DNA of 64,000 bases from Cinnamomum chago. Taxonomy: Eukaryota; Streptophyta; Magnoliopsida; Laurales; Lauraceae. Shown piece after piece: positions 1-64,000 of this stretch (position 1 is its first letter; every line of letters starts with the position of its first letter). Made by a program: the position numbers and the translations under genes. The notes under the pieces are model-generated. The model did not search any database and was not told the origin of the DNA. It was given only the letters and a program-made list of their open reading frames with translations. Where the stretch lies: contig CP142451.1 in NCBI GenBank assembly GCA_038049695.1, positions 67,275,501 to 67,339,500 of the forward strand, in the 5' to 3' direction.

Positions 1-1002
1 ACCCTCCGGCAAATCCGAAGAGAGTAGTCAATCTCCCTTCGTCATCTCCCTCCTCTTAACATAGACCAACCAGTTGTTGAATGCCACAAATTGGTTGGAA
101 GTCGGATCTCTATCCTCAGACCTCCAATCGGTGACTGGAGGGATCCATTCAATGATTACAGCATGTTCGGAATCCTCCCTGAAGGTCCAAAAGAACGGCT
201 AAGCATTCAAAGACGAGCTCCAAACTTTCATTTGGATATTCCTTCAAAAATCCTTTACAGAAAATCCTTCAATGGAGTACTTTTGTGTTGCTTGTCACAA
301 CAAGTGGCTAAGGAAATGCTCAAAGAAGTTCACGATGGTCTTTGTGGAGCTCATCAGGCAGGTCCTAAGCTCTAAGATCAGATAAAAATGTTAGGTTATT
401 ATTGGCCTACCATGGTAGCTGACTCTATGCGATTTGCTAAGCGCTGCCGACAATGCCAACTTCATGGAGACTATGTTCATATGCCTCCAGAATGGCTATA
501 CCCCATAGCAATCTCATGGCCTTTCGAAGCCTGGGGTATGAACATCATAAGTCATATCTCTCCTCTGTCAAGCAAAGGTCATCGCTTCATCTTTGCCGCT
601 ATGGGTTATTTCTCCAAGTGGTCAAAAACATTTGCGCTCGGCGATATGAAGACCTCATTAGTCCTTTAGTTCTTGCGCACCCATATTATTTGTTGTTTTG
701 GCATCCCTAAAAGATTTATCCATGATAATAGACCACAATTCCGGGATCGCCGATTCTACAGGTTTTTTGATAAATACAAATCCAAAGTTGTTCTTCGACT
801 CCATATAATCCAGCAGCAAACGGATTAGCAGAAGCCTTCAACAAGACACTCTGCAATATCCTCAAGAAAATGGTCTTTAGTCACAAAAGAGACTGGAGCG
901 AAAAACTTTCTGAAGATTTGTGGGCCTATCGGACTTGGTCTATGGATACAAAGTTGTCGTGCCTTTGGAGGTACAAATTCCTTCCCTAAGGGTGTTGTCA
1001 GA
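1..1002 (+). mobile_element. Ty3/gypsy (Tat-like) integrase fossil, partial
   Basis: A fragment of a gypsy polyprotein, read left to right. Around 300-370 lies the end of the integrase zinc-binding region (VHDGLCGAHQAG), then LGYYWPTM and CRQCQLHG around 390-470, then the integrase core (SWPFEAWGMNII, YFSKWSK) around 510-640. Further weak integrase similarity runs to about 1000 (LEVQIPSLRV). It is broken, with several breaks. The window cuts it on the left and F's LTR begins at 1003 on the right, so it is the older target. The lineage is inferred from resemblance to the integrase of H. Confidence 0.8.
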
Positions 1003-2301
1003 TGTGAATTTTGATCCACCCGGGGAGGGAGATCGCCATTCATCTATGTGTGCTATTTAAATTTTACATCGAAAATGAGGATTCCGACTACCCTCAAAAT
1101 TAACGGATCACGATCGCCAGCTACGGTAACGGCCGTAACACCGTCCTTCGACAAAAGTCAAAGAAAAATGGGAGAAAATAAATGGGTGGGTTCCTCCTCT
1201 CGTCTAATGTGCTGCCGGCAACACACGACGGTTTTCCTATCACATTAATTTGGGTCTCTTTAATATTGGGTCGATTCAGGGTTATGAGTCAAAGTCCAAA
1301 TAAGGTTAATCCTCATACAGCATAATCATAGTGTATCCAAGTAAAATAAAATAATTAAAATAGAGAAAATAGAAAGGGGGGAGGTGCCAAATATTTAAGA
1401 AGAGGATCGGCCCCGTTCCCGGGTACCCCATTCTAATCCCTTGGCAAAATAGGGTTTAAAGGCTGACTTTTCAAATCAAAATGATGATGCAAATGAGACT
1501 TTGACTTGTAATTTCTGTGTTTTTCGTGTGCGATAACGAGTGATAAAAAGTGAAAGGCCGATGGGCCGTAATTGATTGGAGGTGGCCGATGGGCCAGTGT
1601 TTGTTTTAGAGTGGCCGATGGGCCGAAATTGATTTGGAGGGTGGCTGATGGGCCGAAAAAAAAAATGCAAAGTGTGTGAAATCACTCATCTCATTTTGTT
1701 ATTCTCATTTATCCAATTTTAGAAATCAGTTCTTCATTCCCTTTTATCATTAAGTTCGATTAAATATCTGGCACCTGAGGTGGAGGAAGAAATAAAGGAA
1801 AAATCTTTTTGGATTTATTTTGTTTGTTTTGTAGTTTTTATGGATTTTTTATACAGGGCTAGAAGGGCCAATCTAGGGGATCTTACTTGGATTTACGTGA
1901 TTAGTGCTTTATTATTGATCATCGGATTGACCCTAACCTAAGGTCCTAGACCACCCACATCAGCTCTCCCGGTCCCCTAACGAAACAGGAAAAGTGATGT
2001 GACGAAGCCTAATGCTCTAATCTATCTAATGAGGAAATCCGATCTAATCCTAGGGTGCTAATAACCTAAGCTTGACAATTCTATGCCTAAACAATTTGGT
2101 TGAGTATGGTCTTAATTGATTCGGTTTATTTTGATTTATGTTAAAGGTTGGTTAAGAGCGATTTAAGGATGGATTAAGGTTTTGATTAAGTTGTTTTAAA
2201 TATATTGTGGTTCTGTTTTAGTTGTTGAAGGTTCTATAGTTTCAGGTTTTGTTTCAAATGATGGAAAGATGTCAAAATCGGTGAAATAGGACTGACGGAG
2301 A

Positions 2302-2804
2302 ACTTGGGCGCACTTGTGGTTGCGCCTAGGTTATTTTGGTGACTTAGGTGCACAAATGGTGGCGCCCAAGTGCCAGGTCTCATGTGGCATGGTCGTTGTT
2401 GGTTTGGTAAGGATTCTGAGATGTTGATTGAGGTCAAGGTTGGAAGTGAATAAGGATTTGGTGGTCTTAGGGAATGGAGATGAACTTGGGCGCACTTGTG
2501 GTTGGGCCCATGTTCCCTAGGTGACTTGGGCGCACTTGTGGTGGCGCCCAAGTGACTGGTTCGTGTGTTTCGGTGCTCTCCAGGATTCGTTCACTTAGGC
2601 TTGGAGTTTGAGGTGTTCTATGTTAATTAATCTATATCTCGGGTTAGCCTTGAGTCTATAAACCTTAAATGTGGCAGTGGTTTGTGTTCAGGAGTTGAAG
2701 TACAACCGAACCGCGCTTCGGGATTGGAACAAGGAGTTGGGCACACTTATGTGTGCGCCCAGGTTCCTGGGGTGACTTGGGCACACCTGTAGGGGCGCCC
2801 AAGC
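2302..2804. repeat. Paired hairpin modules in F LTR, cluster 1
   Basis: Three pairs of about 30-bp inverted-repeat modules lie at 2302/2342, 2484/2524 and about 2736/2775. Consensus arms are ACTTGGGCGC and GCGCCCAAGT around a 10-nt loop. The module at 2524-2553 has a perfect 10-bp stem. In each pair the first hairpin is imperfect and the second better paired, about 40 bp apart. The pairs sit in tandem units of roughly 180-250 bp. Confidence 0.8.
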
Positions 2805-3707
2805 ATTTGTCTGTTGAGTGATTCCAGGTTCGTTCGATTCTAGGGTGTTTCAAAGTCGGATTCGTATCTCGGTTGGGGAATGTCTTTATTCTCTGGATGT
2901 GGCTTAGTCTTATCGTCTTTAATTAGGTTTCGATTGGGGTCTTAATTAGGGATTGATGGCTAGGGTTTTGTTTGTTAGGGTTTGATTTAAAGGTTTGTTG
3001 GCTAGGGTTTTATTTATTAGGGATTGCTTAAAGGTTGTTGATTAAGGATTTTAGTTAAGGTGTTTTATTAGGGTTGATTTATTAGGGTTTAATTAATTAG
3101 AGTTTGGAAATTAGGATTCAGGTCAATGGTTTTAATTAAAATTGATTTAGGCGTTTTAATTAGATGTTTTTAATTAAGGTTAAGTTAGGTGTTTTGATTC
3201 AGTATTATTTTTTTCAGTATACTAATTTGCTTAGGCGCGAATGCAATAACCTAGGTTTATCTACTTACTATCTACTCTTTTTTGGATGTTTCTATTTCTT
3301 TTTCTTTTTTTTTGTTCTCTTCTCTAATTAATAAAGAGTAAGATGAGAAGGGAAGAGTTTTATGGTTTATGATTTTTTTTGGTGTTTTTATGCAATAGCA
3401 ATGCAACCTAATCTAAAGAGCAAATTATGATCCTCTACTTAGTGTCTATTGTTTTTCTTCTACTACTTCTTTTAATTACTTTTTTTTGTGTTCTCTTCTC
3501 TAATTACTGGAGAGCAAGATGAGAGGAGAAGTGTTTTATGATTTTGTGATTTTTTTTTTGGTATTTTATGCAATTTATCCTAACCTAAAATGACGATGAC
3601 TCGAAGTCTAGAAGTTCAGTAGTCAATTGAAATCACCACAAAGATAAAACAACAAGCTAAATGGAATGCAAAGGTATGGAAAATGCGGCTTGGAAATTAA
3701 GCCAGGG

Positions 3708-4375
3708 ACTTGGGCGCACCTACAGGGGCGCCCAAGTCTCTCTGTAGGACTTGGGCGCACACAAAGTGGCGCCTAAGTGTTTCCTCTACGAGTTGTGATA
3801 CACTTGCAATTTTCAGCGATATTCCAATTCGATTTTCGACACTTCGTGACTAAATATGAGGTCCTAATATGAATTATTGATATAATAACCTTTGGATTTG
3901 AGAGTAATGACACGAGGACCAAAGTCCAAGAGGCGGCTCTCTTTGGCAGGAACTTGGGTGCACCCACAGTGGCACCCAAGTACACTGTTTTATTTTTCTT
4001 TACCTTTTGGTAATATATCTCGGTATTCCTTCGATTATTTCAACGCTTTTTAGGGATCCGAAGGTTTTGAGATCAATGTATATGAAGATAGACTCGGGTC
4101 TAAGAACCAAAATGCGCGCGAAATGGGAAATCGGGGCCAAAGACCTATCCAGAAACTTGGGTGCAACTGTGTGTTTTCCTGCACCTTTCTTCCTCTTTTG
4201 TTTCTTTTCTCAATACTTTTCCCGCGATTTGGAATGCAAAGTTACAGATCCGAAGGTCCCGATATCAATATGTATGAAAACGAATTCGGATCTAAGAAAT
4301 AAAATATGCTTAATATGAAAATCGGGGTTGGAACCCAACGCAGACACTCGAGCGCACCCACAGTTGTGCCCAAGT
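3708..4375. repeat. Hairpin modules in F LTR, cluster 2
   Basis: Modules lie at 3708-3737 (perfect 10-bp stem), 3749-3778, 3952-3981 and, weaker, near 4154 and 4346. The 3952 module reads ACTTGGGTGC...GCACCCAAGT: both arms changed and the stem stays perfect. Decay of the CpG on each strand could produce the same pair of changes. Confidence 0.75.
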
Positions 4376-4984
4376 GTTCTGTTGCACTTTTTTTTTCTTT
4401 TTCAGATTTTCCTTAATGAAGATGAGATGGATGCAAAGTCTACCCTGATCACGAGTTCAGAATGCTAAAAATAATGTAGATCTACAGAGTAGGAATGATC
4501 CTAAGCATGTTACTAATGATAGATGACTACTAAGTATTAGATCTACTGAAAAGCACTACTATGAATGTAGATCTACAATGCATGCATGATCCTTAGCATG
4601 TTTCTAACCATTAATGATGTTGAATATCAATTGAAGATAACCTAATCTAGAAATACCGGTTTGAGTTGTATCCTTCAAGTCCTAGATTGAAGCTTTCGCG
4701 CAAATCCATGGCTTCCGCAAGCCTTCTTCATTGCTAATCTTGGAAACTAGAAAGCTCCTTCTTCTCCTTTCTTCTAGATCCAATGCTCTCTCTTTGGTTA
4801 TGGTGGCTACTCTCTCTTTCTCTCTTTTCTTCTAGTTTTTATATTCTGTTTTTGGTAGCCCCCTTTGTAAATGGTATAAGAGATCCTTATATAAGGGTTT
4901 TCTCGTGGAGAAGGGGTTAGGGCTGTTGTTTGCATGAATTTCTAGAGGCTTCCCGCAAACCAAGGTAGAGTTAGGGTTTTGGGG

Positions 4985-5433
4985 ACTTGGGTGCACACAT
5001 AGGTGTGCCCATGTTGGTCTGGGGACTGTGTGCGCCCATGTGTTGTTTTGGGGCTAAGTGGGCTCAGGGTTTGGTTTGGATTGTTTTCGGATCAAATTCG
5101 GACCGAAATAGAGGAAACTTGACATAGGCACACTTGTGGGGGCGCCCAAGTGGATTTTTAGAACTTGGGCTCACACAAAGGTGCGCCCATGTCATTTTTC
5201 GGGTCGAATGGGCTTGGGGTTTGGTTTTGGATTATTTTCGGATTGAGATTAGGTCAGAACTATGAAGAGTGGAGCGGAATCAACCTAAATATGCACTAAA
5301 GTGCTTTCTAGGGCAACCAGGGACTTGGGCGCACCTGTGTGTGCACCTAAGTGTGACCTTGGAACATGGGCGCACCTGTGTGTGTGCCCAAGTGCAGTTT
5401 GAGATTTGGGCGCACCTATATTGGCGCCCAAGT
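4985..5433. repeat. Hairpin modules in F LTR, cluster 3
   Basis: Six or seven modules of the ACTTGGGCGC...GCGCCCAAGT family, several with shifted or mismatched arms, for example near 4985, 5117-5151, 5164, 5325 and 5361. The last, at 5404-5433, keeps nine of ten stem pairs (ATTTGGGCGC...GCGCCCAAGT). Spacing here is irregular. Confidence 0.7.
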
Positions 5434-5959
5434 GTGTCCCTAGTGCGGGACCACTTGTGTAGCCTTCCGAGGGCCATATCTTTTGATCCGTTGGTCGGAA
5501 TTGGACGTTCTATATATCGTCGGAAAGCTCTCAGAACGTAGAATCTTTTGGTCTATAGATCCTAATGGTCAGAGGTCAGGAAAAGTAAGGGATACTTGGA
5601 TCAATGATTCTAACCTCCTAATTCGTGCTAATCATATCGTGCTTAGGCAAACTAAGTGCGATCTCTTTAGGAGTGAACGGAGTGTGTTCTATGTAGTCTA
5701 GAAGGGGCTTTGGTAGCGTTGTAGTCCATTCCTTGTTTGAATAGCGGGTTAAACTCGAGATCCAGACGTGATTCGGCCTTTTCTCTCACAAATTTCTATG
5801 AATCGTCGAACTAAGTCTAAACTTATCAACAAGCATCTTCATCGTCATTAATTAATCTGAATTATGCCATTAACCATTCAATTGTGGGTGAAATGGGGGC
5901 ATCGTTATATATGATAAGTGTTTAAGGCTATCATAGGGGGCCAAAATGAGGTGTCTACA

Positions 5960-5973
5960 GTATGCCCCTCTTT
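5960..5973 (-). promoter_or_regulatory. F polypurine tract
   Basis: On the minus strand a purine-rich run AAAGAGGGGCA lies just before the LTR start TGTAGACACC. This is the usual place for the plus-strand primer of an LTR retrotransposon. It supports the minus orientation of F and marks the inner edge of the 3' LTR. Confidence 0.6.
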
Positions 5974-7326
5974 GGAGAACAACACATGGGGAGTTGTGCT
6001 CCAAAGAAAGTAGACACACCACTCATGACTCACGGGAGCCTTTGAGCTAGTGGGAGTGGCCGCCTACGAATGTATGCAATTGCAAACTTGTTTTAAAGGT
6101 GAGGTTCACTTCTCTAGGATCGATCCTGATTCAGTGGAAAAAAAATAAAAAAGGAGAAGTTACGTGCCTACTGATTTGATTGGAAACCCGAGATCTGTGC
6201 CTCGGTGCCCATGGTATTGCCACGTGGCGGGTTGGGAACTGTGCCCCGGTTGCTTAATTTAAATTGATGGTGGGAACTGTGCCCCGGTGGTCTGAATCAA
6301 AAGTCGATCTTTCGATTGGCTAAGTCACTATTAGAATTTCATTTGTTCTTGCAATAGAGTTCTATTCAATTTGTCATATATAATGTCTTTTGACTTTCAT
6401 CCACAGTTGAATGTTTAAGGCATAGTTAAAACTAACTAGCAATAATGGAGATCTTGAAGGCAATTATAGACATAGTCCAAGTAATGGTGTGAGGTGCATG
6501 TGAGAATGAGATGCATTTTTTTTAAAGAGATTTTTATTTTGAAACTCAGGTATGCATTGAAAAAAAGCTAAATCAATGGAAAATGTCCACCGGAATAACC
6601 GTCAATCTCTAGGGATCTTGGTCTTCACCTAAGCCTAGATGCGAACCTGGAATAGATTCGACCATCATGGAGAGTTTCAAGTTACACGGATTCCATTCTC
6701 CAACATCAAGATTTGAGTTGGCAAACACCATAATTCGTGATAACACGGTATTATAGTCGCCGTACCAATTATAAGCGCTTAAGGGAGGCCTACGGTGACT
6801 CAATTTCCAAACGTGAGGTAAAATCATGAAAATCCATAGTTAGGTGTACTTACCTTAAGAGCTTTCCATAAATCCGACGATGGGGATCATTGCCGCTTTC
6901 TTTCGTTGTTCATTAGCCGAGGTTCGTGCCTTCATCTCCATCAGCGTGCTTCAATCACCTTTGGTGTTCTCATTTTTGGGTTGGAAATCTGCAGTGGACA
7001 AACACTAAAAGATTTTGCACCCTTGCCAGTTAGTACTCAATTTTATAACTTGCAAAAATAATAATTTTAATTTCTACTGATGGAGATGACATAGAATGCA
7101 ATGCACAATGTTAGATGTATGTGTGATGGGACTAGAGTGTATGCAATGAGTTTCCATGTGAAGGGGTGATGTCCAATGAGCAATTTTTTTTTGGCTACTC
7201 AGTCACTTTCATTACTCTCTTTTGGTTGTTATTTGTTGTTGCCTTTTTTGATTTGATTACTAATCATCAGATAACCATTTTGGTTTTGAGTCTATGGATT
7301 GCAGGGTTTTTTGGGTTAAAGATAGG

Positions 7327-7494
7327 GTTGGGCGCACATGGAGGGGCTCCCATGTGTTCTTGTGCACTTGGGCGCACCTAGAGTAGTCCTTCCTACTCGG
7401 TTTAGGATTCTCATGAGGTGGTTATGTGAGGTGCCCCTTGTGGGACGGAATTGAAAAGTGGGGAACTTGGGCGCCACTAGGAGTGCGCTCAAGT
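7327..7494. repeat. Hairpin modules inside F internal region
   Basis: Modules start near 7327 and 7362, and a better one at 7465-7494 has arms ACTTGGGCGC and GCGCTCAAGT (nine of ten paired). They lie outside the LTR, so the hairpin family is not confined to LTR sequence. Confidence 0.65.
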
Positions 7495-8768
7495 GGCGTT
7501 CTTCTTCTTCTGAAATTAGGACATCAATCTATTTAATGGAAGGACTGTTTATGGGTTTCCCCACGTTTTCCACTCCTTAAACTCCGAATTCCAGGGTCTT
7601 TGGTCTCCCTCTTGTCTTCAAGTAAGCACTCTTTTCTCTCTTTTGGTCTTGAAGTATGCAACATGCTTTCTAGTTGCTTTGTTCTTCTTTGAGACATGAT
7701 GGGATGTTCTCTTATGTTTCAGTCTCAGATTGGTTTTGATTCTAGCCATGCTATGCCCTTGTTTCTTTTCTTAGACTAGGTCATCTTCCTCATTCTTTTT
7801 CTCTTTCTCTTTTCAAAATAAAGGTGTTTCTTTCCTCCTTTTTTTTTTGTCAGATCATTATTTTTGCCAATTTCTTAGGCTCTCAGGGCAGAAATGGGTG
7901 TAAGCGTGGTTGGCACCCAACCTTTCAAAGTTGTTTTTCCACATTTTGTGTGCAGAGAGCCCCTTTATTCTCCTTTGCATATTTTCCTTCAATTCCGAAC
8001 TCTGAATGTGAGATCTTTCAACTCATCTTTTATCTGAGTGGTGTTTCTTGTCTAAGTCGATTAGTTTGTTTGTTTTTAGATTAATCGTTTTAATTATGTT
8101 GTTTTATCATGTGTGTTGGTGGGATTTATCATATTTATATTCAGGTTTAAGTTCCTTAGACTTTTTATTCATTTTAGTGTTGTTTTGAATCGGTTTGTGA
8201 TTTTTAGGCTGTTTGTGTTTTAGTTCTTGAATTGGACATGGTCCCCTTTCTTTCACTTTTCATTATTTTTATCCAAAAATCTTGAACCCAAGTGGTCCGG
8301 TCCTAATTTTGCAAAGAGGATAATTATTGATCAAAGATAACTTTAGGAGTAGACCATGGATTAGGTTTGTTCAAATTCTATGGCATAAACCTCCAAGTTT
8401 TCTATCTCCTTTCCTTTTCCTTAAATGAAGTTCTAAGATGTGGAATGAGGTTCGACCATTGACCGAGATGGCCATAGAGGTGATGGATCTACATAAAAAT
8501 GGTGGGGCATGTCCGTTTCAGCCTGGGGATGAAGGTCCTACCCTCTGATTTCATTAAAAATGGACATGTTGATGGGGAGATCAATGCCTAAAAGGATTTA
8601 GGCAAAATTTGGGGGAAAACGGGGATTTTGTGCAATTCGTGGAAATTAATGAATTAGTTGGTGTGATTGGGTTTGTTGAGAGTTTTAGTTAATTTAGATT
8701 CAGTTTTTGGTGATTTTTTTATGTTTTATTATTTTTTTGTGGATTTAAGGGGGTAGTTTTAATTCTTC

Positions 8769-8786
8769 TGTGTGTGTGTGTGTGTG
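8769..8786. repeat. TG dinucleotide microsatellite
   Basis: Nine TG units in a row within the AT-rich F internal region. Confidence 0.9.
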
Positions 8787-9332
8787 TTTAAGTGTGATAT
8801 GTGGTGCTTGATGAGTGATGTATTATAGATGTGGTCATGGTGTAATGAGGTGAAGTGAAATGGAGTGAGATGTAGTGGTAAAGATGTTAAGGAGTATGGA
8901 ATAAAGTGATGTGTGGAGGAGTGGTAAAGTTCTATTTCCTATGAATGATGTATGCATGCAAGCCATAGAAATGTGTGTTTTATTATCATTTCTTGTTGAT
9001 TGTGGTTATGAGGTGTGTTTTAACTTTTTCTTTTATCTTAGTTGTGGATTAATTGAATTTTAAAATTGGTTTTGTTTAGTTTTAATTTGCTTTTGTTGGT
9101 TGGTTTGTTTTGTTTTGTTTTGGGTTGGTTGTGAATTTATTTTTTTATGTGGCCTTAGTTGGCTGGTTGGGTCATTTGTTTATTCGTTGCTTTTTCTTTT
9201 TCTTTTTTTTTGTTTTATCATTGGTGAGTTGGTTTTTATTATCTTTTTTGTTGTGTCTTTTTGTTTTTAAATTAATTTCGTTGTTATTGGTTGGTTGGTA
9301 GATTTTATTGATGGTTAATCTGTTGTTTTCGC

Positions 9333-10020
9333 AGAGAAAACCAAAAAGAGGGTGGAGGGTGTTCTACGACAACCTCGATTGATTTTGGTATGGAGAGGCA
9401 AGGAGGAGTGCAACGGAGCTACCATTTCATCTTGAATGAGCCGAGGAACCACAAGGTACGCACCCCTTTTCTCTACTTTGTTGGGTTAAGTCTTTAATTT
9501 ACGTTTAAGTTTAAGTTTAATTTTAATTTTAAGTATTTTAGTTTTCTTATTTTAAGTTCAAGTTTGGTTTTAATTTTAAATTTGAGTTCGGTCTTAGTTC
9601 TTCATTTAGTGAGTTGATTTCTTTTATGGAATTTAATATGGCAGGTCACTTGGCTCCCCGATTAAAATGGCTCAAATGACGAGTTGATTGTGGTGTAGGA
9701 GAACATTATTTATTTGAAAGGATATATGATTCCATGTTCCAAAGATCGCAGATAGGCTTGTCGTTTGCGGCATTGTGTGACAACTAGATTGTCATTACAC
9801 TATCCTAATCGATGAGGCTACCATGAGCTGGTTATATCCGGGATGGATCCCTAAAGGATTTAGGCGCGAATTCGGAGCATCGAGGAATTACGTGAGTTGT
9901 TGGAGGGATTTTCCATAACGGTACATACTCTCAGAGTTATACTCTTGCGAGGCCTCCTATTCTATTGGAAATTGTGCAGAGACGATCGAGGCGCTATATT
10001 GTTATTGTTACGGTTATGAT
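9333..10020 (+). other. Possible decayed exons (antisense frame of F?)
   Basis: A pyrimidine stretch ending in CGCAG at about 9333 is followed by a codon-like stretch up to CACAAG, then GTACGC at about 9455. A second acceptor-like AG near 9645 is followed by a stretch of higher complexity than its T-rich surroundings. The reading frames are broken and I do not recognise the product. Position and strand would suit the antisense gene found in Tat-lineage elements, but this is inference only. Confidence 0.2.
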
Positions 10021-10102
10021 TAGTGTTTGTTATCTTTTGATGTTGATTATTAGTTGTTGAACATTGGTGTTGTATATATATGATAGAGGGATGTTATTTT
10101 TA

Positions 10103-11040
10103 ACTACAACAAAATACAGTTTTGCCAACGCAGTCACCGCGTCTTGAAAAATCAGAATTGTGTCTGGACAGGCTTTACCGATGTAGTACAATGCGTCGGC
10201 ACCACGTCGGCAACCTAATGCCTGGAAAACCATTCCTGACGTAATAATGTTCAGCTTCGGCTAAAAAGGGTCATTCACCGATGCAATGGTGCGTCATCCC
10301 AAACGTCGGCAATGTCAACTGCGTCGGGAAAAAATCGAACTTAGTGGTCAACCTCACCTTACTGTCGACGCATAACAACGTCGGTTATACATTTGCCAAT
10401 GCACATAATAATGTCGGAATACATATTTGATGACGCATATACAACGCCGGTAATACATATCCTGACGTGTTGAAGCGTCGGGAAATGTCTTCAATGACGC
10501 AGGAAAATTACTTTTGGCGACGCAGAGAATGCGTCGGGAAATAGATTTACCTCACCGCCGACGCATAATAACGTCGGTTATACAATTGCCAACACACATA
10601 CTAACGTCAGAATACATATTTGACGACGCATATAGAACGCCGGTAATACATATCCCGACGTGTTGAAGTGTCGGGAAATATCTTCAACGATGCAGGAAAA
10701 TTACTTTTGGCGACGTCAGAGAGTGCGTCGGGAAATACATTTAACCCACTGCTGACGCATAATAACATTGGTTATACATTTGCCAACACACATACTAATG
10801 TCGGAATACATATTTGCGACACATATACAACACTGGTAATACATATCCTGGCGCATTTGAAGCGTCAAGAAACGTATTCAACGATGCAGGAAAATTACTT
10901 TTGGCGATGCAGTGAGTGCGTCGGGAAATAGATTGACCTCACTATGACGCATAATAACATCGGTTATACAATTGTCAACGCACATACTAGTGTCGGTGTA
11001 CATATTTGACGACGCATACACATCGTCGGTTATACATATT
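10103..11040. mobile_element. CACTA-like DNA transposon end with subterminal repeats (X left end)
   Basis: Starts with ACTACAACAAAATACAG, close to the CACTA-type terminal ACTACAA. It is followed by alternating forward and reverse copies of a subterminal word (TTTGCCAACGC and GCGTCGGGAAA). From about 10347 these form 3.6 tandem units of about 193 bp (starts near 10347, 10549, 10743, 10934). Such word-dense subterminal regions are typical of En/Spm-type elements, where the transposase binds. The matching inverted end may be at 36869. No transposase gene is seen nearby. Confidence 0.6.
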
Positions 11041-12679
11041 ATTATTTTTAAATTAAATTTTCATTTCTCCCTGTATACCACAAATAAGAATCTGAATACC
11101 TGTTCAAACAAAAACTTGATGCACAACCCAAATTAAAATAGGTTCACCAACAATTCCAAAATAACATCCACAACCAAATATCCAACATCCATAAACCAAA
11201 ATAAACCCACAAATCTCTAAAATACACAAATATTATTACTTGATCATTTCCAAAAATCTTTAACATCCACAAATGTCTGTGATCGAAATAAACAAAATAA
11301 TCCCTAAGAGGAAAACTATAAAATCTTCACTTCAAAATTCCATTCAAATTAAAAATATAAAAACAATAATAACAGTTCCAAAATTATGCCCATAATCTTT
11401 TACACGCTACAATGACGTAGCTACGATCTACTTCCTCAGAGTTACTTCATCATCACCATCTTCAAAGACTTGTCTCACCTATGTTGGGGTCGGCTACATG
11501 AATTTTGTTTCTCCATTCCGAACTATCTTGAGTCAAATCCTTGGATAAGTTACAGGTCTTTGATCTAATTTTACTACCTCTTGAGTACCTGAAATTTTGA
11601 AAAAGAAAATACAATTAAAACAACAATGTGACTAGTATCTATTCCAATAAGCACCATTTGATTGTGAAGAAGTAAACAACCACAAGAGATATTTCTCATG
11701 AGTACTTGTATTGTACATGGATATCCACTACCAGTACAAGGTTTGAAACATAAAGTATGTTTTGTATTTTATTTACATCTACAACACTCTAAAACATATT
11801 AAAGAAGATCGGTGATTTCATATGGAGGTAGCTGTAAATGTGCCTCAATCTCTTGGTTATGTAACTGGTTGGGTCTTGGAAATCGAGTTTGAGTCTATGA
11901 CCATCATTTGGGGGTAGCTGTAAATGTGCCTCAATCTCATGGTTGATTGTTTGCTGAAATTCAAAGAATTTCTATGAGGAAGAAGTCTAAATTCTCCAAA
12001 TGACAAGGAGTACCAACCCATGACTTCCACAAAGAAAAGGCCTCCTTTGGAATTCAATTGAAATTAAACATGCAACCCCTAACTTTTTAGTGCCTAAGAA
12101 CCTTTAAAAAACAGGTCCCCCACTCCACAAAATAATTGTCATAACTTTTATGCCCATGATGTGGGGCCATATGATATTTGTGCAGACATCAATTCAGCCG
12201 GTTTGCATGCAAGTGCACGGAGGAGATGCTCGTCAGAACAAGGCCCCATGTTCGGGTCTACCTAAATATATATCACATGCAAACTGCTGAATGCTAGCTG
12301 AAAAAAAGCTCTCCATCTTTGTAACCATCAAATTAAGATTTCTTTGAGAAGAAGAGTGTCCAAACATGAGACGTTGAATATCTGATGATACCAAAATTCA
12401 TTGCAACAACATTGTGTGTATGAATGTTAACCTTCTCCATTTATGTTCTAGTGACAATTGTGTATGGAATGATGTAATATTAAGACTATAATGTGAATGG
12501 CTTACTGAATATTAGAAGCCTATATCATGGACTAAAGTATGTATGAAGTGTGTACGCTTGATATATATGATATAAAAAGAAGATGAGGCTTGGAAGATTT
12601 ATTTTTTTGCAAGAATAATGTATGAAAGTATCTATGAATGTCTGAATATGAATAAAGTGTGTAATGTATGGAATTATAA
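11041..12679. other. Interval without recognised gene
   Basis: AT-rich sequence between the transposon subterminal repeats and the gene fragment. It contains a SINE-like piece near 11480 and a 33-bp direct repeat (about 11825 and 11912, starting GGTAGCTGTAAATGTGCC), 88 bp apart. The last 150 bp has a pyrimidine tract and AG near 12610 that could be an intron end, but the frame upstream of 12680 is closed by TAA at 12677. Confidence 0.5.
11466..11580 (+). repeat. SINE-like 3' fragment (Au-type motif)
   Basis: The piece around 11483 (TTGGGGTCGGCTACATGAA) followed by TTCTCCATT resembles the body motif of plant Au-type SINEs. No A/B box promoter or complete element was identified. Assignment rests on recall of the motif only. 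Confidence 0.3.
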
Positions 12680-12718
12680 ATGGAAGCTATAGTTGTCAAA
12701 AAAGAAACCAATGAATTT
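12680..12718 (+). pseudogene. IDM1-like gene fragment, piece 1
   Basis: From an ATG at 12680 the frame reads MEAIVVKKETNEF up to the insertion of H, and continues in the same frame after H at 27074 (DTLKSG). The phrase matches later repeats of the same gene (IVVEEGSEESDILKSG near 30700). An in-frame TAA sits just upstream at 12677, so either this ATG is fortuitous, or a splice junction or breakage lies here. The last five bases AATTT are the target site duplicated by H. Confidence 0.55.
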
Positions 12719-13226
12719 TGATGGGCCAGGCCCAAATGACTCGGCCCACGATGGCGGGTCAGGTCAAAGTGACCCAAGTCTGTGATGAGCCTGGGTCTAA
12801 ATCCACCCATTAAGGGCTGGGTCCAGATCCACTGAATGATAAAGTCAGCGTGTCGTTCCATCTACCTGCTTTACCAAGTCGTGCGGAGGAGTTCTTACCT
12901 GCTCTTCTGTTGAGGGCGGTTCGGAAGACTCCACCAGAATGGAGCGTACATCGCTGGAGAATCGTCCCCATCCGTTAGGGGAAGATTATAAAAAGAGAGT
13001 CCTACCAACACTGGAAAGCAAGCAACTCTTATCTACTTTTACACCCTCGTTGTACTCTTCTGAAGTGTAATCTTTACATTGGAGATTAGTAAATCACCAA
13101 ATTTGAAGTGGACGTAGGTCACACTGACTGAACCACTATAAACCCTCTCTCTCTCTCCATTAATTTTCACATTAATTGTTTTAATCTTGACCGGTGGTGC
13201 CCGAAAACTACTTTTTGGCATCATCA
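12719..13226 (+). repeat. H 5' LTR
   Basis: 508 bp, TGATGGGCC...GGCATCATCA. A TATAAAA box lies at 12987-12993, followed by a CT run (13146-13158). It pairs with 26563-27068. Confidence 0.93.
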
Positions 13227-13229
13227 GTT

Positions 13230-13247
13230 TGGCGCCGTCTGTGGGGA
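13230..13247 (+). promoter_or_regulatory. H primer-binding site
   Basis: TGGCGCCGTCTGTGGGGA starts three bases after the LTR. It begins with TGG, complementary to a tRNA CCA end, and is the form commonly seen in plant Tat-type gypsy elements. The tRNA was not identified here. Confidence 0.85.
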
Positions 13248-13274
13248 CGAAAAGAATTTCCTTTTTCCAAAGCC

Positions 13275-15150
13275 ATGCCGATCACCACAAAGTCAACAAG
13301 GCGACAAGATGGTAATCCCTCACGGGAGGGTGAGGGTAATCCTCCACCGACTAACCCTGCACCGAATGCTCCTACTCCCTCTCCTCAACAGATGCTGGAG
13401 ACCATGCAGCAGCTGGTAACTCAGAACCAGCAGATATTGCAGCTCATGCTTGCAGGGCAGGGAGGAGCACTAGCTGGTGCAGGACCACAGGAAGTACCGC
13501 GCCCAGAGCAACCGGTTGCTCCACGCAGAGGGACACCTCACCCAGGTGCCCGTCCACATGGTGCCCGGGGCCGAGGCGCCGTCCGACACCATCCTCACCT
13601 GGGCGCCCAGGGTCAAGGAACAAACTTGGGCGCCCACGCCCTGGGCGCCCATCCTCATGGCACCCTGGGCGCCCACGCCCAGGGCACTTCTACTGGAGCT
13701 CCCCCTGTCCTCCCACACGGAAGACTCCTGGTCGACCCTCAAGGTCGTGCTCATCTCGACGTGCCTCCACCCCCAGGTGGAGCCCCAGGAGGGTCGCATC
13801 GCGGTGGACTTCCACCTCCTCCCTCTGCTCCCAATGATGAGGATCCTTCTTTTCAGGAGGGGGGAAGTGAAAACCATAGCCTAGAAGATGAGAGTTATCT
13901 CCAAGGCCAGTCCAGAGAGGCCCCCAATTGTTGGGATGAAAAGATAAAGGAAATGCAAAATCAGATTGGAAATGTCTTCAACGCCATGAAGGCACAGGTA
14001 CCAGAATCAATAGACTACCTAGTACAACGAACGAACACACCGTTCAAAACCAGCGTGGCGAACTACCCACTTCCAAAAAAGTTCAAGATGCCAACCATGG
14101 AAACCTTTGACGGGACAAAAGATCCACTGGACCACCTGGAGACTTACAAAACTCTAATGCAACTACACAACATCTCCGACGAGATCATGTGTAGAGCATT
14201 CCCTACCACGTTGAAGGGTTCCGTAAGGCAATGGTTCTCCAGTCTCGCCCCAACCTCCATTTCCACCTTTGCAGAATTGAGTAAGTCCTTCGTGTCACAT
14301 TTCATTGGAGGACGTCGCCACCAGAAGCCCGCTACACACCTGCTCAGCATAAAGCAGGACAAAAATGAAAGCCTCAGGAGCTATCTCACTCGTTTTAACG
14401 AGGAGGTACTCCAAGTAGAAGAGCCCGACGACAAGGTCTCCATGACAGCCTTCCTGGGAGGCCTTCGTTCTTCAAGCTTCCTCTTCTCGGTGATGAAGCG
14501 CCCGCCAAAGAGCTTTCCTGACTGCTGTTAAAAGCCCAGAGGTACATGAATGCTGAGGAAATCACCAGGGCTAGGCGAGGAGAGTCCTCCAGATCAGAGG
14601 GCAAGGGGAAGGAGCGAGACAGAGACGACAGAAAGGAGAACAGCAACAAGCGAAGCAGGACGGAGAGGATACTCGTCAAAGAGAGGCTCGGTCCAGCTCC
14701 TCAGAGAGACAGACAAGCCTTCACCCCCCTCAATGCCGTAGTCGGATACATCTTGTTACAGATCCAAGATGACCCCACGGTCAAATGGCCAGGGAAAATG
14801 AAGTCTTCCCCAAACCGCAGAAATCCAAACAAATACTGTCGCTTTCATCGCGACCATGGCCATGACACCGACGACTGCTATGAACTCAAGAAGCAGATCG
14901 AGGACCTCATCCAGCGTGGACACCTGCGCCAATATGTCGCTAGAAGGGCCCAAGCACCGTCACCACCTCGTCATCAAGAAAATCAACAGCCCTTCGGAGA
15001 GATTCAAACTATCTCCGGGGGATCGGCGGAATCGCTCTCAGCAATGAAGGCCCATGCTAGAAAGGCCAGACACACTGATGAAGCACGCCCGTCCAAAGCG
15101 CCTAGACATGGTGACGGCGAGGTCATTTCCTTCTCAGATAGGGACCTAGA
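13275..15150 (+). mobile_element. H gag region
   Basis: Begins MPITTKSTRRQDGN at the first ATG after the PBS. A Pro/Gly-rich linker (about 13480-13860) is followed by the retrotransposon gag core (FDGTKDPLDHLETYK near 14110, VRQWFSSL near 14225). Then come a basic segment and a CCHC-like zinc knuckle (CRFHRDHGHDTDDCYELK, about 14838-14890). The linker is full of GGGCGCCC palindromes (for example CCTGGGCGCCCAGG at 13598-13611). Gag packages element RNA into particles. It is broken. Confidence 0.85.
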
Positions 15151-15189
15151 AGGAGTACAGCTCCCCCACGACGACCCATTGGTAATCAC

Positions 15190-17150
15190 CCTGACCATCG
15201 CCAATTTCTAGGTGCGTAGGATCTTGGTGGATAGTGGCAGCTCCGCTGATATACTATTCGCAGAGGCTTATGACAAGTTGAGCCTAGGCAGGGAAAGGCT
15301 ACGACCTGTCAAGTCACCTCTCATTGGTTTCTCAGGGGAGAAGATGTACCCCCTGGGAGCAATTACGCTTCCAGTCACCGCGGGAGTAGCACCTCGAAGC
15401 TCCACGATCATGGTCAACTTTCTGGTGATAGACTGCCCGTCAGCTTACAACGTCATATTGGGACGACCTGCTCTCAACACGTTGAAAGCTGTCCCCTCCA
15501 CCTATCACCTCATGCTCCGCTTTCCAACCTCTAATGGAGTCGGAGAGGTCAGGGGAAACCAGGTGGCTGCCAGGGAGTGCTATGTCTCCTCAATAAAGGA
15601 CAAAAAGCAACAAGAGGCATTGCAAATAGAGACCCTTGATCCAAGGGATGACGCCACCATTGAGAGGGGAGAACCAGTCGAAGCACTCACCCCTATGGTC
15701 TTAAATGAAGACCTCCCTGATAGGAGAGTATACATTGGCTCTTTTCTTCCTGAAGATCTGGTCCGCCGTTTGACCAACTTTCTGAAGAACAACATGGACA
15801 TCTTTGCATGGTCGCATGCGGATCTTGAAGGAATTGATCCCGAAGTCGCCACTCACCGCCTCAATGTCGACCCCCGCTACAAGCCTATCCGACAAAAGCT
15901 ACGCGGCGCCTCCACTGAAAGGGCCCAAGCAATGGACAAAGAGGTCGGGAAGCTGATAGAGAATGGAGTTGTGAGGGAGGTGGCATACCCCGAATGGCTC
16001 TCGAATGTTGTGATTGTGACAAAGGCAAATGGGAAGTGGCGCCTATGCGTCGACTTCACTGACCTTAACAAGGCGTGCCCGAAGGACTGCTTCCCGTTGC
16101 CCCGGATTGATCTCCTCATCAACGCCACAGCGGGACATGAACTCCTCTCCTTCCTGGATGCTTATTCTAGATACAACCATATCAACATGCATCCCCCAGA
16201 TCAAGAGAAGACGTCGTTCATCACCCCGAAGGGGACCTATTGCTACAGGGTCATGCCCTTCGGGTTGAAGAATGCAGGTGTAACCTACCAACGCCTGGTG
16301 AACAAAATGTTTCACTCACAGATTGGGCGGACCATGGAGGTTTATGTGACCGACATGCTGGTGAAGAGCCTCACCACCGCAGATCACATCAACCATCTCC
16401 AAGAAACTTTCAGTATTCTCAGGCTCTATCGCATGACGTTGAATCCTAAGAAGTGTGCCTTCGGCGTAGGGTCGGGAAAATTCTTGGGCTTCATGGTCAA
16501 CCAAAGGGGGATAGAGGCGAATCTCGATAAAATCAAGGCTATACTGGACATGAGGTTGCCCACCTCCACCAAGGAGCTACAGCGCCTGAATGGAAGGGTG
16601 GCAGCACTCAGCAGATTTGTCTCCAAGTCTGCAGACAAGTGTTTGCCTTTCTTTAAAATCCTCAGAAAAGCTTTCGAGTGGGGACCTGAGGCTGAGGAGG
16701 CATTCCAAAAGCTTAAAGCATACTTGGCTGCCCCCCCTCTTCTTTCACATGCTGCACCCGGAGAAGTATTATATTTGTACCTCTCTGCTTCCCCCTCAGC
16801 AGTCAGCTCTGTCCTCATCAGAAATCATGATGGAGTGCAGAAGCCCATCTATTATGTAAGCAGAGCATACCGAGGGGCAGAGCCCAGATACTCGGAGCTG
16901 GAAAAACTGGCGCTCGCCCTCATCTCGACATCAAGGCGGTAGCGACATTATTTCCAGAGTGATACAATTGTTGCAGTGACTGATCAACCTTTGAAGAGAA
17001 TACTAGGAAAGCCGGATGTATCCAGGAGACTCGTCAAGTGGGCAGTAGAGCTAGGAGAGTTTGATATCCAGTACCAGCCAAGGGCGGCCGTAAAAGCACA
17101 AGCCCTAGCGGATTTTGTAGCTGAGTTTACACAAATAGAAGAGGAGGCTG
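15190..17150 (+). mobile_element. H protease, reverse transcriptase and RNase H region
   Basis: Aspartic protease motif LVDSGSSADIL near 15222. Reverse transcriptase runs about 15850-16500, with CVDFTDLNKACPKD, VMPFGLKNAG and MEVYVTDMLVKS. Gypsy-type RNase H spans about 16730-17110, ending in ALADFVAEF. The domain order is that of Ty3/gypsy pol. A low-complexity linker after RNase H (17160-17400) again carries the palindrome CCTGGGCGCCCAGG at 17285-17298. The region is broken. Confidence 0.88.
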
Positions 17151-17414
17151 ATGAACTCACCTCGCCCCTCCAAGGCGGCTCGCCACCATGCGAGGACAAC
17201 CAAGGGGTAGCCTGCACATCTCCAGATCTCCAGGCCTCCGCGGGGGACCAGGCACCGCTGGGTACCCAGGGCAGTCCCAGCAGCCCTGGGCGCCCAGGCA
17301 CCCCCGACTGCCCTAGGCGCCAAGGCACTCTCAACCAATGGCAATCAAGCAACTTCTGCCTCGAGCACCCCGTTGCTCCCTGTTTCTCAGTCTGGCGCCC
17401 AGAGTCCCTCGGTA

Positions 17415-17800
17415 CCACTATGGAAACTTTATGTTGATGGCTCCGCGACCAGTAATGGAGGTGGAGCGGGCCTCGTTTTGATCAGTCCCGATGGCACACC
17501 CCTCAAGTATGCAGTGAAGTTCCACTTTACAGCTTCCAACAACGAAGCTGAGTATGAGGCTCTCCTCTCTGGTTTGAAGTTGGCCCTAGAAATGAACGCC
17601 CGATACCTCACCGCTTACAGCGATTCTCAACTGATAGTGAATCATGTAAAGGGCGAGTTCGAAGCAAAGGAAACAAGAATGCAAGATTATCTCAGCATAG
17701 TAAAAAAGTTGATCCTGCAATTCCAGCACTTCAAAATCAGTCATATCCCTCGGGAGAGTAACATTGTTGCCGATGCACTTGCCAGGCTCGCCTCATCCAT
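17415..17800 (+). mobile_element. H second (archaeal-type) RNase H
   Basis: LYVDGSATSNGGGAGLVL, then NNEAEYEALLSGL, SDSQLIVNHV and PRESNIVADALARLA: the D-E-D-D spaced motifs of archaeal-type RNase H. A second RNase H beside the gypsy one is known from the Tat lineage of plant gypsy elements. It supports placing H there. Confidence 0.85.
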
Positions 17801-17869
17801 AGAGACATCACCAGGAGAACCAGCATTCTTGGACACCAGCTCGAACCAAGCTAGTTGAATGAAAGCACT

Positions 17870-19378
17870 GCAAACATCAACTGTGCTACAGCTGAAATGA
17901 GTTGGATGGTCCTAATAAGGGCGTACCTTCAAGAGGGTACACTGCCAGAGGACCCCCTTGAGGCGAGGAAGCTGAGGATGAGAGCTTCCAAGTTTACACT
18001 CTTGCAAGATATCCTCTACGAAAAAGGCTACTCTTTACCACTGTTGAGGTGCCTCTCTCCCGAAGAAGCTGATTATGCCCTGCGGGAAATCCACGATGGG
18101 ATTTGTGGGAACCACTCAGGCGGGCGTTCCCTTGCTCACAAAGCACTTAGGCAAGGTCTCTTTTGGCCCAGCATGCTAGCAGACGCCAAAGAATTTGCCA
18201 GAAAATGTGACAAGTGACAGCGCTTTGCCACTGTGTCAAGGCAGCCCCCTGAGGAACTCACTACCATCATGAGCCGATGGCCTTTCTCCAAGTGGGGAAT
18301 CAACATCCTAGGTCCCCTTCGTGTGGGCAAAGGACAATGCAAATTTGTGGTGGTCGCCATCGACTACTTTACAAAGTGGGCGGAGGCGGAGCCCTTCGCG
18401 AGGATCACAGACTCCGAAGTGAAGGACTTTGTCTTGAAAAACATAGTTTGCCGCTTTGGGATCCCGCATGCGATCGTCAGTGACAATGCAAAACAATTCG
18501 ACAATAGACTTTTCAATTCGTTTTGCTCCGATCTTCAGATAAAGCAGCCCCATTCTAGCCCGGCACATCCACAAGCAAACGGACAGGCAGAGGTCATGGT
18601 GAGAATGGTCCTGCGTAACCTGAAGACAAGGCTCGAAAGAGCGAAGGGACTTTGGGTAGACGAGCTTCCGGGAGTACTATGGGCCTATCGGACCACGCCA
18701 AGAGCTCCAACCGGGGAAACCCCTTTCTCTCTCGCCTTTGGGACTGAGGCAGTCATCCCGGTTGAGATTGGGGTCCACTCTCTTAGGGTCCAGTACCACG
18801 ACCACGACACCAATGAGAAGGGGCTTCGCATCAACCTCGACTTGATGGATGAAGCAAGGGAGATGGCCAACGTCCGCAATGCAGAATATAAGCAGCGCTT
18901 GGCAAAATATTATAACTCAAGAGTAAAGCCTCGCCCCCTCCAACCCGGAGATCTGGTCCTTAAAAAGGTAATCCTTGCCACGAAGGATTCTCGCGAAGGC
19001 AAACTGGGCCCGAATTGGGAAGGTCCTTACCTCATAACAGAGGTGGTAAGACCAGGCACTTATAGGATTCAGAATTCGGAAGGGAAAGTCCTACCTCATC
19101 CAATGGCCAACGTCCACAATGTAGAATATAAACGGCGCATGGCAAAATATTATAACTCAAGAGTAAAGCCTCGCCCCCTCCAACTCGGAGATCTGGTCCT
19201 TAAAAAGGTAATCCTTGCCACGAAGGATTCTCGCGAATGTAAACTGGGCCCGAATTGGGAAGGTCCTTACCTCATAACAGAGGTGGTAAGACCAGGCACT
19301 TATAGGATTCAGAATTCGGAAGGGAAAGTCCTACCTCATCCATGGAATGCAGAGCACCTGAAGAAATATTACCAGTGA
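17870..19378 (+). mobile_element. H integrase region
   Basis: Zinc-binding part about 18080-18220 (IHDGICGNHSGG, CDKCQRF-like). Catalytic core about 18290-18750, with D in VVAIDYFTKWAE, D in IVSDNAKQF and E in QAEVMVRMVL. The C-terminal domain follows (RVKPRPLQPGDLVLKK, KLGPNWEGPYLI). The C-terminal part is present twice in tandem (see separate entry). Integrase inserts element DNA into the host chromosome. The stretch is broken but well preserved. Confidence 0.87.
18863..19342 (+). repeat. 240-bp tandem duplication inside H integrase C-terminus
   Basis: ATGGCCAACGTCC at 18863 recurs at 19103 and the following 240 bp are repeated with few differences. The period equals 80 codons, so the C-terminal domain (about KYYNSRVKPRPLQ to EGKVLPHP) is doubled without changing frame. 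Confidence 0.92.
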
Positions 19379-19520
19379 CACATGAAGGGGAAAAAACAGT
19401 AAAAAAAGGGGAGTTCAATTTTTTTTAGCACTTTGTAAAATGTTCTTTTATCATGAGCAGTGGATAAATAAAGTTCTATATTTTATTCATTCCAATAGTT
19501 AGGCCACAAAATTGCCTTCT

Positions 19521-19521
<1 letters not shown>

Positions 19522-19554
<33 letters not shown>
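19522..19554 (+). repeat. 33-nt poly-A tract
   Basis: An uninterrupted A run 142 bp after the integrase end and 3' of an AATAAA-like signal (near 19466). It may be a slippage-grown run, or a trace of a polyadenylated insert; no element body is attached. Confidence 0.9.
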
Positions 19555-19556
<2 letters not shown>

Positions 19557-19590
19557 ACATGTAATGAAACGTATCAAAGTCTCCTATACC

Positions 19591-22400
19591 CTAGTCACTC
19601 TCATGGCTCCCCTCCTCCTCGCCATCCTCTTCATCCTCCTCGCCATCCTCTGTGTCATCAGGCTCCTCGGTTGGCAAAAAGCCTGAAAGGTCGAGGTCAG
19701 GGAAAGCAGCAGAAATCTTCCCTCGAAGCTCCCCATACCCATCAATGAAGGCATAGGCGACGCCCTCTGCTAGCTCCTTCTCAGCCTGAGAAGCTTTATC
19801 ACACGCCACCTTCATCTCTGTCGCCACGACAGTCTCTCTGAGCGACGCCCTCTCGTGGGTCTGTGCAAGCTCAGCCTCCATGAGCGAAGCCCTCTCGAGG
19901 GCCTTCACCAGCTCAGTCTCTGCCCTGGTCGCCCTCTCGCGGGATGACAAGAGCTCATTCTCTGTCCTTGTTGCCCTCTCGCGGGATGACAAGAGATCAG
20001 CCTCTGCCCTGGTCGCCCTCTCGTGGGCGGACGAGAGCTCGGTCTCGAACCTGGTCGCCCTCTCACGGGCCGTCGCAAGATCAGCCTCGAAAGCTCCCCT
20101 GGCAGCTTCAAGAGCAACAATCTTCCTCTGAGCAATGGAGAGCTCCTTTTGCATGCTCTCATTCTCCTGCTTCAGCTGAGTGTTGTGTCGGGCCCTTGAC
20201 AATAAGCAGACGGACGCAGTGCAAGTCTGGAGCCATAAGAAACAAAGAAAATGAGAGCACACACATAAAAAAAAGTCTGGAGAAAAGGAAACAGAAAGCC
20301 TTTACCTGAGCCAGACCCTCTAAGAACGTATCAATGACCCTCTCGGTACCCAAAGAATTGATCTGCGTGACCTCAGGAGGAAACACAAATCTCCCAAGCT
20401 TTTCTCGAATCACCAGCGGGTTACCCAGCATGGGACCAGTCCAAGTTGGTGCCCCTGCAGAAGTCCACGAGCGTGAGGGACACGAAGGAGGGGCAGAAGG
20501 TACAGCTGGAGAGGAAGACCCCGGAGCAGCAATGGCAGAAGAGGTCGCTGGCAGGGGCAACACTGTGGGAGAGGCCGCCCGACGGGAACACAGCCGTGCC
20601 CCCGCTGAAGGGGTAGATGCGAGAGAGTTGGCCCTGAAAGACACTGGCAGGGAGTTCCCCCTTATGGTGCTGTCTACCCTCGCCGCCTTAGAAGGAGGGG
20701 CACTCCTACTCAAAGGGCGAGCTCCAGAAGGATGGGTACTCTTACTTGAAAGGAGAGCCCCGATCATCTCTCTATCTACTGCTGCAGAAGCAAAAATGTC
20801 ATTTAAGCATGGAATATCAATAAAAAAAAAGGAAAGGAAAGCAGAAGTGAAGAAGTACTTTTTCTTTTCACGGGAGGTATCTGAGAGGGGCCACTAGCCC
20901 CACTAGCTCCGCTGACTCCATCACTCTCTTTGGGTAAGAGAACCCCCAAGTCTTTTTCAGGATAATCCCTCACGGCCTGCAGCTTCCATTCCTGACTCAT
21001 GGAGAGCACCGGCGTATCTACAAAAGGGCAACGGGTAAGCACATAAAGAATATTAATAAAGGGAAAGAGTACAAGTGAGTGGCTTACCAAGTCTCCTGGC
21101 GTCTCCCCATCGAGTTGGCACCAAAGCCCGGTCTGTCTCGGAAGCCCACTCTCCGCCAGCAAATAAGAAACGAGATTTCCAGCTATGGCAGTTAGAGCGC
21201 AATCCTGTAAGCAACTTGTCGCCCCTCGAGGTGAAATAATACCATCCCCTGTTAGGGGCCGGGGACTCGCTCAAGTTATAAGCCGCGTGGAACTCCACTG
21301 GTGAAGCGTCCTCGTCATGCACTCTCCTCCACAATGCAAGGAAACCCAGCAAGACTCTCCATCCATTTGGTGCTAACCGCCCAGGAGTCAGATAAAAGTA
21401 GTGGAGAATACGGCAAATGGAAGAGAGCATGGGAAACCTCAATCCTACCTCAAGCATCTCCTCGTAAATTACAATGTCGCCCGACGAATCGTCACAAGCG
21501 GACTCATCCGCCTCAGCCCAACGGCATAACACCGTGGGGGGAATGTGATAGGCAGCCACAATTCTAAAAACATCACTATCAGTAGTGAGCAAGCTGAAAA
21601 GAGTACTCACCTTGGACCCGTCGTCGTCGACGACCACCTTTCCTCGATATTTTTTACGACGAGAACGTGCCGTGCCCACCTCCGTGGCGCCAGTACTCAC
21701 CTCTCCATCAATTGTAGGCTGGGTCGGACTCCCCACTGCCGGAGTGGGGGCGCCCAAGGAAGGGGCTTCCTGTCCACCACGCCCAACAGCAGCAGGGGCT
21801 GCACGCCCAGCACCAGTAGCAGGGGCTGCACGCCCACTAGTAGCGAAGGCTGCACGCCCAGCAGCAGGGGCGCCCAGGCCCCTGCCTTGCTCGCCGCCCG
21901 CTATCTCGTCGCCGGCGGCCGGGGCACCCCCGCCTGGGGCACCCTATCCAGCCACCACGCCAGCGATGCCAGCAGGTCCAGTAGCAGGGGCGCCCAGGCC
22001 CCCGCCCGACGTCAGCAAGTGCAGCAGTAGGGGCACCCCTTGCCTGGGTGCCCCGTCTCTCCACAGCAGCAAACACGGCAGCAGGGGCGCCCCCTGCCTG
22101 GGCGCCCCGTCTTTCCTCGACAGCCACCGGGTGAGCAGCATGCACAACAGGCTCGGGCGCCCCGGACGTAGCCACCAGGCGAGCAGCAAGCACGGCGGGC
22201 GACGCAGGCGCTGGCCGCCCAGGCTCGGTCGTCCCAGGCGCAGGCCGCCCGGGTGCGGGCAGACTGGCTCCTCGTGCAGGTCCGGCGACGGCGGGCGACG
22301 CAGAGGGAACAGTCGCGCGGGCTGCTCCTTTTCTCCCTCCATTGCCCAGTTCTTCCACTTCTTCTTGGCACCCCAGGGTGGCTGCCTCTTCTTCCATGAT
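19591..22400 (-). mobile_element. H antisense gene block (Tat aORF)
   Basis: Read on the minus strand, opposite to gag-pol. The first block (about 22400-21760) is a Pro/Ala/Gly-rich low-complexity region with repeated GRPAP-like words. The second (21757-21090) holds a conserved segment (YEEMLEVGLRFPML, RILHYFYLTPGRLAPNGWRVLLGF, RGWYYFTSR), matching the 'putative gypsy-type transposon' family (Pfam PF04195, recalled). The last (about 20262-19591) is a heptad-rich coiled coil with repeated RATRAE/RATRTE words and an acidic tail. GT-AG pairs (for example 21087 to 21018) look like short introns. Such antisense genes are known in Tat elements; their function is unknown. Confidence 0.75.
21748..22260. 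repeat. GGGCGCCC-core repeats in H antisense gene
   Basis: GGGCGCCC or GGGGCGCCCAGG occurs at least six times (near 21748, 21868, 21985, 22085, 22098, 22154) within the low-complexity part of the antisense gene. The same core fills the gag linker (13598-13680) and the RNase H linker (17285-17298). Confidence 0.75.
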
Positions 22401-25356
22401 GTTTTTTTTTTTTTAGGAATAAGAAGAAAATGCAAGTAGCTGCCCCTTCTCCTTTATTTCTTTGAACAACAAAGGAATGCAAGTGGCTGCCCTCTCTCCT
22501 TTTTGACAGGCAGAAGATAAAAAGCTCTCTTAGGAAGAAGATGAACAACTAACAAGAAGAAGATAAAAAGAAAAAGCCCCAAATGAAAAGCAAAATGGGC
22601 AAAAGCCCTCTCTATTTATAAACTCTTGCTCTAGGGTTTTCAAAGGAGAAAGAACACTAAGCCAGGAGAACAAAGGAGAAGAGACCTGAGCCACAAGAAC
22701 ACTTCTGAAAAAGTTAAAAAGGGAAAGAATCGTCGGAAGCACTCTTCTTTGGAACCCCGAATGCGGAGATGGATAGTGTTTGGGAAAACAGTAAACGCTC
22801 AGCATGAAAAAGCCTGGATATTCAAAATATCTCCTGTCACTCCCCCGAACCAGAACCTCGAGGGCGGGAATGGGATTTAGCATAAATATATTTTTCTCCA
22901 AAGATCCGCGTGTGTGAAGACAACACATCCCAACACATTCTGAATATTTTGAGGAAGCATTTGTGGCGTTGCGACCCGAAGTTCGTGGCCATCGGATTCC
23001 GCGTCGCACTCAACCTTTAGCATATAGCTATCATATCAGACTGGAGTAACCATCACAATAAATTACAGAGTTGACAGTAACAGGATATTACATTCCCATA
23101 TACGTTCAAGTTACAATTATCAATGTACATTAATTAAGAATCCCAAGAAAAGGCTAATAAAAGCCATACAACAAAAAGCTATAATCACTACCCCAAATAT
23201 GATGTAGCTCCGATGTCAAGCTCAATGTCTACATGACATAGCCGACAAAACAACCTGCAAGGCATGGCTCCACAGCCAACAAAACACTCAACTCGGGGCG
23301 AAGAAATCTGAACCTGAGTACCAAAAGTAGTGGGTCAGACACGACGGTCTGGCAGGTGGATGAAAAGATAATAATATACTGAAGAATAAAATATAAGATA
23401 AATCATGCTATTCGATCAAATGCTGCATATAATTAAACGGGTGCAAAGTCGGGAATCTCGGGGAAAACCTGTATTCATTTCAAGCATGGGTAAAACATGA
23501 ATATCTAATAAAACATGTGTTCATCTACATCATCTATAATCATAGATATTTGACAATCAGGTGTTCGTCTAAAACATGTATAAATATAGTGGTTTGACAA
23601 AACAAACGTTCATTTGAGACTTAGGTAAAAACATAAGTATACAACAAACCAGGTATTCATAGCAGTCTGGCAAAACCAATGTCCATTTGAAACATATGTG
23701 AAAATACGGATATTTAACAAACCGGGTGTTCATTTAAAACATGTGTAACCAAAGAAATCTGACAAAACTAGTGTTCATTTAAACATATTTCAACACATGG
23801 ATATTTAACAAACCGGGTATCATTTAAAACAGGTATAAACGTAGGGATCTGGCAAACAAGTGTCATTTGAAACATATTTCAAAGCATGGATATTTAACAA
23901 TCGGGTAATCATTTAAAACAGGTATAAACATAGGAATCTCACAAGCCAAATGTCATTTAAAACAAAGCACGGATATTTAAGAATTCGGGTATTCATTTAA
24001 AACATGTGTAATCACATAAATCTAGTAAAACCATCGATCGTTTGAAACATATGTAAAAGCATGGGTATTCGCCCAACCGGCATTCATTTAAAACATGTGC
24101 GGGTACAAAGAACAGAAGACAATATAATAATAACTGAATTTACATTGGAGAATATTAACACTTGTTTAAATAACAACTTTCATAAAGGAAACGAATCATT
24201 TATCGGAAAGCAAGTAAGCAATATAAAACATGTCGGATATCCAAGGAATCGGGAACTGGCAAGATGGCAATCACAAGAAGCTAAGTCCTCTATCACCGAA
24301 GTGACAAGAGTATAACGGGACGTTGGTCTCAGTCACACAAGGTGAGGAGACTCAACACAAATCATATATACAATATAAATACACGGGAACGGGACCACGG
24401 TAGCGAATCGGGTATCAGGACGGGACCACGGCAATAACCGGGTATCGGGATCCAAAATACAGCTGGCGGGACGGGAGAGGGATCTCCAAGTCGGTGGATC
24501 AAACCGACAAGGTATCCAAGCTTAGTGATGCCGACTCATAGGTCAAATAACAAAGTGGGACATATGCAAGTAAATCAAGTACAATAAATAAACGGGTAAA
24601 ACGGGGGTGCTCAAGGGCACACTGTCACATCATGTCGGGCAATACATTTCGGGACAAATAACTGTTACTAGTGTAATTTCAATGCTTTCGGGAAACAAGT
24701 CATGTGATGTAAATCTCGGGAAATGAGGAAATATAATGCACTATACCATTTCGGGAAGAATATTGATTTCAAGATCTATTTAAGTGAATAGGGGTCCCGT
24801 ATGTCGATTATAATAATTACTTGGTACTCCTTGAGTTTGAAGACATTCCGGGCTCCTTATGCACTTTTACTATTTTCACAACTTAAAATGAGCTTATGGG
24901 TAGTACTAGATGTTACAATAGCAAAAATGAAGATTATAAACGGTCCATCCTAGGCATGACATTAATCCGGAAACATCGAGCAACCTATTCAGTCACCGAA
25001 AGGAATAGAATTCGCGATAACCAACGGAAAGACTTGTGTTTAGATATAAAGAAGATATCGCGTCGTTCCATCCCGTTCAAGATTGAAATGGATTGAACTT
25101 CGATGCCACCGAACCAACCGTGAGGCGTGTCGGCTCAAGACATTCTCACACATGGTCCAAACAGTCCAAAAAGGGTAGCCAGTGTCCCACCTAAAACCGA
25201 GAATCAGTGCCTAGATCATCACCATTCTTTCCTTTTAGTTCCCTAGTCTTAGAGACATTAGATTAGGGTACAATTGGTCTTAACACTAAGGTATATACCC
25301 CAAGGACTCATAGAAAGCCCAAAGGTTTCAAAAAAAACAATATCAAATTTCACTGA

Positions 25357-25413
25357 GGTCCGATCGATCGTCCTGAAAAGCCTCCCAGTTAAAGACAGTC
25401 CGATCGATCGGAC
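25357..25413. repeat. CGATCG palindromes in LTR C
   Basis: Two copies, at 25357-25373 and 25398-25413. The second is a perfect 16-nt palindrome, GTCCGATCGATCGGAC. Confidence 0.9.
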
Positions 25414-25753
25414 CTGGGCGTGCAGGTCCGGGAAACACTTGATTTTTCCTTCCTTTTTCCTTTCCTTTCCAACACTTAAACAATGACATAGAACTATAAA
25501 CAAGATGACTAAAATACATGTTTCCAAGACAATAATATGAGCTAAAGAGCTCCTCATTTCAAATTTCTCCCTTTCCATTCTTTCCATTCACAACAAATCT
25601 CAAGGTGGAGAAAACTCATTCATGTGAAACCATTTGAAACCTTGACAATATGATGCATACATTTTCCAAGCATGAACAAGAGGGAAATAAACTCATCAAT
25701 AAGCACATTTCGAAATCAATATTAATCATAGTGAACACTTACTTGGATGACCT

Positions 25754-26029
25754 TCAAATGAAGAGAGCTAGCTCAAGGGAGGTCTCTAGGTTGGGAGATT
25801 TCTCCAAAAATGGTATCAATAGGGAGCCATGGTGAAGAGGAAGAAGAAGATGGTCTCCATTTCTTGATTGATGAACTATTGGTATGGCTTGGAGATGAAG
25901 AAGCAAGAAGAAGAAGAGAAGCACAAGGAACCCTAGGTTCAGCTGGTTTGTGCTGGAGCAATGGAGGGTGAAATGAACAATGAAGGGGGTGGGTTCTCTT
26001 ATGTTAACAAAGGAGGTTGGGTCCCACAA
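25754..26029 (-). other. Open frame shared by LTRs C, D and E (C copy)
   Basis: A stop-free stretch of 91 codons in LTR sense, starting WDPT and ending LELALFI, with a hydrophobic Leu/Phe-rich middle. The same frame is open in E (29786-30055, 89 codons) and D (39647-39922, 91 codons). It starts at TTG, not ATG, so translation is doubtful. A splice-donor-like GTAAGT (minus strand, 25737-25742) follows 12 bp after the stop. Confidence 0.3.
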
Positions 26030-26550
26030 CTTAAGGGACTAGTTTGGCTGAAATCATCTAATTCGGTACCTCGGACGAAGTCGACGAAGAAGGAAGAAAT
26101 GATCGTCGAAATATCTAGTTTCCAAAAAGTATATGTTTCGTGGGTTTCGGGAATATCAAGTTTTGGGTACAGATTTGGTGTGCAATGACTGTTTTGCCCT
26201 CCGGGCTGGAAAACTGATTTTCGGAGTTTCGAATGGGTATGGAGTGAATACGAAGGTTGTAGAGAATAACAAAACAAGTCAAATGAGGCTAAAACAAGAA
26301 TTATCGAGAATTTAGAATAACCTCCCAATCACGCGCAAAGTCACTAAAAGAACCCCCAAAGGGCCCCACTAATCACAAGGCCCTCAAAATTCCCCAAAAC
26401 TAGAGAAAACCCATTCTAACTCACAAACTCAACCCAACAAATACTAATCCCACTAAAAGAAACTAATCCACAAATAAAACAACACTAATCCAAGAGATTA
26501 GGGGTCGGGTTCTCACATCTCCCTTTCAAAGTTTTCTTTGGCGCGAGACA

Positions 26551-26562
26551 TTGAGAGGAAAA
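26551..26562 (+). promoter_or_regulatory. H polypurine tract
   Basis: TTGAGAGGAAAA lies immediately before the 3' LTR start TGATGGGC. This is the expected plus-strand primer position. Confidence 0.75.
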
Positions 26563-27068
26563 TGATGGGCTAGGCCCAAATGACTCGGTCCACGATGGCG
26601 GGTCAGGTCAAAGTGACCCAAGTCTGTGATGAGCCCGGGTCTAAATCCACTCATTAAGGGCTGGGTCCAGATCCACTGAATGAAAAAGTCAGCGTGTCGT
26701 TCCATCTACCTGCTTTACCAAGTCGTGCGGAGGAGATCTTACCTGCTCTTCTATTGAGGGCGGTTCGAAAGACTCCAACAGAATGGAGCGTACATCGCTG
26801 GAGAATTGTCCCCATCCGTTAAGGGAAGATTATAAAAAGAGAGTCCTATCAACACTGGAAAGCAAGGAACTCTTATCTACTTTTACACCCTCGTTGTACT
26901 CTTCTGAATTGTAATCTTTACATCGGAGAATAGTAAATCACCAAATTTGAAGTGGACGTAGGTCACACTGACCGAACCACTATAAACCCTCTCTCTCTCC
27001 ATTAATTTTCACATTAATTGCTTTAATCTTGACCGGTGGTGCCCGAAAACTACTTTTTGGCATCATCA
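26563..27068 (+). repeat. H 3' LTR
   Basis: 506 bp, TGATGGGCT...GGCATCATCA, with TATAAAA at 26831-26837. It matches 12719-13226 with about 18-19 base differences and a short CT-run length change. It is followed by AATTT. Confidence 0.93.
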
Positions 27069-27376
27069 AATTTGATACTTTAAAGTCAGGTATTGATAAT
27101 GTGGCATTAGGTTGTGTTTTACTCGGGCAAAATGGAGAAATGGACATGATAGATGAAGCAGATTATGGAAAGGCTTCTTATAGAACCAAAGTACCCAGCC
27201 TGTTAGAACAGCATGTTAATGAAGTTACTGCAATGGAAGATATCACGATGTCTCTTTGTCAGGAGAGGTATGTGTCTACACTTCTACCAAACAGTCCTAT
27301 CACAACTTTAGGAGAGATGCCTCTAATTGACCAAGAAGGATTTCCTAGATCTATGGATGATGCAGATTATGGGAGG
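27069..27376 (+). pseudogene. IDM1-like gene fragment, piece 2
   Basis: Coding-like sequence between H and solo LTR E, beginning with the duplicated AATTT. It reads FDTLKSGIDNVALG, then DEADYGKASYRTKV and DDADYG, words that recur in piece 3 (VNDGKASSD, LKSG). The frame is continuous with piece 1 across H and, allowing for E and its duplication, with piece 3. The last five bases GGAGG are E's target site. It appears to be part of a long acidic N-terminal region of low conservation. Confidence 0.55.
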
Positions 27377-28310
27377 TGTCGCGACCCCGGACCGGAAATC
27401 CGGGATTAGGACTAATGAATAATGATTAATGATGATTATCTACATCAAGAATATACCATTTATTTAATTTCCCACAGGTGTCCGCGGTGAGGATATCACA
27501 ACCATACCTGAATATTTCTTTTAAGTGCGGAAGCATGTAGCAAATCAAATAGACAACTATCTCTAGTCATGCAAGCATTAACATCAAATATCAAAACTGT
27601 ATCAGAATGAGCAATGATCTATAGCATGTTTCCAAAAAATAGTTAAAGTTTATCAAAAGATATTTTAGTTACATTCCCCAAAATTAGAAGCCAACAAAGG
27701 CCAATATGACAAAATAATAACCTAAAAGAATGGTTAATAAGTTCTCCCCAAAATGTTACGCCTCTTGTAGCAATCCGATGTCTACATGACATCGTCAACA
27801 CGCCACTCAACTAAAGGTTGCGGCTCACCTACCGCCTCCTTTGGCTCCTCCTCAAGGAAACCGGCAACGGGACCTGAGTACCAAAGCAAAAGGGTTAGAG
27901 ACGACGGTCTGGCAAGAGAGTGAAAAGATACAACCACAAATAATAGATGAAATATCTCGGAAAGCAAGGAAATCTGTTTAAGCAAGAACTCTCATAAAAT
28001 AGATAAATCATTTGCTAGAAAACGTATAAACAAGATAAAACATATGAGGTAACCAGGGAATCAGGAACTAACAAGATGGCAATCACATAAAGCTAAGTCC
28101 TCTGTCACTAAAGTGACAACAGTATCACGGGATGTTGATCTCAGTCGCACAAGGTGAGGAGATTCAACGCAAATCATATATACAATATAAATATACGGGA
28201 CGGGACCACGGTAGCGAACCGGGTATCGGGATCCAAACTGCAGCTGGCGGGACGGGAGAGGAATTTCCAAGTCGGTGGATCAAACCGACAAGGTATCCAA
28301 GCTTAGTGAT

Positions 28311-28515
28311 CACTACACCAAAAATCGGAAATTGGAACGGAAAAGCGTTCCTAATCCTTCTGTTCCTAATCCGTTAAAGTGTTCCAATTTCCGTTCCAAT
28401 TTGGATTAGGAACGGTTGGTACCAAATTGGAACGGAAATTGGAACACTTTAACGGATTAGGAACAGAAGGATTAGGAACGCTTTTCCGTTCCAATTTCCG
28501 ATTTTTGGTGTAGTG
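28311..28515. mobile_element. 205-bp CACTA-type foldback MITE
   Basis: It starts CACTACACCAAAAATCGG and ends with the reverse complement, TTTTTGGTGTAGTG. The two halves are almost perfect reverse complements over their full length, meeting near 28413. The 3-bp duplication GAT flanks it (28308-28310 and 28516-28518), as expected of CACTA-superfamily transposition. LTR C (near 24530) and LTR D (near 41305, reversed) show the uninterrupted site GTGATGCC or its equivalent. Confidence 0.93.
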
Positions 28516-29210
28516 GATGCCGACTCATAGGTTAAATAACACATCGATACATATGCAAGTAAATCAAGTACAAGTAAATCAATGAACGGGCAAGAATATT
28601 CAAATGCATAACTTTCATTTCATATCGGGCAATACTCTTCGGGACAAGTCAATGTTACTAGTGTAACCATCAAGCTTTCGGGAAAACAGATCTTGTAAAG
28701 TAAATCTTGGAAATGAAGAAATAAAATGAACTATAACAATTCCGGGAAAAATTTTAATTTCAAGATCTATTTAAGTGAATAGGGGTCCCGTATATCAATT
28801 ATAGTCATTATTACTTGGTACTCCTTGAGTTTGAAGACATTCCGGGCTCCTTATGCACTTTTACGCTTTTCAAAACTTTAAATGAGCTTATGGATAGTAC
28901 TAGATGCTATGACAGAAAAATCAAGACTATAAACGGTCCATCCTAAGTATGATGTCAACCCGGAACCATCGAGCAACTTACTCAGTCACCGAAAGGAATA
29001 GAATTCACGATACCCAAGGAAATAGACTTCGCATTTAGGTATGAAGAAGATATCGTGTCGTTCCATCCCGTTCAAGATTGAAATAGATTGAACTTCGATG
29101 CCTCCGAACCAACCGTGAAGAGCATCGGCTCAAGACGTCCTCACATATGGTCAAATGAGTCCAAGGAGGGTAGCCAAGGTCCACAAAAAAAAATAATATC
29201 AAAACCCACT

Positions 29211-29331
29211 CGGTCCGATCGATCGGCCAAATTTCTGTCCCAGATACGGACAGGTCCGATCGATCGGCTCAAAAAGCCTTACAGTTAAAGACAGTCCAAT
29301 CGATCGGCCTGCACGTCCGATCGATCGGACC
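29211..29331. repeat. CGATCG palindromes in LTR E
   Basis: Four copies of a GGTCCGATCGATCGGCC-like word at 29211-29228, 29253-29268, 29294-29309 and 29315-29331. The last includes the 16-nt palindrome GTCCGATCGATCGGAC also found in C. Confidence 0.9.
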
Positions 29332-29785
29332 TGGGCGTGTAGCAGGTCCGGGAACTTGATTTTTTTCCTTTTTGTTTCCTTTCCTTCCAACACATCAACA
29401 ACCACATATAGCTATAAACAAAATGACTTAAACACATGTTTCCAAGACATTAAATGAGGCTATCAAGATGCATAAAGATCATTTATTTCAACCATAAAAG
29501 GAATCAATGAAAACATGAAAATCCATAAATGCTTCACCAAACCATTTGAAACTTAAAAACACTTCATCATTCACTTGCCTCAAATCCAAGCTAGCTGAAA
29601 TCAAGCCTCTATTCACTTCTATAGCTCAAAGCCAAGCTACAATAAAAAAAAACCCCAAAACAACCCTAAAATGGGTTACACAAGGAATGAAAATGAATGA
29701 ACTAACAATAATGCAAATGTAGCTTCCCTAGGGCTAGAAGACTAGAAATCTAGAAGTTGAAGAAGAACACTTACTTGGATGACCT

Positions 29786-30055
29786 TCAAATGAAGAGAGC
29801 TAGCTCAAGGAAGGTCTCTAGGTTGGAAGATTTCTCCAAAAATGATATCAAGATGAAGCTTGCAAGATGAGGAAGAGGTTGATGATCTCCATTTCGAGTT
29901 TGGTGCAAGATTGGTGAGGATTGGAGAAGGAGAAGCAAGAAGAAGAAAGAGTTGCTCACCAAAACCCTAGTTCCCTCTCTTGTGCTGGAAAAATGAAAAT
30001 GGAGAAGGAAGGGAAGGGTCTCCTTTGTTAACAATTGAGAGGTTGGGTCCCACAA
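29786..30055 (-). other. Open frame shared by LTRs C, D and E (E copy)
   Basis: 89 codons, WDPTSQLL...LELALFI, aligned with the C and D copies with length changes in multiples of three. It begins at TTG. GTAAGT follows on the minus strand (29769-29774). Confidence 0.3.
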
Positions 30056-30540
30056 CTTAAGGAACTAATTTGGCTGAAATCATCTCTCTCGGGTCCTCGG
30101 ATGAATTCGACGAAGAAGGAAGAAATGTTCGTCGAAATATCTAGTTTCCAAAAAGTATATGTTTCACGGGTTTCGGAAATATCAAGTTTTGGGTACAGAT
30201 TTGGTGTGAAATGACTGTTTTACCCTCAAGGCTATGAAATCGCGTTTCGGGATCTCAAATGGGGACGGGATCAACATGAAAGTTGTAGGGATCATCAAAA
30301 TGAGTAAAACGGGATTAAAATCATGAATGTGAAAACCTCCGATAAATCCTCAAACATATGCAATGTCATGAAAGGGAACCCCCAAAGGGCCCTACTCACA
30401 CAAAGCAAATCAAAATCCCCAAAACTATATCAAAAGCTATTCCAAACCCAACTTAGTCAAAAACACTAATCAAACTTAGCACTAACACGCAACTTAATTA
30501 GCACTAATCGGGTTCACTCGGGTCGGGGTCTTACTGGAGG

Positions 30541-33500
30541 GCTTCTAATAAGACAGAATTAGTAAACCCTCATGGTAAGAGTGTTAAGGAAGTTACTGTA
30601 TCGAAAGTTATAGCGGCACCAATTTTTCAGGAGAGCTCTGAGTGTGAGGTTTTGCACAATAGTGCAGTCAGTGCAGTGGAGGATCCTCCTGTAGCTCCTA
30701 TAGTTGTCGAAGAAGGATCCGAGGAGTCTGATATTTTGAAGTCAGGTGCCCTTGATGCAACCTCAAAGAGAGATTCGAAGATTAATTTTCACTCACATAA
30801 GGACAAGCATATCAATCTCATCGAGTCTTCTAGTCAGGATGCTACATATGAGGTAGATGGTGAGAAAGCTTCTGATAAAGCTCCAAAAGCAAGTCCACTT
30901 GAAAGGACTGTTAAGGAAGTTGACACTTGGAGACCAGTTTGTCCAGAGAGCTCTGTATCCTAGCTTTTGCAGATTAGTGCGGTTGCAGAAGTTGTGCAGA
31001 AGCCTGTTTCCTGTTTGATTGTTGAAAAACGATCCCAGGAGTATAATCTTCTGAAGTCAGGTATGCCTAATTTGGCCTCAAGGAGTCATTTGAGAAGGAA
31101 TTGCCGCTCTATCTTTCGTAGAGATATCGATTTTGTTGATTCCTCTAGTCATGGTACTGAATTGAGTTGTGGAATGCTGAAGCAATCCAGAGAAAGGGAC
31201 ATCATAGATGAAGTAAATGATGGGAAAGCTTCTAGTGACATTGAAGTAGCCAGTCCATGTGGAATGGATGTTGCGATAGCTAACAAACAGAGAGCTATCA
31301 GGTTATCTGTTCCTCAGGACAGTTCTGCATTCACGCTTTTTCTGACTGGTGCAATCACTTCTGTTGAAGGGAAGTGTAGAGCTCTTACAGGTATCAAAGA
31401 AGGATCTCAGGAGGTTGCCTTGAAAGAGGATCATATAAGGGATCTCCGGCCTCGTCTCCGTGAGCATATCAATCTTGTTTTGACAGCTGTTGGATGGGGG
31501 TTGTTACACGGGAAAGGAAGTATAGGCCTTCTTATTTTGATACCGTTTTTTCCACACCGAAGGAGAAACTTATTTGTAAACTTCCTAAGGCTTGAAGATC
31601 ATGTGGTAAGAGCTTGTTTCGTGGTGGCATACGTTCAGTACAAAAAGAAAACATGCGGGAATGGGCAGATGTCAATGAGCTTTGGAGTGACTTGTCAATT
31701 ACCCTAGCGTACATTGAAAAAGAAATGCAGGAAATCAAAACGTCTCTGTCATTGGCACAACAGTGGATTCTTCTGGATCCTTTTGTTACTGCTGTGTGCA
31801 TTGACCGAAGGATTGGTGTCCTGAGATCAGGAAGGCCAGTAAGAGCTGTTAAAGGTGTTTCTATCGTCTTGAAAAAAGAATGTGACATATTTTTTAAAGC
31901 TAAACGAAAGGGTAGAATGAAAAATCAGCTTGTTGGAATCTGTGGAGATCATGTTGGCAGAATAAATGAGAGTTCGGGAGCAGCTCTTCAGTCAGCTATT
32001 ATGAGTAACCAAATGGATACTTGCTTCCATATTACTCCATTAGTTACTAAACATAGCGAGTGGAATTTGTCAGCCAATGAGCTGAAGAGAATAACAACAT
32101 TATTCGGTGATGACTCAGCAACACTATATTTGAAGCAATCAAAGCCTCATGATATAAAATTGGATGAAAGTGTTTGTATGGACAAAATTGTTGCGTGCAG
32201 TTGCACAACACAAGGGGAACTAACAGCCCTTGATTTGAATCTTGAAATTGATGAGATGGATAAACGGGAGATAAAGCAACAGATTGATAAAAGTATAATG
32301 CCTTATGAACATACTCAACAAAGTGAAAAACCAATTACTATCAATCAGATGATATATCATCATCCCCAAGAGGAGAAGGCATGCCATAGAATGATTGAGC
32401 TGTATAAGGATGAGGTGCTTCATCAGGGGAGCACTCAAGATATTTTTGAGGTTTCCATGCTTCCAAAATTGCAATCTTCCCTTTTCCGGAGAGACTTTAA
32501 CACAGGGGGCTTAAAGCGGGCTAGTCATCTTGATGATGTGACTGGGAGTGCCTTTGAAGGTTCAAACTTCAAGATGGAGTATGCATCCACAGCCGTCCGA
32601 GGAACTGTTTATGTAGAAGAGAGATAGAAGAAGCCCAAAAAGAAGTATGGGCATGCAAGGAAGAAGCTAAAAAGAACTTATAAAGTGAAAGCAATCAATT
32701 CCAGTGGGGAGCACCAGAAGATTGGTCAAGCTGCATCACAAAGCATTGAATCACAATGTTCCAATTTCATAAATTTAGATGGGGGGCAAGAAGATACCAC
32801 CCCAGTTAATTTGAAGAAATGCCGGAAATGCTATGGTAGTATGATAGCCTCTTTACACAAGGGAAAGTTGCTTTTAGTAAATCAGCAGTCTGAAGGTTCC
32901 ATGGCTGAGCAGCAGATATCTTTTATTTATCCACATGGGAATTTGTGTCATAGGATGGATGGGAACTTCCATGAAGATGTGCTTGCTCATGAGAAGACGC
33001 AGCCAGCCAAAAAAATTTCTGGTATGGACGATGAGATTGATAATAATCTAGAGTTTTCATCCCGCCCAGAAAAGCCTATTATTACATATGTTTCAAAATT
33101 TGCCAGAGGTGCTGCATCTGCTGGAGGACTAGAAATTGGTTTGACAAAACCAAGAAGTAAGAAGTCTAGGAGGATATCAGAAATTAAAGCTGCCAAACCA
33201 TACAGTGAGCACAAGTTCGGTCTACCCATGCCTCAGATGGTTGATTCATAAGATGTTGATTTCACAAATTTTGATAAAGTAAATAATGACATAAACCATG
33301 GTCAATTTAGAAACAGCCAGAAATACCTTATGAGTAATATCAGGAAAGGGAGTGCCAAAGCATCATTTGTCAGTTCTACCCAGTGCCAATGCATGAACTC
33401 GTCTAAATTTACGAGTTCTCAAGCCCTGGGCTCTGCTTTCAAAGATTTGTTTGCTGTCACACATAATGGAAAGAGCCAATTAAAGCTCAAATGTGAGAAC

Positions 33501-34031
33501 ACTATTGATGAAGTCTCTTTTTGTTGTGCAATTGATGAGTCTGTGCATCCTCAAGCTAACAGAAAATTTTCTAAGATGAAAAAAATCTATATTTCGCAAT
33601 AAATATGGACACAACAAATTGAGTGCATGCCGATTGATGATGATGATCTGTTGATTTCAGCTATCATAGGAAACAAATATTTCAGCTGTAACAGTAAACT
33701 AAAGGGTGCAAGAAATCCCAAAAGTCAAAAGGGTAGTCGCAAATTGCTTGTACAAATTCCTAGGAAAGGTGCAAAGATGGGTGGGAAGCTTTCTATAGGA
33801 ACAAGAATAGTACTGTCGTGGTTGCTTGATGTTGGTGTTTTGTGCGTGAATGATGTGATCCAGTATCAGAACCCAAAGGATGGTGAAGTGGTAAAACATG
33901 GGCGGATAACTCGGGATGGACTGTTCTGTAATTGTTGCAACAGGTTGCTTTCTGTTTCTGAGTTTAAGGTTCATGCAGGTTTCAAGCATCCAAACAACTC
34001 CATCAACAAGAGCAACAAGAAAGTGGTTTAA
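30541..34031 (+). pseudogene. IDM1/ROS4-like gene fragment (TPL-binding domain), piece 3
   Basis: The last 100 residues (33,790-34,005) read TRIVLSWLLDVGVLCVNDVI, QYQNPKDGEVVKHGRITRDG, CNCCNRLLSVSEFKVHAGFK: the TPL-binding (Jas-type, TDBD) domain that precedes the PHD finger and acetyltransferase in plant IDM1/ROS4-like proteins, which link histone acetylation to DNA demethylation. Upstream, 31,680-31,880 (LAYIEKEMQEIKTSL...LLDPFVTAVCIDRRIG) also looks IDM1-like. The N-terminal part contains degenerate repeats of about 110 residues (IVVEEGSEESDILKSG near 30700; LIVEKRSQEYNLLKSG near 31020). In-frame stops at 30961, 32625, 33249 and 33600 and a frame change between about 31500 and 31615 make it a pseudogene. 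No PHD or acetyltransferase part follows. Confidence 0.6.
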
Positions 34032-35690
34032 GTAGATTAATATCATCTAAATAGTGTTGTCATAATATATACAACTTGTACAATGCTTTACTTCCGACCA
34101 AAAGGCCATGCAAGGCCAGCATTTGCACTGCTCGACTATTGCACTGCTCGACTTAGTGGAAATCTCTTTAAAAAAACTCAATTGATGATATGGTCATCTG
34201 AGATGACGATATCATTAATCAATATGGAGGATTGGGCACCAATTTCTAATCACAAGTTAATTTAACTAACTGATGCAAATCTAGATATATTCAAATTCTA
34301 AATGAATCAGAATTTCAAAGGAAAAACATTGCAAAATTTATGATGTTTGAAAGAGTTGACGATATCATGAACTGAGTTGACGATATCGTCAACTCCGAGA
34401 TGACGATATCGTCAGCTGAGTTGACGATATTGTCAACTAGGGTATTTTCGTCAAAATAAAAGGTACGAACAACTCATATGTAGTTTTGTTGTTTTTCTTC
34501 ATAAAACTGTTAAACCAAAATATAATCTTAATTATTTCATAAAAATTCCTATTTTATAACTATATATCTGAAATGTATTATTATACAGGGATACATTATA
34601 TACCTGGGTAGTATAGGTTTATTTGGATTCAAACTCGATCCATTCCACCCAGTCCAATTATCAATTGGACCCAAAATGTGTACTCACAATTCACTCAAAA
34701 TGTGTCTGTGCTCCATGGCATCTCTATTCTCTACTCCCACTTCTGGCCCTTCTTCCAGTAGTGATGTTTCTACCCAAAAATATATATGTTAGCCCCCTTT
34801 TAATCAGGTGTTGAGCAAAATGGTTTTTCCTTTTTCTTTATAGAAAAATAAAAAAGGGTTTCCTTCTCTCCCATTGGAATATCAAAAGGGATCAGTGCCC
34901 CCACCACACAGTCGCCAGCACTTTATTGGAGTTAGCCAATGCATATTCCATGAAAACTACTTACCCTCAATCCCTTATAGGAAAACATGAGTGATGCATC
35001 CATCACTACACAGTTTTACTCCAAATCAACCTTGGGGGCACAAACCGTCCTTCTCAAGAGATTGAGCCCCACAGTCACCTCTCCAAACGGTTTGGCATGT
35101 GTACATTTTATTAATTTACTGCTCTATACTCCTTTCAAAGCAGATAAACAAGCATACATGGAAAGAAATTTCAACAGATAAACAAAAGAAGAGGAAGAGA
35201 TCGAACCTCTTCAATCACGGCTGTTTTGAAGAAGAAATCGAATGAAGACTCCTCCACAAGTAGCAGCCACTAGTCTGAAAACCAGAACCAATTGTAAAGA
35301 AGACCTGAAGAAGATGGGCGCAGATAGTAGAACGAAGTCAAAAGTTAGGACACGTTTGCATGTATGGGAAATAAAAACCCTTGAGATTTAGAAGGATTGC
35401 ATATATATACCTTGGAGGAGATTGGGACGGATTTCTCAATTTCTCTATTGTTTGTAGAGGATCATCGAAATCTTGGACTTTGGTTTGGATTTAGGGTGGA
35501 GAGATAGAAAGAGGGAGTAGAGCGCAAAGAGACAGAGAGGCCAAAGAGACTTCTTCGTTCATAAAAGACTAACAAAGAGGGCAAAGACATAACAGGACAT
35601 ACTTCCGTTTATAAAAGACTCTTAACAAAGGTGGGTGATCGATTAAAAAAATAATAAAATAAAAGGCGGGAGATGGAAATAATTGGAAAA
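34032..35690. other. Interval without recognised gene
   Basis: AT-rich sequence after the gene fragment. Apart from the palindromic minisatellite at 34353-34440 I see no coding domain, terminal repeat or RNA gene. The part from 35150 to 35640 is A/G-rich and could be a leader or 5' flank of a gene on the minus strand, but nothing confirms it. Confidence 0.5.
34353..34440. repeat. GATATC-centred palindromic minisatellite
   Basis: Four imperfect copies of about 22 bp centred on GATATC, with arms GAGTTGACGAT and its reverse complement. The copy at 34374-34395 is a perfect 22-nt palindrome. A single related half-copy lies near 34198. Confidence 0.9.
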
Positions 35691-36334
35691 CTTTTTTTTT
35701 TTGTAATGCTATAAAATAATGTTGCTAATAAAATTTTTATTTACGACGTATTTAAGTCTACGTTGCAAAAAAACTCATTATCTACGACGCAGCAGGTATA
35801 CTGTCGCAACTAAATATTATTTGTGATGTCAAAATTGCATCCCAAATAAATAGTTATTTTTTTAGCTTAAAATTTTTATGACACCATATGATGGAGGTCG
35901 CTAATAATAATTATCTACGACGTAAAGACATTAGTGTCACGAATAAGATATTATGTGCGACGCAAAAAGGAAACTGTTGCAAAAAACCTTAACTTCTCTA
36001 CGACATAGCTCAAACTAAAAATTATTTGTCATGAAGGAATTGCGTCACAAATAGAGACACTTATTTATGACAAATGATTGGGTCGCAAATGTGTATCTAG
36101 CGTAGCAAATAATTTTACCGCCATTTGGCGCCAATGATTTTATGACGCATTTGTTTGTGACACACTATATTCGTTGCTGAAAGTATCTATTTGCGACTCA
36201 TGGAGTCTTGTGTCGCAAATACTTAACTTGTTGCAACGGGTCTAATTTTATGTTGCAAAAAAATTATTTTTTGCGACACTTTGGGTTGTGTAGCAAATAT
36301 TTTCGTCGCTAAAAATCCCATTTGTTGTAGTGAC
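35690..36334. mobile_element. CACTA-like transposon end (Y), right terminus
   Basis: The right edge reads CCCATTTGTTGTAGTG, the reverse complement of a CACTACAACAAATGGG terminus. The preceding 600 bp are dense in TTTGCGACG/CGTCGCAAA words in both directions, as in CACTA subterminal regions. The word differs from X's GCGTCGG, so this is another family. A matching left terminus was not found; the left edge given is where the word density starts. Confidence 0.65.
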
Positions 36335-36869
36335 TTTTACCAACGCGAATTTTCACTGCGTCGGCAAATAGTGTCGGGAAAGGTTTTTCATAGCTTTTGC
36401 CAACGTGGTCTTACTTGCATCGGTAAAAGTAGCGATTCTTTGTGACTTTTGCCAACGTAGATATTTTTACTGCGTCGAAAAATAGTGTCGGGAAAGGTAA
36501 GTTTGTCATAAATTGGGCTTTGCGGACGCAGCAACTGCGTTGGCAATGGTGCAAAAAAAAACTCAGAGCTTTCCCAGCGCATACATGTGCGTCGCCAGTA
36601 AGTAAGATAATTGCCAACGCATTATTGCGTTGCCATTAGAAAAACACACATTGGCAAAACTTTCCCTCTCTTTTGAGGGGATTTTTTATTGGCGCCAATG
36701 TGGTTTCCACAACTTTTGCCAACACGGTCTTACTTGCGTCGGTAAAAGTAGCAATTTCTGTGACTTTTGCCAACGTGGTCCAATATATGCGTTGGGAATA
36801 AGACTTTCACCAACACAAATTTTCACTACGTCGGCAAATAGTGTCGGGAAATGTGCAGTTTGTTGTAGT
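36335..36869. mobile_element. CACTA-like transposon end (X right end)
   Basis: Contains repeated CTTTTGCCAACG, CTGCGTCGGCAAATAGTGTCG-type words and GTCGGGAAA, the same vocabulary as 10103-11040. It ends TGCAGTTTGTTGTAGT at 36869, the inverted counterpart of the left end ACTACAACAAAATACAG (about 14 of 17 positions). Flanking trinucleotides are TTA on the left and TAG on the right, so a clean target duplication is not shown. Confidence 0.55.
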
Positions 36870-38987
36870 TAGGCTCATTTTTTCACTTTGATATATGTAT
36901 TATGACGTATAAGATGTGTACAAGTGCATGTAGCATTTATAATGTGAGTGCATGCTTTGTAGTTTGACTTAGAAGTTCCTTGGTTAGGTGTATGATGATG
37001 GAATGGGCTCCTTGAAGGGCACCAAGGGATCATGTGAAGTGTATTTTTTTTCCTTAAAGGCGACGGGTTTTATACCCGATGAATTTTCAGGGTCTAAAAA
37101 AAATAAGGGAGACTTTGGCGAAATCTCTTCATATTTCCTCGAAATTCTTGCCTAGGCATTGAGTCTCACAGAGGGAGCATTAGTAGTTTAGAGTTAATAA
37201 AGCGAGATTTCATATAATAAAAAGAGAATAAGCACCATCCCTCATCAATCTAAACTTAGTAAGCAACATAGAATGAGGTTCTCAAACAACGGGGATTGCC
37301 TGAGTGTGTGACATTTGTGACCTATGCAACTCTATGTTTCGAGGCATTCACAACATCAGCTATAGATATGAAGGCGTATGCTAACGATCATCATATTTTA
37401 TCATGAAATCCCATGGCATACATCGTCCATGGTATATAATTGTAGTCAAATTCAGTATACGCATCGAATAGACATGATCCATAATTTCTATCAATCCTTA
37501 TCTTATTTCAAGTCACATGGAGTTGTGCACAAAACAATACCCATAAAAAAATGCCCCAGCTTGTGGGATGTTTTGGATGTGACCGGGGTTGGGTTCCCTG
37601 CAAGGTCTCAAAACAAACTTGTTAGTTTAATATTTTTAGGTTCACCGCATGGTCTGGCTAAGGTAGCATTTTTCTTTCTCGGTAAAAATGCCAGGGGGCC
37701 GTTTTGGCACTCAAGCTTTGAGAAAAACAAGATCGGGAATGGGACCTTTGGGATACGTGTTATTTTTTTCTGCATTCAACCGAAGGTCATTAGTAATGAA
37801 AGCATGCATGAGGTGAGTGTGTGTAGGCTATTGAGTGCTTGTGGCAACCGTGTATATATGAGATGAGGACCTAGATTGGGAAGCCGTGCGAGATAAAAAT
37901 ATATTCGTATGTATATATATATATATATAAATGCCCCAGCGTAAGACTAGTGTTCATTTTGGATGTGGGTGAGAATGTGAAGGTGGATTAGCCTCTCAAT
38001 CCATGAATGACACCTTGGTGGCAACGTAATCTTCCCTAACTTTCCTTTGGAGGTCAAGCCCTCACGGGCCCCCTTTTGTTGCTGCTTTGTCTTTTCGGCT
38101 GAACTTTGGAGAGCACCTGACTGCCTCCGGGGCTCATTTGTGAGTAATGTTCGTGTGTGGGGTGGTGAGTCACTGTGCTACCTTAGTGTTGTGGTTTTCG
38201 ACCACCTTCTTCTTAGTTCGCCCGATGAGTACCCATGTCACTCCAACGAGCCTAATTCTAATAAAAAAAATTCTCTTTTTTTTTTCTTTTTGACATATGA
38301 CTGTGCAATGCCTGGGTTCCTTAAGCTTTCTAATCCACCCATGTAACAAGAATTCGGCCAATGACTCCCAAACCAGGTGGCTTTAGGGCACTAGGCATGT
38401 AAATACCCCTACGGGCTTACTGGCTCGACTTAAAAAGGCTACGAACCCAGACTAGTCACAAAATAAAACTTTTATTCTTTTCAAGACTTCTAACTAAACA
38501 TTTTTTCATCTCTTTTTTTTTTAACATGTGACTGTGCAATGCCTAGGTCTCTTAAGCTTTCTAATTAACCCATGTAACAAGCATTCAGCCAATGACTACC
38601 AAACCAGGTGGCTTTAAGGCACTGTGTATGTAAATACCTCTACGGGCTTACTGGCTCGAGTTAAAAAGGCTACAAACTCAAACTAATCATGATTTTTTTA
38701 AGGACTCCTAACTAAAAAAACTATTTCTCTTTTTTATTTTATTTTATTTTTTGGGAATCAAAAAGCTTTCATGACAAGGGCGATCTCACCTTCAAACCTT
38801 TACATTGGGTGGCTTTTACTGTGCAAATTTTGTGTGGGGCAGACTCACCATTTTATGTATTTTTCAGTGTTGGTGTGTGTTTGAGTTCCAAGTTTGATCA
38901 GAGTGCATCTCTTCGGTCCTCCTACGGGATTTCTACAACTACGCTAGGGAGCAAGGAGGGTCATACTCCGTAAGAGATACGGGAGGG
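36870..38987 (-). mobile_element. F internal 3' region, right segment (no recognised gene)
   Basis: Lies just downstream (on the minus strand) of F's integrase. Low-complexity T-rich plus-strand sequence with a TA run near 37911-37929 and a 231-bp tandem duplication at 38299. I see no gene with recognisable domains. Confidence 0.5.
38299..38740. repeat. 231-bp tandem duplication
   Basis: GACTGTGCAATGCCT at 38299 recurs at 38530. The following 200 bp match with about 10% difference, including CAAACCAGGTGGCTTTA and ACGGGCTTACTGGCTCGA. Both copies are non-coding. Confidence 0.88.
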
Positions 38988-39646
38988 TTAGACTGTGTAC
39001 ATTTTCAGGTACATAGCGTTTCATGGATCGGGGAGCTCTTCCCCTTCTGCATTTACTAGTCTGTATGCATTTCCAGAATATACTTCTTTAATTACACAAG
39101 GGCCTTCCCAATTGGGTCGTAATTTACCTTTGGGATGTGGAAGCTGGGATGGAGTGATGCGTTTTTGTAAGACCCCGATCCGAGTGAACCCGATTAGTGC
39201 TAATTAAGTTGCGTGTTAGTACTAAGCTTGATTAGTGATCTTGACTAAGTTGGGTTTGGAATAGCTTTCGAATTAGTTTTGAGGGATTTTTGATTGCTTG
39301 GTGCTTAGTGGGACCCTTCGGGGGTTTCCTTTCCATGACATTGCATATGATTGAGGTTTATCGGAGATTTCGCATTTATTGTTTTAATCTCGTTTTATCG
39401 GCATTGTTAAGCTCTACAACTTTCATGTTGATCCCGTTCCCGTCTGAGGTCCCGAAACCCGATTTCATAGCCTTGAGGGTAAAACAGTCATTGCACACCA
39501 AATCTGTATCCAAAACTTGATATTCTCGAAACCCGCGAAACATATACTTTTTGGAAACTAGAAATTTCGACGATCATTTCTTCCTTCTTCGTCGAATCCA
39601 TCCGAGGTCCCGAAATAGATGATTTCAGCCAAACAAGCTCCTCTAG

Positions 39647-39922
39647 TTGTGGGACCCAACCCCTCATTTGTTAACAAAGGGAAGCCCATTCTCATTTCCC
39701 ACTCACTCTCCATGTTCCAGCACTAACCAACTGAACCTAGGGTTTCTTGCTTTTCTTTTCTTCTTCTTCTTTCTTCTCCATCTCCAAGCCACACCAATAG
39801 TTCATCAATTAAGCAATGAAGATCACCAACCTTTTCCTCATCTAGCAAGCTCCACTTTGATACCTTTTGTAGAAGAATCCATCAACTTTGAGACTCCCTT
39901 TGAGATAGCTCTCTTCATTTGA
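39647..39922 (+). other. Open frame shared by LTRs C, D and E (D copy)
   Basis: 91 codons, WDPTPHLL...FEIALFI, preceded by TAG and starting at TTG. A donor-like GTAAGT (39934-39939) follows the stop by 12 bp, as in C and E. Confidence 0.3.
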
Positions 39923-40519
39923 AGTTCATCCAAGTAAGTAATCCCCCCCATCTCCTAGATTAGTGTCCCTCTAGCCCTTGAGAAGCTACATTTGCATTAT
40001 TGTAAGTTCTTTCATTCTCATTCTTTGTGTAACCCATTTTAGGGTTTGTTTTGGGGATTTTGTTATAGCTTGGACCTTTGGCTTGGAAGAGTATAGGAGT
40101 TTGATTTCTTGAATTGAAGACACAAGGCAAGTGGATGTTTTGATTTTTATAAGCTTTCAATGATTTTGGAAATTTCCACTCATGCCTATTTATTACATTA
40201 GTTTGAAATAAATGCCCATGATAGAGCTTTGGTAGTGCATTTATGTCTTTTAAGGTGTATTGGTGAATGTCATTTAATTTCTTCTTGCTTATATCAAAGG
40301 TACCCTATTGTGAAATGGTTTCCTTCTTTCTTTAATTTCATTGGATTTGATGTTGATGGATGAGGTGATGGAATGAACCCATATTGGAGATTTGGAGAAG
40401 TGTAGATAGAGGCATTGGAGGAGCTCTTAGCTCAATATTATTACAGGGATTAAGTGGAAGTGGAGAGAATGGTTTTGAGGAGGAGAAGGGCTCAAATCTG
40501 AACTCAGTGGGTGATTCCC

Positions 40520-40873
40520 GCACCTGACGGTCAGCCTGCGGTCACCCGGCGGCTAGCCGCCTGGTGACTGGCGGCTAACTGCCAGCTAGCCGAAATGTCA
40601 CGGTTGCTTTTCCAGAGAGCACACTTCTCCACCTGAAAACTCGGTCAGCTCCACGGTTAGCCAGCGGCTAACCGCCGAACACATCGGCGGTTAACCGCCA
40701 GCTAACCGCACTTGGCGGTCAGCTTTCCAGTAAGCTGCATTTCTGCAGCCCAGCCGCGGTCAGCCAGCGGCGGCTAGCTGCCAGCCCCAGCGGCGGCTAA
40801 CCGCCAGGTAACTGAAATTCCCCAGGTTTCGAAAAGTTCCTCGCTCGAACGAACTCTCCGGTTCGTTCGAGCG
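40520..40873. repeat. Palindrome cluster of LTR D
   Basis: Contains the perfect 14-nt palindromes GGCGGCTAGCCGCC (40548-40561) and GGCGGTTAACCGCC (40686-40699), and about ten imperfect relatives. It ends with a hairpin at 40842-40873 whose 13-bp arms CGCTCGAACGAAC and GTTCGTTCGAGCG are perfect complements. Confidence 0.92.
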
Positions 40874-42870
40874 CTGAGCTTTGTCGATCAAAGGAGATTC
40901 ACTAGGCATTGTATGAGGCCATCCGAGAAAGAAACCATATCACAAGGATTTCATTCATAGTTTTAAAAGGATCGAAGTGTATAAGGAGCCCGGAATGTCC
41001 CCAAACTCAAAGAGTACCAAATTGTTATGTGATCGACGTACGGGGTCCCTATCCATTTCAAATATATATTTTCCCAAAATGTCAATTGCTTACAGTACTT
41101 TACTGATCCCAAGATTTGCACTACTTGTCTTGTTTTCCCGAAAGCATTGTTATACACTTGGAATGGTTACTTGACCCGAAGTGCATTGCACCATTTGATA
41201 TGATAGTGTGCCCTTGAGCACCCCCGTCTTGCCCGCTTGATTATTTACTTATCCTTGATTTGCTTGCATATGTCTCGCTTGTATTTAACCTATGAGTCGG
41301 CACCACTAAGCTTGGATAACCCTGTTGGTCTGATCCACCGACTTGGAGATCCCCCTCTTGTCCCGCCAGCTGCAGTTTGGATCCCGCTACCTGGTCATTA
41401 CCGTGGTCTTGTCCCGATGCCGCAGATTGCTACTGTGGTCCTCGATGCCCGGCTCGCTACCGTGGTCATGTATAGTATTGTATATGTATATGTATTTATA
41501 TGAGATCCCCTGTTTCTCCTCACCTCGAGTGACTGAGATCAGGGCCTAGTTATTGCTCTATCACCGTAGTGATAGAGGACTTAGCTTCGTGTGGTTGCCA
41601 TCTTGCTTGTTCCCCGTTCCCTTGGTCACCTTACATGTTTTTACATTGCATCCTTGTATTTGAATAAATGCTTTATCTCGTTTAGAGAAATTGTCATTTA
41701 AATAGGTTTTCATGTTTTGAAGATAAATTCATGTATTCCCTTATTGTCATTATATTTCCTCCATTTGCCAAACCGTCGTGTTTGACCTACTCTTTGGTAC
41801 TCAGGTCCCGTCGTCGGTTATCCCGAGGAGGAGCTTGAGGAGGCGGTCGTAGAACCGCAGCAGTTGGTTGAGTGGCGTGCCGATGACGTCATGTAGACGT
41901 TTGATGGTTCTGAGAGACTTATCATTTTGGGGAAATGTTTAACCATTCTTTGGAATTGGTATTTTGTATATTGGCCTTTGTTGGCCTCTATTTTTGGGAA
42001 ATGTAATTTGTATAAACTTTAACTTACTTGGGTAACATGTTATAGATCATTGCTCATTCTGATACAGTGTTTAGACTTGTGTTATTGTCCTGATGACCAA
42101 GGATGGATTGACAAATTGATTTGCCATACACTTCCGCACTTAAAAAAAAAAAAAGAAATGTTCATTGATGGTTGTGATATCCTCACCGCGGACACCTGTA
42201 GGAAATTAAATAAGTTGAATATGGTTGTGGTTTTATGACACTAATGTCCCGACTCCGGATCGGTCCTACGGGATTCTCGGTCCGGGGTCGCGACAGTTTT
42301 AGCACGAAATCACCAACTTTGAACTTTCTTTCTTTGACATGTTTGTCGAAGGCTCTAGTGATTCACTTCCAGTATACTTGTGCATGCTCTGCTACTTTCA
42401 TTTTTTTCTCGTCAAGTAGGTTTAGCTGAAGTAGAAATGCTTCTCTCCTTTGGTCTTCTGTCATATCTTCGTTTAGCTGGACGCGCAGTGATGGATGAAG
42501 GACTTCGAGGGGAAGGATTGCTTCTATTCCGTAGGTCAAATAGTATGGGGTTTCTCCCGTAGGAGTTTTTATAGAAGTTTGGTATACCCACAATGCTTTG
42601 ACCAAATGGTCTGGCCAGTTACTATCTTTGGGGGTAATATGGGGTTAAACGATGCGGATCTATGTCATATTTTGTGTACAACTCGTTTATTTGTTGGGAT
42701 ATGAATTGTGGACCATTGTTTGTTATGAATACCTTGGGGAGTCAAGCTATTTTGTTCTTTTTAATGAATTTGACTACGGAGGTAGCTTTAATGTTGACAT
42801 ATGCCTTAGTTGCTGCTGTTAATATGAATGCCTCGGGCAGTTCTTAAATTTCCTAATGTGGTCAACCACG

Positions 42871-43385
42871 CTACCCTCTTTAGGACCCACCAATTTAGAG
42901 ACATCCATTCATCATTAATAATCGTGGTTCATAGGGCAGTCCCGGTTTTGAATCAATAGGTAAAATCTGCAACCGATCTCATTAATTCTACTCGTGACCT
43001 TTTCTAGTTGCGATTGTTCTACTAGAGGGATATTCCACCGCTTTGGCTCGCCTATTCCTTTTATGATGATCAGACAATTGTGTTTCTATATTGTTTATAC
43101 TTCTTTCTTTTTGGGTTTGTAATTTTTTATATTTTTTTGGGTTTTTAGGGTTTTTTTTTATTTTTTTGCATAAACCTACGTAGTAACTAATTCATTCGGG
43201 TTTGCTTGAATTTGCAGCCCTTCATTGGCATGAAGCCTAGGGTCTGCCTAGCACGATTGTGATTTTCCATTGTGTGTGCTAATGATGTGTTGTGCATTTT
43301 GAATATTTTGACTATTCGAAAACGTGCGCGTTTAAGACCTCTTGACCTACGTGTTTTTATTAGTGGATATTTGGTCTGGGTCTTA
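42871..43385 (-). mobile_element. F internal, no recognised domain
   Basis: Between the integrase and gag-like parts of F. AT-rich, with no domain I can name. Confidence 0.4.
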
Positions 43386-46300
43386 TCATTTTTGCTCTCT
43401 TCGGAAACGAGAGCGTTGAAATATTCTCAACCTCTGCCATTTGGGCTTTGGTCTGATGACGACATATCTCACTTGTATTTTATTATGGTGTCTTCTTTTA
43501 TACCTGTGATTTGTTATTTGTAGTTCAAGTCCTAAAATGATGCATTTAGTCCATAAGTTTTTATTTTGGTTCATTCGGAACCGAGACCGTTGAAATATTT
43601 TAGACCTATGCCATTTGGGCCTTGGTCTCATATTAAAGAGTTTCATATCTGTCTCATTATGTTGATTTCTTTGAGAATGTGGATATGACTTCGCTTGTTG
43701 ATGCATTAAGATAAGGCTCTTATATTTGGGACCTTTAGTTTGCTCTTGCCGAAAACGAGAGCGTTGAAATGTTTTAGACCTCCACCATTTGGGCCTTGGC
43801 CTTAAAAAGTTTGAACAATTAGGAGAATTGTGATCTTTGAATGATGATTCCTTATTTTTACTTGATGATCTCCGGTCTTTTGTTTTCCTAATTGTTCGAC
43901 CCTTATCTTTTGTGTGAACCATATGATTTTTCCTTTTTATTTGGGTTCTAGGTTTTGTTGTAGTGCGTCTAGCTTCCTTAAATGTAGTTCGTCCATGTTT
44001 TGGAAGGTGTGCTCTAAATTTTCTTTGTAACATAGCAGACTTACATCGTGAAAGTCTTTGAGCAAGGGTGTAATCTTGAAGTTTTGGTTGTGTCATTACT
44101 AGATGGTCATGTGGGATAAGAATTTCTTCAGTCGTGTGGATTTTTACATTGTTCTTTGAGACTATTGGAATCTTAGGTGGCACGTTTGGGTTAACACCTG
44201 AAAGTTCTTCTACAGTCAAATCTCCGAAAGTCTTTCCTAAGGCTTTGGGAGTGGTCTCAATTCTTTCATGGAAACTAATTGGACCAAACTCTATTTGCCT
44301 TTCTAGTTTGGGAATAATCTCTGTTGTTGTGCTTGGATTTTGATCTTTATGGGAGGGTACCATTCTAGGTGAAGGATCAGAATTGGATCAACTCTTGGTA
44401 GTTGTCTCTTCTCAAAGTATTCTATGTAATCTTGGCTCATGATTATTGGATTGGTCAAGGGCGGGCATGGTAAACCTTTTAGAATACTCTGAAGTCTTAG
44501 TCTCGCATTTAAATGGGCCTTGATCAGGGCAAATACAGGACTAGGCTCTATCTCATTGTGAAAATTATGCTTGTCCTCTAAGGTTGATTTAATTATATTG
44601 TTATCCTTTGATCTTCTAAGAGGGTTTGACCTATGAGGCTCACTAGTCAAGACACCATTTGATTGTGGTTCCTCCTCTAAGGTCTTTTCTAATGAGATGG
44701 TAGGACCTATGCGAGAGCTTCCTCGTTGGATTTCAATGGTAGGCCTAGCAGTCTCTCGGTACTGATTCTGAAGTAACGCTTTGGTTTTTATGATAGATTC
44801 GGATGACTTTATTCGATCTAATGGCATGCTCGACCTAATCGGCATCTTTCTAACCTCAGATTTGAGTTTCTCTATATCCTCTTGTAATTCGTTAAACTTT
44901 TTCGTATTTAGAAATTCAAATCTAGACTCTTTGTCAACCTTTCTTGATTCAGCTGGTGTTGGAATGGGGTAAAGATGCATTGGTTTGGGTTTAGGAAAGT
45001 CTTGTTCATCATTTGGTTGCATGTTTATTTGTCTTTGGGTCATGATTTGGGTTTTGCATGATGGTATGGGATTCAAGTTCTTTCGTTTGTATTGCGGTCT
45101 ATGTCTTTTAGTGGTATTCGTCTTAGATTGAGATTCTGGATCTTGTATGATTTTGTTCGTATGGGTTTGGTATTTTATTTTAAATGAAGATGGTTTAACC
45201 AGTCTATGAGTTTCCACACTTGATTCTAAGTCATTCGATTCAAACCTGACAGGTTCGTGTGTTTCAAATCTTATGACATCAAAATCTTTAAGTAATTCAT
45301 CCACTCGATCCATTTGATGGTCAAGTATCTTCATTGTCGTCATGAATTCAGATTCTTTGCGTGGGTCATTAGGTTGTACGGTCTTGTGTGTCTTCGATTG
45401 AATCGTCATGTCTTTTATTTATTGTGTTGAATGATCTTCATTTGGTTGTGTTTGGGGTAGCATTTGTGGTGTTGGTATTTCTGATGGGATGGCTGTTTGT
45501 GATTGATTTGGTTCGTTCATTTGATGCGTAGTGATCTGGGTTTTACCATCGCAAGGTGTTTCATGTTGTTCACAATCTTCATTAAGCATATCATAAAATT
45601 GCTCAGGAGGCATGTCTTTAAAGATGGGATCGTAGATCTCATCGAAAGATTCAGACGTTTGGTCATTTGGTGGATAATAGGTTACTTTAGGGGCTAAAGT
45701 TGTCAAATATGGAGGATCATAGGTCCGATTCTTGAGAACATGATCTATTGGGTAATTAACTATGGGATATGGCGTGTCTATGACTGCTTCGTTTTCGAGT
45801 TGATTGAAGGGAGAAAAATATGTTCTAAGAATTTGTATCCCCTCTTCTACCTCGTAACCTTTCCATAATGTTGGGATCTTGATCTCTTCGGTCATAAGTC
45901 TTCTTAGAGTTTCTGAGATTAATCCAAGTTCCATTCTAGATATTCACCACCTATAAATTGTTCTTCTAGGAGCTTCCCTGTGTTTGCATATGGATCATTC
46001 TTTGGAGTGATACTCTTAAACCAGTCTAGGTCGAGCAACTCTAGCTCACTTATGTCCACCATCCTAGCAAACTCATCTTGGATCTGTTTTCGAGATACTT
46101 TGGTTTTACGAGGTAAAAATGGATTTTGTGTTCTAGCGTCTGTGGTTGAGTTTCTGTTGTGGTTCTGATTGGATGTTTGACTAAGTTGGTCTGTCGGAGC
46201 GTGAGTGGATTGTTGATTTATGATCGTTGGAGATTGGGTTGGTGGATGGATCGAGTTGGATGGCATGGTTGGGTGTGGCTAGAATGGGTCAACGATCATG

Positions 46301-47199
46301 GTAGGTGGTGTTGTTTGGTTAAATGGTGAGGGTTGGGTGGGATGATGGCTTTCATTGGATGGCGTGGATTGGAATGGTTGATAGGTTGGATAAGGATGCA
46401 TGGTTATGGAAGGTTGGATAGGTTGGTAAGGTTGATTGGATTGGATGATTTGGATTGGTGAGGGAGTTTGATTGGGTGAGATGGTCATGGGAGGTTGGAT
46501 GGTTTGGATTGGTGAAGGAATTTGACTGGATGGGATGATTTGGATGGACTGGTTGGCCGGAATGGGTGAAGGAGTCTGATTGGATGGAATGACCTGGATG
46601 GATTGGTATGTTCGAATGGGAGGGGGAGTCTGATTGGATGGAATGGTTTGGACGGATTGGTAGGTTTGATTAGGATGGATTAAGATTTGGTTTGTTGTTA
46701 TATATTGTGTGTTTTGGATGTAGATTCGTTGATTATTAAGGTTTAAATTTTGATTTATGTCATGATCAATGTTTTGATTATTTAAATTTGTGTGCATTGT
46801 GTTTTGATTTGGTTGAGTGTAATATTGTCGAGTTGGTTGGGAAGTAGTTTGACATGATTGGGGATTATGGATTGGGCCATGGTTTGGTCTTGTGTGTTCG
46901 TAAGAGATGTGATTGTTTAAGTCTTCATTCGCATAAAAGTGTCATGTAGATTTAAGGGAAGAAGTTTGAGTTGTTATAGTTTGGTTGGAAAGGTATCAAT
47001 AATTTTATGTTTCGTTGTGGTAGTGTTGGTTTATATTCGTGTATGAGTTGTTTAAGTTATGAAAATCTTGAGTCGTGTGGTTCGTGTAAGATTGGTAATT
47101 TGAGTCGAGCATGTATGATATTTGGGATGCAATTGTTCGATGTGAATTTTGATAGGCCATCTTATATTTGATTTCCAAGGAATTATCAAACACTGTCAT
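43386..47199 (-). mobile_element. F gag-like region
   Basis: Broken minus-strand frames with a charged, polar composition. The first (about 46800-46280) is built of repeats of about 23 residues around SNQTPSPIQ. Later parts are Glu/Lys-rich. The last (44360-43390) carries three copies of a segment like RPRPKW.RSK.FQRSRFR spaced about 58 codons (near 43780, 43605, 43430). Position right after the PBS and before integrase suggests the gag region, or the extra frame of Ogre-like elements. I do not recognise a gag core with certainty. Confidence 0.5.
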
Positions 47200-47546
47200 G
47201 TAACACCAAGAGAATTTTTTGCTTCAAAATAAAAGGGAGGGAAGAGGAGAGAAAGTTTTTTTTTTTTTGTTTTGTTTTGTTTTTTGTCTTTTTATTGATG
47301 AAAGGGGAAAGTTTTAATGATGGTTTTTTTATTATGTTATAATTAGGGAAGGTTTCAGTAGGCGGTATATTCAGACCTCAAGTTTAATTTGATTTTCGGA
47401 TTATACTCATAATGACCCTAAACTAAATAGGACACGGGCATCTGATCATTGATTGGATGTTCGTGTCCAAGAATAAAACTCCAGAAAGACCCAAATAAGT
47501 GACAAGACAACACAAGAAGTCCTATCACGATCGCCAGGCTATCGGA
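47200..47546 (-). mobile_element. F leader with primer-binding site
   Basis: Between the gag-like frames and the 5' LTR. On the minus strand TGGCGATCGTGATAGGACTT (47517-47536) begins with TGG ten bases after the LTR end, as a tRNA-primed start site would. The tRNA was not identified. The rest is AT-rich with a T run at 47251-47262 and no gene. Confidence 0.6.
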
Positions 47547-47808
47547 TGTGAATTTTGATCCCCCCGGGGAGGGAAATCGCCATTCATCTATGTGTGCTAT
47601 TTAAATTTTACATCGAAAATGAGGATTCCGACTACCCTCAAAATCGACGGATCACAATTGCCAGCTACGGTAACGGCCGTAACACCGTTCTTTGACAAAA
47701 GCCAAAGAAAAATGGGAGAAAATAAATGGGTGGGTTCTTCCTCTCGTCTAATGTGCTGCCGGCAACACACGACGATTTTTTTGTCACATTAATTTGGGTC
47801 TCTTTGGG
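47547..47808 (-). repeat. F 5' LTR (copy B), inner piece
   Basis: Matches 1003-1260 with about 13 differences. The last five bases TTGGG are the target site of G. The LTR continues at 60703. Confidence 0.85.
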
Positions 47809-47895
47809 TGTGAGGTCCCACCCTTGGTGGGCCCTCTAAGGGCTATTTTATAGGCTAATTAATCTTAATTTATCTTAATTATTGTTTAATTATGT

Positions 47896-47975
47896 TAATC
47901 TTCGCTAATCTTCACTAATCTTTGCTAATTACTACTAATTATTGCTAATCTTTGTTAATCTTGGTTAATTACTGT
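47896..47975. promoter_or_regulatory. Eight 10-bp TAAT repeats in G U3
   Basis: TAAT recurs exactly every 10 bp eight times (TAATCTTCGC, TAATCTTCAC, TAATCTTTGC and so on), about 275 bp upstream of the TATA box. The copy in the 3' LTR is at 56767-56846. The period is close to one helical turn, so all TAAT cores face one side of the DNA. Confidence 0.85.
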
Positions 47976-49523
47976 TTTAATTGGGCTAGTTTGGGGCTAA
48001 TTATATTGACTAGTGAGATTTCCTAAGTTAGTTAGGTTAACTTAGTAGGTTAGTGTTTTTAATTAGTTGGGTGCATGAATTAATCTTAGGCTTAGTTAGT
48101 AGTGTCTAATTAATCAAGTTAATTAGGTTGGGTTAGCTAAAGGTGCTCTCTAGAACCTTCTTTCCTAATGACCCAACTACCCTCAAACCCTAACCCTAAT
48201 CCCATTAAACCCTAGGGCTAAACAAGTCATTAGCTACCCCACTAATCCTATAAAATGTCTCTTAACTCTTGCAAACCTAAAACCCTAAACCTAATCTCAG
48301 CCCCCATTCCCAAGAAAACCTCCAGCCCTCTTCCCAAGAAAACTGCCCCAGCCCATTACTGTTCCTCCCAACTACCTCCATCTCCATTGCAACACTCTTC
48401 TCCTCCTTCATTTCCTCTCATACGTTGGAGAGAGACAACCAGCTACTGTTGCTGGGATTTTGGTGAGAAGCTGCTGCACCCCATCTTCCTTCTCCCTCTC
48501 TTCATTCCTCTCATCCGTGACTCTGCTGGAATTCCACCTGGAAGCTACAGCAGAGCTGCTATTGCTGGAACCACATCATACTGCTGCCTTCTTCCTCTTC
48601 TTCACTTCATATGGAGCAGCCACCCCCCCCTCCATCTTTCCCATTCCACTACCAGCTACTGTTGTGCTGAATTCGAGCTGGGACATCTTCCCAGCAGCAG
48701 CAGCTGCTACCACATCTCCATCTCCCCTGTTGTGCTGGAAAACCCATCTTGAAGCTCTGCTGCTGTCTTCTTCATTTCCAGCTACTGCTACAGCCACTCC
48801 ATCACTTCCCTCATCTCCTTCTCTCCATTTCCCTACTGTTACTCTGCTGAAAGTTTCCCCGGGCTGTGCTGCAACTACTTCTTCTCTGCTGGAATATTTC
48901 CTCTGTGACTGTCTTTCTAGAGGCAGCAGCTACATCATCTTCTTCCTTTTCAATTCCTCACCTGGGAGGCCCAGCTGTTGCTGGAATCTGGTTTAAAGAG
49001 CTGCTGTGTCTTCTTCCCTTTCATTCCTCTCTTCTTTCCATTGCTGGAACTGTGCTGGAGGCTGCTGTTATTATTGGAAACAACTCTTAAGAGCTGCTAC
49101 AACAGCTGTGCTTCATCTTCTCCTCATCTCACAGCTGGAACTTGGATCTCTACTGTTATCTCTCTATTTCTCTCTACAAATCTCTCTCAATTCAGCTAAA
49201 AGGCAAGTGCATCAAACTACTAACTTAGGATATGTGTTTTATTCTGTGATTCCCTTGTTTTCAGTTCTTATTATGTTCAGTTTAGTCTAGATTTCACATG
49301 AGCTTTGTTTTATGTTTTTGGATGGAAAGGTCACTGATGGATGGGGGTTTCCACCCCCCATTTGGAAGATCAGTGGGCCATAAGGTGATGGATGGATGGT
49401 TTTTGTGTTGTTAATTGATTAGAAGTGTTTGGGTGAAGTTTGGAAGAGATTGGAAGTAGTTTGGGTGGAAATGGAGCCAAAACAGAGTGACTGCAGAAAC
49501 TGGGTTTTGTCCCAGTTTCGTGT

Positions 49524-49693
49524 AACCGGTTAACCGGTTGGTTAACCGGCAGTGTAGCCGGTTAACCGGGCTTTGCAGGCCGGTCAACCGGCCACACTGA
49601 AATTGCAGAAATGGCAGCTCCCAGTTATTTCTTCTGCAGGAAGTGCTGCAGTGCAGCCGGTTAACCGGACTATGCAGGCCGGTTAACCGGCCA
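49524..49693. repeat. CCGGTTAACCGG palindrome cluster, G 5' LTR
   Basis: Opens with the perfect 16-nt palindrome AACCGGTTAACCGGTT (49524-49539). It continues with at least five GCCGGTTAACCGG or GGCCGGTCAACCGGCC-type copies. Confidence 0.93.
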
Positions 49694-51835
49694 CACTGAG
49701 ATTTCTTGGAAAACTGGCCCTTAGCCATTTCTTGCACAAATTTCATTTCAAATAGTCGGGTTGACCTGGTCTCGCACCGGTTGACCCGATTCACGCTGTT
49801 TGTGCAGGAAGTGACTGAAAGTTGGTTCTTCAATCAAAACTCAGACTCCTTACACCCAAATGGACTTGATACTTAGGATTTTACTTTAGAAAGTGTTTAA
49901 AGCTGGATCATCAATCTTTCTAAGGTTTCAGAGTATGCGGTCAATCACCTAGGCCTGGTTGTTTGACCGGACACGCTGTAAGCCTTTAGAAACGATATAA
50001 GTTGTCCAGGAAGCCTGATTCAGATTAGTTAGTGCACTCGGTTGATCTTCCCGGCCAGGAAATCCACCGAGCTCACAACACATCAGGTTCACCTGGAAAA
50101 CCCTGATTGTTCCAGTTTTCAACACTTAGGAGATATGATCAGTTGTGGGGCCCATTGACCATCCAAATGAGCATTTGTCAGTGTCCTAAGCCCGAGTCAA
50201 CGGTGTGGCTCAACCTTGACTCGCGGGGACCACTGTTTAGAGTTTTGGTTGATAATCTAAGATGATTCGACCTCCAAGAGTTGTCATAGATGCCATTAAC
50301 TAACTAAGCACCAAATACAATATTTTACGGCATTAATGACATCGTTTAGAGATCGAATTACCGGAGATAGACCCGAACCTAAAGTGGCCCATTTACCTAG
50401 GATTGGACCGTTGCTTTTCCCGTTGATTCTCTGATTGAAGTTTATACTTCACTGTGATTTTACTCTGTCATTCTTAGATCTTTAGATAGTTGTTTACTGT
50501 TAATTAAACATAATTGGAAGACCTGAACCTAGGGTATCTAGAGGTGACCCGATGGTGTGATTTCGGAGATCATTGACCTGTGTCTGTGTCTAGGCGGGCC
50601 CTTAATGGGCCTAAGAGTTGAGATGTGAACCATTTAGCTTGAAGAGGTAGTTTCTATTGGCTGTTAAGCTGTTATGGATTGTAATGGAACTGTTTGTCAG
50701 TAGTAGATGGATTGGTTGCCTCGTTTGGACGGTTTTAGACCAGGCCATGTACTGATGGGCCTTGGTATGGATCCAACGAGTGGGCCTGGATCTTGAATGA
50801 GATCCAGAGTCTGTATTGAGATGTGTGGACCTTATAGAGGTATTGTTAGGACCTTGTTCACGCAAGGCAAAGCCTAGACAGACACAGACCTTAGAGTTAT
50901 TCTCGAGTCGGCATGAACATTCACTCGGTTGATTTAAGCTCAGCCTGTGGACTGATCATCCCCGGTAGGAGCTAGTTGAGTATGGTGAAGCTATCATGAT
51001 GAGCTGTGTGGTTAAGACGGCAAGGTGTCATACCGTGCCGATCTGGAGTGATGAGATGATGAGTTGATGAGTGATATTCGGGGTTAGTTATTCCCTGGTG
51101 AGATTCCCCACCGCGACTGTGTTCAGTATGGGAGGGCCGCGGCATAATATCCCGCGGTATTCCAGCTCGTGTGAATGTGCCACATTGTTTATAGTAGTTT
51201 AGATGTTTCTATTTATACTGAATCTTTATGATTTAAATGCACAACTGCCTAGTTCATTTCCTTGTTACTCATTTAATTTATGCACCTGTCTTTACTTCCT
51301 TCGATATATATGTGCTATGTTAGTAGTATGCTGTATCTTGCAAGATCGTTTAGATCTGACCCATTCTATGGTGCTTAGGCCTTGACCCAGAGATTCCCGA
51401 CGACGCACTAGCCCTCGTGGAGGCACCTGTAGCCAGAGAGTACGCTTGGGGCTCGGCCGACACGGATGTCGAGCCGGAGGGCGAGGAGTACATTCCAGGG
51501 TTCTGAGAGTTTATGTTATTTTGGGTTTTGAGTGACATTTGTAGTGAGAAGGGTAGAATGAAAAATGTATAACTTTAAATTTACATTGAATCATTTTAAT
51601 TAGACCACTGTTCTGCTTTCCTTTAATATACATGATACCTATTGCTTCCGCTCTACTTAAATGTTATGCTTCCGCAAGTTTTAACCATTGAATATTATTC
51701 GGTTCAAAAAGTTTTAAATTGGACCTCACTGCGGCCTACGATCTTGGAAGTTCTCGGATTTTCCGGGAAGTAGCGCGCCAATTTCGGGTGATCGAACGAG
51801 TATATCGGTATCCGGAATTGGGGCGTTACATTTTA

Positions 51836-51851
51836 TGGTATCAGAGCCAGG
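51836..51851 (+). promoter_or_regulatory. G primer-binding site (tRNA-iMet)
   Basis: TGGTATCAGAGCCAGG, five bases after the LTR end, is complementary to the 3' end of plant initiator methionine tRNA. Confidence 0.95.
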
Positions 51852-51997
51852 TTGGTCTCTAGGAAATAAAACACACTAGAAACCATAGGACGTAGTGAGG
51901 ATTCGAGCGATGGGATACGTGTAAGGACGATGGATTGGGTAGAATCAGTGTAGTCTTAGGTCTTGACTTAACTGACGCAAGTTCTTCTTCATGACAG

Positions 51998-52915
51998 ATG
52001 TCTGGAGGCAGTGCACCACGAGAGACGATAGCTATCGACGAGCTGTCCGCCCATGAACGTCGTTTCGAGAGATTTCTCCAGGCCTTCCTTGCTTCTCAGG
52101 AGGCCCAGACCGCAGCTCACCAGAGGCAGACAGAGGATTTTGCGGAGTTTCAGGCGCAGGTCCTGGATGTTATTGATAAGGTGGCTCCGCCAGCCCCCGA
52201 GGATGTGCTGGTTCGGGGGGCAGACCCGAACCTTATCTTTGAGAGGTTCCTCAAAAGGGGACCGCCTGAGTTCACGGGAGCAGACGACCCTATGGTGGCG
52301 GACGACTGGATCGTCCGGATGGAGAAGATCTTCCGAGTCTTCGAGTGCTCGGGGCGCCAGAGAGTGCAGTTAGCGGCTTACATGTTCCGCGGCGTCGCGG
52401 AGGATTGGTGGAGGACCATGCAGAGGCCCTATGAGGAGATTGGGGACGAGGTAGCATGGACTGCCTTCAAGACTGACTTCCTTCGGAAGTTCATCCCCAC
52501 CCATGTCAGAGAGCGTAAGCTCCGGGAGTTCCAGACTCTCGTCCAGGGTAACGTGACAGTCTCGTAGTACGAGGTTCGCTTCACCCAGCTGTCCCGGTTT
52601 GCAGAGGCGCTGCTCACTTCAGAGGCCGAGAGGGTTCGGCGGTTCGTCGACGGTCTCAGCGAGGAGATTCAGATCGCCATGACCTGCATTGAGCTGCCTA
52701 CCTACGAGGAGGCTTTGAGGAGAGCTTTCTGGGCAGAGGAGCATCTCCAGCGGCTAGAGTCCACTTGCCAGCAGAAGCGACTCCGGATCACTCCGATCAG
52801 GCAGCAGCCCATGCCTCTACGACAGCTACAGCCATTTCAGAGGTAGAGGCTGGCCGGGCAGTTCCAGCCTCCGCATCAGCATCGTCAGCAGCAGCAGCCA
52901 CAGCATGGACCCCGA
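51998..52915 (+). mobile_element. G gag region
   Basis: Starts at ATG 51998 (MSGGSAPRETIAIDEL). The gag core reads FLKRGPPEFTGADDP, VRMEKIFRVFECS, AEDWWRTM and FLRKFIPTHVRERK, a typical chromovirus gag. It leads into the CCHC knuckle at the start of the pol entry. It is near-intact, with about one break. Confidence 0.9.
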
Positions 52916-55900
52916 GTGTGCTACGACTGTGGAGAGCCAGGGCATATCTCCAGGTATTGCCCGCTCCGTGGAGGTCAGCCTCAGATGCTTCGACTTCCCG
53001 CACCTCCGGCAGCTCCAGCCCCAGCTCCAGCGGCTCAGCCCGCACGTCAGGCTGCACTTCCACCTCAGCAGCAGCAGTACCGTGCTCATCAGCAGCAGGC
53101 ACGGGGACCTCAGCAGCCTAGAGGGCAGCCCTTTCACCGTGGACGTCACCAGAGGCACCAGGGCCAGCAGCATCATCAGCAGAGACCCCAGGCTGTGGGT
53201 CGAGCTTTTGCACTCACTCATGAGGATGCAGAGGCTGCAGGCGACGTCGTCGAAGGTACCCTTTCTATTTGTGATCACCCTGCTAGAGTATTGTTAGATC
53301 CAGGGGCGACACATTCGTTTGTGTCGTCTGCCTTTACTTTAGTCTTTGGTGGAGTAGGTGAGGCTATGCCCTGCACCTTAGTTGTGTCCACTCCGATGGG
53401 TAGGAGTGTGGTGTGTCAGACTTACCACCCCAGATGCCGAGTGCAGATCGGGGAGTGCATTTTGCTTGCAGATCTGATCGTGCTACCCATGCATGACTTC
53501 GACGTCATTTTGGGGATGGATTGGTTGGCTAGATATCGAGCAGTGATGGATTGCTTCAAGAAGACAGTCAGATTCTCCATCGAAGGTTCAGACGACACGA
53601 TCGAGTTTGTGGGTGAGAGGAGATCACCTAGCACTCGGATGATTTCGGCACTGAAGGCCGAGAGACTGATGAGATCAGGTTGCGAGGGCTACATCGCTTT
53701 TGTCTCAGAGGACAAGGAGTCTAAGAGAGTCGAGAAGATTCCAGTTGTTTGCGAGTTTCCAGATGTATTTCCCGACGAGATCCCGGGATTGCCGCCTATT
53801 CGAGAGATCGACTTCACCATCGAGCTTGCACCAGGCACGGCACCGATTTCGAGAGCTCCCTATCGCATGGCTCCAGCAGAGCTGCGAGAGTTGAAGACTC
53901 AGTTGGAGGAATTACTAGAGAAAGGCTTCATCAGGCCGAGCGTATCGCCATGGGGCGCACCAGTTCTCTTCGTGAAGAAGAAGGATGGATCGATGAGGAT
54001 GTGCATCGACTACCGGCAGTTGAACCAGGCAACAGTAAAGAATAAGTATCCTCTTCCCCGGATCGACGAGCTTTTCGACCAGCTTCAGGGTGCGCAGTTC
54101 TTTTCGAAGATAGACTTGAGATCGGGATACCATCAACTGCGAGTCAGAGATCAGGATGTGCAGAAGACAGCGTTCCGATCCCGCTATGGCCATTATGAGT
54201 TTCTCGTGATGCCGTTCGGGTTGACGAATGCACCAGCAGTGTTCATGTCTTTGATGAACAAGATCTTCGCACCGTACCTCGATAGCTTCACGGTGGTCTT
54301 CATCGACGACGTGTTGGTCTACTCAAGGACCAGAGAGGAGCATGAGCAGCATTTAAGGACGTCTCTCCAGTTGTTGCGCGACAACCAGTTGTACGCGAAG
54401 CTCAGCAAGTGCGAGTTTTGGTTGGAGCAGGTAGTCTTCCTTGGACACATCATCTCCAAGGATGGGCTAGCAGTGGACCCGGCGAAGATAGAGGCAGTGA
54501 CAAACTGGGCCAGACCGAAGAATGCCACAGAGATCAGGAGCTTCCTCGGATTAGCAGGCTACTACCGCAGATTCGTCAAGAGTTTCTCCACGATCTCAGT
54601 ACCGTTGACCAAGCTGACACGGAAGGATGTGCCGTTCGTTTGGTCCGATGCTTGCGAGAACAGCTTTCAAGAGCTGAAAGAGAGATTGACGACAGCACCG
54701 ATCTTGTCTTTACCTTCCGGCAGTGGTGGATTCGTAGTCTTCACCGACGCTTCAGGGACCGGTCTTGGATGTGTTCTGATACAGGAGGGCAAGGTTATTG
54801 CCTATGGATCGCGCCAGCTGAAGGAGCACGAGAAGAAGTACGCCACTCACGACTTGGAGCTTGCAGCAGTCGTTTTTGCCTTGAAGTTGTGGCGGCACTA
54901 TCTCTACGGCGAGAAGTTCGAGGTGCACTCAGATCACCGCAGTTTGCAGTACCTGTTCACGCAGAGCGACCTCAACAACCGGCAGAGGAGGTGGATGGAG
55001 TACATCAAGGACTACGACTTCCCCATCAAATACCATCCTGGTAAGGCGAACGTCGTAGCAGACGCTTTGAGCAGGAAGACCGCCCTCGTCAGTTTCCTAG
55101 CAGCAGAGGGTGTGTGGACCGACGTCTTCAGCAGTTTAGACGTCCAGTTTCAGCCACTCAGCGAGAGAGTGTTGCTTGCCACCATGACAGCGTGGGAACC
55201 AGAGTTGCTGGGCAAGGTCAAGGACAGTCAACGCAACGATCCGAAGCTTGTCAGAGTGATCGAGCAGATTGACCAGAGGCCAGAGTTCAGACTGATTGGA
55301 GGAGTGCTCTACTACCAGGACAGATTGTGCGTGCCAGACATCCAGGAGCTGAAGAACGAGATTCTTGCAGATGCACACCACAGCAGATACTCGATTCACC
55401 CCGGCAGCACCAAGATGTACCAGAACCTGAGGAGCTACTACTGGTGGAACAACATGAAGAAGGAGATAGCTCGTTATGTCTCCAGGTGTTTGACGTGCCA
55501 GCAGATCAAGGTCGAACACCAGAAGCCGCCAGGACTACTTCATCAGCTTGAGATTCCCCAATGGAAGTGGGAGCACATCACCATGGACTTCATCGCAGGA
55601 CTTCCAGCCACCAGGAGACGCCACGACGGCATTTGGGTGATCGTGGATCGGCTGACCAAGTCAGCTCACTTCTTGCCAGTGTCGATGAGAGCAGGACTCG
55701 ACGTCCTTGCTAAGCTGTACGTGGACCGGATTGTCTCGTTGCACGGAGTTCCAGCTTCGATTGTTTCAGACAGAGACCCGAGGTTCACTTCTCATTTCTG
55801 GGAGAGTCTTCAACAGGCTTTGGGCACCAAGTTAAGCTTCAGCACAGCCTATCATCCTCAGACAGACGGCCAGACAGAGCGCACCAACCAGACACTAGAG

Positions 55901-56710
55901 GACATGTTGAGAGCCTGTGTCTTGGATTTCAAGGAGAATTGGGAGGATTCCTTGCCACTTTGTGAGTTCGCCTACAACAACAGCTTCCATGCGAGCATCA
56001 AGATGGCACCGTTCGAGGCTTTGTACGGGAGGAGATGCAAGACCCCAGTTTGCTGGGAAGAAGTTGGTGTCAGGAGCTTCCATGGTCCATCCATTGTCAG
56101 CGACACCAGCGAGAAGGTTCGGCAGATAGTTGAGAACCTGAAGGTCAGCCGCAGCAGACAGAAGAGCTATGCAGACAACCGGCGCAGACCGCTCGAGTTC
56201 GAGAAGGGAGACAGAGTTTTCCTGAAGGTTTCTCCGGCTAGAGGTACCCTGAGGTTTGGTGAGAAGGGTAAGCTAGCGCGGAGATATGTTGGACCCTTCG
56301 AGATCAGATCGAGAGTTGGAGACGTCGCCTACAAGCTTCAGCTACCGCCAGAGCTTTCAGGAGTGCATGACGTGTTCCACGTCTCCATGCTGAAGAAGTA
56401 TGTGGAGGACCCGACCCACATTCTTTATCACGAGCCACTCAACATCCAGCCAGATGCTTCGTACGTCGCCAGGCCAGTCGCGATTATCGACACCAAGGAT
56501 CAGGTGCTCCGAACCCGAACCATTCATTGGGTGAAGGTTCAGTGGGAGCATCACACTCCGGAGGAGGCTACGTGGGAGCTACGCAACCAGGTGGAGAAGG
56601 ACTATCCGCATCTTCTACCCAGGTATGTTCTACTCTTGTTTTACATTTGGGGAGAAATGTTTTTAAAAGGAGGGAATGATGTGAGGTCCCACCCTTGGTG
56701 GGCCCTCTAA
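52916..56710 (+). mobile_element. G zinc knuckle and pol region
   Basis: One long frame. CCHC knuckle [14 protein letters not shown] (52919-52960); aspartic protease [13 protein letters not shown] (about 53290); reverse transcriptase about 53850-54450 with [17 protein letters not shown] and FIDDVLVYS; RNase H about 54730-55075 ([11 protein letters not shown]); integrase zinc finger about 55395-55505 ([14 protein letters not shown]); core about 55570-56080 ([25 protein letters not shown]). The C-terminal part has [10 protein letters not shown] and a chromodomain-like tail ([17 protein letters not shown], about 56525-56580). Chromodomains steer integration to certain chromatin. Codon use is GC-rich compared with the surroundings. 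Confidence 0.95.
56664..56679 (+). promoter_or_regulatory. G polypurine tract
   Basis: AAAAGGAGGGAATGA lies directly before the 3' LTR start TGTGAGG. Confidence 0.85.
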
Positions 56711-59700
56711 GGGCTATTTTATAGGCTAATTAATCTTAATTTATCTTAATTATTGTTTAATTATGTTAATCTTCGCTAATCTTCACTAATCTTTGCTAAT
56801 TACTACTAATTATTGCTAATCTTTATTAATCTTGGTTAATTACTGTTTTAATTGGGCTAGTTTGGGGCTAATTATATTGACTAGTGAGATTTCCTAAGTT
56901 AGTTAGGTTAACTTAGTAGGTTAGTGTTTTTAATTAGTTGGGTGCATGAATTAATCTTAGGCTTAGTTAGTAGTGTCTAATTAATCAAGTTAATTAGGTT
57001 GGGTTAGCTAAATGTGCTCTCTAGAACCTTCTTTCCTAATGACCCAACTACCCTCAAACCCTAACCCTAATCCCATTAAACCCTAGGGCTAAACAAGTCA
57101 TTAGCTACCCCACTAATCCTATAAAATGTCTCTTAACTCTTGCAAACCTAAAACCCTAAACCTAATCTCAGCCCCCATTCCCAAGAAAACCTCCAGCCCT
57201 CTTCCCAAGAAAACTGCCCTAGCCCATTACTGTTCCTCCCAACTACCTCCATCTCCATTGCAACACTCTTCTCCTCCTTCATTTCCTCTCATACGTTGGA
57301 GAGAGACAACCAGCTACTGTTGCTGGGATTTTGGTGAGAAGCTGATCCACCCCATCTTCCTTCTCCCTCTCTTCATTCCTCTCATCCGTGACTCTGCTGG
57401 AATTCCACCTGGAAGCTACAGCAGAGCTGCTATTGCTGGAACCACATCATACTGCTGCCTTTTTCCTCTTCTTCACTTCATATGGAGCAGCCACCCCCCC
57501 CCCTCCATCTTTCCCATTCCACTACCAGCTACTGTTGTGCTGAATTCGAGCTGGGACATCTTCCCAGCAGCAGCAGCTGCTACCACATCTCCATCTCCCC
57601 TGTTGTGCTGGAAAACCCATCTTGAAGCTCTGCTGCTGTCTTCTTCATTTCCAGCTACTGCTACAGCCACTCCATCACTTCCCTCATCTCCTTCTCTCCA
57701 TTTCCCTACTGTTACTCTGCTGAAAGTTTCCCCGGGCTGTGCTGCAACTACTTCTTCTCTGCTGGAATATTTCCTCTGTGACTGTCTTTCTAGAGGCAGC
57801 AGCTACATCATCTTCTTCCTTTTCAATTCCTCACCTGGGAGGCCCAGCTGTTGCTGGAATCTGGTTTAAAGAGCTGCTGTGTCTTCTTCCCTTTCATTCC
57901 TCTCTTCTTTCCATTGCTGGAACTGTGCTGGAGGCTGCTGTTATTATTGGAAACAACTCTTAAGAGCTGCTACAACAGCTGTGCTTCATCTTCTCCTCAT
58001 CTCACAGCTGGAACTTGGATCTCTACTGTTATCTCTCTATTTCTCTCTACAAATCTCTCTCAATTCAGCTAAAAGGCAAGTGCATCAAACTACTAACTTA
58101 GGATATGTGTTTTATTCTGTGATTCCCTTGTTTTCAGTTCTTATTATGTTCAGTTTAGTCTAGATTTCACATGAGCTTTGTTTTATGTTTTTGGATGGAA
58201 AGGTCACTGATGGATGGGGGTTTCCACCCCCCATTTGGAAGATCAGTGGGCCATAAGGTGATGGATGGATGGTTTTTGTGTTGTTAATTGATTAGAAGTG
58301 TTTGGGTGAAGTTTGGAAGAGATTGGAAGTAGTTTGGGTGGAAATGGAGCCAAAACAGAGTGACTGCAGAAACTGGGTTTTGTCCCAGTTTCGTGTAACC
58401 GGTTAACCGGTTGGTTAACCGGCAGTGTAGCCGGTTAACCGGGCTTTGCAGGCCGGTCAACCGGCCACACTGAAATTGCAGAAATGGCAGCTCCCAGTTA
58501 TTTCTTCTGCAGGAAGTGCTGCAGTGCAGCCGGTTAACCGGACTATGCAGGCCGGTTAACCGGCCACACTGAGATTTCTTGGAAAACTGGCCCTTAGCCA
58601 TTTCTTGCACAAATTTCATTTCAAATAGTCGGGTTGACCTGGTCTCGCACCGGTTGACCCGATTCACGCTGTTTGTGCAGGAAGTGACTGAAAGTTGGTT
58701 CTTCAATCAAAACTCAGACTCCTTACACCCAAATGGACTTGATACTTAGGATTTTACTTTAGAAAGTGTTTAAAGCTGGATCATCAATCTTTCTAAGGTT
58801 TCAGAGTATGCGGTCAATCACCTAGGCCTGGTTGTTTGACCGGACACGCTGTAAGCCTTTAGAAACGATATAAGTTGTCCAGGAAGCCTGATTCAGATTA
58901 GTTAGTGCACTCGGTTGATCTTCCCGGCCAGGAAATCCACCGAGCTCACAACACATCAGGTTCACCTGGAAAACCCTGATTGTTCCAGTTTTCAACACTT
59001 AGGAGATATGATCAGTTGTGGGGCCCATTGACCATCCAAATGAGCATTTGTCAGTGTCCTAAGCCCGAGTCAACGGTGTGGCTCAACCTTGACTCGCGGG
59101 GACCACTGTTTAGAGTTTTGGTTGATAATCTAAGATGATTCGACCTCCAAGAGTTGTCATAGATGCCATTAACTAACTAAGCACCAAATACAATATTTTA
59201 CGGCATTAATGACATCGTTTAGAGATCGAATTACCGGAGATAGACCCGAACCTAAAGTGGCCCATTTACCTAGGATTGGACCGTTGCTTTTCCCGTTGAT
59301 TCTCTGATTGAAGTTTATACTTCACTGTGATTTTACTCTGTCATTCTTAGATCTTTAGATAGTTGTTTACTGTTAATTAAACATAATTGGAAGACCTGAA
59401 CCTAGGGTATCTAGAGGTGACCCGATGGTGTGATTTCGGAGATCATTGACCCGTGTCTGTGTCTAGGCGGGCCCTTAATGGGCCTAAGAGTGGAGATGTG
59501 AACCATTTAGCTTGAAGAGGTAGTTTCTATTGGCTGTTAAGCTGTTATGGATTGTAATGGAACTATTTGTCAGTAGTAGATGGATTGGTTGCCTCGTTTG
59601 GACGGTTTTAGACCAGGCCATGTACTGATGGGCCTTGGTATGGATCCAACGAGTGGGCCTGGATCTTGAATGAGATCCAGAGTCTGTATTGAGATGTGTG

Positions 59701-60702
59701 GACCTTATAGAGGTATTGTTAGGACCTTGTCACGCAAGGCAAAGCCTAGACAGACACAGACCTTAGAGTTATTCTCGAGTCGGCATGAACATTCACTCGG
59801 TTGATTTAAGCTCAGCCTGTGGACTGATCATCCCCGGTAGGAGCTAGTTGAGTATGGTGAAGCTATCATGATGAGCTGTGTGGTTAAGACGGCAAGGTGT
59901 CATACCGTGCCGATCTGGAGTGATGAGATGATGAGTTGATGAGTGATATTCGGGGTTAGTTATTCCCTGGTGAGATTCCCCACCGCGACTGTGTTCAGTA
60001 TGGGAGGGCCGCGGCATAATATCCCGCGGTATTCCAGCTCGTGTGAATGTGCCACATTGTTTATAGTAGTTTAGATGTTTCTATTTATACTGAATCTTTA
60101 TGATTTAAATGCACAACTGCCTAGTTCATTTCCTTGTTACTCATTTAATTTATGCACCTGTCTTTACTTCCTTCGATATATATGTGCTATGTTAGTAGTA
60201 TGCTGTATCTTGCCAGATCGTTTAGATCTGACCCATTCTATGGTGCTTAGGCCTTGACCCAGAGATTCCCGACGACGCACTAGCCCTCGTGGAGGCACCT
60301 GTAGTCGGAGAGTACGCTTGGGGCTCGGCCGACACGGATGTCGAGCCGGAGGGCGAGGAGTACATTCCAGGGTTCTGAGAGTTTATGTTATTTTGGGTTT
60401 TGAGTGACATTTGTAGTGAGAAGGGTAGAATGAAAAATGTATAACTTTAAATTTACATTGAATCATTTTAATTAGACCACTGTTCTGCTTTCCTTTAATA
60501 TACATGATACCTATTGCTTCCGCTCTACTTAAATGTTATGCTTCCGCAAGTTTTAACCATTGAATATTATTCGGTTCAAAAAGTTTTAAATTGGACCTCA
60601 CTGCGGCCTACGATCTTGGAAGTTCTCGGATTTTCCGGGAAGTAGCGCGCCAATTTCGGGTGATCGAACGAGTATATCGGTATCCGGAATTGGGGCGTTA
60701 CA
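56680..60702 (+). repeat. G 3' LTR
   Basis: 4,023 bp, nearly identical to 47809-51830. TAAT array 56767-56846, TATAAAA 57120-57126, palindrome cluster 58397-58566. Differences are mostly single bases plus a C-run length change near 57490. Confidence 0.96.
58397..58566. repeat. CCGGTTAACCGG palindrome cluster, G 3' LTR
   Basis: Identical in layout to 49524-49693, opening with AACCGGTTAACCGGTT. Confidence 0.93.
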
Positions 60703-62940
60703 TTGGGTCTCTTTAATATTTGGTCAATTCAGGGTTATGAGTCAAAGTCCAAATTAATAAGGTTAATCCTCACACAGCACAATCATAGTGTATCCAAGTA
60801 AAACAAAATAATTAAAATAGAGAAAATAAAAGGGGGGGAGGTGCCAAATATTTAAGTAGAGGATCGGCCCCGTTCCCGGGTGCCCCATTCTAATCCCATG
60901 GCAAAATAGGGTTTAAAGGCTAACATTTTAAATCAAAATGATGATGCAAATGAGACTTTGACTTGTGATTTCTGTGTTTTTCGTGTGCCATACACGAGTG
61001 ATAAAAAGTGAAAGGCCGATGGGTCGTAATTGATTGGAGGTGGCCGATGGGCCAGTGTTTGTTTTAGAGTGGTCGATGGGCCGAAATTGATTTGGAGGGT
61101 GGCCGAAGGGCCGAAATAAAAATATGCAAAGTGTGTGAAATAACTCATCTCATTTTATTATTCTCATTTATCCAATTTTAGAAATCAGTTCTTCATTCCC
61201 TTTTATCATTAAGTTCAATTAAATATCTGGCACCTGAGGTGGAGAAAGAAATAAAGGAAAAATCTTTTTGGGTTTATTTTGTTGGTTTTGTAGTTTTTAT
61301 GGATTTTTGATATTGGGCTAGAAGGTCCTATCTAGGGGATCTTACTTGGATTTACGTGATTAGTGCTTTATTATTGATCATCGGATTGACCCTAACCTAA
61401 GGTCCTAGACCGCCCACATCAGCTCTCCCGGTCCCCTAACGAAACAGGAAAAGTGATGGGACGAAGCTTAATGCTCTAATCTATCTAATGAGGAAATCCG
61501 ATCTAATCCTAGGGTGCTAATAACCTAAGCTTGACAATTTCTATGCCTAAACAATTTGGTTGAGTGTGGTCTTAATTGATTCGGTTTATTTTGATTTATG
61601 TTAAAGGTTGGTTAAGAGCGATTTAAGGATGGATTAAGGTTTTGATTAAGTTGTTTTAAATATATTGTGGTTCTGTTTTAGTTGTTGAAGGTTCTATAGT
61701 TTCAGGTTTTGTTTCAAATGATGGAAAGATGTCAAAATCGGTGAAATAGGACTGATGGAGAACTTGGGCGCACTTGTGGTTGCGCCTAGGTTACTCTGGC
61801 AACTTGGGCGCACAGATGGCGGCGCCCAAGTGCCAGGTCTCGTGTGGCTTGGCTGGTTGTGATGAATCGACTTGATCTTCGGAGTTCGTAGGGTTTCTAT
61901 TTGATAAAAGTCTCTGTTTTAATGTTGCTTTAGGTTCTGGATTGATTTTATTTTTATAATCTTGAGTCCGGAACTCGAAATGTAACCAAGATTCACAACT
62001 TTGGGCTAGACAGGAAACCTGGGCGCACCTATGTGTGCGCCTAGGTGTTTCTGTGAACTTGGGCGCACCTGTATGGGCGCCCAAGTGGTGCCTTGATGTT
62101 CTTCAACCGTCCGACTTTGATTCGAGGTTCCAGATGGGTTTAAGTTGATTAAAATTTTGATTTTAAGGTTGTTGTTGGTTCGGTAAGGATTCTGAGATGT
62201 TCATTGAGGTCAAGGTTGGAAGTGAATAAGAATTCGGTGGTCTCAGGGAATGGAGATGAACTTGGGCGCACCTGTGGTTACGCATATGTTCCTTGGGTGA
62301 CTTGGGTGCCACCACAGCGTCTGGTTCATGTGTTTTGGTGCTCTCCGGGATTCGTTCACTTAGGCTTGGAGTTTGAGGTGTTCTATGTTAATAAATCTAT
62401 ATCCCGGGTTAGTCTTGAGTCTATAAACCATAAATGTGGCAGTGGTTTGTGTTCGGGAGTTGAAGTGCAACCGAACCGCGCTTCGGGATTGGAACAAGGA
62501 GTTGGGCGCACTTATGTGTGCGCCCAGGTTCCTGGGGTGACTTGGGTGCACCTGTAGGGGGGCCCAAGTGTCTGTCTGTTGAGTGATTCCGGGTTCGTTC
62601 GATTCTAGGGTGTTTCAAAGTCGGATTCGTATCTCAGTTGGGGAATGTCTTTATTCTCTGGATGTGGCTTAGTCTTATCGTCTTTAATTAGGTTTCGATT
62701 GGGATCTTAACTAAGGATTGATGGCTAGGGTTTTGTTTGTTAGGGTTTGATTTAATGGTTGGTTGGCTAGGGTTTTATTTATTAGGGATTGCTTAAAGGC
62801 TGTTGATTAAGGATTTTAGTTAAGGTGTTTTATTAGGGTTCAATTAATTAGAGTTTGGAAATTAGGATTCAGGTCAATGGTTTTAATTAAAATTGATTTA
62901 GGCGTTTTAATTAGATGTTTTTAATTAAGGTTAAGTTAGG
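60703..62940 (-). repeat. F 5' LTR (copy B), outer piece
   Basis: Resumes F's LTR after G and matches 1251-3193. It carries about 310 bp (61847-62162) absent from copy A, which adds one more hairpin-bearing unit. It ends at TTAGG where J begins; copy A reads TTAGGTGTTTTG there (about 3188-3199), the empty site. Confidence 0.82.
61762..62569. repeat. Paired hairpin modules in F LTR copy B
   Basis: Four hairpin pairs with starts near 61762, 62018, 62260 and 62500, a period of about 245 bp. The modules at 61802-61831 and 62057-62086 have perfect ACTTGGGCGC/GCGCCCAAGT stems. Copy A has three pairs. Confidence 0.82.
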
Positions 62941-64000
62941 TGTCGCGACCCCGGAATGGACCCCTGGCCCGCGACGTGGTTGATTTGGTTTGTTATGTTT
63001 TCCCACAGGTTCCCGCGGTGAGGATTCCTGAAACACGCGGAATCTGACTCACATGATCAAGTTTGTGGAAGCGTGTTGCAAATCACATCAAGGTAAGCAC
63101 CAATAAATTTTTAAGTGCTATGACAAATAATAGCAAGACATAGTATGAAAACAAAGGAGTTAACAAGGCATTCCCATCATAATTCAAGTTATGAGACTAC
63201 ACAAAGTAGGTTAAGTCTAGTGACATCCCATAAGAGGCCAACAGAGGCCAATACAATTCTCAAAATAATAAAAGAACCCCATGACAAAAATGGCGAAACT
63301 CAAGAACCCGCCCGACGTCTAGTTGACATCGTCGGGCTGCCACTCTCTAACTGGGGGTGGCTCAAAAGCCTCCTCCGGACGCTCCTCCTCAAAGGCAACG
63401 TCACCTGCACCTGAGCACCAACAAACAAGGATCAAACACAACGGTTTGACAGGTAATCAATTTAGGCATGAGCATAAAGTGATAAACGTTTAAAGATACA
63501 TATAAAGACATTTTGCTGAATGGTAAATAGTGACATGACTAAAGTACATTTCAAAATACGAGCAAAGCTAACATGAATACTTATAATATCATGAATAGTT
63601 ACATTCCACAAAGAGCCCATCCTTTCTTTATCATATATAATGAAAAGAGCAAGCATGCACGACAAGCATGATGTACATAATATAATCACGACACGATTCC
63701 CACATATACGGGGATTCCGGCCGCAGAACCGGACACTCACGATGTGTAATAAATACACGACCAGTCTGTAGATAGTCCACATGTTTAAGGACCCCCAGAC
63801 AGTGGATCAAATTGAAAGGGCAGTCCAAGCTCAGTGGTGTTCACTTAGATTCATGAATGCACAAAACACGCGAAACACGGTCTAAACATGTCGAGATAAA
63901 AAGGGGAAAGTCACTTAACAAAACACGACAAGCATGACTAGCAAAAGGCATAATTAATATGCATAACACACTTAGGAAGTGACCCCTTTTTCTTGAAACA
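62941..64000 (-). mobile_element. LTR J, partial (related to D and E)
   Basis: Starts TGTCGCGACCCCGGAATGG, like E's first bases. It continues with TTTCCCACAGGTTCCCGCGGTGAGGAT and GTGGAAGCGTG, matching E's start region (CCCACAGGTGTCCGCGG, GCGGAAGCATG). It is inserted after TTAGG in F's LTR and runs out of the window. Whether it is a solo LTR or a full element cannot be seen. Confidence 0.8.

Follow-up and report, generated by a model that had tools for sequence, protein, structure and literature searches.

In Tnt1 and other LTR retrotransposons of plants, the regulatory blocks of U3 differ by subfamily while the rest of the element stays alike (U3 enhancer turnover), and we know of no palindrome grammar in turnover of this kind. 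The closest described arrays are the repeated motif (RM) boxes of Ty1/copia Sireviruses, for which the available portions of the original report give at least 8 copies, a CGG-CCG core in 12 of 13, a TATA box soon after and a predicted CpG island, with the word CGGTCGACCG in a Vitis Sirevirus and CGGCTWRCCG in Citrus (Bousios et al., 2010; PMC2829016). Palindromes in maize Sirevirus LTRs are small-RNA hotspots, according to the excerpted accounts (PMC5311732, PMC10760457). VANDAL elements, as excerpts of the VANC papers describe them, carry noncoding motif arrays that diverge among related elements and encode the protein that binds them, VANC (PMC5735166, PMC10398659); the string 'palindrom' does not occur in the texts of these two papers.

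We compared these systems with the window, by which we mean the whole 64-kb stretch of DNA analysed, where 15 of the 16 CG-N6-CG palindromes fall within the clusters of three LTRs (C, E and D) and the two clusters of element G (Table 1). The kind of array is already known from Ty1/copia Sireviruses, and the opinion of the first-pass annotation that no described class fits had to be given up. As far as the available text of PMC2829016 goes, both systems consist of multi-copy, dyad-symmetric, CG-rich words that occupy the upstream LTR half and vary by element, and the words themselves overlap: the Vitis word is identical to our W4 (CGGTCGACCG) and the Citrus word matches our W2 (CGGYTARCCG). The carriers in that text are Ty1/copia only, whereas here they are Ty3/gypsy families, in which an LTR slot has 1–8 words, the frame is the wider CG-N6-CG, arrays are exchanged as cassettes and the spacing follows whole turns. 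The occurrence in two Ty3/gypsy families, the exchange of cassettes, the common grammar and the helical spacing are new.

Table 1. Elements, LTRs and palindrome cassettes in the window (positions in the window).
Feature	Position	Strand	Description
Retand-like element	12719–27068	+	508-bp LTRs 12719–13226 and 26563–27068; TSD AATTT; gag/RT/INT and antisense Transposase_28 ORF
LTR C	24118–26517	-	older, partial C/D/E-family LTR lying inside the Retand-like element; lower end approximate
C cassette	25358–25413	-	CGATCGATCG at 25361 and 25401, 40 bp apart
LTR E	27377–30534	-	solo LTR of the C/D/E family; GGAGG flanks on both sides; first LTR bases changed
E-type cassette	29213–29330	-	CGATCGATCG at 29216, 29257 and 29318; one decayed copy near 29297
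LTR D	39166–42295	+	solo LTR, TGTAAGACCCC...GTCGCGACA; GTTTT on both sides (5-bp duplication)
D-type cassette	40539–40873	+	W2 words CGGYTARCCG at 40550, 40665, 40688 and 40794; decayed W3 pair 40842–40873
Element G	47809–60702	+	Ty3/gypsy; LTRs 47809–51830 and 56680–60702, 99.6% identical; TSD TTGGG
G 5' LTR cassette	49519–49692	+	CGGTTAACCG at 49527, 49559, 49658 and 49680; CGGTCAACCG at 49581
Element G interior	gag match in 51995–52567; pol 52847–56710	+	
G 3' LTR cassette	58392–58565	+	words as in the 5' LTR, at 58400, 58432, 58454, 58531 and 58553

One Ty3-type family accounts for C, E and D, each of which is a solo or partial LTR; C and E lie on the minus strand. The gag of the D/E family matches Ty3_capsid. 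The Retand-like element is the host of nested C and stands outside the palindrome system, with CG-frame palindromes only inside C; since it has LTRs of its own, C was rejected as its LTR. In the text of the Retand paper, 'palindrom' is confined to the reference list. Element G shows the Pfam domains RVP_2, RVT_1, RNaseH, integrase and SH3_Tf2-1, presumably in Ty3 order, and TGGTATCAGAGC after its 5' LTR we take to be the primer site. The ORF list and Pfam revealed no gene in G beyond gag and pol, and because the pol frame extends 31 bases into the 3' LTR there is no room for one after pol.

The palindromes are present where the first-pass annotation had placed them, and once the LTRs are oriented their place is the same, with clusters starting from the LTR 5' end at 1.1–1.7 kb for C, E and D and at 1.71–1.88 kb for G. 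This is the upper half of the LTR for E, G and most of D, the last words of D lying just beyond the middle (~1.7 of 3.1 kb). In all 63 C/D/E-family LTR copies (60 fetched, 3 from the window) the same mid-LTR slot is filled from one set of words, the kind varying from copy to copy. Slots hold 1–8 words in this family and 2–5 per fetched G stretch; with two LTRs per element, some elements would come to 8. The words had been called unrelated, but every one fits CG-N6-CG, and the 6 of 64 possible words that recur in the fetched loci are linked into one network by single symmetric changes. A CGG-N4-CCG core is present in W2, W4 and W5 and absent in CGATCGATCG and CGCTCGAGCG (W3). Among 20 fetched copies of the G family the word type in the slot also differs (18 vs 2), the two types occupying diverged, partly alignable modules; W4 and W5 are one symmetric step apart. 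The clusters are locally CpG-rich, and a search of 23000–61000 against Rfam returned no match at the gathering threshold.

The words had all been described as multi-copy and self-complementary, which needs correction. The C and E clusters contain two and three copies of the 10-mer core, respectively, and the exact 16-mer GTCCGATCGATCGGAC only once each; both 14-mers of D are single-copy, and of its CGGYTARCCG words, which number four, two are asymmetric. The hairpin with 13-bp arms reported in D is a decayed CGCTCGAGCG pair that is intact in L055. Most W2 words are asymmetric (65 of 103 in the slots of the 63 copies), and in 3 of these copies (L053, L058, L059) the slot has asymmetric words only and no perfect palindrome.

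Across 29 panel copies compared by blastn, modules of type E and type D gave no match at E≤1, E against R matched over 11 nt and D against R over 23 nt; the outer flanks align where the modules do not. Fixed-offset flank comparison was uninformative because modules differ in length, and the 3'-flank tree has six long-branch rows and unsettled bootstrap. By reading, 11 of 15 scanned copies are mosaics (12 of the 15 had been chosen mostly because their words were mixed or their position in the tree was odd). The slot thus resembles a cassette in its behaviour, and whole arrays are exchanged between LTR subfamilies in mosaic LTRs, as the idea of array replacement within alignable LTRs had anticipated. 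The mosaic copies point to recombination, and recombination between LTR subfamilies explains the array swaps; template switching may be one route. No gradation through ordinary substitutions connects the C/E arrays with those of D, which have no detectable homology to them; the G modules are partly alignable. A spacer phrase seemingly common to E and G (CCCAGTTA..CAG) was dropped as probable chance, because the two LTRs are oppositely oriented.

To compare the number of palindromes (10 bp or longer) in each module with composition, we made 40 dinucleotide shuffles of each copy. The proposed excess was found for W1 modules (2.75 observed vs 0.16 shuffled; 23/28 copies beat all shuffles), W3 modules (5.90 vs 0.32; 10/10), G W5 modules (4.53 vs 0.24; 19/19) and G W4 modules (2.00 vs 0.09; 2/2). 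Modules with both W2 and W3 gave 3.00 vs 0.52 (2/4), and W2 modules had a weak excess (1.52 vs 0.37; 3/21). Flanks were at or below shuffles in five of six groups, the exception being the two G W4 copies (1.00 vs 0.72). In the 1.06-Gb genome, exact words at a gap of 5–30 formed 15,536 pairs for CGGTCGACCG, 11,346 for CGCTCGAGCG, 6,632 for CGATCGATCG, 930 for CGGTTAACCG and 26 for CGTTCGAACG, counts that are not independent as the copies are mutually related. The composition-matched control GCCTGCAGGC formed 0 pairs, the CG-frame control CGCTTAAGCG 1 and backward-read controls 0.

Paired words are separated by diverse spacer sequences of regular length. In the first 50 places listed for each word, all of which are on C1, distinct spacers put the words 20–22 bp apart, centre to centre, in 31/35 cases for W4, 28/31 for W1 and 31/39 for W3. 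With similar spacers merged, the same distance holds among the matches listed for 15/19, 9/12 and 14/20 clusters, respectively, a further 5/20 W3 clusters lie at 31–32 bp, and none of the 51 merged clusters lies at 24–29 bp. CGGTTAACCG, assessed from distinct strings only (20 of 50 listed places), fits less well, with 12/19 distinct spacers at 20–22 and others at 18, 25, 31, 32 (three) and 36. In 4/4 sets the non-CpG word columns are somewhat more conserved than spacers and flanks, a result biased upward by defining word columns as exact words in at least 25% of rows. TG/CA is also lower at word CpGs than at flank CpGs in 4/4 sets, by a small difference in E (0.080 vs 0.096), and in E and D the spacer CpGs show less decay than those within words.

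We think it probable, if well short of certain, that these clusters function as cis-regulatory arrays, exchanged between subfamilies, to which a dimeric protein binds in double-stranded DNA; the spacing favours the protein-binding sites proposed earlier. Each word would offer such a protein a 10-bp dyad, CG-N6-CG, and two (sometimes three) dyads on one helix face, two or three turns apart, would let bound dimers touch. Binding itself we infer, and the putative binder would probably be a host transcription or chromatin factor, because G has no further gene and the words are common to different LTR families and published Ty1/copia elements. A change of array may alter the time or place of element expression, or its silencing. 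The asymmetric majority of W2 may be tolerable for protein half-sites, though not for strict base pairing. The matches listed for LBD-factor literature contained nothing usable, and among those listed for the literal motifs none looked relevant by title.

More tentatively, and with the odds rather against it, the words could form a shared address code: a small closed CG-N6-CG vocabulary at whole turns, used across LTR families (in both superfamilies and, by published words, several eudicots) and read by paralogs of one host DNA-binding family, such that a single array swap would redirect the element to a different paralog. If so, a swap would be a cell-type switch or an escape from silencing. 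The more than 34,000 exact pairs of the five words, mostly phased among the matches listed, suggest a strong putative reader; with a vocabulary of six words, the search for it becomes a small experiment, and the mosaics that occur naturally can serve as promoter swaps for studying changes of retrotransposon expression programme.

Alternatively, the palindromes could work as hairpins of RNA (or of single-strand DNA): LTR-crossing transcripts would form strong stems, from which siRNAs are made or which the element uses in its own RNA biology, array replacement being an escape from small RNAs. The clusters fold far more strongly than shuffles (z = -8.7, -4.9 and -9.2), and the two outer flanks of a pair show some complementarity to each other at 4–9 nt outside (0.43–0.61 vs 0.29–0.33), with complementary runs of at least 6 in 4/23 units vs 5.7% in the null and partly complementary outer arms around some pairs (for example CAGTGT...ACACTG). 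Strong cluster folding and flank complementarity, as a hairpin needs, count against a protein-only reading. In the excerpted maize accounts (PMC5311732, PMC10760457), Sirevirus LTRs likewise have a palindrome-rich, highly variable regulatory region with strong predicted secondary structure, and small RNAs have been mapped to their palindromes. Yet hairpins do not require the spacing of 20–22 and 31–32 bp with a gap at 24–29 bp seen among the matches listed, W2 words are mostly asymmetric, spacer interiors are hardly complementary (0.19–0.36), and 37 isolated words lose dyad symmetry past about 5 nt, and we regard hairpins as an unlikely main explanation.

The arrays could also be anti-silencing targets like those of VANC, from which an element-encoded binder strips methylation and which diverge with the protein. 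Short noncoding motif arrays differ between related elements here as they do in the excerpts of PMC5735166, and the antisense ORF of the Retand-like element has a domain described, in the portion of text available, as a probable DNA binder (PMC11963269). VANDAL elements encode VANC, however, while G has only gag and pol (for D/E, 1.1 kb of the internal region was covered), and the Retand-like element lacks CG-frame palindromes of its own, making this quite improbable. We give little credence, too, to the view that the palindromes are a functionless by-product, generated by template switching and by replication or repair that is prone to hairpins, and spread with the elements. Reverse transcription is prone to template switching, and the arrays seem to have been moved by recombination; against this stand the restricted, one-step network of recurring words, the whole-turn spacing despite diverse spacers among the matches listed, and the identical word in a Vitis Ty1/copia element in the available text of PMC2829016. 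Chance or base composition, for which local CpG richness and the weak W2 excess might speak, is already refuted for W1, W3, W4 and W5 by the shuffles and genome-wide control pairs, and we assign it almost no weight.

Elements of the MSA (MYB3R) type were rejected as a general feature: perfect matches to their consensus occur in 6 loci (9 in 291,651 bp) and nowhere in the window, those falling in clusters being in L090–L092. In the 8 D/E- and G-family sequences read in LTR sense, the 190 bp that follow the cluster contain no TATA box (the nearest, that of D, is 199 bp away), so a promoter next to the cluster is not the rule. A TATA box close to the cluster was seen in 2 of the 17 sequences scanned in all (L097 was left out); these are L092 and L095, among 9 scanned loci with word pairs, where it lies 36–37 bp from the point at which the last word begins.

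LTRs C, D and E, of one Ty3-type family, and the LTRs of element G carry clusters of 10-bp words in the frame CG-N6-CG, and 15 of the 16 CG-N6-CG palindromes in the 64-kb window lie inside these clusters. The word types are W1 (core CGATCGATCG; LTRs C and E), W2 (core CGGYTARCCG; LTR D), W3 (core CGCTCGAGCG with CGTTCGAACG; a decayed pair in LTR D), W4 (core CGGTCGACCG) and W5 (core CGGTTAACCG, which is likewise one of the W2 forms; element G). When the mid-LTR modules holding the words were compared with shuffled sequence, a check that the first-pass annotation had proposed, palindromes clearly exceeded composition in W1, W3, W4 and W5; for W2 modules an excess was present but weak, most W2 words being asymmetric (65/103). 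The palindrome clusters are a real, strong feature. A Ty3-type gag is encoded in the 1.1-kb internal piece of one D/E-family copy with two LTRs, and it is 42% identical to the G gag (across 72 residues), so D/E and G are two separate Ty3/gypsy families. Transposase_28 (TRP28), found antisense in the Retand-like element, is described in PMC11963269 as a hallmark domain of Retand elements.

Elements and repeats in the window
Feature	Position	Strand	Description
Retand-like element	12719-27068		508-bp LTRs, TSD AATTT; gag, RT, integrase, antisense Transposase_28 ORF
Transposase_28 ORF	21053-21943	-	between pol and 3' LTR
LTR C		-	partial, nested within Retand-like element
LTR E	27377-30534	-	solo LTR, same family as C
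Foldback in LTR E	28311-28515		205 bp, ~96% self-complementary; probably a MITE
Palindrome, GAGTTGACGATATCGTCAACTC type	34353-34438		21-22 bp, two copies, beyond every LTR called in window
LTR D	39166-42295	+	solo LTR, TSD GTTTT, same family as C
Element G	47809-60702		complete, TSD TTGGG; pol with protease, RT, RNaseH, integrase; LTR-LTR identity 99.6%
Outer repeat pair	998-3192; 47542-47805 + 60703-62943		encloses most of window; probably LTRs; G inserted in right-hand copy
Tandem repeat in outer repeat	1556-1655		28-bp unit around GGCCGATGGGCCG

The fetched sequence (292,752 bases) held 560 palindromic 10-mers, of which 286 began with CG, and just 7 of 64 such words were found, one of them a single time; the six recurrent words are linked in a network of single symmetric changes. 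These loci were picked for the LTRs or words, so this count is not a genome average, as the genome-wide counts are. Throughout the 1.06-Gb genome, whose retrotransposon types suggest a plant, a search with five of the words for pairs at a gap of 5-30 gave 15,536, 11,346, 6,632, 930 and 26 places; two palindromes outside the set gave 0 and 1, and backward patterns of the pairs at this gap gave no match. The 930 for CGGTTAACCG is a mixed count, because the word also occurs within a low-complexity AACCG/ACCGTA array (L097), which looks unlike the LTR clusters and more like another kind of repeat. With a gap of 12 and three mismatches allowed, 27,014 forward places stood against 42 backward; ten were inspected, with LTR status established for some, not all.

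We fetched 60 C/D/E-family copies by searching with a part of E or D that excludes the cluster, and 20 G-family copies likewise (initial candidates 7,859, 9,084 and 1,645; best 40 per search scored; 24, 36 and 20 of these taken). The family alignment bore out the earlier claim that related LTRs carry different words at the same place: words were present at the slot in 63/63 C/D/E copies (W1 28, W2 21, W3 10, W2 with W3 4), with at least one perfect palindrome in 60/63, and in all 20 fetched G copies (CGGTTAACCG in 18, CGGTCGACCG in 2). Word type required 9 changes on the 5'-flank tree and 8 on the 3'-flank tree, where the four-state minimum is 3.

Fifteen copies were then scanned in 100-base windows against panels of E, D and R types (R being the W3 type). 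A core of ~500-600 bases had no cross-type match in most windows, and the flanks were alignable as anticipated farther out on the 5' side, where all three types match. Beside the core, on both sides, this held for E and R, which match each other, but D was patchy or absent, so D differs in its near flanks too. A D core accompanied E- or R-like sequence on at least the 3' side in seven copies (L020, L047, L049, L052, L055, L058, L067), and an E core lay behind a D/R-like outer 5' flank in four (L045, L046, L062, L064); from these sequence matches we read all of them as mosaics. The cassette would have moved between LTRs by recombination, perhaps during reverse transcription. Modules of the two G word types share 24-74% identity per 50 columns, against 90-92% in the first 50 columns and 88-100% in the distal 3' flank, reflecting either an older exchange still alignable in part or faster divergence.

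Among distinct spacers from the first 50 places listed per word, neighbouring centres were 20-22 bp apart in 31/35 (W4), 28/31 (W1) and 31/39 (W3), and in 12/19 for CGGTTAACCG. Merging spacers that differ by ≤4 letters (CGGTTAACCG left unmerged) put 15/19 W4, 9/12 W1 and 14/20 W3 clusters at 20-22 bp among the places listed, with five further W3 clusters at 31-32 bp and none of the 51 at 24-29 bp. Contrary to whole turns were W4 clusters at 23 (three) and 30 (one), W3 at 19 (one), W1 at 37 and 40 (two) and CGGTTAACCG spacers at 18, 25 and 36 (one each). Neighbour distances in fetched arrays concentrate at 20-23, 31-32, 40-43 and 60-61; those of 51, 77, 80 and 99 are not all compatible with a 10.5-bp repeat. 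Spacing of two or three helical turns points to a putative ligand on double-stranded DNA.

In four alignments (22, 22, 10 and 18 rows), whose choice of word columns biases the result upward, non-CpG identity to the commonest letter was 0.960-0.998 in words, against 0.914-0.957 in spacers and 0.894-0.944 in flanks, with words ahead of both in 4/4 sets. CpG decay, with the same bias, was lower in words than in flanks in 4/4 sets; in E and D it was lower still in spacers, so words are not uniquely protected.

The clusters fold strongly (z of -8.7 for G, -4.9 for E and -9.2 for D) and word pairs have partly complementary outer arms; an Rfam search of 23000-61000 gave no match at the gathering threshold. 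The clusters may have an RNA role, perhaps as a cost of having symmetric sites for a protein. With moderate confidence, we favour a mechanism in which a control block of the LTR, itself swappable, carries phased dyad sites that a putative host protein most probably reads. The asymmetry of most W2 words, the patchy D flanks and a nearby TATA box in 2/9 loci limit how this reading is worded and leave the confidence in it unchanged.

Sirevirus LTRs are described as having palindromic repeated motifs followed by a TATA box, motifs termed Sirevirus-specific within the Ty1/copia set of that study (Bousios et al. 2010, PMC2829016), and the Vitis word given there equals W4. Maize Sirevirus palindromes are reported as variable and sRNA-rich (PMC5311732, PMC10760457). 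In a limited literature search, no paper describing arrays like these was found for Ty3/gypsy LTRs; the arrays are taken as a variant of the kind known from Sireviruses.

At four loci elsewhere in the genome (L090, L091, L092, L095), CGGTCGACCG clusters adjoin CCAACGGCTA and then TATAAA, with the full TCCAACGGCTA beside the clusters in L090-L092. CCAACGGCTA and its full form TCCAACGGCTA resemble the plant M-phase MSA element. A stricter TATA match lay 36-37 bp from the last word's start in L092 and L095 only (2/9 word-pair loci scanned). Matches to G pol are evenly spaced at one locus on C2 (G000, C2:78923967-78968503), where six recur every 8,608 bases exactly, and in pairs on C10, C9, C4 and C3, as in tandem LTR-internal-LTR arrays.
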